From: Odiellus spinosus
Taxonomy: Eukaryota > Arthropoda > Arachnida > Opiliones > Phalangiidae
Assembly (NCBI GenBank): GCA_963920705.1
Contig: OY987239.1
Coordinates: 12,821,004-12,885,003 of the forward strand
DNA: 64,000 nucleotides
Reading direction: 5' to 3'
The notes beneath the pieces are model-generated. The model did no database searches, was not told where the DNA came from, and was given only the letters and a program-made list of their open reading frames with translations. Shown here piece by piece: positions 1 through 64,000 of the stretch; the stretch's first letter is position 1; each line of letters starts with the position of its first letter. The position numbers and the translations under genes were made by a program.

Positions 1-71
1 AAAAAGGTTTCCCCGCCAAAATTTTCGCGAGGTTCTCTAGACTTCCGGTTTTGGAAATCGACCAGGACTAT
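1..71 (+). mobile_element. MITE family B, right end (B1, truncated by window edge)
   Basis: Matches the last 70 bases of the family B copies ending at 44110 and 47176, closing with the terminal repeat AAATCGACCAGGACTAT. The left part lies outside the window. Confidence 0.85.
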
Positions 72-285
72 TAATTATGATCTGCTACGTCGTCAGTTAA
101 AGCTACAGGCTCCCATACCGATTAAGTGTCGAGTTTTAACTAAATTTTAATTATTCGAAATTCAATTTAACCCCATGATGACCTCGTGTGGTAAATGAAA
201 TATCTGTATCCGCTGATAGTATTGTATACTTATATGGAATGAAGTCATATACTTTTGTTATTACCATAATAATAATTAAAACCAA

Positions 286-606
286 CCGAATTCATTCAGA
301 TTCCATAAGAATATGGGAGGGCCGCGATTCAATAACCATCCTCCCAAACTTTGTAGCGAAAGTTCGTCCGCTTCGAATCGATTTTTCAAGTAAATCGCTC
401 CTGACATTATATTATTAACCCGCGCCACTAACGACCTTGACGTAATATTTTGGGTAATAATAATGGAGCCGACCGAAAAAAGATCTAAGCGTACAAATGT
501 TGCGAAAATTGCGGACGAACTTTTGTTACAAAGTTTGGGAGGATGGTACCAGAGGCTAAAGCTACGCTGCCATATTCTTATGGAACCTGAATGGATTCTT
601 GATATT
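286..606. mobile_element. Inverted-repeat (fold-back/MITE-like) element G
   Basis: The left arm (about 286-372) and right arm (about 511-606) are inverted copies. Both carry TTCCATAAGAATATGG, CATCCTCCCAAACTTTGTA and AAGTTCGTCCGC. The two ORFs crossing it are by-products of the palindrome. The exact ends and target duplication are not clear. Confidence 0.65.
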
Positions 607-740
607 AGAGATATGAATATAACCAATATATAAGCGTAATTCAAGCGTTGTCTGAATTTATTTCATAGCAATCTCTTACGTTTTAATCACCGGATATTAA
701 GAGAATTTTTCGAGCGATTATAGGTCTACATATTAATCAT

Positions 741-1048
741 TAAAGTGGAGCTATCACGAACTCCAAATAGAAATTGAGTGATATTTTCGGGTTGATCGTT
801 AAAAAACGATTCAAAATATATATACATATCAAATAGAAAATTACAGTGACAGTAAAACATACAAATTTTATAATCGACTATTTTTGAAATTTTGAAAATT
901 TTTAAAATAAAAATTCCCCGCAATCTACGTCATAATTATGGTCACGTGTTTCCTTAAATTGTAGAGAATACAATTAATTCTCGTCCGTAATTATGGCTCC
1001 AGTGATAAGGTCACTTTCGCGTGGTCTTTTTCGTGTAAGTACATGAAT
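741..1048 (+). mobile_element. Dispersed element E, near-complete copy (E1)
   Basis: About 300 bp matching 58318-58617 in opposite orientation. It contains the short palindrome GATCGTTAAAAAACGATT, a GTCACGTGTTTC block, and a 3' block reading AATTCTCGTCCGTAATTATGG. Partial copies lie at 3855-3948, 4411-4488, 22649-22715, 38624-38665, 46353-46462, 58931-58968 and 62830-62941. No coding capacity is visible, so it is probably a non-autonomous DNA element. Confidence 0.6.
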
Positions 1049-1689
1049 CCAATTCAATTTTCAACTACCTTTCGTACGAAAAATATGATTAATTACATTC
1101 CAGGGATTCAGGAGAAAAGGTTACAGTGTAACTTAAAATGTAACAAAACGAATAATCCATAAGGAGGGGTAGTAATCACCATATTCGCCATAGGTAGTAA
1201 ATAAAGTAAAATTAAAAATTGCTCGCAAACTTTCTGTAACCAGTTCTCGACGTAAGATCTTTGAAAATCACTCTAGTCGGTAGTCGCGAGTACCTGTTTA
1301 AATATATGACATTGAAATATTTTTGGAGCTGGATTACAGGGAGGGATTACAGAGAATTTCTAGTCCATAACTAACCCCCGCGAATTTGGAGATTTTCAGC
1401 AATATTTCGTTTACACCTGCTTGGCTCTCTATAGTTTTTCCCAAACACACACCAAGGCTGTACGACTTTCACTCAAAAAGCGGCTAGGATTCGTGGTAGA
1501 AACCAGCTGAGCCAGTTAGTTACCTACGGGATTTCGTGTTGGTGTGTCAAACGCAAAACAGTTCTCCGCTAGTTGTAACTAAAAGTTCATTTTTGATAAA
1601 AATTGCGCAGTGAATAATCGTATCACCGTTATTTCAAAAAACGCGGGAAAAAAAACTTGGATCAAATTTGATTTTGGTGAGTGTTAATG
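1049..1689. other. Unique AT-rich DNA, no gene recognised
   Basis: I see no convincing ORF, RNA gene or repeat in this stretch. Confidence 0.5.
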
Positions 1690-2240
1690 TTTTTGCGGGA
1701 AATTTTCGCGGGAAATTTTGGTGGGAAACTTTCGCGGGAAATCTTTGCGGAAATTATTGGTGGGAAATTTTTGCGGGAAATTTTGGTGGGAAAATTTCGC
1801 GGGAAATTTTGCGGGAAATCTTTGCGGAACTTTTGGTGGGAAACTTTCGCGGGAAATTTTGGTGGGAAACTTTCGCGGGAAATTTTGGTGGGAAACTTTC
1901 GCGGGAAATTTTGGTGGGAAACTTTCGCGGGAAATTTTGGTGGGAAACTTTCGCGGGAAATTTTGGTGGGAAACTTTCGCGGGAAATTTTGCGGGAAATC
2001 TTTGCGGAACTTTTGGTGGGAAATTTTTGCGGGAAATTTTGGTGGGAAATTTTGGTGGGAAATTTTTGCGGGAAACTTTCGCGGGAAATTTTGCGGGAAA
2101 TCTTTGCGGAACTTTTGGTGGGAAATTTTTGCGGGAAATTTTGGCGGGAGTGTTTAGCTGAATTTAGTATTTATATAAGTTTCTAAAAATCACAAAACTT
2201 AGGAAATTTCGCGGGAAATTTGGTGGGAAAATTTCGTGTT
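1690..2240 (+). repeat. Tandem array, about 26-bp unit built from 13-bp halves (GCGGGAAA / GGTGGGAAA)
   Basis: The halves GCGGGAAATTTT and GGTGGGAAACTTT alternate from about 1690 to 2157, with a degraded tail to 2240. Larger blocks repeat too: the segment with TTTGCGGAACTTTTGGTGGG recurs three times. The three overlapping glycine- and tryptophan-rich ORFs across it (147-172 aa) are repeat translations, not genes. GCGGGAAA and TTTCGCGGGAAA match the E2F-site consensus. Confidence 0.9.
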
Positions 2241-3221
2241 AAAAAAGATTTAAATAAATAGGTTTTATTTGATATAAATTAATATTTTTAAATTCCTTTT
2301 TTTATTTTTGGCGCTAATTTTTAGGGTCTGCATTGATTGGTAAAATATATTTAAACTATAATAGTTATAAGTTGGAATAATTAAATTAATTAGCATTTAA
2401 TAATTAAAATTTATGGAGAAATAAAAAAAATACTTCAACAACCCTTTAATAGTAAAAAAAAATTAAATTGTTGTCTTTTGAATTTTATTTTTAATTTAAA
2501 ATTGATGAGTCATAGTGGTTAAGTTTTTGTTTACAGTTGTAAATCTAGTCTAAGTATTTAACCTAGCTAACTACACGGGGTCACGTTACGGACCATTTCT
2601 CCACGTTATATGACATAGATATCCAATGAATCAACTTTTTTTATAATTAAAGGTTTACCAACACTATTTAAGTTTTAAAATTATTCAAAAATTAATCAGA
2701 CCCAAGGACTAACCTGGTTATCAATTAATTTGGATGGTTTAACTGTCGATAATTAATCAATTGATCAAATCTATATCAATCATTGGTTAGAAAATGGATC
2801 TAACACATGTGATTTTAAACCATAAATTGATTTTTGAACAAGCCAATACTTTTACAGTTAAATATAAAGGAATTTTTAGAAAATATGGTTTCAGTATCCC
2901 TTTAAAAAAACGTGTTATTATCACTTTAATACGATATTTGGATATGCTTGAAAAATTGATGAAATAGCGTACCATGTTTTAGTCAATTACACTTCGTGGT
3001 TTTTAGATGTTTTGTTCTATACTTCAAAATTAATTTATATAAATAAATAATTAATTTGAATTAAAGGGTTTATTGCAGTTTATTTTCGGAATCATTTTGC
3101 CAAAATAAAAGTGTTCTAGAATTTTAAAATAATTATTAAACTCATTTACGTTATTTAAATTAATTTTTAAAAATTGGTTAAGTTTAAATCTATCTTTCTA
3201 TTAATCGAGATGGACTAACAG
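2241..3221. other. AT-rich intergenic DNA
   Basis: Very AT-rich. A 62-codon minus-strand ORF at 2787-2975 has no recognisable feature. No gene can be supported. Confidence 0.5.
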
Positions 3222-3525
3222 ATTACCAATATAATATTATTCTATTAGCCTTTTAATCTAAACGTAGATTAGAGCTTAAAATTCCCCGGTTTTCGGCACC
3301 AAAATATTTTTTTTTAATAAAATCGTGCAACTAACCCTTTACAAAACGAAAAAATGTGAAAATATTTATGTTAATCAGATAATTCAACAGATTTGGTACT
3401 GATTCACCAATATATTCTTATTTTATTGAGTCTTTAAATCTAAACGTAGATTAGAGCTTAAAATTCCCGGTTTTCGGCACCAAAAACTAACTTTTTAATA
3501 AAATAATGCAACTAACCCTTTATAT
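3222..3525 (+). repeat. Tandem duplication of about 185-bp unit
   Basis: Two direct copies start near 3222 and 3408. Each has TCTAAACGTAGATTAGAGCT, then CGGTTTTCGGCACCAAAA, then TGCAACTAACCCTTTA. Confidence 0.75.
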
Positions 3526-3854
3526 AACGAAATTTAAAAAAAATTATATAAAAAAAGAGTTTGAAACAGCCGTAAATAAACGCGTATTCGCGTGAGTAAT
3601 CACGTCAGTTAGAATTTTGAAATTCTTTTTGTTCAACTTTAGGGTAGGCAGAATTAATTATTTCGAAACACACTTCGTCTAAAAATAAAATTTAAATATC
3701 TTAAAATACTTAAAAGTTATACCTCAAGGTTAAATACTTAATCATATGATTTAAACCTCATTTGTAATTCGCGCCAGACATCGCTATTTCCAATAATTCA
3801 ATAGAATTAACAGTTAAAAAAAAATTTTACATTTTAAAATTTTGAAAATGGTAT

Positions 3855-3948
3855 TTTTACAGTCACTGTAATTTTGTTTCTATTTGATATGTATATATAT
3901 TTTGAATCGTTTTTTAACGATCAACCCGAAAATATCACTCAAAATTTC
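3855..3948 (-). mobile_element. Element E fragment (E3)
   Basis: Reverse-orientation match to positions 770-870, including the GATCGTTAAAAAACGATT palindrome. Both sides are truncated. Confidence 0.6.
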
Positions 3949-4410
3949 ATACAAATTCGTGTCACCCTCACTTGGATGTTAGTAAAATTTCGTGTTCGCT
4001 AGATTTTAAGGTGCTTTTTCGCGTAACGTAACTAGTTACCCTTCGGAAATCATAATTAAAGATATTAGTGATAATAATTAACGTCGACGTAATCAACGGA
4101 TTATGTATTGGATAAATTTATAATATATAAATATATATATATATATAATAATAGTTAAAAAAAAAGTTAAAAATGGTAATTAGAAGGTCCTAGAAGGTCA
4201 AATATAATTTTTTTTAATATCAGGATAACTGTAAAAAGTATATTTAAGTTTTACGTTGTCCTTACAATGTCAAAATTCAAGTAGTTATAATTAAATGGTA
4301 GTAGTTGACTCCGCCCTAAATTTCAAATGTTTATTAAGCGGGGTTATTTTAGCCAGGTTTTTTTTATCTTCGTAAAACGCGCTTTGACAAATTAACATAG
4401 AGGGTGTTCA

Positions 4411-4488
4411 AGGTACCTTTACGAGAAAGACCGCGCGAAAGCAACCTTATCATAATAACGGACGAAAATTAACCGTATTCTGTAACTA
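4411..4488 (-). mobile_element. Element E fragment
   Basis: Carries TACGAGAAAGACC, CGCGAAAGCAACCTTAT and ACGGACGAAAATTAA, the reverse complement of the 3' block of E1. Confidence 0.45.
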
Positions 4489-4718
4489 ACCCTTGATTGG
4501 ATGTAAGAGTTTAGTTGTAAAAATTAGTCAGCCGTCATAATAAGGTGTGCCTTTTAAAAGTAGTTGATATTTCAGGTTGTTGGTAGAACACATGCTTTGA
4601 TAAAAATGTTTCTACAGACACAACCCCCAAAACCGCTGTATATAGGAGTTACTTCTGGCGGCAGGTCAACGCCACTGATCTTAACTCGCAGACTTTAACC
4701 GGGGAAACAACTCTCGGG

Positions 4719-5009
4719 CAAGAAGGATCAGATAAGGAGAGGAAATGTGGGGACGGCGCGGTTCCTACTGCGTCGGCCTAAACTCCCACTCTGGGAGAAC
4801 GGGGACAGACGGGGGTAGAGATGCTTCGTGGTAAATTGTTGTCACGTGGGTAAAACGAATCCTTTACGAGACGCGCTAGCTAGCGACCACGTGACAACAG
4901 TTTACCTCGAGAATTTCCTATCCCCCCTTTCCACCCGAGTGGGAGGTTGGCTCTTCTCTCTCTAACTCAACGCAGCCCCACATTTCCTCTCCTTATCTGA
5001 TCCTTCTTG
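4719..5009 (-). mobile_element. MITE family C, copy C1 (291 bp)
   Basis: The terminal inverted repeats are CAAGAAGGATCAGATAAGGA and its complement. It is flanked by a perfect 7-bp duplication, TCTCGGG. The core has CACGTG motifs around the palindrome GCTAGCTAGC. It is non-coding and uses the long variant with GGGGACAGACGGGGG. Confidence 0.93.
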
Positions 5010-5360
5010 TCTCGGGTAAGTTCAAGACGATAAAATAGAATAGAGACCAAGGCTTAACGAGAGAAAAAGCAAGTTTAATGATCGGGCGATTTCGTGGTGT
5101 TCTTCCTAACTGGCTTTCAAATTGTTGGGATTCTTAAACGTACTGAATTTTTAGTTAAAAACCTTTTAGCTGTACCACGAAATTTGTAGAGGGCATTGTA
5201 CCCGAGTTCGAAAACTTTGAATTACAAAAAAATAGTCTTAGAATGGTTTAACTTCTATTTTTTTTTGTTTAATAAATTGATGGCCACTTGTAAGGTATTT
5301 ATACTTTTTAAATCAACTGGTTTCCGCTAATTTAAATAGTTAATTTATTATATTATTATT

Positions 5361-6775
5361 AGGCTTAATCGATCCGTTTGAAATTAGGCTTAAAGAACGT
5401 TTGAAATTAGGCTTAAAGAACGTTTGAAATTAGGCTTAAAGAAACGTTTGAAATTAGGCTTAAAGAAACGTTTGAAATTAGGCTTAAAGAAACGTTTGAA
5501 ATTAGGCTTAAGGAACGTTTGAAATTAGGCTTAAGGTACGTTTGAAATTAGGCTTAAGGAACGTTTGAAATTAGGCTTAAGGAACGTTTGAAATTAGGCT
5601 TAAGGAACGTTTGAAATTAGGCTTAAGGAACGTTTGAAATTAGGCTTAAGGAACGTTTGAAATTAGGCTTAAGGAACGTTTGAAATTAGGCTTAAGGAAC
5701 GTTTGAAATTAGGCTTAAGGAACGTTTGAAATTAGGCTTAAGGAACGTTTGAAATTAGGCTTAAGGAACGTTTGAAATTAGGCTTAAGGAACGTTTGAAA
5801 TTAGGCTTAAGGAACGTTTGAAATTAGGCTTAAGGAACGTTTGAAATTAGGCTTAAGGAACGTTTGAAATTAGGCTTAAGGAACGTTTGAAATTAGGCTT
5901 AAGGAACGTTTGAAATTAGGCTTAAAGAACGTTTGAAATTAGACTTCAAGAACGTTTGAAATTAGGCTTAAAGAACGTTTGAAATTAGGCTTAAAGAACG
6001 TTTGAAATTAGGCTTAAGGAACGTTTGAAATTAGGCTTAAGGAACGTTTGAAATTAGGCTTAAGGAACGTTTGAAATTAGGCTTAAGGAACGTTTGAAAT
6101 TAGGCTTAAGGAACGTTTGAAATTAGGCTTAAAGAACGTTTGAAATTAGACTTAAGGAACGTTTGAAATTAGGCTTAAAGAACGTTTGAAATTAGACTTC
6201 AAGAACGTTTGAAATTAGGCTTAAAGAACGTTTGAAATTAGGCTTAAAGAACGTTTGAAATTAGGCTTAAGGAACGTTTGAAATTAGGCTTAAGGAACGT
6301 TTGAAATTAGGCTTAAGGAACGTTTGAAATTAGGCTTAAGGAACGTTTGAAATTAGGCTTAAGGAACGTTTGAAATTAGGCTTAAGGAACGTTTGAAATT
6401 AGGCTTAAGGAACGTTTGAAATTAGGCTTAAGGAACGTTTGAAATTAGGCTTAAGGAACGTTTAAAATTAGGCTTAAGAAACGTTTGAAATTAGGCTTAA
6501 GGAACGTTTGAAATTAGGCTTAAGGAACGTTTGAAATTAGGCTTAAGGAACGTTTGAAATTAGGCTTAAGGAACGTTTGAAATTAGGCTTAAGGAACGTT
6601 TGAAATTAGGCTTAAAGAACGTTTGAAATTAGGCTTAAAGAACGTTTGAAATTAGGCTTAAGGAACGTTTAAAATTAGGCTTAAGGAACGTTTAAAATTA
6701 GGCTTAAGGAACGTTTAAAATTAGGCTTAAGGAACGTTTAAAATTAGGCTTAAGAAACGTTTGAAATTAGACATA
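5361..6775 (+). repeat. Minisatellite, 23-bp unit GAAATTAGGCTTAAGGAACGTTT (split here as 20+3)
   Basis: About 60 head-to-tail copies of a 23-bp unit reading GAAATTAGGCTTAAGGAACG then TTT. Units of 22-24 bp occur at the left edge. Variants GGAACG, AGAACG and TTCAAGAACG occur in blocks, and a block with TTCAAG recurs about 245 bp apart. That indicates amplification of multi-unit segments. Confidence 0.95.
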
Positions 6776-7463
6776 ATCGACATTTCAAATGTGCAATGAA
6801 GTTTAGCGTATCAATTTTGTCGTGTACAATTCAGCGTTTCCCACAGACAGACAGACAGACGTACCCAGAGATTTATCTATTTTAAATAGGCCCTCGAAAA
6901 ACCTTAATTAATCGTCAACACGATGATTGCGTCGGAATTTCGAACTAACAGGAAAACGGAAAAGATAATCAGCTGGGAGTCAAAATTGAAACGAGCCACT
7001 AGGACAAAAAAAATTTCCTATAGATTTATTATAATTTAATTCAGTCAGGAAGATGAAATTTTACCGGGGAAATCATATTATTTAGAACCGGAAATCCGTC
7101 TCCTGCTATGGAATTTATCCTTTGTTCGAAGCTCAAACACTTAATAAGCCTAGTTGTTGTTTCAGTTTGTTTGTATCATAAGTTAAGAAGCGTTCTCAAT
7201 CAAGACTGTGTCGTTACTTTTTGGCCCAAAGAAGAAATCTTGTTTGAAAACGTATCTATAATAAAATGGATCATATGCAAATAAATAAATAAATGTAATA
7301 TAGGTTTGTTTCCGCTATAGACTAACTATGAATTTATATTATTATAATATCACCCCAGTTAATTTGAAAACCATATTTGGGTCTATGGGGAAATAGTGAA
7401 AATAAATATTCTTATACTTTATGTGTTTGTATGGAAATTCATGTTTAAGGGTTAATATTGAAT
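6776..7463. other. Intergenic DNA between two satellites
   Basis: Contains a short (CAGA)n run near 6845 and AT-rich unique sequence. No gene was seen. Confidence 0.5.
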
Positions 7464-8798
7464 GTTTAAATTTTGGCGCGAAAGTTTATTAAATTTTGGC
7501 GCGAATGTTTATTAAATTTCGGCGCGAATCTTTATTAAATTTTGGCGCGAATCTTTATTAAATTTTGGCGCGAAAGATTATTAAATTTTGGCGCGAAAGT
7601 TTATTAAATTTTGGCGCGAAAGTTTATTAAATTTTGGCGCGAAAGTTTATTAAATTTTGGCGCGAAAGTTTATTAAATTTTGGCGCGAAACTTTATTAAA
7701 TTTTGGCGCGAAACTTTATTAAATTTTGGCGCGAAACTTTATTAAATTTTGGCGCGAAACTTTATTAAATTTTGGCGCGAAACTTTATTAAATTTTGGCG
7801 CGAAACTTTAAATTTTGGCGCGAAACTTTAAATTTTGGCGCGAAACTTTAAATTTTGGCGCGAAACTTTAAATTTTGGCGCGAAACTTTAAATTTTGGCG
7901 CGAAACTTTAAATTTTGGCGCGAAACTTTATTAAATTTTGGCGCGAAACTTTATTAAATTTTGGCGCGAAACTTTATTAAATTTTGGCGCGAAACTTTAT
8001 TAAATTTTGGCGCGAAACTTTATTAAATTTTGGCGCGAAACTGTATTAAATTTTGGCGCGAAACTGTATTAAATTTTGGCGCGAAACTTTATTAAATTTT
8101 GGCGCGAAACTTTATTAAATTTTGGCGCGAAAGTTTATTAAATTTTGGCGCGAATGTTTATTAAATTTTGGCGCGAATGTTTATTAAATTTTGGCGCGAA
8201 AGTTTATTAAATTTTGGCGCGAAAGTTTATTAAATTTTGGCGCGAAAGTTTATTAAATTTTGGCGCGAAAGTTTATTAAATTTTGGCGCGAAACTTTATT
8301 AAATTTTGGCGCGAAACTTTATTAAATTTTGGCGCGAAACTTTATTAAATTTTGGCGCGAAACTTTATTAAATTTTGGCGCGAAAGTTTATTAAATTTTG
8401 GCGCGAAAGTTTATTAAATTTTGGCGCGAAAGTTTATTAAATTTTGGCGCGAAAGTTTATTAAATTTTGGCGCGAAAGTTTATTAAATTTTGGCGCGAAA
8501 GTTTATTAAATTTTGGCGCGAAAGTTTATTAAATTTTGGCGCGAAAGTTTATTAAATTTTGGCGCGAAAGTTTATTAAATTTTGGCGCGAAAGTTTATTA
8601 AACTTTGGCGCGAAAGTTTAAAGATTGGCGCGAAAGTTTAAAGATTAACGCGAAAGTTTAAAGATTGGCGCGAAAGTTTAAAGATTGGCGCGAAAGTTTA
8701 AAGATTGGCGCGAAAGTTTAAAGATTGGCGCGAAAGTTTAAAGATTAACGCGAAAGTTTAAAGATTGGCGCGAAAGTTTAAAGATTGGCGCGAAATTT
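7464..8798 (+). repeat. Minisatellite with E2F-type site in each unit (23/20-bp unit)
   Basis: About 60 copies. The main unit is 23 bp, TTAAATTTTGGCGCGAAACT plus TTA. A 20-bp version lacking one TTA step fills 7800-7930, and a 20-bp derivative with AAGATTGGCGCGAAAG fills about 8610-8795. Roughly 50 units carry TTTTGGCGCGAAA, a perfect dyad match to the E2F/DP consensus. Confidence 0.95.
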
Positions 8799-9596
8799 CT
8801 TCAACAAGAACTTGTAAAATTAAACTCATCGACCTTGTGAGTTTTTTTTTTTTTTTTTTTCGTTGTTTCGAGTAATTCCCTTAGCAACTACCTTTATTGG
8901 CAAAATCGTGAAATATTTCTACACCTACCTAATAAAAAAACCTTTCTTTTTGGCCCACACTCATCATTGAAATTAAATTTTAGTAGAATTTGTATTTTAC
9001 ATATATACTTCAATGGGGAAAAAAAATTTTAAATAAAAAAATTAAATAAAAAATGCCCATGAAATAATTCTACGCTCATCAAAGGGAAGATGAATGTAAA
9101 TACCTTAATTAGAATTAAAGTTTATTGAATTATATTTTTAATTATTAATAAGTCAGCATATTGATTGAAGCAATTTAAAAAAATATTTAAAATAAGTCCA
9201 TTATAAAATAATTTTTTCTAAATTATTTTTAATTTTTGTTCTTTCGCTTTTCAACAACCCTTTACGTTGAGGCGGGTCTGTAAAATGGCATTGAAATTTT
9301 TGCAACATAAAAGATGAGAGGTAGAAAGTGATTATATTTGTAAAACCATAAAAACGCGTTTAAGGTAAAAGTAAATTATAATTTTAGTTTTTTGTTTTAG
9401 ATATTTGCCGTTAGAGTGCGCTTATCAAGGCTAAATTTTTGTATTTATTATTATATATATACTATATATAGGTATCCATTGTTTAATCTCTCTTGAAATT
9501 AAATTAATTTGAATTTATTGTAAATGTTATGAACTTTCCCAGACCCTAAATTTTCATTTAAACTTAATTCAACATAGAGCCCATTTGTTTAAATCG
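8799..9596. other. AT-rich intergenic DNA
   Basis: Has an 18-T run at about 8843-8860. No gene recognised. Confidence 0.5.
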
Positions 9597-9642
9597 TGTC
9601 ACATGGACGGTGTCACGTGGACGGTGTCACGTGGACGGTGCA
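9597..9642 (+). repeat. Three direct repeats of GTGTCACGTGGACG
   Basis: A 16-bp unit (GTGTCAC[AG]TGGACG plus spacer) occurs three times. Two copies contain the E-box palindrome CACGTG. Confidence 0.8.
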
Positions 9643-10504
9643 TATTTAGTAAGGAATTAGGCATAGTAATTGTAGGATTACGAAATAACCGAAGACATAC
9701 TGCGACAAATTTTTAAGTCATATGAAACAATAAATAAAAAATTAAGTGGAATGTAATATCTTCCTAGAGGAATCTTGGTGTAGCAATATCTAACGCACGC
9801 ACTGACCCAAATTTTGCCACGAATTCTTGGACCTTTCCAGGTCACTGGTTTTATAATATATTTCAATATGTACCTATAACTGTAAGATCTATCATAACCA
9901 AATTTATTTACAATGGGAGACTGTGTTGAAAAATATCTTTTCCATGAGCAAGGTTTCAACAAACCTGGAAATCTCAGGTTTAAAGGCTAAAAATTCAGGG
10001 AAATTTAAATTTATTCTATCTAAAGATTGCAGCGTATTTAAACCTAATCTCCCCATTATCTCGGCGTATAATTGTTTAATAATAGCTTTAAGAATACTGT
10101 AAATTAAAAGTGAGATCGACTTACAATAATTCTAGCTTGTAAGATTTGAAAAATTCGCCAAAATTTATTTTTGATGAGTTAGTTGGCATATTTTCAACCT
10201 AGATTATAAATAAAAGGACTACTTTTTTACCCTATGTGGTTTAATATTGTGTATAAATACGCTTTAGTGTTTTCAAATAATGTCAAATGAACTCGTAAAA
10301 AAGTGTAGTTGTTTCTCAAGGTGAGATTTTTTGGCAAAACAAAATTTTTTCGTTTTTGCAATTTGTAAAAATATGTTACAAGATTTGCATATGAAAAATA
10401 CCCAACCACATGTTTTTACAAATTTACCCATCTATTGACAAATAAATTGGAAAACGGGGAAAAAAACAATTCAATTTCCTTGAACTTGAATATTTCGTAG
10501 TTAT
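9643..10504. other. Intergenic DNA with non-convincing ORFs
   Basis: Minus-strand ORFs of 94 and 60 codons (9678-9962 and 10227-10409) show no domain, no splice context and no repeat. I do not call them genes. Confidence 0.4.
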
Positions 10505-10682
10505 TTAATCTATTACCAAAAGTATATGACTTTATATTCCATAAAAGTAAACAACACCCGTATCTTAATACTGAAGAGTCCAAATCAGACGAGCGAGAGA
10601 GGGGTGATGACTTTTTTTGTCTATTTTTAAGTGATTGAAACAAAAGTGTAGGGGGACCTTTACTATCCGTATTCAATCCAAA
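10505..10682 (-). mobile_element. Dispersed element J, copy J1
   Basis: Reverse-complement match to 57157-57310. Shared blocks are CACTTAAAAATAG, CATCACCCCT, GATTTGGACTCTTCAG and the end AAAGTAAACA. Smaller fragments with GTTTACTT...GTCATAGACTTT occur at 236-275, 14332-14382, 18974-19021 and 30338-30390. Confidence 0.6.
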
Positions 10683-11312
10683 TTAACCTTGACATTAAAA
10701 CAATTTATAAAATTGTAAATAATCTTCCATAATCAAAAACATTCGGATTTTATTTCAATTGGGTTTCCGGGTTGTCAAAACTAAAGAAAAGTCCACAAGT
10801 TAGAACTAATTTTAAATGCCAAAAAAAGGCAGGTTTTTTACCGATTATATTAGGCATAAATTCTGGAAACTCGAAGGGTAAAATTTTGGCCAAATTATGC
10901 AAGATATTACGTAACACAATCTTACGCAGAATACGAAATTCACCGTGGATAAAATAAAGAATTTACGAAAGTGAAATTTGTTTATAAATATCATTTAACC
11001 TTGGTTCAAAATTTCCCCGATTATTTTATTGGCTTAAAGTGAGGCTGTCATCATAGAAAATTTTGTAAAAGGAATAGAAGCTTGATCGACAGCTGTCCCA
11101 ATACATCCTAGGTATGTTCAACTTCCGGTAATCAATGCCCACACGATTGGCCCCGTGATCTTTTCAGTTCAGCAAAGACTAATTATTTATTATTTAGTCT
11201 TTACTGTTTTTATAGACTGTTTATTGTCTGCTCGGTTATTCGATATCAACCGGAAGTACAGATACCTAAGTTTGAAATCGACGAAACCAGTCCCTTGAGA
11301 TGTAGCTGTAGC
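10683..11312. other. Intergenic DNA
   Basis: A 61-codon ORF at 10772-10957 lacks any recognisable feature. No gene supported. Confidence 0.4.
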
Positions 11313-11593
11313 CAAGAAGGATCAGATAAGGAGAGGAAATGTGGGGCTGCGTTGAGTTAGAGAGAGAAGAGCCAACCTCCCACTCGGGTGGAAAGGGGGG
11401 ATAGGAAATTCTCGAGGTAAACTGTTGTCACGTGGTCGCTAGCTAGCGCGTCTCGTAAAGGATTCGTTTTACCCACGTGACAACATTTTACCACGAAACG
11501 TCTCTACCCCCGTTCTCCCAGAGTGGGAGTTTAGGCCGACGCAGTAGGAACCGCGCCGTCCCCATATTTCCTCTCCTTATCTGATCCTTCTTG
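11313..11593 (+). mobile_element. MITE family C, copy C2 (281 bp)
   Basis: Complete, with perfect 7-bp duplication CTGTAGC on both sides. It is the short variant. Copy B2 begins only about 11 bp downstream. Confidence 0.93.
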
Positions 11594-11604
11594 CTGTAGC
11601 TTCT

Positions 11605-11848
11605 ATAGTCCTGGTCGATTTGCCAGAAATGGGCGCCGCCATCTTTTTGTAGTAACAGGCTGCCAGACTATTTCTAATTTTATTTCCCGCAAACCAAATT
11701 CAAGTTGTTAGTCCGTCGCTCTGCGCAAGAACAGATCACTAGAGCAGACGGAAATTTCACACTACAAAAAGATGGCGGACGATCACGCGTCAAAAGTTTT
11801 CCCGCGAGGGTCTCTATACTTCCGGTTTTGGAAGTCGACTAGGACTAT
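11605..11848 (+). mobile_element. MITE family B, copy B2
   Basis: Ends TATAGTCCTGGTCGATT and GTCGACTAGGACTATT. Internal arms GCCGCCATCTTTTTGTAGT and ACTACAAAAAGATGGCGG are inverted. It is about 45 bp shorter than B3 and B4 and has a diverged centre. Confidence 0.85.
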
Positions 11849-12419
11849 TCTTTATATTATATTTTCTAACTCAATTTCAAGAAAAATTTGTAATTAAAAA
11901 TCCTAATTTTAAAAATAGTGCAACTATCTCTTGAAATAATATAAATATATATTACATATATTGTTTTGATTCGAAAAAAAAAAAGGTCCATTCGTTCAGG
12001 TCTAAAGATTTTTAAATGAACTATAGGTGTAACTGATACAACCATTAAAAAAAGTAGCCAAGGCTTAACGATTTCCTTATATGTTTAATAATATACTCGA
12101 GTATTAGGTGAGAAAAAATTGTTTAACGATGGAAAATAAAAAAAATTCTAACAGTATACTTTCCCTATCTACTTCCTAGTTTAGAACAAGCTTTCTTTTA
12201 AATCTTTCAAGCTAGGGTCTAGTTGTTTTGAAATATAAACGACAAAAACGTGTCTAACTATTGTATTGTTGTTACTAGGGCAATATGGGTACAATTTTAA
12301 AAAGCGTCCACTTATGGTATGGTACAATTACTACCATAAGCAAATAATCCCTTTATTTCACAAAAGTAAACAACGCCTCGTAGCTTAATTAATATCAGAA
12401 AAGATTCAGTTTTATATAG
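11849..12419. other. AT-rich intergenic DNA
   Basis: No gene recognised. A J-like fragment occurs near 12330-12375. Confidence 0.4.
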
Positions 12420-12500
12420 AAATTTATTTAAGTAAATATAAAATTAGACCAATCATATTATTTCTGCCTTCAACAGCGCGCGTAATGTCTTGTCTTAATA
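12420..12500 (+). mobile_element. Fragment of element F
   Basis: Matches the left arm of the fold-back at 21434-22150: AATATAAAATTAGACCAATC, TATTTCTGCCTTCAACAGCG. The rest is missing. Confidence 0.5.
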
Positions 12501-12631
12501 CCAGCTAATTTTCAAAAATACGGTAATTTTTAAGTTCTCTAGAGAAGGTTTAGGAATTAAGGGGAAAACATCGAAGGATACGAAGCGAGATACCTTGACC
12601 CAGAATTCCAAGATTCGACAATTAGTATTAA

Positions 12632-12969
12632 CAGAAGCCGATGAAACCTTCCTTTGAAGTCTATTACTCCCGGGTCTTGTCAACCCCTCTCTGTATGGGT
12701 TAGTTTCAAAAATCGCGATTCGTACGCCTCCTAACGGTAGATATTTTCGGAGCGGGAGTTCGTCCACCGAATATCTCTAGCAGCCTCGGAGTTCGTCAAA
12801 AAAACGTCGTCGTTTGCGGAGAGAGAGAATTTCCAATTTTCCGTAGACAGGGGGGTATGAAGTAGGACCCCTCCGATCTCGTAAAATTGTGAATTTTACC
12901 CATACAGAGAGGAGCGCTATATGGAACATTAGAGTAGTAGACTTCAAAGGAGGGTTTCATCGGCTTCTG
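12632..12969 (+). mobile_element. MITE family A, copy A1 (338 bp)
   Basis: Starts CAGAAGCCGATGAAAC and ends with its complement. Subterminal CCTCTCTGTATGGGT is inverted at the other end. It is the only plus-oriented copy with no clear 7-bp duplication, so it may be older or a recombinant. Confidence 0.92.
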
Positions 12970-13246
12970 GTCCTAAGCAAGCTTAAATTTAAACCAAGAC
13001 AACGCGACAGACTTAAACTTGAATTTCCTTATAGACGAAGGATATTGCGAATAGAGTGTTGTGTATATATTTAACATAATTTATGAATCATCTATTGTTG
13101 AAACTAGGTAACGTTTAAGAAAATTTTCAAAGTCTGTTGAAATATTTAAAAGTTTCGCAAGTTGGTCAGAGAATTTGTTAATGTTCTTAAAATTAAAGGG
13201 AGAATGGAACCTAATTTTTTATCGATAACCCAACAGTAAAAAGTTT

Positions 13247-13474
13247 ACAAAACAAATATTAAACTAGAAATCAAAATAGGCTTAGCTGGATTCACGGAGA
13301 TGATTTAAGAGCCAGCGACCAATAAGGAAAGGGCAGTCGTTAAGGCTAGATCTTGATCCGACTTACAATAACATTCAATTGGTCCCTGACCAATCAACGC
13401 GAAGAAATTCAGCTGATATTAATGATATAAGCTAAGCCTATTTTTTAAATTCTAGTGTTAATATTTGTTTGTAA
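13247..13474. mobile_element. MITE-like element H
   Basis: About 40-bp terminal inverted repeats with AACAAATATTAA, ACTAGAA and AAATAGGCTTAGCT, pairing 13247-13290 with 13425-13474. It lies 7 bp from copy A2. Confidence 0.6.
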
Positions 13475-13481
13475 ATTTTGT

Positions 13482-13820
13482 CAGAAGCCGATGAAACCCT
13501 CCTTTGAAGTCTATTACTCCCGGGGGTCTTGTCTACCCCTCTCTGTATGGGTTAGTTTCAAAAAGCGCGATTCGTACGCCTCCTAACGGTAGATATTTTC
13601 GGAGCGGGAGTTCGTCGAGCGAATATCTCTAGCAGCCTCGGAGTTCGTCAAAAAAACGTCGTCGTTTGTGGAGAGAGAGAATTTCCAATTTTTCGTAGAC
13701 AGGGGGGATGAAGTAGGACCCCTTCTAACTAGTAAAATTGTGAATTTTACCCATACAGAGAGGAGCGCTATATCGAACATTAGAGTAGTAGACTTCAAAG
13801 GAGGGTTTCATCGGCTTCTG
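13482..13820 (+). mobile_element. MITE family A, copy A2
   Basis: Full length, with perfect 7-bp duplication ATTTTGT. It combines the AGTTTCAAAAAGCG left type with the TTCTAACT right type, a rare mosaic. Confidence 0.94.
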
Positions 13821-14199
13821 ATTTTGTTTACTGGTGGTTTAGGCTGCTATTTAAAACACTCTGAAGATTTAATATTTTTACAAGACTTGCCCTTGGAAGT
13901 TAAACGAAGCGTTGATAATAACGTGAATTAAAAATGTAAATAAAGTTTCAGGCCCTGATCGAGACAACTACGGACTTCGAAACACGCTCTCCAATATGTG
14001 GCATTGCATTTGTACCTAACTATCCTAAAATCAACGTTCTTATTGGTTTCTTACGCAGGAAATTTTGATATCTATTGGCTCATCCTCTCTCACGAATTGC
14101 GTCAATCAATTTTACCAAAAAAATAAGGAAAAAGAACCCTTTTTCAAGAACGTCTGGTAAACAATTGGAAGAATATTTTGAATTTCTTAGGCCTTGGCC
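13821..14199 (+). promoter_or_regulatory. Probable promoter / 5' leader region of the Ig-FN3-DB gene
   Basis: About 380 bp between MITE A2 and the start codon. I see no clear TATA box or initiator, so the label rests on position only. Confidence 0.3.
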
Positions 14200-17100
14200 A
14201 TGATTGGCCTCATTCCCGAATTGAGATGGCCAACAATCGTGATGGCCGTCATCGCCTTACTTAGTCCATCATCCAATGGTAAGTCAAACCTTTTATTTAT
14301 ATGATTATAGTTTTGAACGATGCTAGGGGGGGTCGTTGTTTACTTACATGGAATAAGGTCATAGACTTATGATACTTTAAATCGTCCTAAATCTAAGTTA
14401 TATTTCAATATCTTGGTAAAGAAAAACGTGAATTTGAATCAGACGCGTCCTTTGTTAGGCACTTGACCTTTCCAATATGGAAGAGTTGTTTTTCCCGTTT
14501 CTTAACTCTGCTTTCCAAAATTACCATACATGGCACACGTAATCGCCAGATTACTTCTATGCTAATTCAATGTTTTTAAAACTTTTTTTTAATATTAAAG
14601 AGTTTTTTGAAATTTGAATTTTCTTGAAATAAAAAATGATTTATATATCGAATACTCGGTTTCTAAAAAACGGGTAATCGAAAAGTCGTCCTGAAAACCT
14701 AGCTTTATTGGGGGTTAATAACTTTAATTAAATTTTGATTTATTATTTATTGAGGCTTTGAAATTAATTAATTAATAGAAAACTATAATTAATTTTAATT
14801 AATTTCAGGATTACCATCACTTCATGGTACGCCAGTTGACCCAGTCTCAGCCAAAGCGGGGGAGGAGGCCATTATAATTTGCGAAGCAAAAAACACCGAA
14901 AATTATACAGTATTAACCTTTGACCCCAATTTAAAGGGATAATGCAACCTAACATTTTTTTTTAAAGGTTATCTGGCAAAGATTAACGTCTAGCGTTTTA
15001 ACCTCAGAGATTCTAACAGCTGGCACTGTCAGAATTACGAGCGATCGTCGATTTACTGTGATACACGAGAAAGGTAATTATTTTTCTCATTTAAATTAAT
15101 TAATTTCGTGGCTTCGTCTAATTAAGGTATACCTTTTATTTTTATAGATAGTGATATATGGGCGTTAAGAATTAACCCAGTCAATGAATTGGACGGTGGA
15201 CGTTACATATGTGAAGTTAACAGTATACCAAGACTACACGTTGTACGCGTTTTAACAGGTTAAAGTTCATACGTTTCGACAAGTACCAATTGAAAACCCT
15301 CTTGAAAAGGCGTCTGTTTATTTATTTGCCCAGTTTTGTGAAAACCATTCGTTTAACCACGCACATTAATAGGCTTTAATAATTAGCAAAATCTTTGCAA
15401 AAACATTGAAAACGTGGCATTAGGGGTCTTCAATTGGTTCTAGTTTCAGTTTCAGTTTAAACCTATTAACTAATATTTAATTATAATCCACATAGTTCAA
15501 GCCAATAACGAATCTAGTCATTATTATTCGTCAAAAACTGATAACACTGGTAAATTATTAATTCCGTATAAGCAGAGGTATATAATAACCCCCTTCGTGG
15601 GGAAGTATGAAAGCCCCTATACTACCAATGCTAAAAATCTCGAACAACAAGAGCCCGCTGCTGACTATCTAGGCCACTAGCTCGCGCTGGACTTCTCAAT
15701 GTCGCTACTCTAGTAAATGGTCTTTGTATAAACAAGACGGCTCGATTTGCGTTTAGAACTTCCTGTCACGGGAGTCAGGCTGTCCGTTAAAATGGAGTCG
15801 AAGGTTGACTTCGGCTCGCGAGTTCCGGAAGCGCGCGTAGGGAAAATTTAGTCAGGTTCAAAATGGTGTAACTATTTTTTTGGGAGTAAAGCGGCGTGTC
15901 GATCCGCCGCGATTTACGCCGGGCACTCGTTGTTCGTCGATTTTGCCTACCTTTCATACTTCCCCCCGAAGGGGGTTATTATATACCTCTGGTATAAGTG
16001 TTAAGTGATTTTAAAGAGTTTACTAATCCATAGGATGTTGTATGCAAGCCAACGTACCCATCGACTGCTTACAGTTCTGTAGCTTAAACACAATATTATC
16101 AAGATCTCACCCTAATCCGTGGCATTGTATGGAACATTTACCCACCATTACAAGATGTCTTACGGGTAAGATTATATTATAATATTGAAATGGATTTTTT
16201 CCGCTAAATTTTACCCATTATTGAATACGATCTAGCTGTCTGACTTAGAGAGTGGTTATTAACTTATGGTTGTAATAATAGATGGTCGTAATCATTTGCC
16301 TTGTTGCGAGAGACAAAATATTCCGGAAGTGTGCCGTTCCGTTTGTGTCGGTGATTATGATTTGTCGACCGTCATTCAGCATTATTCATGCATGAACTAT
16401 ACTATACCAACCCTGGCCTGTATTGCCGAGGGAGTTGGTGAGTTATTTTTATCTTTTAAACTATATTTTTTAAAGGTATGATGAAGTACATCCATACAAA
16501 CGTGTGACGTCAGTTTTACTTTATATTTCAATACGCTCTAAAGAAATCGACTTACACCAAGAAGGATTAGATAAGGAGAGGAAAAGTGGGAACGGCGCGG
16601 CTCCTACTGCGTCGGCCTAAACTCCCACTCTGGGAGAACGGGGGTAGAGACGTTTCGTGGTAAAATGTTGTCGCGTGGGTAAAACGAATCCTTTATGAGA
16701 CGCGCTAGCTAGCGACCACGTGACAAGAGTTTACCTCGAGAATTTCCTATCCCCCCTTTTCACCCGAGTGGGAGGTTGGCTCTTCTCTCTCTAACTCAAC
16801 GCAGCCCCACTTTTCCTCTCCTTATCTGATCCTTCTTGCTTACACGATCATAAACCAAAAATGGTTCCAAATTCGACCAAGTAAACCAAATGAAATAAAA
16901 AATTTATATATTTTTGGTCGAATTATTTTGGGATTTTATAATTGGAAACTTTTTGGATCAAAATAGATTTTTTTCAGTCATTGGGAAAGCCGATATCTTC
17001 GATAATTCTATGATATCGTATTGAAATTAAAATATTTTGCGATTAATTAGTGCTATAACATAATTATCAAAATCAAACTAACTTTAATTAATTATTTTTA

Positions 17101-20100
17101 GATTCAAATTGTACTCTAACAATGAATTGTTCATTATCTAAATTTTTTAATCTTTCAAAACAGAAATCCTTCCTGGTCCGCCTCAAGAATTAGTAGTTCA
17201 ACCCATTTCCTCCAACGAACTCGAAGTCTCTTGGTCACCCCCTTCCCAATCAGTTCCAGTTGACAATTACATCATTAACGTCACAAAAATACACGCTTTA
17301 AGCCCCGGTGCCCAGTTTGAGGTCAGTTCAGCGACGCGTACCGAATCAACCGGTTTTTTAATATCTCCAATATTCAAATTTGACGTTTTTCTTTTTAGGT
17401 AGTGGATAACAGACGCGGCAAAGAACTTAATTACCAAGACAAGAATATAAGCATCGTCGAAACGGTAAGGTAATTAAACGAACTAATTCTAAATTAATTT
17501 AATTCATTAATTTTAATTAACAGGTGTCTAGCAATCAAACTCGTCACGTCTTAAAAGATTTGGAGCCGGAAACAGTTTACGAAATTCATTTAACATCTAA
17601 AAACGATCAAGGACACAGTCTTCCAACCTACGCCGTTCGAACTATGACCTTACCAAAGAACTTTTCCAATATAACCCCTGAACCAGATTCCCTTGTCGTT
17701 AATCTAACCGTACCTGATATCAAAAAATGTTGCGTCGAAAAAGGGGTTAAAATGGGACGGTGTTTGGATAACATGTGTGATCTAACCAAAGCTGATCATA
17801 TTCGGTAAAAATTTAAACCAGAAGCCGATGAAACCCTCCTTTGAAGTCTATTACTCCCTGGTCTTGTCTACCCCTCTCTGTATGGGTTATTCTCAAAAGG
17901 CGCGATTCGTACGCCTTCTAACGGTAGATGTTTTCGGAGCGGGAGTTCGTCCACCGAATATCTCTAGCAGCCTCGGAGTTCGTCAAAAAAACGTCGTCGT
18001 TTGTGGAGAGAGAGAATTTCCAATTTTCCGTAGACAGGGGGGTATGAAGTAGGACCCCTTCTAACTCGTAAAATTGTGAATTTTACCCATACAGAGAGGA
18101 GCGCTATATCGAACATTGGTGTAGTAGACTTCAAAGGAGGGTTTCATCGGCTTCTGTTTAAACTTAAACTCAACCATGCTACCTTACTATCAGCTAAATA
18201 AAATCACTGGTCATTTTTAGATTGACTGACGTCATGATTTGCGCTCCATGGGCAAATGTTACGTTCGAATGCATGTCCGGTGATGTTGACCACACACCGT
18301 GTTGCAAAACCAGAAACGTTCCTGATGTCTGTTTAGATTTCTGTCGAGGCAAAGTGACTAGGGTTGATTACAGACACTTTGTATGTTTGGATCATATGGA
18401 ATCGTACGGAAACTGTCTCTTGGAACATTATGGAGTTCTTCCAACTCAACCACGTGATTACACTGTTAGACTGATACATTCAGAATGGGCTTTGTTACAT
18501 TGGAAAGAACCAGCGTAAGTTACAAAGATAATATCTCACTAGTATTAGAATATTAAAGTCATTTAAATCGTGTATTGTCGTTCGTTTAGAACTTTGGGTG
18601 AAACTGTAACTGGTTACAACATTCATTGGAGAGAAATTGAAGACCAGGAAGGTGAATATCACGCTGTATTTGGTGTCAAATCCCCGTATCTACTAGATGG
18701 CCTGATTCCTGGAGTCCAGTGAGTCATTTACCATCGTTTAAATCTATTTTTTACTTGGAAGTTAATTTGATTGTAAATATTTAAGATATGAAAGCTACGT
18801 TGTCGCTACCAACAAATATGGTACCAGTAAACACTCGACGCAAGTTGTTTTCACGACATCAACAATCGTCAAAACGTCCGACAATGATAGACAAAATCGT
18901 TGGTATAATGAAACGGCTTGTTGCGTTTCTGCTGGACTTCAAGACGATTGCCTACCATTATGTTCTTACGACGTAAGTTGTTGTTTACTTTTATGGATAA
19001 AGTCATAGACTTTTGATCATATTTTACGGAAACATTTATTCTAGGTGAAATTGACCGATATGTACAGCTTGGGTCCAAGATGCGTTCATCAACTGGACAT
19101 TCTAATAAGATGCGCAGCGGCCGGAAGGGACCATACCCCTTGTTGCAAACGACGTAGTGTTAATTGGGATTGTATGCCTATGTGTGCGGGTTCTTTATCA
19201 ACTAATCAATTTAACTTGGCGCAAACGTGTAGTCAAGATATTGGGAACATCTTACAGGTAATAAACAAGACACTGGACACTATAACTAACACAGGGTTGC
19301 CACAGTTTTTTCAGATTCAAATTCCCTGACTTTTTCGGGTTTGTCCCTGACTTTTTCGGGTTTTTCCCTAACTTTCTCGGGTTTTTCCCCGACTTTCTCG
19401 GGTTTTTCCCCGACTTTCTCGGGTTTTTCCCCGACTTTTTCGGGTTTTTCCCCGACTTTTTCGGGTTTTTCCCCGACTTTTTCGGGTTTTTCCCCGACTT
19501 TTTCGGGTTTTTCCCCGACTTTTTCGGGTTTTTCCCCGACTTTTTCGGGTTTTTCCCCGACTTTTTCGGGTTTTTCCCCGACTTTTTCGGGTTTTTCCCC
19601 GACTTTTTCGGGTTTTTCCCCGATTTTTTCGGGTTTTTCCCCGATTTTTTCGGGTTTTTCCCCGACTTTTTCGGGTTTTTCCCTGACTTTTTCGGGTTTT
19701 TCCCTGACTTTTTCGGGTTTTTCCCTGACTTTTTCGGGTTTTTCCCTGACTTTTTCGGGTTTTTCCCTGACTTTTTCCAACGATTTTTCCTGACCGTTTC
19801 AACTAATACTACCCAATTTTGAAGCTTTTATTGTTTTATATAATCGCGTTCGCCAAACTGCAGGCGTATCTTTGTTGTAATCTATACAACTGACACGCCG
19901 TCAGCTGAGAATCTTTTCCACGGATAATGATTGTAATTTCCTGGCTTCCTTAAAAGATCTTTAAATTCCCTGACTTTTTAAAATATCTTTAAATTCCCTG
20001 ACTTTTTAAAATATCTTTAAATTCCCTGACTTTTTAAAATATCTTTAAATTCCCTGACTTTTTAAAATATCTTTAAATTCCCTGACTTTTTAAAATATCT

Positions 20101-23100
20101 AAAAATTCCCTGACTTTTTAAAATATCTAAAAATTCCCTGACTTTTTAAAATATCTAAAAATTCCCTGACTTTTTAAAATATCTAAAAATTCCCTGACTT
20201 TTTAAAATATCTAAAAATTCCCTGACTTTTTAAAATATCTAAAAATTCCCTGACTTTTTAAAATATCTAAAAATTCCCTGACTTTTTAAAATATCTAAAA
20301 ATTCCCTGACTTTTTAAAATATCTAAAAATTCCCTGACTTTTTAAAATATCTAAAAATTCCCTGACTTTTTAAAATATCTTTAAATTCCCTGACTTTTTA
20401 AAATATCTTTAAATTCCCTGACTTTTTAAAATATCTTTAAATTCCCTGACTTTTTAAAATATCTTTAAATTCCCTGACTTTTTAAAATATCTAAAAATTC
20501 CCTGACTTTTTAAAATATCTAAAAATTCCCTGACTTTTTAAAATATCTAAAAATTCCCTGACTTTTTAAAATATCTAAAAATTCCCTGACTTTTTAAAAT
20601 ATCTAAAAATTCCCTGACTTTTTAAAATATCTAAAAATTCCCTGACTTTTTAAAATATCTAAAAATTCCCTGACTTTTTAAAATATCTAAAAATTCCCTG
20701 ACTTTTTAAAATATCTAAAAATTCCCTGACTTTTTAAAATATCTAAAAATTCCCTGACTTTTTAAAATATCTTTAAATTCCCTGACTTTTTAAAATATCT
20801 TTAAATTCCCTGACTTTTTAAAATATCTTTAAATTCCCTGACTTTTTAAAATATCTTTAAATTCCCTGACTTTTTAAAATATCTTTAAATTCCCTGACTT
20901 TTTAAAATATCTTTAAATTCCCTGACTTTTTAAAATATCTTTAAATTCCCTGACTTTTTAAAATATCTTTAAATTCCCTGACTTTTTAAAATATCTAAAA
21001 ATTCCCTGATTTCCCTGACTTTTCTCTGACCTGTGGCAACCCTGTAACAAAACCTCTCTTGAAGTAACTTCTATTCCAAGGTTTAGATCTTTAAATTCTT
21101 AACGTTTAGTCAAGCGTATCCTTTACGAAACACCAACAGTTATGGAACCTTCCATATAATTAAATATATTTTTTAATTGCAGTGTATGATTGAAGGGGTT
21201 GATCTACTACCAGGGATACCTCAAGATTTTCATTCAACAGCGCTTGGTAAAAATTACGTTAAACTATCATGGAATCCCGCCTCAGACGGGGCAGACGCGG
21301 AAAATTACCAAGTTAGATACAGTCAAGTACAACATGGCATACCAGCACATCCTCTAGTCTATCAACAAGTAATTATACACTAATAAACGTGTAATTAAAG
21401 GGAAACTAGGAGCTAAAAAATGGAACAGCTTTTAAATTTATTTCTTAGTAAATTTGAATTTTAATAAAATCCGACCAATCAAATTATTTCAGCCTTCAAC
21501 AGCGCTTTTAATGTCCTCCTAACGTTAAAAGAAGGCTGATATTTGATGGCCAAGGTCTTAGGCATCAAATACCGGCCTATTCTTTTAATTTTAAGACATT
21601 ACAAGCACTGTTAAAGGCAGAAATAATATGATTGGTCGGATTTTATATTTACTACAGGGTGACCACTGAAAATTTGAAAATCCTATATAGGAAATTTCTT
21701 CGCGAAATATAGGAAAATATAGGAAGGATTTTATGTAAAATATAGGATAAAATAGGAAGAAATAAGTGGAAAATATATGATAAAATAAGAAAATAATTAA
21801 TTAAAAGTAGGAACCATGTTTATTATCGCGTCACGACTCTCGCCACCGGTTTAAACGTGGTATTAATATGATCCAATTGCTTAAATAGTATGGAATTTTA
21901 CAGACTATTTTAACTGGAAAATGTACGGTTAAGCTAAAATAATCTTATACAGCCACAGTTGACAGTATGATTTAGAACTTTACCCTTAACTAGAGATTTT
22001 GAGTAGAAATATAGGAGATTATAGGAATTGACATTAAATTATAGGAGAAAATAGGAAGGAGGTGAAAATATAGGAAAAAATAGGAAATATAGGAAAAGTG
22101 GTCACCCTGTTACTAAAATTCAAATTTTACCAAGAAATTATTTTAAACACGAAAAATGTGTAATTAAAGATAATTAATTAATTCTATGATTTCAGAACAT
22201 TAACTGCAGCTCAAATACTTCAGTCATAGTAAAGGATTTGCAAACGGGTTCACCTTACAGTTTTTACGTCGTTGCTGGAAACGAACACGGATATTCCCAG
22301 CCATCTTTAGTACTAATTCTAATCCCAGCTGATTCAGAGTCTAACGAAACTGAAATCAACAGCGCCCTTGGTCCCCCACATTCATTGGAGGTTATCGACG
22401 AAACTGCTCAAACAATAGCTATCAGATGGCTACCACCCAATCATTTACCACCGGACGCGACTGTCATGTACACCGTTTATTTCCTACCAGTATCGCAAAG
22501 TGGTACCTTATTGGATGCCGGTATGACTCAAGATACCATGTTTACCAGCGCTGAGATTGTTAACCTAACAGCTAGTACGCAATACGCCATTGCTGTCAGA
22601 GCCCAAAATGCCCAAGGGTATGTAAATTCTTATCAGAATTAAATAAGTCACGTGATTTCGTTATTGTAGACCCTATAGTTAATTTTCGCGCGGTCGTTTT
22701 CGTAAAAGTACTTGGAGTTATTAGAATTATTTAATAATTTATCATTTCTTAATTTTTTAGACACAGTCATAGCGTTCTTTCGGAAATTTTACTGGCTTGG
22801 ACGGAAGCCCCAACCCCCGCTTTTGTAAACCCACCATTAATAATCCCAGCAGGGCCCATCGTAGAAGGAAGAAATATAACCATTATGTGTATCGCTTTGG
22901 GGACACCGGCACCAACTGTCTCTCTTTACATTAATGGGGAAGTAGTGGTTGAGAAAATACAACACCACGTATCCCATACTATCGCAAATATTCACCATAA
23001 TGTCAGTAATACAGCCTGTTTCGCTGATAATGGACATGGACAAGGTGCCTACAGCGCCTTAGAGATTCACGTTAGTTGTAAGTTGTTGTTTCAAAAGTAA

Positions 23101-26100
23101 AATAATGTTGGTTGTAATCCCAATTAAAAATTAAAATTTTAGTTCCCGCGATGGCAGAAGCCTTGATACCGGACATAAAAATCACCAGAGGTCGAAGTTT
23201 AAGACTTCAATGTCAGATACAAGGATTCCCCGAACCTAGAGTCTTATGGTATCAAGGTTCTAATAAAGAAAAGGTCATACAGAGGTCACCCAAGACAGAA
23301 ATGGAAAATACCATGAACCCCAAAATAAAAGGCAGTTATATCGCCACCCTAAATATCATGGATATACGGGACGATGATACCGGAGACTATTTATGCGTAG
23401 CTGAGAATCAATTGGGAAGATCCGTCAGTAGCGCAAAAGTCAGGGTCGAATCAAATTCAAGTAGAAATACGTCACGTAAGTAATTCGATCAAAAATATCT
23501 TTTGGGAACTATTGATTAGGGAATTATTGAGAGTAAGGCTTAGCGAGTACTCGATTAAGAGTATTAGAATCTCATAACGTTTATATCGAGTACTCGATAG
23601 GTATATTCGACGATTACAAGCCAAGGCTTATCGAGTACTCGGTTGAAACAGATTAAGAATATCAGAATCTCATAACGATAAGTATAGTCAATCATCGAGT
23701 ACTCGATAGGTACACTCGATGATTATAAGCCGCCAAGGCTTAACTACTCGATAGCCTATTTCACAACAGTGTACCGAAACTACTCTTTGATACGCAACCA
23801 AATGAATTTACAGGGTTGCCACAGTTTTTTCAGATTCAAATTCCCTGACTTTCCAGGTTTTTCCCTGACCTTTTCCAGACTTCTTGAAAGATCATTAAAT
23901 TCCCTGACTTTTTAAAATATCTTAAAATTCCCTGACTTTTTTTTGGTTCATTTTCAATTTCCCTGACCTGTGGCAACCCTGTGAAAATAGGCCTAGGACT
24001 AATACTCAAATCAGGTTTAATTATTGAAATATTGACTTAATTATATTTATAGTTTGCTGCGAGGAACAAAAAGTCAGTAGCGGATGCATGGACGCGTGCG
24101 CATTTGATATCGATATACAAAGGGCATTGGATAAACCGGAATGTGTCCAGGATTTGAATAAATTAATGTATTGCGCAGCGGGTAAGGTGTAAAAACCTTC
24201 GGCTTATTATAAAATTGTTAATTATTTTTGTATAACAGATGGTAGGGATCACCGTCAATGTTGCCGTGACAAATCAGTACCTCGTAAATGTAGAAGATGG
24301 TGTATGGGAAACCCTGTACCTAATGCTCCCTTATGCGCGCTAGTCGCTGCTAAAGAAATTATAACTTGTTTCGAAGAAGGAAAATGTAAGATTCATAACC
24401 TCTTGAAATTCTTAGCGAGCGTTTTAAAACAATTTATCAATCACAATTAGCCATTCTTCCTGGACCTCCGGTTAATGTCCAAGTAAAACAAATGAAAACA
24501 AACATGCTCGAGGTTCATTGGGAACCACCGGAGAAAAATCCTGATTCCGTACAATGGTACAGAGTTTTTTGGAGACCAGTTGGGTCTAGATCTCTCTACA
24601 AAGTAAGTTACTATCGAAATTTTTGTTTGCAATAAGTCTGTAAAAGCTAATAGCGGTCCCTCCCACCTACAAACTTTATCATGATTGTTGATATATTATA
24701 ATATCAAATAGAAATACCCTTATCGAAAATTACTAACAAATAAGTAAGAAATTCATTAGTAAAAACAAAATTGCCTACCAGAACTTGTTTTTGATCAATC
24801 TTGTTTGAATTCCGTGTCTGTTGCTAAGGCCCAGTCGCACTATTTCGTCACTCGGCACTCGCGTACGCGATTCAAACTTCTTGGCTTAAATTTCGGAACA
24901 TTTATTTGATTATTATTAACATAGTCTTTCTCCTGATTAATTCAATGTTAAATTAACATTAAACTTAATACATATTAAACAACCGCGTAAAATTAACACA
25001 TACGCGAAAAGTTCTTGCATGACTTCTTAAATAAAGCAGACGACTTTAATGGCATCATCTGGGGGACAGGGGGAGGGTTATGTAAGATCGAGAGAGAAAA
25101 GGGGCTGTAAATAAGTCTTGTCGTCCAATGAAAAAGGCCATTATAAAAACTACCCGCGAAATCTAATGAAATATGAAAAAACGTCATTGAACACGATTAT
25201 TAAATATTTAACAGAATGAAACGAACAAAGCTTACATGACATTGGAAAACTTGGAAGAGGGTAAAATGTATGAAGTAGCCATTAAATCTGGCAACCATTA
25301 TGGCTTGAGTGTGCATACGGATCCAGTTGTAGTTTCCATTAACGGTAAGCCTTATAAAACCGAACTCTTGCCCACGAAATTACGTATTATTACATATTTT
25401 TAAACAAATCCCGCATTACAGGACCTGGTATTAGGCCTAGGGCTCTAATTGGCGAAACCAGCGCGGCCGTCAAAGCGGTTATAGCCGTTGTTGTAATAAT
25501 AATTTTAACGATGTTAGTCGTAATCTCAGTAATCCTGTACTTAAGACGCCAGAGGATACAAAAACAAGAAGCTGGAGTATCTTTTGAAAATCCAGCTTAT
25601 CTTAAAGACGGCAACAATGCAAATACGGTAAGTTTAACCAAGAAGGATCAGATAAGGAGAGGAAAAGTGGGAACGGCGCGGCTCCTACTGCGTCGGCCTA
25701 AACTCCCACTCTGGGAGAACGGGGGACAGACGGGGGTAGAGATGCTTCGTGGTAAATTGTTGTCACGTGGGTAAAACGAATCATTTAAGAGACGCGCTAG
25801 CTAGCGACCACGTGACAACAGTTTACCTCTAGAATTTCCTATCCCCCCTTTCCACCCGAGTGGGAGGTTGGCTCTTCTCTCTCTAACTCAACGCAGCCCC
25901 ACTTTTCCTCTCCTAATCTGATCCTTCTTGGTTTAACTCAAATAAACGTCAGGAGTTTCGACTTCTAAGGTAAATAGGGCTGAACAAAAGCTTCAATTTT
26001 ATTTACCAGGGAGCGCCTACAAGCACGGCGGAAGATGGTAACTGTATACAGCTACCAACCACGAAAAACGGAGTAAACGGACATGTTAATAAAACGGTTA

Positions 26101-26108
26101 TCACGTGA
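14200..26108 (+). CDS. Ig-like / fibronectin III / DB-module type I membrane protein (23 exons, about 1377 aa)
   Basis: Cell-surface protein, probably for adhesion or signalling. The family is the arthropod and nematode Ig-like plus FN3 domain proteins with cysteine-rich DB modules. Exons: 14200-14278, 14809-14909, 14968-15073, 15148-15258, 16034-16165, 16282-16437, 17164-17321, 17399-17464, 17524-17804, 18221-18514, 18590-18718, 18786-18972, 19045-19257, 21183-21368, 22196-22617, 22761-23077, 23143-23475, 24053-24181, 24239-24385, 24451-24602, 25215-25344, 25422-25627, 26010-26108. All phases agree. Order: signal peptide 1-27, Ig 35-130, DB 133-228, FN3 229-345, DB 372-476, FN3 477-575, DB 583-677, two FN3 680-890, two Ig 890-1078, DB 1092-1183, FN3 1184-1278, membrane helix about 1291-1317, tail of 60 residues with FENPAYL. 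Each DB module has CC, a mid CC after DGRxH, and spaced Cys. Introns hold MITEs D1, C3, A3 and C4 and a satellite-bearing hAT element. The start follows from the signal peptide. Molecular function is unproven. Confidence 0.9.
14332..14382 (+). repeat. Element J fragment in intron 1
   Basis: Reads GTTGTTTACTTACATGGAAT then AAGGTCATAGACTT, shared with 18974-19021 and 30338-30390. Confidence 0.45.
15573..15991 (+). mobile_element. MITE family D, copy D1 (419 bp)
   Basis: Terminal repeats CAGAGGTATATAATAACCCC and the complement. Perfect 7-bp duplication GTATAAG. It lies in intron 4 of the Ig-FN3-DB gene. GC-rich, non-coding, with strong hairpins at both ends. Confidence 0.93.
16558..16838 (-). 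mobile_element. MITE family C, copy C3 (281 bp)
   Basis: Perfect 7-bp duplication CTTACAC. In intron 6 of the Ig-FN3-DB gene. The left end has GGATTAG where the right end implies GGATCAG. Confidence 0.93.
17819..18156 (+). mobile_element. MITE family A, copy A3
   Basis: Perfect 7-bp duplication TTTAAAC. It starts only 14 bp after the 5' splice site of exon 9 (donor at 17805), so it fills almost the whole intron. Confidence 0.95.
18974..19021 (+). repeat. Element J fragment in intron 12
   Basis: GTTGTTTACTTTTATGGATA followed by AAGTCATAGACTTTTG. It starts next to the 5' splice site at 18973. Confidence 0.45.
19325..19782 (+). repeat. Minisatellite, 21-bp unit CGGGTTTTTCCCCGACTTTT + T
   Basis: About 21 copies inside the hAT-like MITE. 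Edges use CCCTGAC and the centre CCCCGAC, consistent with outward growth from a changed unit. The long ORFs on both strands are simple repeat translations. Confidence 0.95.
19957..21010 (+). repeat. Minisatellite, 28-bp unit CCCTGACTTTTTAAAATATC + TAAAAATT
   Basis: About 37 copies inside the same MITE. Two unit types, TCTTTAAATT and TCTAAAAATT, alternate in long blocks, which points to amplification of multi-unit segments. Confidence 0.95.
21434..22150. mobile_element. Fold-back element F interrupted by a hAT-like insertion
   Basis: The left arm reads TAAATTTGAATTTTAATAAA, ATCCGACCAATC. The inverted right arm is split by the insertion at 21655-22109, after which ATTCAAATTT continues. Related fragments lie at 12420-12500, 41140-41170 and 53075-53115. 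In intron 14. Confidence 0.7.
21655..22109. mobile_element. hAT-like MITE nested in element F
   Basis: Ends CAGGGTGACCACT and AGTGGTCACCCTG. It is flanked by the 6-bp direct repeat TTACTA. The interior is rich in TATAGGA repeats. No coding capacity. Confidence 0.75.
22649..22715 (+). repeat. Element E fragment in intron 15
   Basis: GTCACGTGATTTCG, then TTTTCGCGCGGTCGTTTTCG and AAGTACTTGGA, as in E1's 3' half. Confidence 0.45.
23540..23760 (+). repeat. Two-unit direct repeat with ATCGAGTACTCGAT palindromes
   Basis: A unit of about 110 bp occurs twice in intron 17. Each has GTATTAGAATCTCATAACG-like and ATCGAGTACTCGATAGGTA blocks, and AAGGCTTA follows. Confidence 0.7.
23811..23981 (+). mobile_element. 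Short hAT-like MITE (171 bp), unexpanded relative of 19292-21044
   Basis: Ends CAGGGTTGCCACAG and CTGTGGCAACCCTG. The flanks TGAATTTA and TGAAAATA match at 6 of 8 positions, as expected for an aged 8-bp hAT duplication. It holds only about two of each unit that is amplified in the long copy. Confidence 0.85.
25639..25930 (-). mobile_element. MITE family C, copy C4 (292 bp)
   Basis: Perfect 7-bp duplication GTTTAAC. It begins 11 bp after the 5' splice site of exon 22, the exon encoding the membrane helix. Confidence 0.94.
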
Positions 26109-26312
26109 TAAAGGGTTATTTTAAATTTTTTTTGTACATTCCATGTGTTTTTAACTAAAAAAAAAAAAAAAAAGAGCAAAAAAAAAATGTAATATAAATG
26201 AAAAAAAAAATGGAGTAGGCTTGTAGGTAGGAGTAGCTAAAATTAAAGGGGTTTTTGAAATTGTTATTTTTTTCAGGAATTAGGATGTTTTGTTTCTTTA
26301 AATTTTATCTTT

Positions 26313-26318
26313 AATAAA
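26313..26318 (+). terminator. Candidate polyadenylation signal AATAAA
   Basis: 205 bp after the stop of the Ig-FN3-DB gene. A second AATAAA lies at 26447-26452. Which one is used is unknown. Confidence 0.4.
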
Positions 26319-26517
26319 AAGAACAAAATTAAATTTTTTAAGTTAAATTGTTAGAGCGAGTGAAGATCGATTGAAATTTTGTATAAAACAAACATTGTCA
26401 AAAATGCGTTTTTTTTTAACTGTTCAGCTGTTTTCATCATGACATAAATAAAAGTTAAATATTTAAAAATAAACTTGGTACTTATTTTAATTTCTAAACA
26501 GGTGTCTTAGTGGCTTA

Positions 26518-27042
26518 GGTTCATTTGCTCGACTTCCAATTGATCGACAAGGAGTCCGTTTGATCGATTACCGTTTGATCGACTCCCATTTGATCGACAA
26601 GCCATTCCAATTGATCGACAGCCCAGTTTTTTATCGAGTAACGAGTATAGGTCAAAGTTTTTTTGCAAGAAACTATTAAAGGTTAAATTATGGTATATAA
26701 ATAAGAACTAATTCAAATAATAATTATTCCGTGAAAATGGGGTCAAAGTACTCGTTTGTCGGTTAGGTTAGGTTAGGTTAGGTTAGGGTTAGGTTAGGTT
26801 GGTTAATCTATTTATAATCGTTATTACGAAGTTGACCAATTGGGAAACGATCAAATGCACCCTTTGTTGTCGTTAATTTGGGATTAGGCATCAATCATTT
26901 GATCCCTTTGTCGATCGTTTGGGAGTCGATCAAGTGGACCTCTTGTCGATCATTTGGGAGTCGATCAATTGTGAGTCGATCATTTGGGTGTCGATCAAGT
27001 GGACCTCTTGTCGATCATTTGGGAGTCGATCAAGTGGACCCA
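26518..27042. repeat. Fold-back FB1 with TTAGG core
   Basis: The left arm has repeated variants of CATTTGATCGAC. The right arm has GTCGATCATTTGGGA variants in inverse orientation. Outer ends pair as TCATTTG.TCGAC with GTCGATCAAGTGGA. The spacer carries (GGTTA)n at 26759-26804. The 65-codon ORF here is a repeat translation. Confidence 0.8.
26759..26804 (+). repeat. Interstitial TTAGG telomere-like array
   Basis: About eight GGTTA units with one GGGTTA and one GGTTGG interruption. TTAGG is the standard arthropod telomere repeat. Confidence 0.85.
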
Positions 27043-27562
27043 AATCGTATTAGTACCATTTTAAATTCAGTATAATTTCCAATTTTTTAGAGGATATGGG
27101 CTCTAAATTATGGTACTAATTAAATATTTAAGCTTACTTACAAAAATTGGATCAGATCAAAATTTAATTACGGTGCGGATGCTGAAATTAAAAATTTTAA
27201 TTAATTTAATCGATGATTACTACTTAACGTAAGGGATAGCTTAGATGCTAATTCCTTTTTTAAATATGAGATAATCGAATGAAGAATGGTTGTAAACTAG
27301 CCTTATTAATTCACGGTGATCTAGTTTGTGGGAGTTTTTTAAGCCTTGGCCTGAAATATTAACGCTGGTAAGGAGACCAACTCCGAAAACTATTTGGTCA
27401 GCGACTCAACGACCATCCAGGAACGTAACACGTGGCAATTTAAGCAGCGACCACGTGTGACGTCAATGGTAATATTCAGTACCCGACAGGTGCAAAAATA
27501 AAGGGCTAGGCCCAGTAATTTAAAAGTAAGGGGAGCATCCATAAAATAAAATGGTAGAGTGT
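27043..27562. other. Intergenic DNA between the Ig gene and the first ADH gene
   Basis: AT-rich. No gene seen. A short terminal ADH exon could hide here, because AAAG|GTAAAC at the end of ADH exon 9 looks like a donor. Confidence 0.4.
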
Positions 27563-32880
<5,318 letters not shown>

Positions 32881-33119
32881 CGTAGTATTATTTAAAGATT
32901 CACCAAATATTATAAAAACTAATTAAAAATGCTAAATAAATCTAAGGATGAAATAAAACCGAGTTAAAATCAAATACGGGTTCATATAAAAATAAGTGTG
33001 GTTGTCATTGAAGTCGTGTGTCGACTGCGAAGTCTAGCACATATGCACACAGTTAATAATCATCTAAATAATATAGAAGTACTCTGAAAAAAGCTTAGAC
33101 CAATTTTTCCTAACAAAAC
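32881..33119 (-). promoter_or_regulatory. Probable promoter region of ADH copy 1
   Basis: 239 bp between the start codon and MITE C7. The assignment is by position; no specific element was identified. Confidence 0.3.
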
Positions 33120-33410
33120 CAAGAAGGATCAGATAAGGAGAGGAAAAGTGGGGCTGCGTTGAGTTAGAGAGAGAAGAGCCAACCTCCCACTCGGGTGGAA
33201 AGATGGATAGGAAATTCTCGAGGTAAACTGTTGTCACGTGGTCGCTAGCTAGCGCGTCTCATAAAGGATTCGTTTTACCCACGTGACAACAATTTACCAC
33301 GAAGCCTCTCTACCCCCGTCTGTCCCCCGTTCTCCCAGAGTGGGAGTTTAGGCCGACGCAGTAGGAGCCGCGCCGTTCCCACTTTTCCTCTCCTTATCTG
33401 ATCCTTCTTG
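33120..33410 (+). mobile_element. MITE family C, copy C7 (291 bp)
   Basis: Complete inverted ends, but the flanks (ACAAAAC and CGTACGT) do not match. This suggests an older insertion or a flank rearrangement. It lies just upstream of ADH copy 1. Confidence 0.92.
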
Positions 33411-33770
33411 CGTACGTGTTAACCATAAATATGTACGGTTAAATATTATAATAATAAAAATTTATCCTTCTATTGCTCTAAGAAAATATAATTTTTTTTT
33501 TATTTTTTTGAAGGACGACATGACAATAATTTCACATCAAGGAAACTTTTCAACTAATTTTAATAAAATTTATATGTCTGAAAAAAAAAAATTATCAACA
33601 GATTAAGTTTGAAATTTGAGGTTAATTTGTCGTAAATAATAAAAGGGGGGTTGAAATGAATATCAGGCAATTTTTTTTAGTCGATGTTTTAAGGGCGTTG
33701 TTTTGATAATAGTGCAATTAATAAAAATAAAATTGCAATTTGATTTTCACTCTCCCAGGCCAAATACGAA

Positions 33771-34096
33771 GTGTCTATTTTGGCCGGTTTTTCGGGTGAA
33801 ATTAGCTCGGGGCTATTTTGGCCGGTTTTTCGGGCCAAAATAGCTCCTTGCTGAGCGGGCTCTATTTTGGCCCGAAAAACCGGCCAAAATAGCCCCGAGC
33901 CAAGACTCGGCTATTTTGGCCGGTTTTTCGGGCCTCGGCCATAACCCGCCAAAATAGCGCCCTCTTGGCTGTTGACTATTTTGGCCGGGTTTCAATATTA
34001 AGTTGGGTAAGGTTAGGTTAGTAAGAGGCCCGAAAACCCGGCCAAAATAGCCCCGAGCTAATTTCGTCTGAAAAACCGGCTAAAATAGACGCGGCC
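33771..34096. repeat. Fold-back FB2 with GGTTAGG core
   Basis: Outer arms pair: GTCTATTTTGGCCGGTTTTT and AGCTCGGGGCTATTTTGGCC recur inverted at 34026-34092. Inside are four more CTATTTTGGCCGG modules in both directions. The GGTAAGGTTAGGTTAG core is at 34006-34021. The 60-codon proline/glycine-rich ORF is a repeat translation. Confidence 0.8.
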
Positions 34097-34598
34097 TTAA
34101 AAATAAACAAAAATTTACTAACTTTATGTATGAAATATTTGGTTCTTTTTGCGTATTAGAATTCCAAGACGGTTCGAATGCTAAAAATCGTAAAAACAAG
34201 TTGATTTACAATATAATGACTAATAAATTACGATTTTAAAAGTGGGTAGAGACTCCAATATTATAAATTATGAAATTAAAATTATCTATTGAGAAAAAAC
34301 ATTGTAAATCAGGAAAATATATAAAAAAAAATCGTCATTTTAATTTCAACCATTAATTTGGCGACGAAATTCTAACTACGTTATTAGGATCTAATATCTA
34401 CCTTGTTATAATTACAGCGCGTAATCAATTTTATTATTAATTATGAGAGTTAGGCCTAATAATAGTAAAAACATAATCGTTAATGGCGAGCTAAGCCTAA
34501 TTACGATTTTAAAACGACCTTTTGGCGCATGCGCTATCGAGAGATAAGCTACAAAATTAATAGTAATGATATAATTAAATTATAAGAATTAAATTTAA

Positions 34599-37500
34599 TT
34601 AAAATTGCAGTCTATACCCTTTTTTAATTTAAAGAATAATAATATTTGTACCTTTTCCCTTGTTTGAGCAACGCAATTCCTTCGTTAATTTTTTCCAATG
34701 GCAAATTATGCGTGATTAAATTATCAGTAGGAAATGTGCCATTCAAATATGACTCAACGAGTTTGGGAATGTCTTCTTTGAAGTGACAATCTAACGCCAA
34801 ATATTACTCTTATTTTAAAGCAATATCTTCCCTTTGTATGTTCCCGGTTTAAATACTTAATTAGTTCTTGCTTAATTACTTCAACGTCTGCTTAATATCA
34901 AGTTTATCAAACAAAATTTTAAGATATTTATATAGAGATTCAGCATCTAATGTTACTTCCCTATTAAAATTAATATAATCAAACCCAGGATGGTGCCGAT
35001 TCAATATATAAAAGCGTTTATATTAAGATATAAGGGTCAAAGATCATAAGATAAGAGTTTTCCAGTAAGTGTGAACCTAAGGCGTATTGGTACATAATGT
35101 TATACCTCATAGACATGAAAGTAGTTCGTGTAAACTAAAGAGTATGTAAAAAAATTATCGACTTACCCCCTCCCCATGATCCTTTTAGAGTTTTGCCGAA
35201 TATAAGGTCATTTGGATTGACTTGAAGGTCACCAGACACCAAACCCACAACGATAACTTCTCCGCCATTTGGACTGCAACATTGGATAGCCTCCATCTAA
35301 TTGATAACGATGATAAAAACATAATTTAAAAAAAGTCGATATGAAAAATATATTTTTTGGAATAATTCCATATTCAAATAATTTTCTTTAATAATTAATG
35401 TCTAAACTTTGGGTGGTTCAAATTTATCGATTAAGAGCTTAAATTGTAGATTAAACAACGCGGAATCCGAAAAACATAATTTCGAGATTGTGGGAAAACG
35501 TGGAAAAAAGATACGGGCTTAAACATCCGACCCCATGAATTATCAATTTCGGAAAACTGATAAATTTCGATAAATTTTCATTACAACGTCTTCAGGAAAT
35601 AATTTTTAACGAGAGTTCTAATTATCTTACACGAACGAAATTTTTACCGTTTGAAAGATCATCTTTTTCTCTACAGATTCTATATTTTAAAACCTAAATT
35701 CCATCAAGAATTCGATTCAAAATTTTATTTTAAAAAGTTCATATCAAAATTCGCGCGCTTGTTCCCCCTTAATAACATACATAAGATCAGAAGCCGATGA
35801 AACCCTCCTTTGAAGTCTACTACTCTAATGTTCGATATAGCGCTCCTCTCTGTATGGGTAAAATTCACAATTTTCCGAGATCGGAGGGGTCCTACTTCAT
35901 ACCCCCCTGTCTACGGAAAATTGGAAATTCTCTCTCTCCACAAACGACGACGTTTTTTTTGACGAACTCCGTGGCTGCTAGAGATATTCGGTGGACGAAC
36001 TCCCGCTCCGAAAATATCTCCCGTTAGGAGGCGTACGAATCGCGCTTTTTGAAACTAACCCGTACAGAGAGGGGTAGACAAGACCAGGGAGTAATAGACT
36101 TCAAAGGAGGGTTTCATCGGCTTCTGAAGATACTTAAGATACTCGAAATTATTTCAAAAGAGGCTCGCTATTCTTTATAAAGGTCAATTTTTGCGTAAAT
36201 GTGAAAAATGAACTTACCGCAGCTGCTCTGCTCCCGACGCAAACGAAAGCGTAATCAATCCCAACCATGCTGGTAATATCTTCAAGTTGATCTTTAGTGC
36301 TTCGTTTTGGACACTCCGATGGATTAAGGCATTTAGTGCACCCGAATTTAGCCGCTATAATTACCACAGTTACGACCTTGTTTAACTAAATCATATATTA
36401 AACTCACCCAAATCGAATTTTCCCGAATTTAGATCAATTCCGATGATTCTAGAGGCTCCAGCGTCTCTAGCTCCCAATACGGTGCATAAACCTACGGCTC
36501 CAAGACCCCAAATAGCTACTGTCGAGCCTTTCTTGACGTTGGCGGTAAATCTAGCCGCTCCATATCCGGTTGGAACGCAACAACCGAATGGGGCAATTTT
36601 ATTAAGCGGGGTATTTGATTTTATCTATTAAAAAAAAATATTTTCTATTCTCAGATAATAATTTTAAATTGATAATTAAAATAAGCGTCTAATTACTTCA
36701 TTATACCTTTAATTTTAAAGGTATAGTTAAAAAAGACTTTATTTTAATAAAGAATAATTCGTATTTAGGCTTAGCACGCGACATTTGGGCTGTTTTAAAC
36801 TTATATTAGGCCTAACTCCGAATTAAAATCACAATAAACTCGTTAGCGCGCGCCATTAAATTGTTTTTAAATCAAATTAGGCTTAGCTCGCGCCACTAGG
36901 GCGGTTTTTAACTTACATTAAACCTAACTCCCAATGAAATCACAATAAACACGATAGCGCGCGCCATTACGTCATTTTTAAATAATATTTAGGCTTAGCG
37001 CGCCACTAGTGCTGTTTTTAACTTACATTTAACCTAACTCCCAATGAAATCACAATAAACACGATGGCGCGCGCCATTACGTCAATTTAAATAATATTTA
37101 GGCTTAGCACGCGCCACTAGGGCGTTTTAAACTTACATTAAGCCTAACTCCCAATGAAATCACAATAAACTCGTTAGCGCGCGCCATTACGTCATTTTTA
37201 AATTATATTTAGGCTTAGCGCGCGCCATTAGGGTTGTTTTAAACTCGTATTAGGCCTAACTATTAGGCCTAACTCTCAGCCCCGTTGCGATAGAATGGTA
37301 GAGGTTGGATTCTAATTATGAAGTTACAATTTGAATCATAATTCGTCTGTTTCTTTATAGAATTGACATAAATTGATTTACCTTGGCTAGTCCAACTTCC
37401 GGTACGATGGTGTACTCGGAAAAGGTACCGCAAAAACAGAAAGAACCAATTTCTTGACCTTTACAAGTGATACGTTTAGTTCCGTCAAAATAAACCCCTC

Positions 37501-39789
37501 GAAATCCGTGTGTGCTGAATAAAAAAAAAATCAAACACGGTTCCAAACGTTAATTTCAATGTCAGATTTTTTGGGTAAATCAACTGTTTAATTAATTACA
37601 TACATGACTCTTTCGCAAGCGTTTCTTTTAAAACCTTTCTTAGTGCAAGTCGAACATTCCCCGCATTCGATGCACCAAATTGGAATCACGTGATCGCCTA
37701 TAATTAGGGGACACTAATTAACATTCACACTACTCAATTTGAAATAGTTTCGAAAACTAGTGTTTTTAATGTTGAAAAATTGATTTTTTAATGTTGAAAA
37801 ATTTGTTTTTAATGTTGAAAAATACTTTTTAATGTTGAAAAATACTTTTTAATATTGAAAAATACTTTTTAAATATTGAAAAATACTTTTTAATGTTGAA
37901 AAATACTTTTTTAATATTGAAAAATACTTTTTAATGTTGAAAAATACTTTTTTAATATTGAAAAATACTTTTTTAATATTGAAAAATACTTTTTAAATAT
38001 TGAAAAATACTTTTTAATGTTGAAAAATACTTTTTAATGTTGAAAAATACTTTTTTAATATTGAAAAATACTTTTTTAATATTGAAAAATACTTTTTAAT
38101 GTTGAAAAATACTTTTTTAATATTGAAAAATACTTTTTTAATATTGAAAAATACTTTTTAAATATTGAAAAATACTTTTTAATGTTGAAAAATACTTTTT
38201 AATGTTGAAAAATACTTTTTTAATATTGAAAAATAGTTTTTTAATGTTGAAAAATTAGTTTTTAATAATAATATGCAATAAAATTAACATTATCCATGTC
38301 TTTCGAGTAAAATAGTGATATAAGGTTATCTTCCTTGTCTACTTAATGTCTAGAACATATCTTGAAAGTACTTAGAACTTAAGATAACTATTATCATGAA
38401 AGTAATCAGATCAAGGTCGAATTTAAATCGAAATTTAATGTAAACATATTCCATATATATTTTAATTGAACTATTTTTCTCTACGAGATTTAACACTCTG
38501 TATCAATCCGCCCTACCCTTTTACTTAATGTTAACACACCTTGAACAAAATTTCATTTAATTGGCCTTGATTTTGAGCCAAATATTTAATAATTTTTTTG
38601 TTCGAAATTAGCATATAATACAGCTGATTCTCGCGCGGTTTTTCTCGTAAAGGTACTTGAACAATTACCTGGTTTAACAGTGGTCACTTCATTGCCAATG
38701 CTTTCAACTACTCCAACTGCTTCGTGCCCCGGAATGGTTGGAAATTCGGATTGCTCAATACCTCCGTCTTGGACATGAACGTCCGAAAAACAAATGCCCG
38801 AAAATAAAATCTAATAAATAATTTTAATTTAATTGTTTATAGAATTTTAATCGCAATTAATTAAATAATAATTACTTTAATTCGAACTTCTTTGGCTTGA
38901 GGTGCAGCTACAGTTACGGTTTCGATAACGAAATCGGTCTTTGGAGCCCAAAGAACAGCAGCGCGGCATTCAATTGGCTGTTTTTAATTAATAAATTAGT
39001 TAATTATATGAAATTAATTATTGGGTAAAGTTTAATTAATAATAGAAGTTGGGTTAAAGTTAAATAATATTAGAAATTAAGGTTTAATTAATATTAGAAA
39101 CGGGGTTAAGTTTAATTAATATTAGAAACGGAGTTAAGTTTAATTAATATTATAATATGGGTTAATTTTAATTAATATTATATATTGGGTTAATTTTAAT
39201 TAATATTATAAATTGGGTTAATTTTAATTAATATTATAAATTGGGTTAATTTTAATTAATATTATAAATTGGGTTAATTTTAATTAATATTATAATATGG
39301 GTTAATTTTAATTAATATTATAAATTGGGTTAATTTTAATTAATATTATAAATTGGGTTAATTTTAATTAATATTATAATATGGGTTAATTTTAATATTA
39401 TATATTGGGTTAATTTTAATTAATATTATAAATTGGGTTAATTTTAATTAATATTATAAATTGGTTTAATTATAATTAAACAAACAACTAAAAATTAATA
39501 ATTATGTCAACATACACTTAATCAATCAATTACATAACATAATTAATAATTACACTAACAATAACCCCGTGTATTGTTAATTACACCAGCAACTTACAAT
39601 TACGTATTCTAACCGCTAATTAATTAAATTTACAACAATTAACAACTTAATTAAATTAACTTTGACGAAAATTTCATATTTAATTCATTGGTTGAATTTA
39701 AATTATAATTTCTCTAAAAATTTCAATAAAAAAACGTGGATTTTAAAATAAAATGAATATAATTATTATGTTCTTACTTTAGCAGACAT
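34599..39789 (-). CDS. Zinc-dependent alcohol dehydrogenase, class III-like (ADH copy 2, 10 exons, about 372 aa)
   Basis: Paralogue of ADH copy 1. Exons in coding order: 39778-39789, 38876-38977, 38669-38810, 37604-37697, 37382-37514, 36408-36624, 36218-36354, 35167-35296, 34652-34790, and a tentative 34599-34611. Exons 2, 3, 6 and 7 have exactly the lengths seen in copy 1 (102, 142, 217 and 137 bp). Catalytic zinc ligands are Cys45, His67 (PGHE) and Cys176. Structural Cys are at 97, 100, 103 and 113; the last gap is two residues longer than in copy 1. The NAD motif GLGAVG is at 201-206. The start is MSAK. The last 13-bp exon gives an end KRLQF; without it the frame runs on to a nearby stop, so the C-terminus is uncertain. 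Introns hold MITE A6 and three minisatellites. Confidence 0.86.
35788..36126 (-). mobile_element. MITE family A, copy A6
   Basis: Full length, in intron 7 of ADH copy 2. Flanks ATAAGAT and AAGATAC share AAGAT but are not a clean 7-bp repeat. Confidence 0.93.
36765..37270 (+). repeat. Tandem repeat, about 111-bp unit, GCGCGCGCC-rich
   Basis: AGGCTTAG starts at 36767, 36879, 36991, 37100 and 37211, so spacings are 109-112 bp. Each unit has TAACTCCCAATGAAATCACA and TAGCGCGCGCCATTA. Intron 5 of ADH copy 2. Confidence 0.92.
37761..38266 (+). repeat. Minisatellite, 20-21-bp unit TTTTTAATGTTGAAAAATAC
   Basis: About 25 copies in intron 3 of ADH copy 2. AATGTTG and AATATTG variants recur in a block pattern. 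Confidence 0.93.
38624..38665 (+). repeat. Element E fragment
   Basis: CTCGCGCGGTTTTTCTCGTA then AAGGTACTTGAAC, adjoining the 5' splice site of ADH copy 2 exon 3. Confidence 0.4.
39015..39472 (+). repeat. Minisatellite, 28-bp unit GGGTTAATTTTAATTAATAT + TATAAATT
   Basis: About 15 copies in intron 1 of ADH copy 2. The left edge has diverged units. Confidence 0.93.
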
Positions 39790-40096
39790 CTTGATCGAAT
39801 AAAAAGAACTCCGAATTCAACTATCAGCAAAAAACAACTGTATAAGTTTCCACACTTCTTTATTTCCAACCTTATCAAGCCGGGAAATTATCCAGATACA
39901 CTTTATCCCCTACTTAGACAAATAACAGAAGGAACCAATTAATAAAAATTGGTTTAAATTATTGTTCATTAATTACTTGGGTATAATTAATAATTAATCC
40001 GAATTAAAATTGACCTCTAGATATGATGCGAATGAAAATTGAGAGAAAACAAAATTTTAAACAAATATTTAACCATTTTTTGTTATTTAGTATCAC

Positions 40097-40515
40097 CAGA
40101 GGTATATAATATCCCCCTTCGGGGGGGAAGTATGAAAGCCCTTATACTACCAATGCTAAAAATCACGAACAACGAGAGCCCGCTGCTGACTATCTAGGCC
40201 ACTAGCTCGCGCTGGACTTCTCAATGTCGCTACTCTAGTAAATGCTCTTTGTATAAACAAGACGGCTCGATTTGCGTTTAGAACTTCCTGTCTCGGGAGT
40301 CAGGCTGTCCGTTAAAACGGAGTCGAAGGTTGACTTCGGCTCGCGAGTTCCGGAAGCGCGCGTCGGGAAAATTTTGCCAGGTTCAAAATGGCGTAACTAT
40401 TTTTTGGGAGTAAAGCGGCGTGTCGATCCGCCGCGATTTACGCCGGGCACTCGTTGTTCGTCGATTTTGCCTACCTTTCATACTTCCCCCCGAAGGGGGT
40501 TATTATATACGTCTG
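40097..40515 (+). mobile_element. MITE family D, copy D2 (419 bp)
   Basis: Same length and orientation as D1, with perfect 7-bp duplication GTATCAC. A 96-codon ORF inside it is not conserved in D1, where stop codons and changes differ. Confidence 0.93.
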
Positions 40516-40732
40516 GTATCACAGATCTTTTAGAGCCGAGAAATAGTTGGTCTAAGGTCTAATTGGCGAATACACTTGTACCGTATTCTAATACACACAA
40601 AAAAACGTTGCCAAATTTGTATAGTCAGCGTATAATCTATATATCTAATCGGGTACACGTCGCTGTTAAAACAAAATTCATCAAAAGACACGTTCACACT
40701 CGACACAAAGGGCCCAGATTGACTAGTTTCAA

Positions 40733-41072
40733 CAGAAGCCGATGAAACCCTCCTTTGAAGTCTATTACTCCCGGGGGTCTTGTCTACCCCTCTCTGTATG
40801 GGTTATTCTCAAAAGGCGCGATCCGTACGCCTCCTAACGGTAGATATTTTCGGAGCGGGAGTTCGTCCACCGAATATCTCTAGCAGCCTCGGAGTTCGTC
40901 AAAAAAACGTCGTCGTTTGTGGAGAGAGAGAATTTCCAATTTTCCGTAGACAGGGGGGTATGAAGTAGGACCCCTCCGATCTCCTAAAATCGTGAATTTT
41001 ACCCATACAGAGAGGAGCGCTATATGGAACATTAGAGTAGTAGACTTCAAAGGAGGGTTTCATCGGCTTCTG
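40733..41072 (+). mobile_element. MITE family A, copy A7
   Basis: Perfect 7-bp duplication GTTTCAA. It pairs the ATTCTCAAAAGG left type with the CCGATCTC right type, the opposite mosaic to A2. Confidence 0.94.
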
Positions 41073-41811
41073 GTTTCAAGGAAGACAAATATAAGAGTGC
41101 GATTTCACTGGATAAAATTACTTTTCACTTAATTAAAATAAATATAAAATCGGGCCAACCAATCGCGTGATCTACTTACTAAGACGAGTTTATAATTGAC
41201 ACGTGTATAAGAAAAATACAAAGGTTTCAAACGCACCACGAATAAAAAAAAAAAAAAAAAAAATCTAGGGGTCTTTGAAAAAAATTAATTTTATGAAAAG
41301 CAATCACTGTTCACCCGTTATTATTTGAAACCCCAAATCATCTGGGGGCTTAATATCGCCATGGTAACGAAGGGAACAATCCAAACAGCCCAAGACAGGA
41401 AAGACCTTTACGAAAAAAAATCTACTTCCTTCTTAGGGAGGGGCCCCGAAAGAATTAAATTATAACAAAATCTCAGAGTGCTGAAATTTCGCCTTGTAGG
41501 AATAATATACTGGTAATACAGCTTCAATTTACAACAAGCCTATATATTACGATTGGTACGTGGTTCTGAAAGTTTCATTGGCAGAGCATTTTCCAGAAGA
41601 AAAATATCCAAGGTTGACATACTGAATTAGAAATAGCCCTCTCCCTAGCGGTCGAGATTAGAACTGTCTGTGATTCCTCTATGACATTCCTCCAACATTT
41701 CTCCACACCAAGTTCTAGTTTTTAAGGATTTGGAACTGACCATTGATTAGTAGCTCTCCCAGTCGGTCAGTCGATGCTTAAGTATAGGATTAAGATTATC
41801 CGAGTTAAATC
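41073..41811 (+). promoter_or_regulatory. Upstream region / probable promoter of the TRPV gene
   Basis: Contains an element F-like ATAAAATCGGGCCAACCAAT stretch and an A-tract at 41247-41266, otherwise unique. Promoter role is inferred from position. Confidence 0.3.
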
Positions 41812-44800
41812 ATGGGAAATACGGAGAGCAACGTTACAAATGCGGTTAAAGCCCAGGCTGATTCGAGTTCGAAAAAAATTTATTCTTTGATGGATGTTAA
41901 AGGTGGAGGAGAACTAATAACCTTAACCAAACAACTCATGTCCAGAAAAATAACCCACGAAAAGGTAGGGTTACGTTATCAGTGTAGAGACGTCCCCAAT
42001 TAATTTATAGACACCCCAATTAATTTATAGACGCCATAATTAATTTATGGATACCCCAATTACCTTATAGACGACCCAATTAATTTATAGACACCATAAT
42101 TAATTTATAGACGCCATAATTAATTTATAGACGCCATAATTAATTTATAGACGCCTTAATTATTTTATAGACGCCATAATTAATTTATAGACGCCATAAT
42201 TAATTTATAGACGCCATAATTAATTTATAGACGCCATAATTAATTTATAGACGCCATAATTAATTTATAGACACCATAATTAATTTATAAACACCATTAT
42301 TAATTTATAGACGCCATAATTAATTTATAGACGCCATAATTAATTTATAGACACCATAATTAATTTATAGACGCAATAATGAATTTATAGACGCCACAAT
42401 TAATTTATTGACGCAATAATTAATTTATAGACGCCACAATTAATTTATAGACGCCACAATTAATTTATTGACGCAATAATTAATTTATAGACGCCATAAT
42501 TAATTTATTGACGCAATAATTAATTTATAGACGCCATAATTAATTTATAGACACCATAATTAACTTATAGAGACGTCTCAATTAATTTATTGACGCAATA
42601 ATTAATTTATAGACGCCATAATTAATTTATAGACGTCTCAATTAATTTATTGACGCCATAATTAATTTATAGACACCCCAATTAATTTATAGACGCCATA
42701 ATTAATTTATAGACGCCTTAATTATTTTATAGACGCCCCAATTAATTTATAGATGCCATAATTAATTTATAGACACCCCAATTAATTTATAGACGCCACA
42801 ATTAATTTATAGACGCAATAATTAATTTATAGACGCCATAATTAATTTATAGACGCCCCCAATTAATTTATAGACACCATAATTAATTTATAGACACCCC
42901 AATTAATTTATAGACGCCATAATTAATTTATAGACACCATAATTAACTTATAGAGACGCCCCAATTAATTTATTGACGCCATAATTAATTTATAGACGCC
43001 TTAATTATTTTATAGACGCCATAATTAATTTATAGACGCCCCCAATTAATTTAAAGACACCCCCAATTAACATCACGCGATTGTAATTAAGATGGAAGAA
43101 GAAATTAAGCGATTAGTGGAGCCATTCTTGTACAACCAAGGCAGGGGCAAAATGATTCCTGTAACGGAAATGGTCATGCTGAGGAACAAGGAAAGACCCA
43201 AGAATAAACAGATAAATTTAACCAAGGTCCAAACCAAGATGTGTAATGATAATAACGATGGTTCAGACGCGGCCAATGTAGACGAAAAATGCAATCCAGC
43301 TGATGTTGGTAAGTTTCACCTTATTAAACATTTATAAACAAACTTGGGACTATGGACGCTAATATCAATAGAGAGAAAGCCTAATTGCTTTAGTCAGCAT
43401 TGGTTGTCGCTAGATAATTTTTAGCTACACCCCCACTCGTGCGGGGGAAGGCTGTAATTGTCACTTTGTTCGTGGCGCCGTTGTTGGCGTTGGCAAAATA
43501 TGAAAAACAAGTACTTATTTACTTGAAAACCGCGCCACAATAAAGTGACATACTTTCAAAAATCAATAACCATGTACTTGTAGAGAATCCCAAGTACCGT
43601 GAGGTATGTTGGGACCTGGACCAAAGAGGTTCCGTGGGTGAAACTTGTATGCATTTGGCGTTTCTGGTATCCAGTACAGTTCACGCTGAATTGGCCAAAC
43701 AATTAATTAAAGTCTACCCGAAGTTATTAAACGACTACTACACTTGCGACGAATACTATGGTAAGTACACAAAGGGGATGAAGTGGGATAATGATAAGCC
43801 AAGATTGCGTGTCTTTGTCTAAATAGTCCTGGTCGATTTGCCGGAAATGGGCCCTTGTCTCATAGCCGCGCCGCCATCTTTTTGTAGTAACAGGCTGCCA
43901 GACTATTTCTAATTTTATTTCCCACGAAACCAAATTCAAGTTGTTAGTCCAACGCTTCCTATATGATAAAGTATAGGAGGCGTTGGTTAGTCTGTAGCTA
44001 TTTTCACACTACAAAAAGATGGCGGACGATCACGTGACAAAAAGTTTTCCCCGCCAAAATTTTCGCGAGGTTCTCTAGACTTCCGGTTTTGGAAATCGAC
44101 CAGGACTATTGTTAACAAAGAAGACAAGAAAATGAGAATTAACCTCTTACTTATCAATAGATGCCATTTGGTTTATTAAAATACCCGTGACACGCGCTGA
44201 GACACGCCCTCTTTTTATGAATCACGCTCTAAATCTGGCTCATTATTGATTATTTCACCGAAAACCAAAGAGCGCGTGTCATGGGGTATTTGTACGAAGC
44301 CAAATGTACGGGGGGAGTGTTTTGATTGGTCGGAGGTACTCGTTCCAATTGAATTATTGTATTTTTATACACGAATAAGTCTATTTCCCTTTCATTCTCC
44401 CTTTAAAGAATTTCAAAGACGTTTAAATCAACAAAAGAGTGTACGGTCCTTTTTTTATTTAGGAGAAACGGCACTTCATATGGCAATAGTGAACGAAGAC
44501 CCAGCCATGGTTAAAATTATGTTAGATAATGGTGCTAATTATCACGAAAGAAGTGTGGGTTATTTCTTTCAACCAGAGGATCAGAAACCATCCAGGATGG
44601 ATAACCTGGATCATGAATGGGTTGATGTTTGCGTCAAAACCAACTACGAAGGGTTTGTTAATTGCGAGTACATAATTAAAACGACTACCAATAACTGAAT
44701 TTTAGTTATTCTTATTATTTAACTATTTATAGAAATTGCGTGAAAATATCCCTTACTAAAACTTTTTATTATTATTAAAATGATTACTTAGAGATGATAT

Positions 44801-47800
44801 TAAATGGACTTATGATAACACGCTTTCAAAGACGGGGGACAAGGTCGCGCGTGCGCTGTAGGAAGCCGTCAAGGACGCGGATGCGTGTAGGAAGGCGTCA
44901 AGGACGCGCGTGCATGTAGGAAGCTATCAAGGTCGCGAGCTCCAGGGAAAGGGGAACATCCAAATAGTTTACGATTTCGACGCGCATGCGCGATAAAAGA
45001 AGCCGCCGCCACCTGGGCTAGTATTTCCCACCCATTCCGACAATGAAAAAATGCCTCAGCCAATGGAAGGAGAGTATAAGGAATTTTCTATCACGTGAGA
45101 AGTCGCCGCTCGTAATAGGAATGCGGAAGTCTATCTCCCTCCCACGCATTCCGACAGTGAAAAATACAACAGCCAATGAAAGGAGAGTATAGTATTTAGG
45201 AGGGGGATTATTACGTAAAAAGTAGGCCTAGCGTTTTTTTTTATTTTTGGTCTAAAAAATGGCTGCGTCATTTTTAAAATTCAGGCTTATGGTGGTGGTG
45301 TGAAATTCTGTCCGCTTTTTAATAAAATAACCGAGCAAACTCGGTCCAATTTAGGTAAACCTTTATTATAAATTGAACTGGCTTTTAAATTATTGATTGT
45401 CAACCGTGAATGATATTAGAGCTCGCAAATTCGCCAATTATAATTAGTTATTTTGAAGTTAATTAACTTTAAACTCGACGTTATTTCGAGTGGACGGAAT
45501 TAGCCTCTATGGGTAGTTTTTTTTTTTCTAATCTTCGATAATTAATTAAATATGACGTCAAGATGAGACCGGAAACGCGTATTTTGTAGTTAAAGTCTAA
45601 TTACTTTTAGTTACGTTTACTGGGGAGAGTACCCGCTATCCTTCGCGGCTTGCCTCAACCAAGAAGAATGCTTTAGATTGCTGTTAGCCAAAGGTGCCGA
45701 TCCAGATAAACAAGACACTAACGGCAATTCAGTTGCTCACATTATGGTCATCAAGGACAACATGGTACGATATAACGTCACAAGTACTTGTCAACATACT
45801 TGGCAATTAAAAATCTAATCTTAATTTTAAGAATATGTTCGACCAAGTTTACGAATTGGGCGCAACGACACATATTTATAATCGACAAGGGTTGACACCA
45901 TTGACAATGGCAGCCAAATTGGCAAGACACGACGTATGAATACAATTACTGCATTAATATGAGGTGGTCACCATTTTTCACTAACTCCAGAAGCCGATGA
46001 AACCCTCCTTTGAAGTGTACTACTCTAATGTTCGATATAGCGCTCCTCTCTGTATGGGTAAAATTCCCAATTTTACGAGATCGGAGGGGTCCTACTTCAT
46101 ACCCCCCTGTCTACGGAAAATTGGAAATTCTCTCTCTCCACAAACGACGACGTTTTTTTGACAAACTCCGAGGCTGCTAGAGATATTCGTTCGACGAACT
46201 CCCGCTTCGAAAATATCTACCGTTAGGAGGCGTACGAATCGCGCTTTTTTGAAACTAACCCGTACAGAGAGGGGTAGACAAGACCAGGGAGTAATAGACT
46301 TCAAAGGAGGGTTTCATCGGCTTCTGCTAACTCCAAATAACGTCATCATTATAAGGTCACGTGTTTCGATATTGTTAGAGAATACAATTCTCGTCCGTAA
46401 TTATGGCAACAGAATGATAAGGTAGCTTTCGCGGCGTCTTTCTCGTGAAAGTACTTGAATCAAAATGGTGACAGCTTCACTTAATTCATATTCATAATTT
46501 CACATGATGCCTCTATTATTAGCTTTTCATGCATATTTTTAAACTTCAACGTGAAATTTACTGGCAATTAGGCAACATTACATGCGCCGCCTATCCTTTA
46601 GAAGAGATTGACACCATTAATGCAGAAACTGGCGAAATATTTAAAGAATCAGCTCTAAATCTGGTGGTGTACGGAGTAAGTACCTTAATTATTTAATGTC
46701 CAAGTGTTTCGTAACGTTACAAGTACTTTCAAGGAACGCGCTGGACATTTGGACATGATGGAAGGATTATTGGTTGATTTGTTAAACGCTAAATGGAATA
46801 CTTTCATCAAATTTAAGTAGGTATTTAGTGAAACCATCCTCGTTCAATTTTAAGCCTAAAGGATTTGTCTGGAAGTTGCCATCATTTGAATAGTCCTGGT
46901 CGATTTGCCGGAAATGGGCCCTTGTCTCATAGCCGCGCCGCCATCTTTTTGTAGTAACAGGTTGCCAGACTATTTCTAATTTTATTTCCCACAAACCAAA
47001 TTCAAGTTGTTAGTCCAACGCTTCCTATATGATAAAGTATAGGAGGCGTTGGTTAGTCCGTAGCTATTTTCACACTACAAAAAGATGGCGGACGATCACG
47101 TGACAAAAAGGTTTCCCCGCCAAAATTTTCGTGAGGTTCTCTAGACTTCCGGTTTTGGAAATCGACCAGGACTATTAGGTTTTGAAATTATGTGTTTGGA
47201 TACCGTCTCAATCCTACGTCTAAAATGTAAATTTAATCCTTGACCTACAACAGATTCTACATAAAATTTCTCGTCTTCGCTATCTATTTCGTCATGTCAA
47301 TTGGTTGCTTCATTTTGAGACCAGCTCCACTCATTAAAACTAAATCTGTTATTAAACCTCAAAAGAACGTCATCAACACAACATCGGCACCAACTATGGC
47401 TTATATCTCAACCACAACTGAACTTTCCAATAATTCTAACGAGGGTTTAACCACCGAAATCAACACTTTGAAAATAATTCAAGCTCTTTCACCATTTTCA
47501 ATTGACGCGTCCAAATTACCTGAAGAATGCTACCTCTTGGTTTACGATACACCCAAAGACAAGGTACATTATAGTTACAAACACTAATTAATATAAATTT
47601 TAAATTATCATAAATTAACCTATTATTATTGAATATTCAGTCTTGCTAAGATTTCCCGTATATCACTACATTATTATCGCCCCTAATAGCTAATTAATAA
47701 CTAGAACTGTTTTACTATTAATTAATAAGATAATATTGTAATTACAGACCTGATAGTTTAGCCACAAACGTTGCTTCCAAAAGTTCCAGACCTAAGCCTT

Positions 47801-49890
47801 GGTTTCACTTCATATCTCACTGTTTTTTACGTTTCTTATAAGAGTCACAACACTTACACTTATTTCTAATATAGATTAATGAAAAACCTATCAATTAGTG
47901 AAATTAATACTAATTAAACACTAAAATTACTTTAAAATAACACGGGATAAAGAATAAATTAATTTATCGCGATAGCGAACAAAATCTTGCACGACCCGCG
48001 TTTACCGGCGAAACTGTTGTTTTAAGCAGACGACATTGGAGGCTCGATTTAAATTCTTGGAGGGTGTTAATTTTCTAAGAATTCTACCTAAGTTGGAATA
48101 TTCTTACTTTGAAATATTTTGTTAGTCATATTTGCCGCAGAGAAATTAATAAAAATAAACTATTTTTTCATTAGGTACGCTTTGTTTTCGAGATTCTAGC
48201 AGCAGCGGGAGCTTTCTTATACATCGTTCAAGCCTTGAACGAACTAAAATTCATGGGAAAAAACACCTTTTTCGAAAATTTGGTAAATTTCAACAACCAT
48301 TACATCATATCTCGTAACCCTATAATTAAGAATTACTTAAATCTTACATATTTAATCATGTATTTTAGTCTACGGTACCATCACGCGTTCTTTTCTTGAT
48401 ATCATGCATAGTGTTAGTCATTATCATGATACCACTTAGAATAACATGTCAATGTCAACTTGAAGATAACATGGCCGTTTTGGTTATGTTATTAACAGCG
48501 CCACATTTCCTTTTCTTCTGCCGGTAAGTTTGTCTTACAATTTAACCACGCAATTAGTACAATACTTTCTAATTTGAATTGGACAGAGGTTTTAAGATGG
48601 TGGGTCCATTCGTGGTCATGATCTACAAAATGGTTCAAACCGATTTACTCTGTTTCGTCTGTATTTATCTTGTTTTTGTTATGGGGTTTTCTCAAGGTAA
48701 TTAAACAGCCTGGACAATTGGCCTGGTACTAGCTTACTTATCTACTGATAAGGGAAGTGTTCGTGGAACGTGTGGCCAAGTACTGTCACCTAGAAATGTG
48801 TCTAACGTATCATCTTTGTTTAACAGCGTATTTCGTGATTCACCAATCACACGACAATAAAAATAAAACGTCTAGAAACTTCTTCGAAACACCTGTTGAG
48901 AGTTTCATGGCCTTGTTTGTCATGTCTGTGGGAACCTTTGGCGAAATTTACCAACAATTTGATAACACAGATCATCCTTACATCGCAAAAGTAAGTTTTA
49001 AGGACGAATGGTATTGTAAAACTTTGTCCCAGCCTTGAAACAAGTTATTTTGTTGGTTCCAAGGGTCCTTAGTAGTTACAGAAGTAGATGAAACCCTCAT
49101 TTGAAGTCTATTACTCCCTGGTCTTGTCTACCCCTCTCTGTATGGGTTATTCTCAAAAAGCGCGATTCGTACGCCTCCTAACGGTAGATATTTTCGGAGC
49201 GGGAGTTCGTCCACCGAATATCTCTAGCAGCCTCGGAGTTCGTCCAAAAACGTCGTCGTTTGTGGAGAGAGAGAATTTCTAATTTTGCGTAGACAGGGGG
49301 GATGAAGTAGGACCCCTTCTAACTCGTAAAATTGGGAATTTTACCCATACAGAGAGGAGCGCTATATGGAACATTGGAGTAGTAGACTTCAAAGGAGGGT
49401 TTCATCGGCTTCTGGTAGTTAATTTAAACACATTTTGTTCTTTCAGGTACTATTTTTCGTGTACGCCACTCTCGTGGCTACTTTACTGATCAACATGTTG
49501 ATCGCTATGATGGGAAAAACGTACCAAGACATCGCCGAGAGGAAAAACGAATGGATGAGGCAATGGGCCCGAATTGTGATGGTTGTTGAAAGAGGGGTTT
49601 CTCCTAAAGAATGTCTTGATAACATGATTCGTTACTCCGAACCAATGGCTGGAGGAAGACGCGGATTGGTTATAAGACATCAATACGTGGTAAATTAATT
49701 TAATCTATTTATCTATAAAAATAAACGCGTAACTAACCCTTGAAATTAAAATTATATTTTTCAGGGTGCAGAAAAAGAGGAATTAGAAGAATTGATGGAT
49801 CTAAAATTATGCCACATCGAAAATCGTAAAAAGAGAAAATCAGTCGCCGAAGCGAAAGCGAAAGAAAATAATTCTGTTAATCGCGATTAA
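41812..49890 (+). CDS. nan: TRPV cation channel, Nanchung-like (15 exons, 814 aa)
   Basis: Membrane channel. In insects Nanchung works with Inactive in chordotonal mechanosensory neurons. Exons: 41812-41964, 43092-43308, 43584-43760, 44463-44652, 45611-45764, 45832-45933, 46523-46675, 46734-46816, 47254-47563, 48175-48282, 48369-48523, 48587-48696, 48827-48990, 49447-49689, 49765-49890. All phases agree. The N-terminus MGNTES fits an N-myristoylation signal. Ankyrin repeats span about 135-380 ([43 protein letters not shown]). S1 is 410-430, followed by a long threonine-rich outer loop (431-513). S2 is 514-534, S3 553-574, S4 581-603 and S5 621-643. The pore segment SVGTFGEI is at about 671-678 and S6 at 693-715. 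A basic tail ends it. Exon 4 uses donor GG|GTTTGT. Introns hold a satellite and MITEs B3, A8, B4 and A9. The family length is about 830 aa. Nanchung rather than Inactive is chosen for length and ankyrin sequence. Confidence 0.9.
41990..43073 (+). repeat. Minisatellite, 20-bp unit TAATTTATAGACGCCATAAT
   Basis: About 53 copies filling intron 1 of the TRPV gene. Variants GACACCC, TTGACGCAA and CCCCAAT recur in mixed order. Confidence 0.95.
43822..44110 (+). mobile_element. MITE family B, copy B3 (289 bp)
   Basis: Ends AATAGTCCTGGTCGATTTG and AAATCGACCAGGACTATT. Inverted internal arms carry GCCGCCATCTT and AAGATGGCGG. The centre forms a hairpin, CAACGCTTCCTAT with ATAGGAGGCGTTG. In intron 3 of the TRPV gene. 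Confidence 0.92.
44843..44945 (+). repeat. GC-rich minisatellite, about 30-bp unit, 3-4 copies
   Basis: Unit approximately ACGCGCGTGCATGTAGGAAG plus CTGTCAAGG, in intron 4 of the TRPV gene. Confidence 0.8.
45029..45215 (+). repeat. Direct duplication, about 107-bp spacing
   Basis: CATTCCGACAATGAAAAA and CAGCCAATGGAAGGAGAGTA recur as CATTCCGACAGTGAAAAA and CAGCCAATGAAAGGAGAGTA downstream. Confidence 0.7.
45988..46326 (-). mobile_element. MITE family A, copy A8
   Basis: Perfect 7-bp duplication CTAACTC. In intron 6 of the TRPV gene. Confidence 0.95.
46353..46462 (+). mobile_element. Element E fragment
   Basis: GGTCACGTGTTTCG, GAATACAATTCTCGTCCGTA, GATAAGGTAGCTTTCGCG, matching positions 940-1045. 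Intron 6 of the TRPV gene. Confidence 0.55.
46889..47176 (+). mobile_element. MITE family B, copy B4 (288 bp)
   Basis: Nearly identical to B3, including the central hairpin. In intron 8 of the TRPV gene. Confidence 0.93.
49079..49414 (+). mobile_element. MITE family A, copy A9
   Basis: Perfect 7-bp duplication GTAGTTA. Left end CAGAAGTAGATG, right end CATCGGCTTCTG: the two ends are of different types. In intron 13 of the TRPV gene. Confidence 0.94.
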
Positions 49891-49916
49891 TTTCGTTAAT
49901 TGTAATTGCTTAAATT

Positions 49917-49922
49917 AATAAA
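49917..49922 (+). terminator. Polyadenylation signal AATAAA of the TRPV gene
   Basis: 27 bp after the stop codon. A minus-strand AATAAA (49937-49942) lies 15 bp further and could serve the convergent esterase gene. Confidence 0.5.
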
Positions 49923-50129
49923 GGGGTTGAAATTTGTTTATTGTAACATAATGAACAAGGTTTACCGGCAATTTTCAATTTGTTGTTAAAATTAAAGTCG
50001 GTTTTAACAGTTATGAGAAGCCATCAGCGCTGAAAATTAATTTGGCATAAATTAGTTAATAAACTAATGCACGCGTTAGTACTTGTAATGAAATTAATCC
50101 GCCTAATAAACTTGAATCTCTATAGCCAT

Positions 50130-50590
50130 AATCTTCTTAAATAACATCAAACCTCAGGCATAATCCTTCTAATAAACATCAATTTCAAGGCATAACCCTC
50201 CTAATACCAGAAGTAGATGAAACCCTCCTTTGAAGTCTATTACTCCCGGGTCTTGTCTACCCCTCTCTGTATGGGTTAGTTTCAAAAAGCGCGATTCGTA
50301 CGCCTCCTAACGGTAGATATTTTCGGAGCGGGAGTTCGTCGAGCGAATATCTCTAGCAGCCTCGGAGTTCGTCAAAAAAACGTCGTCGTTTGTGGAGAGA
50401 GAGAATTTCCAATTTTCCGTAGACAGGGGGGTATGAAGTAGGACCCCTCCGATCTCGTAAAATTGGGAATTTGACCCATACAGAGAGGAGCGCTATATCG
50501 AACATTAGAGTAGTAGACTTCAAAGGAGGGTTTCATCTACTTCTGCTAATACACATCAAACTCTAAGCATAATCCTCCAAATAAACATAC
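50130..50590 (+). repeat. About 32-bp minisatellite split by MITE A10
   Basis: Units AATAACATCAAACCTCAGGC and ATAATCCTTCT, then AATAAACATCAATTTCAAGG and CATAACCCTCCT. The series continues after the MITE with ACACATCAAACTCTAAGC, ATAATCCTCC. Confidence 0.7.
50208..50545 (+). mobile_element. MITE family A, copy A10
   Basis: Perfect 7-bp duplication CTAATAC. Both ends are of the rare TAGATG type (CAGAAGTAGATG and CATCTACTTCTG). It abuts the proposed last codon of esterase copy 1. Confidence 0.95.
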
Positions 50591-52543
50591 GAATAATAAA
50601 GTCACTCACCAGCAGCGTGTTTGACTCTAGTGAAGGCGTGGTCAAAGAATGCGCACTGTTGCGCGCGTAAGAAATGCCCCTGAGTTCCCCCTGGCTTGAC
50701 ATCCAAATAAGACTTGGTTCTTAACGTATACCTCGGAAAATGTTGATCTTCGGCGCTAAGGTTGGGATCTCTAACAACCCAAGGACATAAACAACGATTA
50801 CAACTAAGAAAGAATTAGCGTTTGCGAATAAACTAACCCATTCTTCATAAAATTAGACAAGTGCGACATCATGTGATGAGATCTTTGATGTTCTATTTCC
50901 GTGTACCCATTTTCTGGGGTCGCGTGTCCCAATAAGAAATCAAGGTCTTCGCCATTCAGGTTTCCAGCGAAACGAGGAGTGTTATACTTGGAGGGATGGT
51001 ATCTGATGAAGAACATGTACACGTCATTTCCGGAAATGGCTAACTCGTCGGCAAATTTATTTAACGGACAGATGATAAACGAATCCGTAGCCATGTCGAT
51101 TGCCATGTGACGTATGGCTTGAGGGTCATTCGGATGCTGTTGGTAAAAAGACAGGGGTCATTTTGGATCGAATTTTAACTCTTGTTGGTGGACACTACAA
51201 GTTCGTTTGATTTAAGACCTTCGTGTTAGGGGAAATGCTCGCATTCGTGTGATATTTGAAGTGTCCACTAAACTCGCTTGGCTAACTTGACCTTACCGTG
51301 TAATTAGTATAAACGTGTTGTATGGCGTTGGTCTCGTAATCAGTTTTCGACCCTAAGACGTCCTTAATCAGGTCCCTGAGATCGTCGTGGGTGACGTAAG
51401 AATCATCTCTGGGTTTAAGCGGACTGGACAAGAAATTGATTATGGATCCTCTGTGATAACTAGATCCCACCATGACTTTAATGGTCGTATCGAAAGCGCC
51501 CTGTTTCCCAAGAACGCGAGGATGATGCGGTAAAAATTTGCCATCCACGAGGGGCTTGAATAAAGTCGTATCACGTAAGAGATCTTCACTGGCATCTACC
51601 AGATCGTGAGCGTCTTTCGTTCTTAGGCATTCAACTATCTGGTGATGGTCATCGTGTTTAGGGTAAACGCAGCCTAATGAACAGGGCAGTGTAAGTTTTA
51701 GAACAAAGCGTAGCGTGTTCAAAACTTACCCAATTTAGTAGCGAGACGATCGCTCACTTTCGTGGCTTCTTTCTTGGAATGAACGCCAAAGATATTCATG
51801 GGGGAACCATTTAACAAGACCAACTTTTGGAATAAACAATTACAACTATGGGAAAGCATCAATAACCCAGCTGCCATGGCGCCGGAACCTTCACCGACGA
51901 GAGTAACCTTCTTAGGATTGCCACCAAAATCGGCGATATGCGACTTGACAAACTTCAATGCTAATCTCATGTCCAAGAGTCCTTGGTTACCGGGAGCTTC
52001 TTCGCCACCCAAATACAAAAGCCCGAAAACGGAGAGACGGTAATTGAGATTGACTACGATTACTCCTTCATCAGCGGCCAGTTCTCTGCCGTCGTAGATG
52101 TCCATGTTCGATGACCCAGTTAAAAATCCACCACCGTGGATAAAAACCATCACGGAAGCGTTGACGGGTCTCGGATGAGGAGTGAAGATGTTTAAGTACA
52201 GACAATCCTCTGATTCCTCGGATTTGGCGATCATGTAGTCGCCGACTCCTTTTTTATTGGGTCCCAAGAAAGAGACTTGTTTACAAGACGGTGGCTTCTT
52301 CTTGGTATTCAATGTAGAAGAGAATGCTTCGACAGGTACTGGTGCTTTAAATCTAAGGTCATCAATCGGTGGCTTGGCGTAAGGAATACCTAAGAAAGCT
52401 TCGACAGGTTTCTTTTCGTGGGTTTCAAGGATGATTCCTTCCAATTCACCCAAAGATGTTTTGACGTGTGGTTCACCATCATTTTCGTGGTGACCATTCA
52501 CCACCGCCAGAAAGACAAGTAGAAGCGCGAACAGTGACCTCAT
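50546..52543 (-). CDS. Cholinesterase-like protein lacking the catalytic triad (copy 1, 5 exons, about 555 aa)
   Basis: Secreted alpha/beta-hydrolase-fold protein of the carboxylesterase type-B family. Exons in coding order: 51730-52543, 51297-51673, 50838-51136, 50610-50770, and a tentative 50546-50562. Signal peptide is about 1-17. Family landmarks are FLGIPYAKPP (50-59), SEDCLYLNIF (111-120), the oxyanion motif HGGG (136-139) and NLNYRL. The nucleophile motif GESAG is GEGSG (217-221), so the Ser position is Gly219. The acidic residue is Arg346 (SYHRGS) and the His is Asn458 (NLNGEDL). It therefore cannot hydrolyse esters by the usual mechanism. A binding, chaperone or adhesion role is inferred from other dead members of the fold such as neuroligin and glutactin, not shown here. 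No transmembrane helix was seen. The last exon (EFDVY, then stop) is inferred from copy 2. Without it the frame ends AAGE with a stop at 50602. Confidence 0.83.
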
Positions 52544-52670
52544 CTTTGACCCTTTTAAGGTTAAAGTTCATAAGAGTTAAAAGATGGATAATAATAGGAA
52601 GAAATGTAAAATACGTCTCTGTTAATCGGATGAACTCAAACATGACCCTGAACTTAAGAATACACATTAA

Positions 52671-53007
52671 CAGAAGCCGATGAAACCCTCCTTTGAAGTC
52701 TATTACTCCCGGGTCTCGTCTACCCCTCTCTGTATGGGTTATTCTCAAAAGGCGCGATTCGTACGCCTCCTAAAGGTAGATGTTTTCGGAGCGGGAGTTC
52801 GTCGAGCGAATATCTCTAGCAGCCTCGGAGTTCGTCAAAAAAACGTCGTCGTTTGTGGAGAGAGAGAATTTCCAATTTTCCGTAGACAGGGGGGATGAAG
52901 TAGGACCCCTTCTAACTCGTAAAATTGGGAATTTTACCCATACAGAGAGGAGCGCTATATGGAACATTGGAGTAGTAGACTTCAAAGGAGGGTTTCATCG
53001 GCTTCTG
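52671..53007 (+). mobile_element. MITE family A, copy A11
   Basis: Perfect 7-bp duplication ACATTAA. It lies 127 bp upstream of the esterase copy 1 start codon, so within or near its promoter. Confidence 0.95.
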
Positions 53008-53703
53008 ACATTAACCATAATTTTCTATCGGTATTAGTATCGCCATCTTGTGACGATTTAAGAAACTCATAAATTATGATTGGCCCGATTTTACACCTTA
53101 CTGAAATTCAAAACTAACTAAACTTCTTAATTGTAATTAATTATTAAAATTACAGACTTATCTGATTTAATTTCTTTTGAAAAAATATTTAAGTTTTTAG
53201 ATTTAAGAGGAATAGAAATAAATTGGGAAATTAAACGTTAATTTACATTAAATTAAAATTACAATTACGTCACGAAATCTGTTGAAGTTAACTACACTAA
53301 TACATTGTACAATATATCTTCACGTAGACGTACAAGTTTCAGGGAAATAAATTTCTAGCTCGTAGGGTAAATAAGACTACACCTTACCAGTAAAGTTTCT
53401 TGGTCGCTTCTGAAAAGAATAATTTCAACTAAAATGTCATCTTTAAATTGATAATTTCTTTCGATAATTTTATCTGGATCGCTTTCGCACGAAAATCTCT
53501 TAATATTATAATCTAGCTGACCTATTTGACCCCTGGAAAATTGGGGGAGATATCAATAATGAAATTTAATACTAGTTTTTACGTAAACTTGAAACTTAAT
53601 ATTATAGATTTCCTTAACACGCGTCTGGATAATTTTGGGATAATTCAAGGTTATGGCTGTTGTCAGGGCCATAATTTAACTTCTAGAGGACTACACGTAT
53701 AAT
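53008..53703. other. Intergenic DNA between esterase copies
   Basis: An element F fragment (TTGGCCCGATTTTACACCTT) at 53075-53115, otherwise AT-rich unique sequence. No gene seen. Confidence 0.45.
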
Positions 53704-54041
53704 CAGAAGCCGATGAAACCCTCCTTTGAAGTCTACTACTCCAATGTTCCATATAGCGCTCCTCTCTGTATGGGTAAAATTCCCAATTTTACGAGATCGG
53801 AGGGGTCCTACTTCATACCCCCCTGTCTACGGAAAATTGGAAATTCTCTCTCTCCACAAACGACGACGTTTTTTTGACGAACTCCGAGGCTGCTAGAGAT
53901 ATTAGCTCGACGAACTCCCGCTCCGAAAATATCTACCGTTAGGAGGCGTACGAATCGCGCTTTTTGAAACTAACCCATACAGAGAGGGGTAGACAAGACC
54001 CGGGAGGAATAGACTTCAAAGGAGGGTTTCATCGGCTTCTG
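53704..54041 (-). mobile_element. MITE family A, copy A12
   Basis: Perfect 7-bp duplication GTATAAT. Confidence 0.95.
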
Positions 54042-54393
54042 GTATAATTTATAATATATAAAAGCAACTGCTTGATCTATTACCAAGCTCGCAAATTTAA
54101 TAACAAGAAATTCGGAATTTTTTTTATGCTCTAAAAGAACTGACTACTCAATCTGACTTTTCAGATGCACTAAAAATTGGACAATCTGAACGCACCTAAG
54201 ACGCCCCACTTGGTTTTGTTAGTTCTTATACTTTTGCCTCATCTGTTTGCCGTTAGAGTACGCTTTTGAACGCCATGTTTTGTTAAAAAATAACCTTTAT
54301 AAAGAGATGAAGAAGTTACAGGTCACAGTAATCATTAATAATCTAAATAAATTCTTCTTTGAGTGGTAATTTGAAATTTGATATATGCCAAGT
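54042..54393. other. Intergenic DNA between MITEs A12 and A13
   Basis: Unique AT-rich sequence. No gene or further repeat recognised. Confidence 0.45.
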
Positions 54394-54731
54394 CAGAAGC
54401 CGATGAAACCCTCCTTTGAAGTCTACTACTCCAATGTTCCATATAGCGCTCCTCTCTGTATGGGTAAAATTCCCAATTTTACGAGTTAGAAGGGGTCCTA
54501 CTTCATTCCCCCCTGTCTACGGAAAATTGTAAATTCTCTCTCTCCACAAACGACGACGTTTTTTTGACGAACTCCGAGGCTGCTAGAGATATTCGCTTGA
54601 CGAACTCCCGCTCCGAAAATATCTACCGTTAGGAGGCGTACGAATCGCGCCTTTTGAGAATAACCCATACAGAGAGGGGTAGACAAGACCCGGGAGTAAT
54701 AGACTTCAAAGGAGGGTTTCATCGGCTTCTG
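54394..54731 (-). mobile_element. MITE family A, copy A13
   Basis: Full length. Flanks GCCAAGT and GTTAGGT do not match, so it may be a recombinant or an older copy. Confidence 0.93.
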
Positions 54732-54927
54732 GTTAGGTCTATTTAAACGAACTAATTCAAAGTTCGTCCAGATAATTCAAACTGATCCAGATATTTTTTC
54801 AAATGGTAATTTGTCTAGCGCATGCTCTGATACGATTATTACCCAATGTTCTGAACCCAAATTCGTAATATTATGTTAATATATAAAAATAAAAATATCA
54901 TCATTTTCAAATATTGTTTATTTAAAT

Positions 54928-54937
54928 TTATTTATTT
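54928..54937 (-). terminator. Candidate polyadenylation signals for esterase copy 2
   Basis: Overlapping AATAAA hexamers on the minus strand, about 65 bp beyond the stop at 55002. Another is at 54917-54922. Confidence 0.4.
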
Positions 54938-55001
54938 AAAACTCTTGGTTTTTTTTTTTTTGTAGAATTGTAGTTCAGACGTCAGTCATTGGTCAGAATG
55001 T

Positions 55002-58000
55002 TTAGCATTTGTTCTTTGCCATGAATTCTGTTAACAATCATTATAAAAATGATTTAGTTTAATGAAGGTATATTAATTAAAATTAACATTAAAATAAATT
55101 ACCTCCTTGTTGTCTAACTTTTCTATACGAGTTCTTGAAGTAAGAACATTGTTCGGCTCTCAAAAAATGGCCCACTTTTTGGCCAACTTTTAAATTCAAA
55201 TAAGCTTTTTTACGTAACGAATATTTCGGCAAATGTTTGCCATCTTCTTCAGTCTCGTCGTTATCGTGATCAGCTTTGTCTCTAACACATTTAATTAGAG
55301 ATTATTAAACTTAATTAACAATATTATCTTAATCAAAAAGGATTAGAAATTAAACGGAATTAAAATTGGTTTTGATCATGCTTAAATTGCATGATCAAAC
55401 TTAAACATAATTGGCACGTTCACAGCTAGGTTAGCTTGCCTCGATCATGTTCAGAGATAAGGCGTAATGATTATAAAATCCAGAAGTAGATGAAACCCTC
55501 CTTTGAAGTCTACTACTCTAATGTTCGATATAGCGCTCCTCTCTGTATGGGTAAAATTCACAATTTTACGAGATCGGAGGGGTCCTACTTCATAACCCCC
55601 TGTCTACGCAAAATTGGAAATTCTCTCTCTCCACAAACGACGACGTTTTTTTAACGAACTCCGAGGCTGCTAGAGATATTCGCTCGACGAACTCCCGCTC
55701 CGAAAATATCTACCGTTAGGAGGCGTACGAATCGCGCTTTTTGAAACTAACCCATACAGAGAGGGGTAGACAAGACCCGGGAGTAATAGACTTCAAAGGA
55801 GGGTTTCATCGGCTTCTGTTATAACCAATGTAAGTCGTAATGATCACGATGAGTGTTAGGCAGGCTTAATGATCATGACAATGTCAATTATCTCGGATAA
55901 TAGGCAGAAATATGTTTAGCGTGACAACAGCTAGGCTTAGCCACTTGGGTACCACTACAGCTCATTAACCTTTGACCCTTTATTCTAAATAATACCTATG
56001 GGTTGTAAGCGAGCATTCATACAACTTACTCTTGTTTAACAAATCTAGCCAACATATCCATGAGGGTAAAACCATGGTCCTGTTCCAAATCCTTGTAACG
56101 TTTTCCCTCCTGGTTGGTGTGTCCAAAAAAGTAGTTGATTTCTTCACCATTTAGATTACCGGCAAATTCTGGATATGAATCGTCGATATGATGGTCCAAG
56201 TAGAAAACAAATACTTTATTGCCGGAGTAAAGCAATTCGTCCGCGAAATTCAACAAGGGACACGCCACCGTGATATCATTTACAAAGTTTAAAGAATTTT
56301 CTCTGATAGAATCTGGATCGTCTGGATCCTAAAATGGTATGGAAGCTAATCTTACTCTTGGAAACACGAAAATCATAGATAAATCAGTGATATTTACAGT
56401 TATGTTTGTGTAGAAAACTAAGACGGCATTGGTGGAATACTCGGAGTTATCATTAAGTAGCGTGTGAATAAGGTTTTTAAAATCACCGACGGTTATGTGT
56501 GAATCTTCCGTGGGTCTGAGTGGTGATAAGGCGAAATTAAGAATACTAGCCCGATTATGACTGATTCCGATCAGGGCTCTGATTGTTGGATCAAAACGGC
56601 CTTGTTGGGCCAAAACTCTGGGATTTTCGGTGAAGAAATGACCATCGTTGACCGGTAAGAAACGTTTATGTTTACGACTGACCATAGTGCTTGTAGCTTT
56701 ATTCAGTTCCTCAGCTGTTTTGGCTCTAAGACATTCCAAACCTTCCGCGCCGTGTCCGCAACCTTCAGGAAGGTCAATGATTTATCAAAAATCTATGATT
56801 TTATTCTTCCATAAAAGCAGAAGCCGATGAAACCCTCCTTTGAAGTCTACTACTCCAATGTTCGATATAGCGCTCCTCTCTGTATGGGTAAAATTCCCAA
56901 TTTTACGAGTTAGAAGGGGTCCTACTTCATGCCCCCCTGTCTACGGAAAATTGGAAATTCTCTCTCTCCACAAACGACGACGTTTTTTTGACGAACTCCA
57001 AGGCTGCAAGAGATATTCGCTCGACGAACTCCAGCTCCGAAAACATCTACCGTTAGGAGGCGTACGAATCGCGCCTTTTGAGAATAACCCATACAGAGAG
57101 GGGTAGACAAGACCCGGGAGTAATAGACTTCAAAGGAGGGTTTCATTGGCTTCTGATAAAAGTAAACATCGCCCCATAGTTTAAAACTATCATCAAAGGT
57201 TCCCCTACAGATTTGTTTCATAGCCCATCACTTAAAAATAGCGAAAAAAATCATCACCCCTGTCTGCCTCGAGTGATTTGGACTCTTCAGCTCGATTTTT
57301 GAGATACGGAAGAATTAGGCGGGCCGCGCTTGGCTACGGTTTACATTTATGGATAGACATAAAAATGTTTCTTAGTATACTAACCAAGGCTATCAGCGAG
57401 AGTGTTGGCGATATTTTCAGCCTCTTCTTTGGATTTTACAGCCATGTATGTGGTAGGCGATCCATTTAACAAAACAATTTGTTGGAATAAACAAGTACAT
57501 GTATGGGAAAGCATCAAAGCTCCAGCAGAAATGGCGCCTGTTCCTTCCCCCATAAGAGTGACCTTCTTAGGATTACCACCGAAGTCCGAAATATATTTCT
57601 GTACGAATTTTAACGCCGTACGTATGTCTTGAAGTCCCATATTACCAGGGGCTTCGTCGTTACCAAGATGAAGGAATCCAAAAGCGCCTAATCGAAAGTT
57701 TAAGGTGACGACGATAATGTCCTCTTCGGCAACAAGTTCCCGGCCATCGTATTTCTCAGAACTTGAAGAATCGTATATGAATCCACCCTCGTGAATGAAG
57801 ACCAAGACGGAAGCGTTGTTTGATTTAGGATATTGGGCGTAGATGTTTAGATACAAACAGTCTTCTGATTGGCTTTCGAACGTAGTGACTGGTGGGACAA
57901 AATGGTCCAAGTTATCCTCGTATTTTTCGATACCTGCTTGGATACAGGCTGGTGGTAATTTGTGGGCCTTGAGTGGACCATCTAGATGACCTATTGGAAC

Positions 58001-58189
58001 TGGGGCCTTGAATCTCAGGTCACCAATCGGTGGCTTAGCGTAAGGAATGCCTAAAAAGGCCGCTACCTTCTTATCGCCGTGAGATTGTAAGATGACGCCT
58101 TCAATTTCACCAAGTTCCGTGGTAACGGATGGTATATGATCACACGTGACCCATTTTGCCAAAAGTAGGATCGTAAAGGTCCACCACAT
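55002..58189 (-). CDS. Cholinesterase-like protein lacking the catalytic triad (copy 2, 5 exons, about 557 aa)
   Basis: Tandem paralogue of copy 1. Exons in coding order: 57385-58189, 56398-56762, 56030-56328, 55103-55281, 55002-55027. Exon 3 is 299 bp in both genes and all intron phases match. Signal peptide is about 1-16. Landmarks are FLGIPYAKPP (45-54), SEDCLYLNIY and NFRLGAFGF. All three triad positions are changed: Ser to Gly216 (GEGTG, 214-218), acid to Arg339 (SHNRAS), His to Asn450 (NLNGEEI). The oxyanion motif is also altered to HEGG (133-136). These are the same substitutions as in copy 1, so catalytic loss preceded the duplication. The C-terminus is basic and polar, ending KNKC. 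MITEs A15 and A14 sit in introns 1 and 3. Probably secreted; its ligand is unknown. Confidence 0.86.
55481..55818 (-). mobile_element. MITE family A, copy A14
   Basis: Full length with mixed ends (TAGATG at one end, CCGATG at the other). Flanks are TAAAATC and TTATAAC, with no clean duplication. In intron 3 of esterase copy 2. Confidence 0.93.
56818..57155 (-). mobile_element. MITE family A, copy A15
   Basis: Perfect 7-bp duplication ATAAAAG, in intron 1 of esterase copy 2. The insertion hit the end of an element J copy. Confidence 0.95.
57157..57310 (+). mobile_element. Dispersed element J, copy J2
   Basis: Inverse match to 10505-10682 over AAAGTAAACA, TTCATAGCCCATCACTTAAA, CATCACCCCT and GATTTGGACTCTTCAG. 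Confidence 0.6.
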
Positions 58190-58317
58190 TTTGAATTAAT
58201 TTTGTTTTAGATGATTACTGCGCGTTTAATTAAATATAATTAATATTTATCAATTAAATATAGATACTTTAAGTGAGTCTATCATATTTGTTTTTGAAAA
58301 TTACAAATATCTATAGT

Positions 58318-58617
58318 ACTTTTACTAGAAAGACACCGCGAAAGCGACCTTATTATTGGTCCCATAATTACGCCCTAGAATCAACTGTATTCTCTACAAT
58401 TTAAGGAAATCACGTGACCATAATGATGACGTAGATTGCGGGGAATTTTTATTTTAAAATTTCGAAAATATAAATTTTGATTATTTTAGTGTCGCTGTAA
58501 TTTTGTTTTTATTTGATATGTATATATATTTTGAATCGTTTTTTAACGATCAACCCGAAAATATCACTCAATTTCTATTTGGAGCTCATTAAAAACTATG
58601 ACAGTCTCACTTTAAAT
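58318..58617 (-). mobile_element. Dispersed element E, near-complete copy (E2)
   Basis: Matches 741-1048 end to end in the opposite orientation. It lies about 130 bp upstream of esterase copy 2, so may contribute to its promoter. Confidence 0.65.
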
Positions 58618-58974
58618 TAAAATTTCGGAAATTAGGATTGAAATTAAAGCCTACTTACCAGAAGACCCCGAACTAGACCGTCTGAGAGAAAATTGGAAAA
58701 CTTTTCGTAAGAAGATTAAGAAGACGGTCTTCGGGTTATCGTTAATTTTATCACTTGTAAGACTGATTTTATTAGTAATTTGATAGGCCCTTTCTATAAA
58801 ATATATTTCCAGACTTTTTAATTATAATATACCCTATGAGTTTCTTCCTTGGTTAATAAAGTTAACACGAAGAGATATTAATTTTGATTTTTGTCTGATT
58901 TCTAAAGTTCCAAATGAATTTTGAGTATCATTTTCGGAAAGATCGTTAAAAAAACAATTTAAAATATGCAGAAC
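58618..58974. other. Intergenic DNA
   Basis: AT-rich unique sequence with a short element E remnant at 58931-58968. No gene seen. Confidence 0.4.
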
Positions 58975-59014
58975 CAAGGAGGATCAGAGAAGGAGAGGAA
59001 ATGTGGGAACAAGA
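58975..59014. mobile_element. MITE family C, solitary end (C10)
   Basis: CAAGGAGGATCAGAGAAGGA then GAGGAAATGTGGGAAC match a C terminus, after which similarity stops. Probably a deletion remnant. Confidence 0.8.
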
Positions 59015-59748
59015 AATAAATCGGAAGTGTTAAACTCTTATTATATCTTTGACCAAATTATAGTAAGGTCCAATCAGGCCAAAATAAGTCTATTGGCTAT
59101 GTTGTATTTCATTTAAATGAACAGCGACCATCAGCCAGCGCTGGATATCTTTTTAAAGGTTATAGAATCTTTTACAGGTTATAGGATATTCGCGTTATTG
59201 GTTTAGTTTTTAAATTTATCTTTTATCCATAGTCAAATCTGTCTAGTACGTTTTTGTCTTAGACAACGGAAAAAGGATTATTTAATTTGGAATTTAAAAG
59301 TAAGCAATTATTAAATAGATGATTTATTTATCATTCAGGATGCTTTTGACAAGCGAATAGTTCGGACAGGTCAGGCGAGTTAGTGTAAAACGTCGAATGA
59401 ATGCCGATTGTCGATTTTGTCTAGGCTTAGCGAGAACCGAAAATCTTACTACATGGCTAAATTTATGATACAGCTAGTTGAGTTAAACGAATCTATTCAC
59501 GCTTAACGAATAGTAGTTATTATAGATATTAGAATGTTTAGTATTTTCAATCGGCCCGTTGTCAAAGAGAACTTAAGGGACCGAAAGAGAGGAAAAGGCT
59601 CCGGGTAATACCCTTTTAAAACGCCAAACTGCTGAAGCCCAAACGCTATAACATTTAGCAGACATACCTAATCTTAGGCGGGCTATTTAATTATGTCATC
59701 ATTTTACAATTTTTTTTTGGGACTCGTTTACTAAATTAAATTTTACAG
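59015..59748 (+). promoter_or_regulatory. Upstream region of the small nuclear-protein gene
   Basis: The part 59223-59390 is paralogous to 61866-62312. A splice acceptor (TTTTACAG) directly precedes the start codon, so a non-coding first exon probably lies in this region. It was not located. Confidence 0.35.
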
Positions 59749-61412
59749 ATGGCCGATCTCTTAGTGAGAATAAAAATTGAAAACACTTCGGACGAAGCCC
59801 GCGCTGAGGTGAAAGTAGAGCCGGTGGAGGAGCAAGTCGCGACGAGTGGAGCCGGGAGCGCGGTTGTGCCTGAAGTGGCCGAGGAGCCGGAGGGAGCGGG
59901 CCCCCAAAAGAAAGGTAATTTTTCTAAGAACGTCCCGGCTCTTTCGAAAGAACTTCCGCCAAGTTCTTTTAGACTCGGCATTGGGTTAATTGACGCGATG
60001 GGTATTTACTAATGGACGTGATAAATCTCTTTCGAGAGTACTCCGGAAATGGGTTGGAAGGGTATCTTCATCACGAAGGAGAATGGTCTATTTTTGCCGA
60101 AATCTTCGCGAGAATATCGCGAATCGATTCGCGGTTATATAGGATTTTAACCATAAAGTATAGACACGTGACTCGATTCGGCCAATAGCCTGGTCAAATT
60201 ATTCTCGCGCCAAGTTCGCCAATATAATCGCGAGAGATTCCGCGCGAGGCTGTTTTTACCTTCTCTTGGGAGTGACGTCGGTTTTACTTTTCAACGCGCT
60301 GAATAACGAGACAGATCGGAGTCCCAATGAGGAAAAAAACCTTCTACGCTCAAAAATGATCCAAATTGAAAAATTCCCGCGATTGCTTAAAAGAAAACAA
60401 AAATCCGCCAGTTTCGCGATTGGGACAAATTTACGCGTATCGCGTAACTTTAACAAGTTTTACTTTTTTTATATTTCAGTAGTGAAGAAACGGGTGAAGA
60501 AACGTTGGGGAGCAAAAGGCTTCAGGCCGAACCCCCGAAAATTCCCACCAAGGGTGGTTCTAGTAAACCGAGGAGATGGCAGTAAGTTAAAAGAAATTAT
60601 CTTCATCTTAAGCTACAAAACACTAATATTTAATCAAGGAGGATCAGATAAGGAGAGGAAATGTGGGGCTGCGTTGAGTTAGAGAGAGAAGAGCCAACCT
60701 CCCACTCGGGTGGAAAGGGGGGATAGGAAATTCTCGAGGTAAACTGTTGTCACGTGGTCGCTAGCTAGCGCGTCTCATAAAGGATTCGTTTTACCCACGC
60801 GACAACAATTTACCACGAAACGTCTCTACCCCCGTTCTCCCAGAGTGGGAGTTTAGGCCGACGCAGTAGGAACCGCGCCGTCCCCACATTTCATCTCCTT
60901 CTCTGATCCTCCTTGATTTAATCTCGCTTTATTTTTTTAGTTTGCGCGGGCCCGTGTGCCAAACCGGGCAATTTAGATCGCAAGCTGCACGGCCTGAAAC
61001 TTTGCCATCCGTGTTTAAAAAAAGTAAATTAAATAGAACCAATAACCAATTAGCTCGTGTAATAATGATTTGGTTTCACGACGTTAAGACTTAAAGGGAG
61101 ACTGAAGGAAAAATCTAATGCTATATTTTGTTGATAAAACAGTAAAGAAAGTCCCTTCCTCTCCAAAATTATGGTTTAAAATCAGCGTTTTAGCCCCCCC
61201 CCCTTCCTGACTTAGTTATCGCGTATTACGTACGATTTCCTTCAGTAGTCCTTCCCCAAAATTTGATTTCATCGTGAAACGTCATTGCCAAGTTACGATT
61301 GAAAGTCGCGTTGCTATTTTTAACCATAGGGGTATTGATAAAGAATTTCATATTTCTATTACAGTACGACAGCTACAAAAAGTCGCAAAAAAAGAAAAGA
61401 AAAGTGTGGTGA
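59749..61412 (+). CDS. Unrecognised small basic protein with a CxxxC...CxxC motif (4 coding exons, 132 aa)
   Basis: I do not recognise the family. Exons: 59749-59914, 60480-60581, 60941-61023, 61365-61412. Phases 1, 1, 0 agree, and each intron has standard ends. Residues 1-56 are acidic and Ala/Glu/Pro-rich (EVKVEPVEEQ). Residues 56-89 are strongly basic (VKKRVKKRWGAKG). At 91-114 Cys91, Cys95, Cys111 and Cys114 could bind one zinc (C-x3-C-x15-C-x2-C). The end is a lysine run, KKSQKKKRKVW, that looks like a nuclear localisation signal. A nuclear, nucleic-acid-linked role is inferred only from composition. Exon 1 is notably GC-rich relative to the flanks. MITE C8 lies in intron 2. AATAAA at 61452-61457 follows the stop. 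Confidence 0.68.
60635..60915 (+). mobile_element. MITE family C, copy C8 (281 bp)
   Basis: Perfect 7-bp duplication ATTTAAT. In intron 2 of the small gene, 25 bp before the exon 3 acceptor. Confidence 0.94.
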
Positions 61413-61451
61413 AAGTAAATTTCAAAAAACTTTATTTCTTAATAATAATTA

Positions 61452-61457
61452 AATAAA
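61452..61457 (+). terminator. Polyadenylation signal AATAAA of the small gene
   Basis: 40 bp after the stop codon. Confidence 0.5.
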
Positions 61458-61593
61458 TTATAATTAAAATAAATTTTAGCGTTTATATTATTTATTCGGA
61501 GTTTTAATTTATCATTCTACCGCGTAATTCGATAATCACGTGACCCTCAAAATTGTTTTTCTTTTTAAATAAAATTCCGTTTGCCAGCGCGTT

Positions 61594-61894
61594 AAAGGGA
61601 GACTGAAGGAAATTGCGCGTAATTTCCTATTAACTTAGGCAGCTTAAGGTCTATAGCGAATTCCTTGATACGCGGGAATAATGATTTCCCATCACGATAA
61701 AACTAAACCTTGCCCGTAATTTGATTTCGCTATGTTTATGGGCTGAAACAGTTCCACTTGGACTGCATTTTTAATTTGTTTTAAAGGGAAGTGCATTAGT
61801 GATATTTTTAACCAATAGGGATATTGATAAAGAATTCAAATTTATATTACAGTACGAAGCCTTAACCCTCGTCAAATCTGTCACGTACGTTTAG
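61594..61894 (+). pseudogene. Duplicated last intron and terminal exon of the small gene
   Basis: AAAGGGAGACTGAAGGAAA (61594) repeats 61094, and the stretch up to TATTACAG|TACGA (61853) repeats the exon 4 acceptor at 61365. The duplicate exon reads YEALTLVKSVTYV then stop (61853-61894), so it has lost the lysine run. It is either a decayed copy or an alternative last exon. Confidence 0.6.
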
Positions 61895-61895
61895 A

Positions 61896-62176
61896 CAAGG
61901 AGGATTAGACAAGGAGAGGAAAAGTGGGGCTGCGTTGAGTTAGAGAGAGAAGAGCCAACCTCCCACTCGGGTGGAAAGGGGGGATAGGAAATTCTCGAGG
62001 TAAACTGTTGTCACGTGGTCGCTAGCTAGCGCGTCTCATAAAGGATTCGTTTTCCCCACGTGACAACAATTTACCACGAAACGTCTCTACCCCCGTTCTC
62101 CCAGAGTGGGAGTTTAGGCCGACGCAGTAGGAACCGCGCCGTCCCCACATTTCTTCTCCTTGTCTAATCCTCCTTG
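61896..62176 (+). mobile_element. MITE family C, copy C9 (281 bp)
   Basis: Perfect 7-bp duplication GTTTAGA. Both ends are the GAGGATTAGACAAGG type, as in C5. A paralogous empty site lies near 59250. Confidence 0.95.
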
Positions 62177-62312
62177 GTTTAGAATTAGACAACGGAAAAA
62201 TTATTATTTAATTTGGAATTTAAAAGTAAGCAATTATTAAATCAATGATTTATTTATCTTTCAATATGCTTTTGACAAGCGTGTAGTTTCCGACGAGTCA
62301 GGCGAGTTAAGC
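62177..62312 (+). repeat. Segmental duplicate of 59258-59390
   Basis: Shares TAGACAACGGAAAAA, TTTAATTTGGAATTTAAAAG, TAAGCAATTATTAAAT and TGCTTTTGACAAGCG with the upstream region. Confidence 0.75.
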
Positions 62313-62829
62313 TACGTTCACACTTGACTCTTTCAAACCATTTCGAATCCGTTCAAATAGACTAATTCTGGCCTTAGTGTTGTCATCTAATTTGACCTAA
62401 TTCAAGTGTAAAAACTAAACTTTTACAAATAAATTATATCAAGCTAGAAATTAATGGTTGGTATTATAAAGTAACCTTGGAACCAACAAACAGAGCGCTG
62501 GTTTCTAACGAAGATAGCCATCAAAGTATAGGATTATCTATACTTTTTCCAGCCTCGAAACCAACCAAAAGAATGGTTAAATGGAACCCGTTTCTACAGC
62601 GGATGTTGCCTCTTTTCAAGGTTGGGACGTAGTCAAAAATGCTCGAAATTTTATAGTAAAGGGTTATGTCCCGTACGGGTCACGCCATTTTGAAAGGGGA
62701 GCAACGGTCGCATTCCTCACCCCCTTACCAGGTTACCTCCGAACAAGGTTAGTAGAGAAAATTTGAGGTATCGGGGCGTTTTTCCATGTAGGCGTAATCT
62801 CCCATACAAGATTATATTTCCAATATTTT
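62313..62829. other. Unique DNA with one unsupported 61-codon ORF
   Basis: The ORF at 62581-62766 (starting MEPVSTADVA) has no domain, splice partner or context that I can use. Confidence 0.35.
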
Positions 62830-62941
62830 TAAAGTGACGCTGTCATTGATTTTTCATGAACTCCAAATTGAAATTTAGTAGCATTTTCGGATTGATCGTT
62901 AAAAAACGATTCAAAATATATTTACATATCGAATAGAACTA
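62830..62941 (+). mobile_element. Element E fragment (E4)
   Basis: Covers the 5' half of E1, including TTGATCGTTAAAAAACGATT, and ends at the edge of fold-back FB3. Confidence 0.6.
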
Positions 62942-62953
62942 TTCCATCGAAAA

Positions 62954-63637
62954 GGTATGTACCCATTTCGCCCAAAATATTTCGCCCAAAATGATCTATT
63001 CCCATTTCGCCCAAGGCATTTTTTGCCCAAAATTATCTATTCCCATTTCGCCCAATCCTACTTTGCCCAATCGCTTTATCATTTGGCCCTAAATTATCTC
63101 TTCCCATTTTGCCCAAACTAAAAATTCCTTTTCTCAATTCGCCCAATCCCAATTTGCCCAATCGTTTTATCAGTTAGCCTAGAATTATATATTCCCATTT
63201 CGCCCAACCCAAAAATTTCTCTTCCCTTTTCGCCTAAAACGATTAAAGCTTAAACCTTTTAAAATTTAAAGTCTTAGTAGGCCAAAAAAGTGACTTTTAT
63301 TTAATTTAGGTTAGGTTAGGTTAGGTTAGGTTTGGTTAGGTTGGGGGGAAAAAAGTGGAAAAATGTGACTTGGGCAAAATGAGATTAGTCCAAATCAAAA
63401 TTGGGCGAGAAGACATTAGGCCAAATGGGAATTGGGCCAAATGGGAATTGGGCCAACGGGAATTGGGCGAAAAGAAGTTGGGCGAAATGGGATTTGGGCC
63501 AAATGGGGTTGGGCGAAATGGGATTTGGGCGAAAAGAAATTTTGCGAAATGGGAATTGGGCGAAATGAAATTGTGCGAAAAGAAATTGGGCGAAATGAAA
63601 TTGGGCGAAAATAAATTGGGCGAAATGGGGGTAGACC
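62954..63637. repeat. Fold-back FB3 with TTAGG core
   Basis: The left arm has about ten variants of CCCATTTCGCCCAA and the right arm the inverse TTGGGCGAAATGGGA. (TTAGG)n is at 63306-63345. ORFs of 60-107 codons on both strands are repeat translations. Confidence 0.85.
63306..63345 (+). repeat. Interstitial TTAGG telomere-like array
   Basis: Six to seven TTAGG units with one GGTTTGG change, at the centre of FB3. Confidence 0.85.
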
Positions 63638-64000
63638 ATAGAAAATATTGAATAGGCATCTTAACAGTGGTTACATAAATTTCGCAATTTATGAATTAAT
63701 AATTGGTCTAAGATTGAATGCAGATTGGTGGAATTTTAATACAATTAAAAAAATAAATATTATACTTCATAAATCGTACTTCAATCTCTATTGGGAAACT
63801 AAATATTTCAGGAAGTATAACTTCTTTTTCCTTTAAATAAGATACGGGAAACAAATGGCCAGGTATAAAGTCGAAATTTGTAATTCAATATCAATATAAT
63901 TTTAAATATAATCCGATATAAAATTAAATACGTGTTATATCAACCACAAACGTGGCCTAGTAAAGTTTGTTTTAAAAACTAAATCAATAATTTAAATATA
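63638..64000. other. AT-rich end of window
   Basis: No gene or repeat recognised. Confidence 0.45.

Follow-up and report, generated by a model that had tools for sequence, protein, structure and literature searches.

The locus analysed here, in the genome of Odiellus spinosus, raises the question of what kind of transposase moved three families of short elements, and whether a single enzyme served all of them.

Three MITE families and their 7-bp duplications

In the 64-kb stretch of DNA under study (the window), we found 26 full copies of families A (n = 15, 336-340 bp), C (n = 9, 281-292 bp) and D (n = 2, 419 bp) (Table 1). Copies start with CAG in A and D and with CAA in C, the opposite ends being the complement, and carry terminal inverted repeats (TIRs) of 34-72 bp with CA...TG ends; the family C consensus is a near full-length hairpin. 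The best match between the interiors of any two families is 10 bp long (E 0.2), so the interiors have no detectable relation, in agreement with the sequence-only reading, which had described differing interiors with CA(G/A) starts and complementary ends. The consensuses contain no long open reading frame, the longest stop-free stretch being 77 aa. Short, multi-copy, bounded by TIRs and target-site duplications (TSDs) and without a transposase gene, A, C and D have the attributes of MITEs.

Divergence from the majority consensus is 1.8-4.1% for A copies and 1.4-3.6% for C copies, so both are young, not fresh, and the earlier proposal that most of the moves were recent has moderate support. Seven of the 15 A copies lie within 8.2 kb, a borderline clustering (p 0.053). 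Local hopping of A was rejected, distance and divergence being unlinked (Mantel r 0.04, p 0.31).

Exact 7-bp direct repeats flank 21 of the 26 copies (A 11/15, C 8/9, D 2/2), while an 8-bp flanking repeat was found for 0/26, reproducing the earlier count and its unmatched eighth base. The base following the right repeat is C in 4/21 cases and the base preceding the left repeat is G in 1/21, so that 8-bp repeats including the terminal base of the element are not general either. A strict 7-bp duplication of these MITEs, in a size that is less common but has precedents, is supported.

Table 1. Copies of families A, C and D in the window, with TSDs or the agreement between flanks
Feature	Position	Strand	TSD or flanks
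A copy	12632..12969	+	flanks GTATTAA/GTCCTAA, 5/7 match
A copy	13482..13820	+	TSD ATTTTGT
A copy	17819..18156	+	TSD TTTAAAC
A copy	30000..30337	+	TSD TGTTTAC
A copy	31294..31630	-	TSD CTAGAAC (+ strand)
A copy	35788..36126	-	flanks 3/7; adjacent exact repeat only 5 bp, AAGAT
A copy	40733..41072	+	TSD GTTTCAA
A copy	45988..46326	-	TSD CTAACTC (+ strand)
A copy	49079..49414	+	TSD GTAGTTA
A copy	50208..50545	+	TSD CTAATAC
A copy	52671..53007	+	TSD ACATTAA
A copy	53704..54041	-	TSD GTATAAT (+ strand)
A copy	54394..54731	-	flanks 4/7 match
A copy	55481..55818	-	flanks 4/7 match; CGTAATGA common to both flanks farther out
A copy	56818..57155	-	TSD ATAAAAG (+ strand)
C copy	4719..5009	+	TSD TCTCGGG
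C copy	11313..11593	-	TSD CTGTAGC (+ strand)
C copy	16558..16838	+	TSD CTTACAC
C copy	25639..25930	+	TSD GTTTAAC
C copy, within tandem array	28098..28378	-	TSD CTTATAT (+ strand)
C copy	30820..31110	+	TSD CTCTAAT
C copy without TSD	33120..33410	-	1/7 match
C copy	60635..60915	-	TSD ATTTAAT (+ strand)
C copy	61896..62176	-	TSD GTTTAGA (+ strand)
D copy	15573..15991	+	TSD GTATAAG
D copy	40097..40515	+	TSD GTATCAC
Lone C-type terminus, 36 bp, 92%	58975..59010	+	remainder absent; outside the 26

Four copies have relatives of their empty sites within the window, which shows that the copies are real insertions. The joined flanks of the C copy at 28098 equal 28630-28748 at 119/119 bases, and the C copy at 61896 has a relative at 59223-59316 (88%). 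For the A copy at 30000 the relative is inverted at 10508-10571 (78%) and holds a single TGTTTAC; for the A copy at 13482 it is inverted at 13226-13287, with an imperfect junction. Coincidental flanking repeats, or repeats that are part of the elements, might be suspected in a window rich in A-T and in tandem arrays, where random positions at element-like spacing match at 0.47% (936/200,000), but this explanation is refuted by the 21/26 against 0/650 exact matches (2/650 with at most one mismatch) between a left flank and another copy's right flank, by the 21 duplications being 21 different 7-mers, and by the empty-site relatives, which carry the 7-mer or its remnant once.

A family-blind scan was also run for inverted ends of 12 bp, one mismatch being allowed, that lie 60-4000 bp apart and are bounded by an exact outside repeat of k bases. 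At k = 7 it returned 22 matches, 20 being A, C or D copies and 2 not (33832-33922 and 43950-47051); the A copy at 49079 exceeds the end-mismatch limit and was missed. Other values gave 24 (k = 5), 54 (k = 6), 23 (k = 8), 1 (k = 9) and 2 (k = 10) matches. Among those listed (k = 5 was counted only) are tandem-array units and palindromic or low-complexity short repeats in or between repeat copies, the remainder being a hairpin, one 455-bp element (k = 6) and matches that pair two copies of another repeat.

A shared palindromic target preference

A palindromic preference, nTnnnAn, is common to the 21 sites: T stands at position 2 in 15/21 and A at position 6 in 18/21. Both occur together at 13/21 sites, compared with 10.5% of window positions that have a T and an A so spaced (p 2e-8), and weaker preferences are found at the outer positions of the duplication (G1 8/21, C7 8/21). 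Each family contributes, with T2 and A6 in 8 and 9 of 11 sites for A, 5 and 7 of 8 for C, and 2 and 2 of 2 for D. After symmetrising, and with p values uncorrected for 44 looks, T stands at offset 2 in 33/42 (p 9e-10), G at offset 3 in 16/42 (p 0.0015) and T at offset 6 in 25/42 (p 0.0003). The target is a short palindrome, roughly GTTNAAC, in which T2 and A6 are strongest, and its sharing by A, C and D sites is new in this analysis.

Targets of hAT elements likewise have T at position 2 and A at the second-last position, as in hobo (GTNCGNAC, earlier NTNNNNAN; PMC3276498). Plain NTNNNAN is also enriched in the window TSDs (1.57 vs 0.64), and on both counts P and hAT cannot be told apart by the motif.

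Class and number of the transposases

From the stagger and the target choice, we infer that A, C and D, as families of non-autonomous cut-and-paste DNA transposons, were moved by transposases of the P/hAT group (probability about three in four). A transposase encoded elsewhere would bind the inverted ends; the bound elements would be cut out and joined to the target strands at points 7 bp apart, and gap repair would then yield the duplication.

The candidate partners were sought in the window itself. Pfam six-frame scans (stops as X) covered 8741-19302, 23481-27712, 58201-62962 and about 29-42 kb, together with 43061-50802 in its three + frames and ten ORFs distributed over the window; those ORFs were the coverage for 1-8740, 19303-23480, 27713-29000, 50803-58200, 62963-64000 and, between about 42 and 50.8 kb, the minus strand. 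In the scanned parts there is no transposase domain, whether P-type THAP/RNase H or hAT, and the matches are host domains (fn3, Ig, DB, COesterase with overlapping hydrolase models, ADH, ankyrin and weaker relatives). No long element with A, C or D ends was found in the window. Patterns made from the ends of all three families had 0 matches in viral_contigs, and those for A and C had 0 in genome_contigs; the two collections are viral and prokaryotic and may lack near relatives of this genome, which leaves the result little informative. Our literature search found no paper on the three families.

Of the two superfamilies, P, with 1360- and Galileo-like transposases, is slightly preferred. P elements make TSDs of 7-8 bp in a palindromic GT...AC target, and the 7-bp sites here agree with this, in a core that is common to hAT. 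The earlier naming of P as a candidate superfamily is borne out by the duplication length and the 1360/Galileo-like motif. 1360 of Drosophila melanogaster has a 7-bp duplication and the palindromic target GTTNAAC (PMC3276498); A, C and D sites match that target at a mean of 3.29/6 against a background of 1.64, although the outer base at offset 6 is T here and A in 1360, as in the ANAGT reported for the P group, and the likeness is one of duplication and target. Galileo, also a Drosophila P-superfamily element, makes 7-bp duplications at GTANTAC, which our sites match nearly equally well (mean 3.05/6), and its long TIRs recall hairpin family C; these TIRs are however composite, and some copies keep a transposase segment (PMC4168063).

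General rules give the terminal consensus as CANRG for P and YARNG for hAT. By these rules the termini CAGAG (D) and CAAGG (C at 28098, 60635 and 61896) fit both, and CAGAA (A) and CAAGA (the other C copies) fit neither.

An alternative to a P-type enzyme, placed somewhat below even odds, is a hAT transposase with a 7-bp stagger, a counterpart of hAT7. Rust fungi have hAT7 families whose TSDs are 7 bp, and hAT5 and hAT6 are described from elsewhere (PMC12730594); the Repbase paper includes a query that selects hAT entries by a 7-bp TSD; the T2 and second-last A are common to hAT; and a separate 455-bp element in the window, starting CAGGGTGACCAC with the 6-bp repeat TTACTA, could be a hAT6. 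The earlier argument against hAT from the duplication size was therefore too strong; the 8-bp TSD typical of hAT is absent from all 26 copies. On the other side, the 7-bp GTTNAAC-like motif is closer to that of 1360 than to hobo's 8-bp one, and the scanned parts hold no hAT domain. The hAT7 families, from Puccinia and Melampsora, encode transposases and resemble A, C and D by duplication length (PMC12730594).

That one transposase moved all three families, as the sequence-only reading proposed, is unlikely. Duplication length and target preference are the same in A, C and D, and the consensus ends of A (CAGAAGCCGAT) and D (CAGAGGTATAT) are weakly alike, a likeness reached by 339, 26 and 11 of 3000 shuffles when 12, 20 and 30 bases are compared. 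The ends of C (CAAGAAGGATC) resemble neither, since 1158 (against A) and 2445 (against D) of 3000 shuffles were as good over 30 bases. Repbase joins non-autonomous families that share TSD length and the first 11 terminal bases with at most one mismatch, a likeness that no pair among A, C and D shows; moreover, the same pattern would be expected from three enzymes related to one another within a superfamily. More improbable still is a single transposase of a P or hAT lineage not yet described, its stagger fixed at 7 bp, that recognises three sets of ends sharing little beyond CA...TG and the target palindrome, its passengers making up 13% of the window.

Dada or Kyakuja-type elements are very improbable sources. 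Both can make 7-bp duplications (6-7 bp in Dada), and the two Kyakuja families named carry CA..TG termini (PMC3706591, PMC12730594). Dada, as described there, lacks TIRs and inserts in multicopy small RNA genes such as snRNA and tRNA genes, and those two Kyakuja families lack TIRs as well, whereas the TIRs of A, C and D are long and their sites dispersed, which contradicts the earlier mention of Dada. Neither ARAGORN nor Rfam (gathering threshold) found tRNA or small-RNA genes in the window. A 936-bp inverted-repeat element of the nematode Meloidogyne incognita also has a 7-bp duplication; it is longer and unclassified in its source (PMC3169594).

A P-type partner would suggest that the choice of 7-bp, GTTNAAC-like targets by 1360 is old and not peculiar to flies. 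With a hAT partner, 7-bp hATs would no longer be confined to the fungi that gave hAT7 its name. In both cases, the palindrome of the 21 sites is a usable marker to sort MITEs of unknown transposase.

Insertion footprints of the three families

We inspected the ends and flanks of all 26 full copies found by BLAST of the window against itself and of one copy per family against the window (A, n = 15; C, n = 9; D, n = 2). An exact 7-bp direct repeat flanks 21 of them, precisely the count of the sequence-only reading, and an 8-bp direct repeat was found at 0 of the 26, in line with its remark that the eighth base is unmatched in copies checked base by base. One of the 21, the C copy C_60635, has a match at 2 bp too. 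To gauge chance, we paired the left flank of one copy with the right flank of another, which gave 0 exact matches in 650 pairs; random positions matched in 936 of 200,000 cases. A family-blind scan for 12-bp inverted ends with an exact direct repeat of k bases outside recovered 20 of the 21 copies that have the duplication at k = 7; the matches at k = 6, 8, 9 and 10 are other kinds of hit, and k = 5 gave 24 matches, available as a number only. The original observation is correct and careful; the biology is ordinary, 7 bp being a less common duplication size. An additional C-type end stands alone next to other DNA and is either a truncated copy or a different family with C ends.

The flanks of each copy were also joined with one repeat and searched against the window, giving junction-spanning matches for 6 of the 26 and none for the remaining 20. 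The joined flanks of C_28098 (handles give family and start coordinate), which lies inside a tandem array, are identical to another array stretch at 119 of 119 bases; those of C_61896 have an 88% relative spanning 94 bases, those of A_30000 one at 78% with TGTTTAC present once, and those of A_13482 one at 84% with an imperfect junction. For A_56818, dispersed repeats are matched at 71-83%. A_50208 was left out as an empty-site case: its own imperfect 32-bp tandem flank was matched, with alignment only to the junction. The copies of A, C and D are real insertions. Two A copies, A_30000 and A_56818, apparently entered copies of one older dispersed repeat at sites that differ by a few bases.

The terminal inverted repeats are about 70 bp and gapped in A and 41 bp with 1 mismatch in D, and C, which has two length forms (281 bp and 291-292 bp), is a hairpin over nearly the entire element with 34 strong terminal bases. 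Compared with each other, the families share no interior, as already noted from the sequence. Divergence from the majority consensus is 1.8-4.1% for A copies and 1.4-3.6% for C copies; between the D pair it is 3.1%. The 26 copies total 8,479 bases, or 13% of the window.

Other repeats and genes in the window

A single-copy 455-bp element has a 6-bp repeat, TTACTA, and perfect 12-bp ends (CAGGGTGACCAC...GTGGTCACCCTG); it is a possible hAT6-type MITE. A fourth inverted-repeat family (ends AATAGTCCTGGTCGATTT, about 288 bp) comprises two copies 98% alike and a relic at about 75%, and a 7-bp repeat is absent at the aligned ends of its two full copies. Another k = 7 hit of the family-blind scan is a stretch of 91 bp within a GTTTTTC repeat, its inverted ends resembling GGGCCAAAATAG.

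The window is animal nuclear DNA, judged most likely nematode from its content, with Ig/FN3 protein exons close to DB modules (PF01682), two carboxylesterase-family genes, and ankyrin-repeat and zinc-dehydrogenase exons; for one of the two esterase ORFs, compared with solved structures, the best matches were acetylcholinesterases. Long tandem arrays have mostly very uniform units of 20-28 bp, some founded on TTAGGC-like motifs, and TTAGGC itself is found in several arrays. The DB module is mostly a nematode domain, and TTAGGC is the nematode telomere unit.

Coordinates of individual features in the window
Feature	Coordinates
Lone C-type end	58975-59010
A_30000 and A_56818	30000-30337, 56818-57155
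Relatives, older dispersed repeat apparently hosting both	near 10508-10571, near 14302-14374
455-bp element	21655-22109
Fourth inverted-repeat family	43822-44110, 46889-47176, 11605-11852
91-bp stretch	33832-33922
Long tandem arrays	5358-6770, 7466-8740, 19322-19777, 19935-21009, 28392-29053, 41998-43058

Target choice and the mobilizing enzyme

Since the A, C and D elements are without any gene, they must have been moved by an enzyme encoded elsewhere, and the 7-bp duplication implies joining to the two strands of the target at points 7 bp from each other. To compare the ends, we used 30-base alignments with the common CA kept fixed and 3000 shuffles. Among nine tests of this kind, shuffles equal or better numbered 11 for A versus D, 1158 for A versus C and 2445 for C versus D. 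Because of these results, A and D may use the same enzyme and C may have a separate one of its own. The single transposase proposed earlier for all three therefore stands only as a common enzyme type, which is all that the common duplication and target show; the C ends are unlike those of A and D.

In element orientation, T is base 2 of the duplication in 15 of the 21 sites, A is base 6 in 18, and both occur in 13, compared with 10.5% of window positions having T and A at that spacing (p = 2e-8). This preference is seen in A, C and D separately, D contributing two sites only. With the halves folded together, G, T and T appear at offsets 3, 2 and 1 from the centre, and a further T appears at offset 6; uncorrected over 44 looks, the respective p values are 0.0015, 9e-10, 0.027 and 0.0003. 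We then scored published motifs, a test made once the sites had been seen, with motifs taken from papers on other elements. Mean matches at the sites were 3.29 of 6 for GTTNAAC and 3.05 of 6 for GTANTAC (1.64 for window 7-mers in both cases), and 1.57 of 2 for the bare NTNNNAN core versus 0.64; 0 of 20,000 resamples equalled the sites for any of the three. On these scores, the core is certain and the best-fitting published motif is not.

P-superfamily and hAT elements likewise have T second and A second-last within a palindrome. The relevant parts of PMC3276498 give 1360 a 7-bp duplication and the target GTTNAAC, and the P element and hobo 8-bp duplications and the targets GTCCGGAC and GTNCGNAC, respectively; Galileo, in a section of PMC4168063, has 7 bp and GTANTAC. 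Judged by the insertion footprint alone, a P/hAT-group transposase is the likely mover, with P preferred only slightly, because the target motifs are common to both and 7-bp hATs exist. The latter, on record in portions of PMC12730594 and PMC4455052, make the sequence-only argument against hAT, from its usual 8 bp, too strong. The suggestion of P or Dada in that reading holds for P as a candidate, which fits through the 7 bp and the GTTNAAC/GTANTAC-type target; Dada, by the excerpted account in PMC3706591, does not fit the three families. The added target motif renders the 7-bp observation a little more telling.
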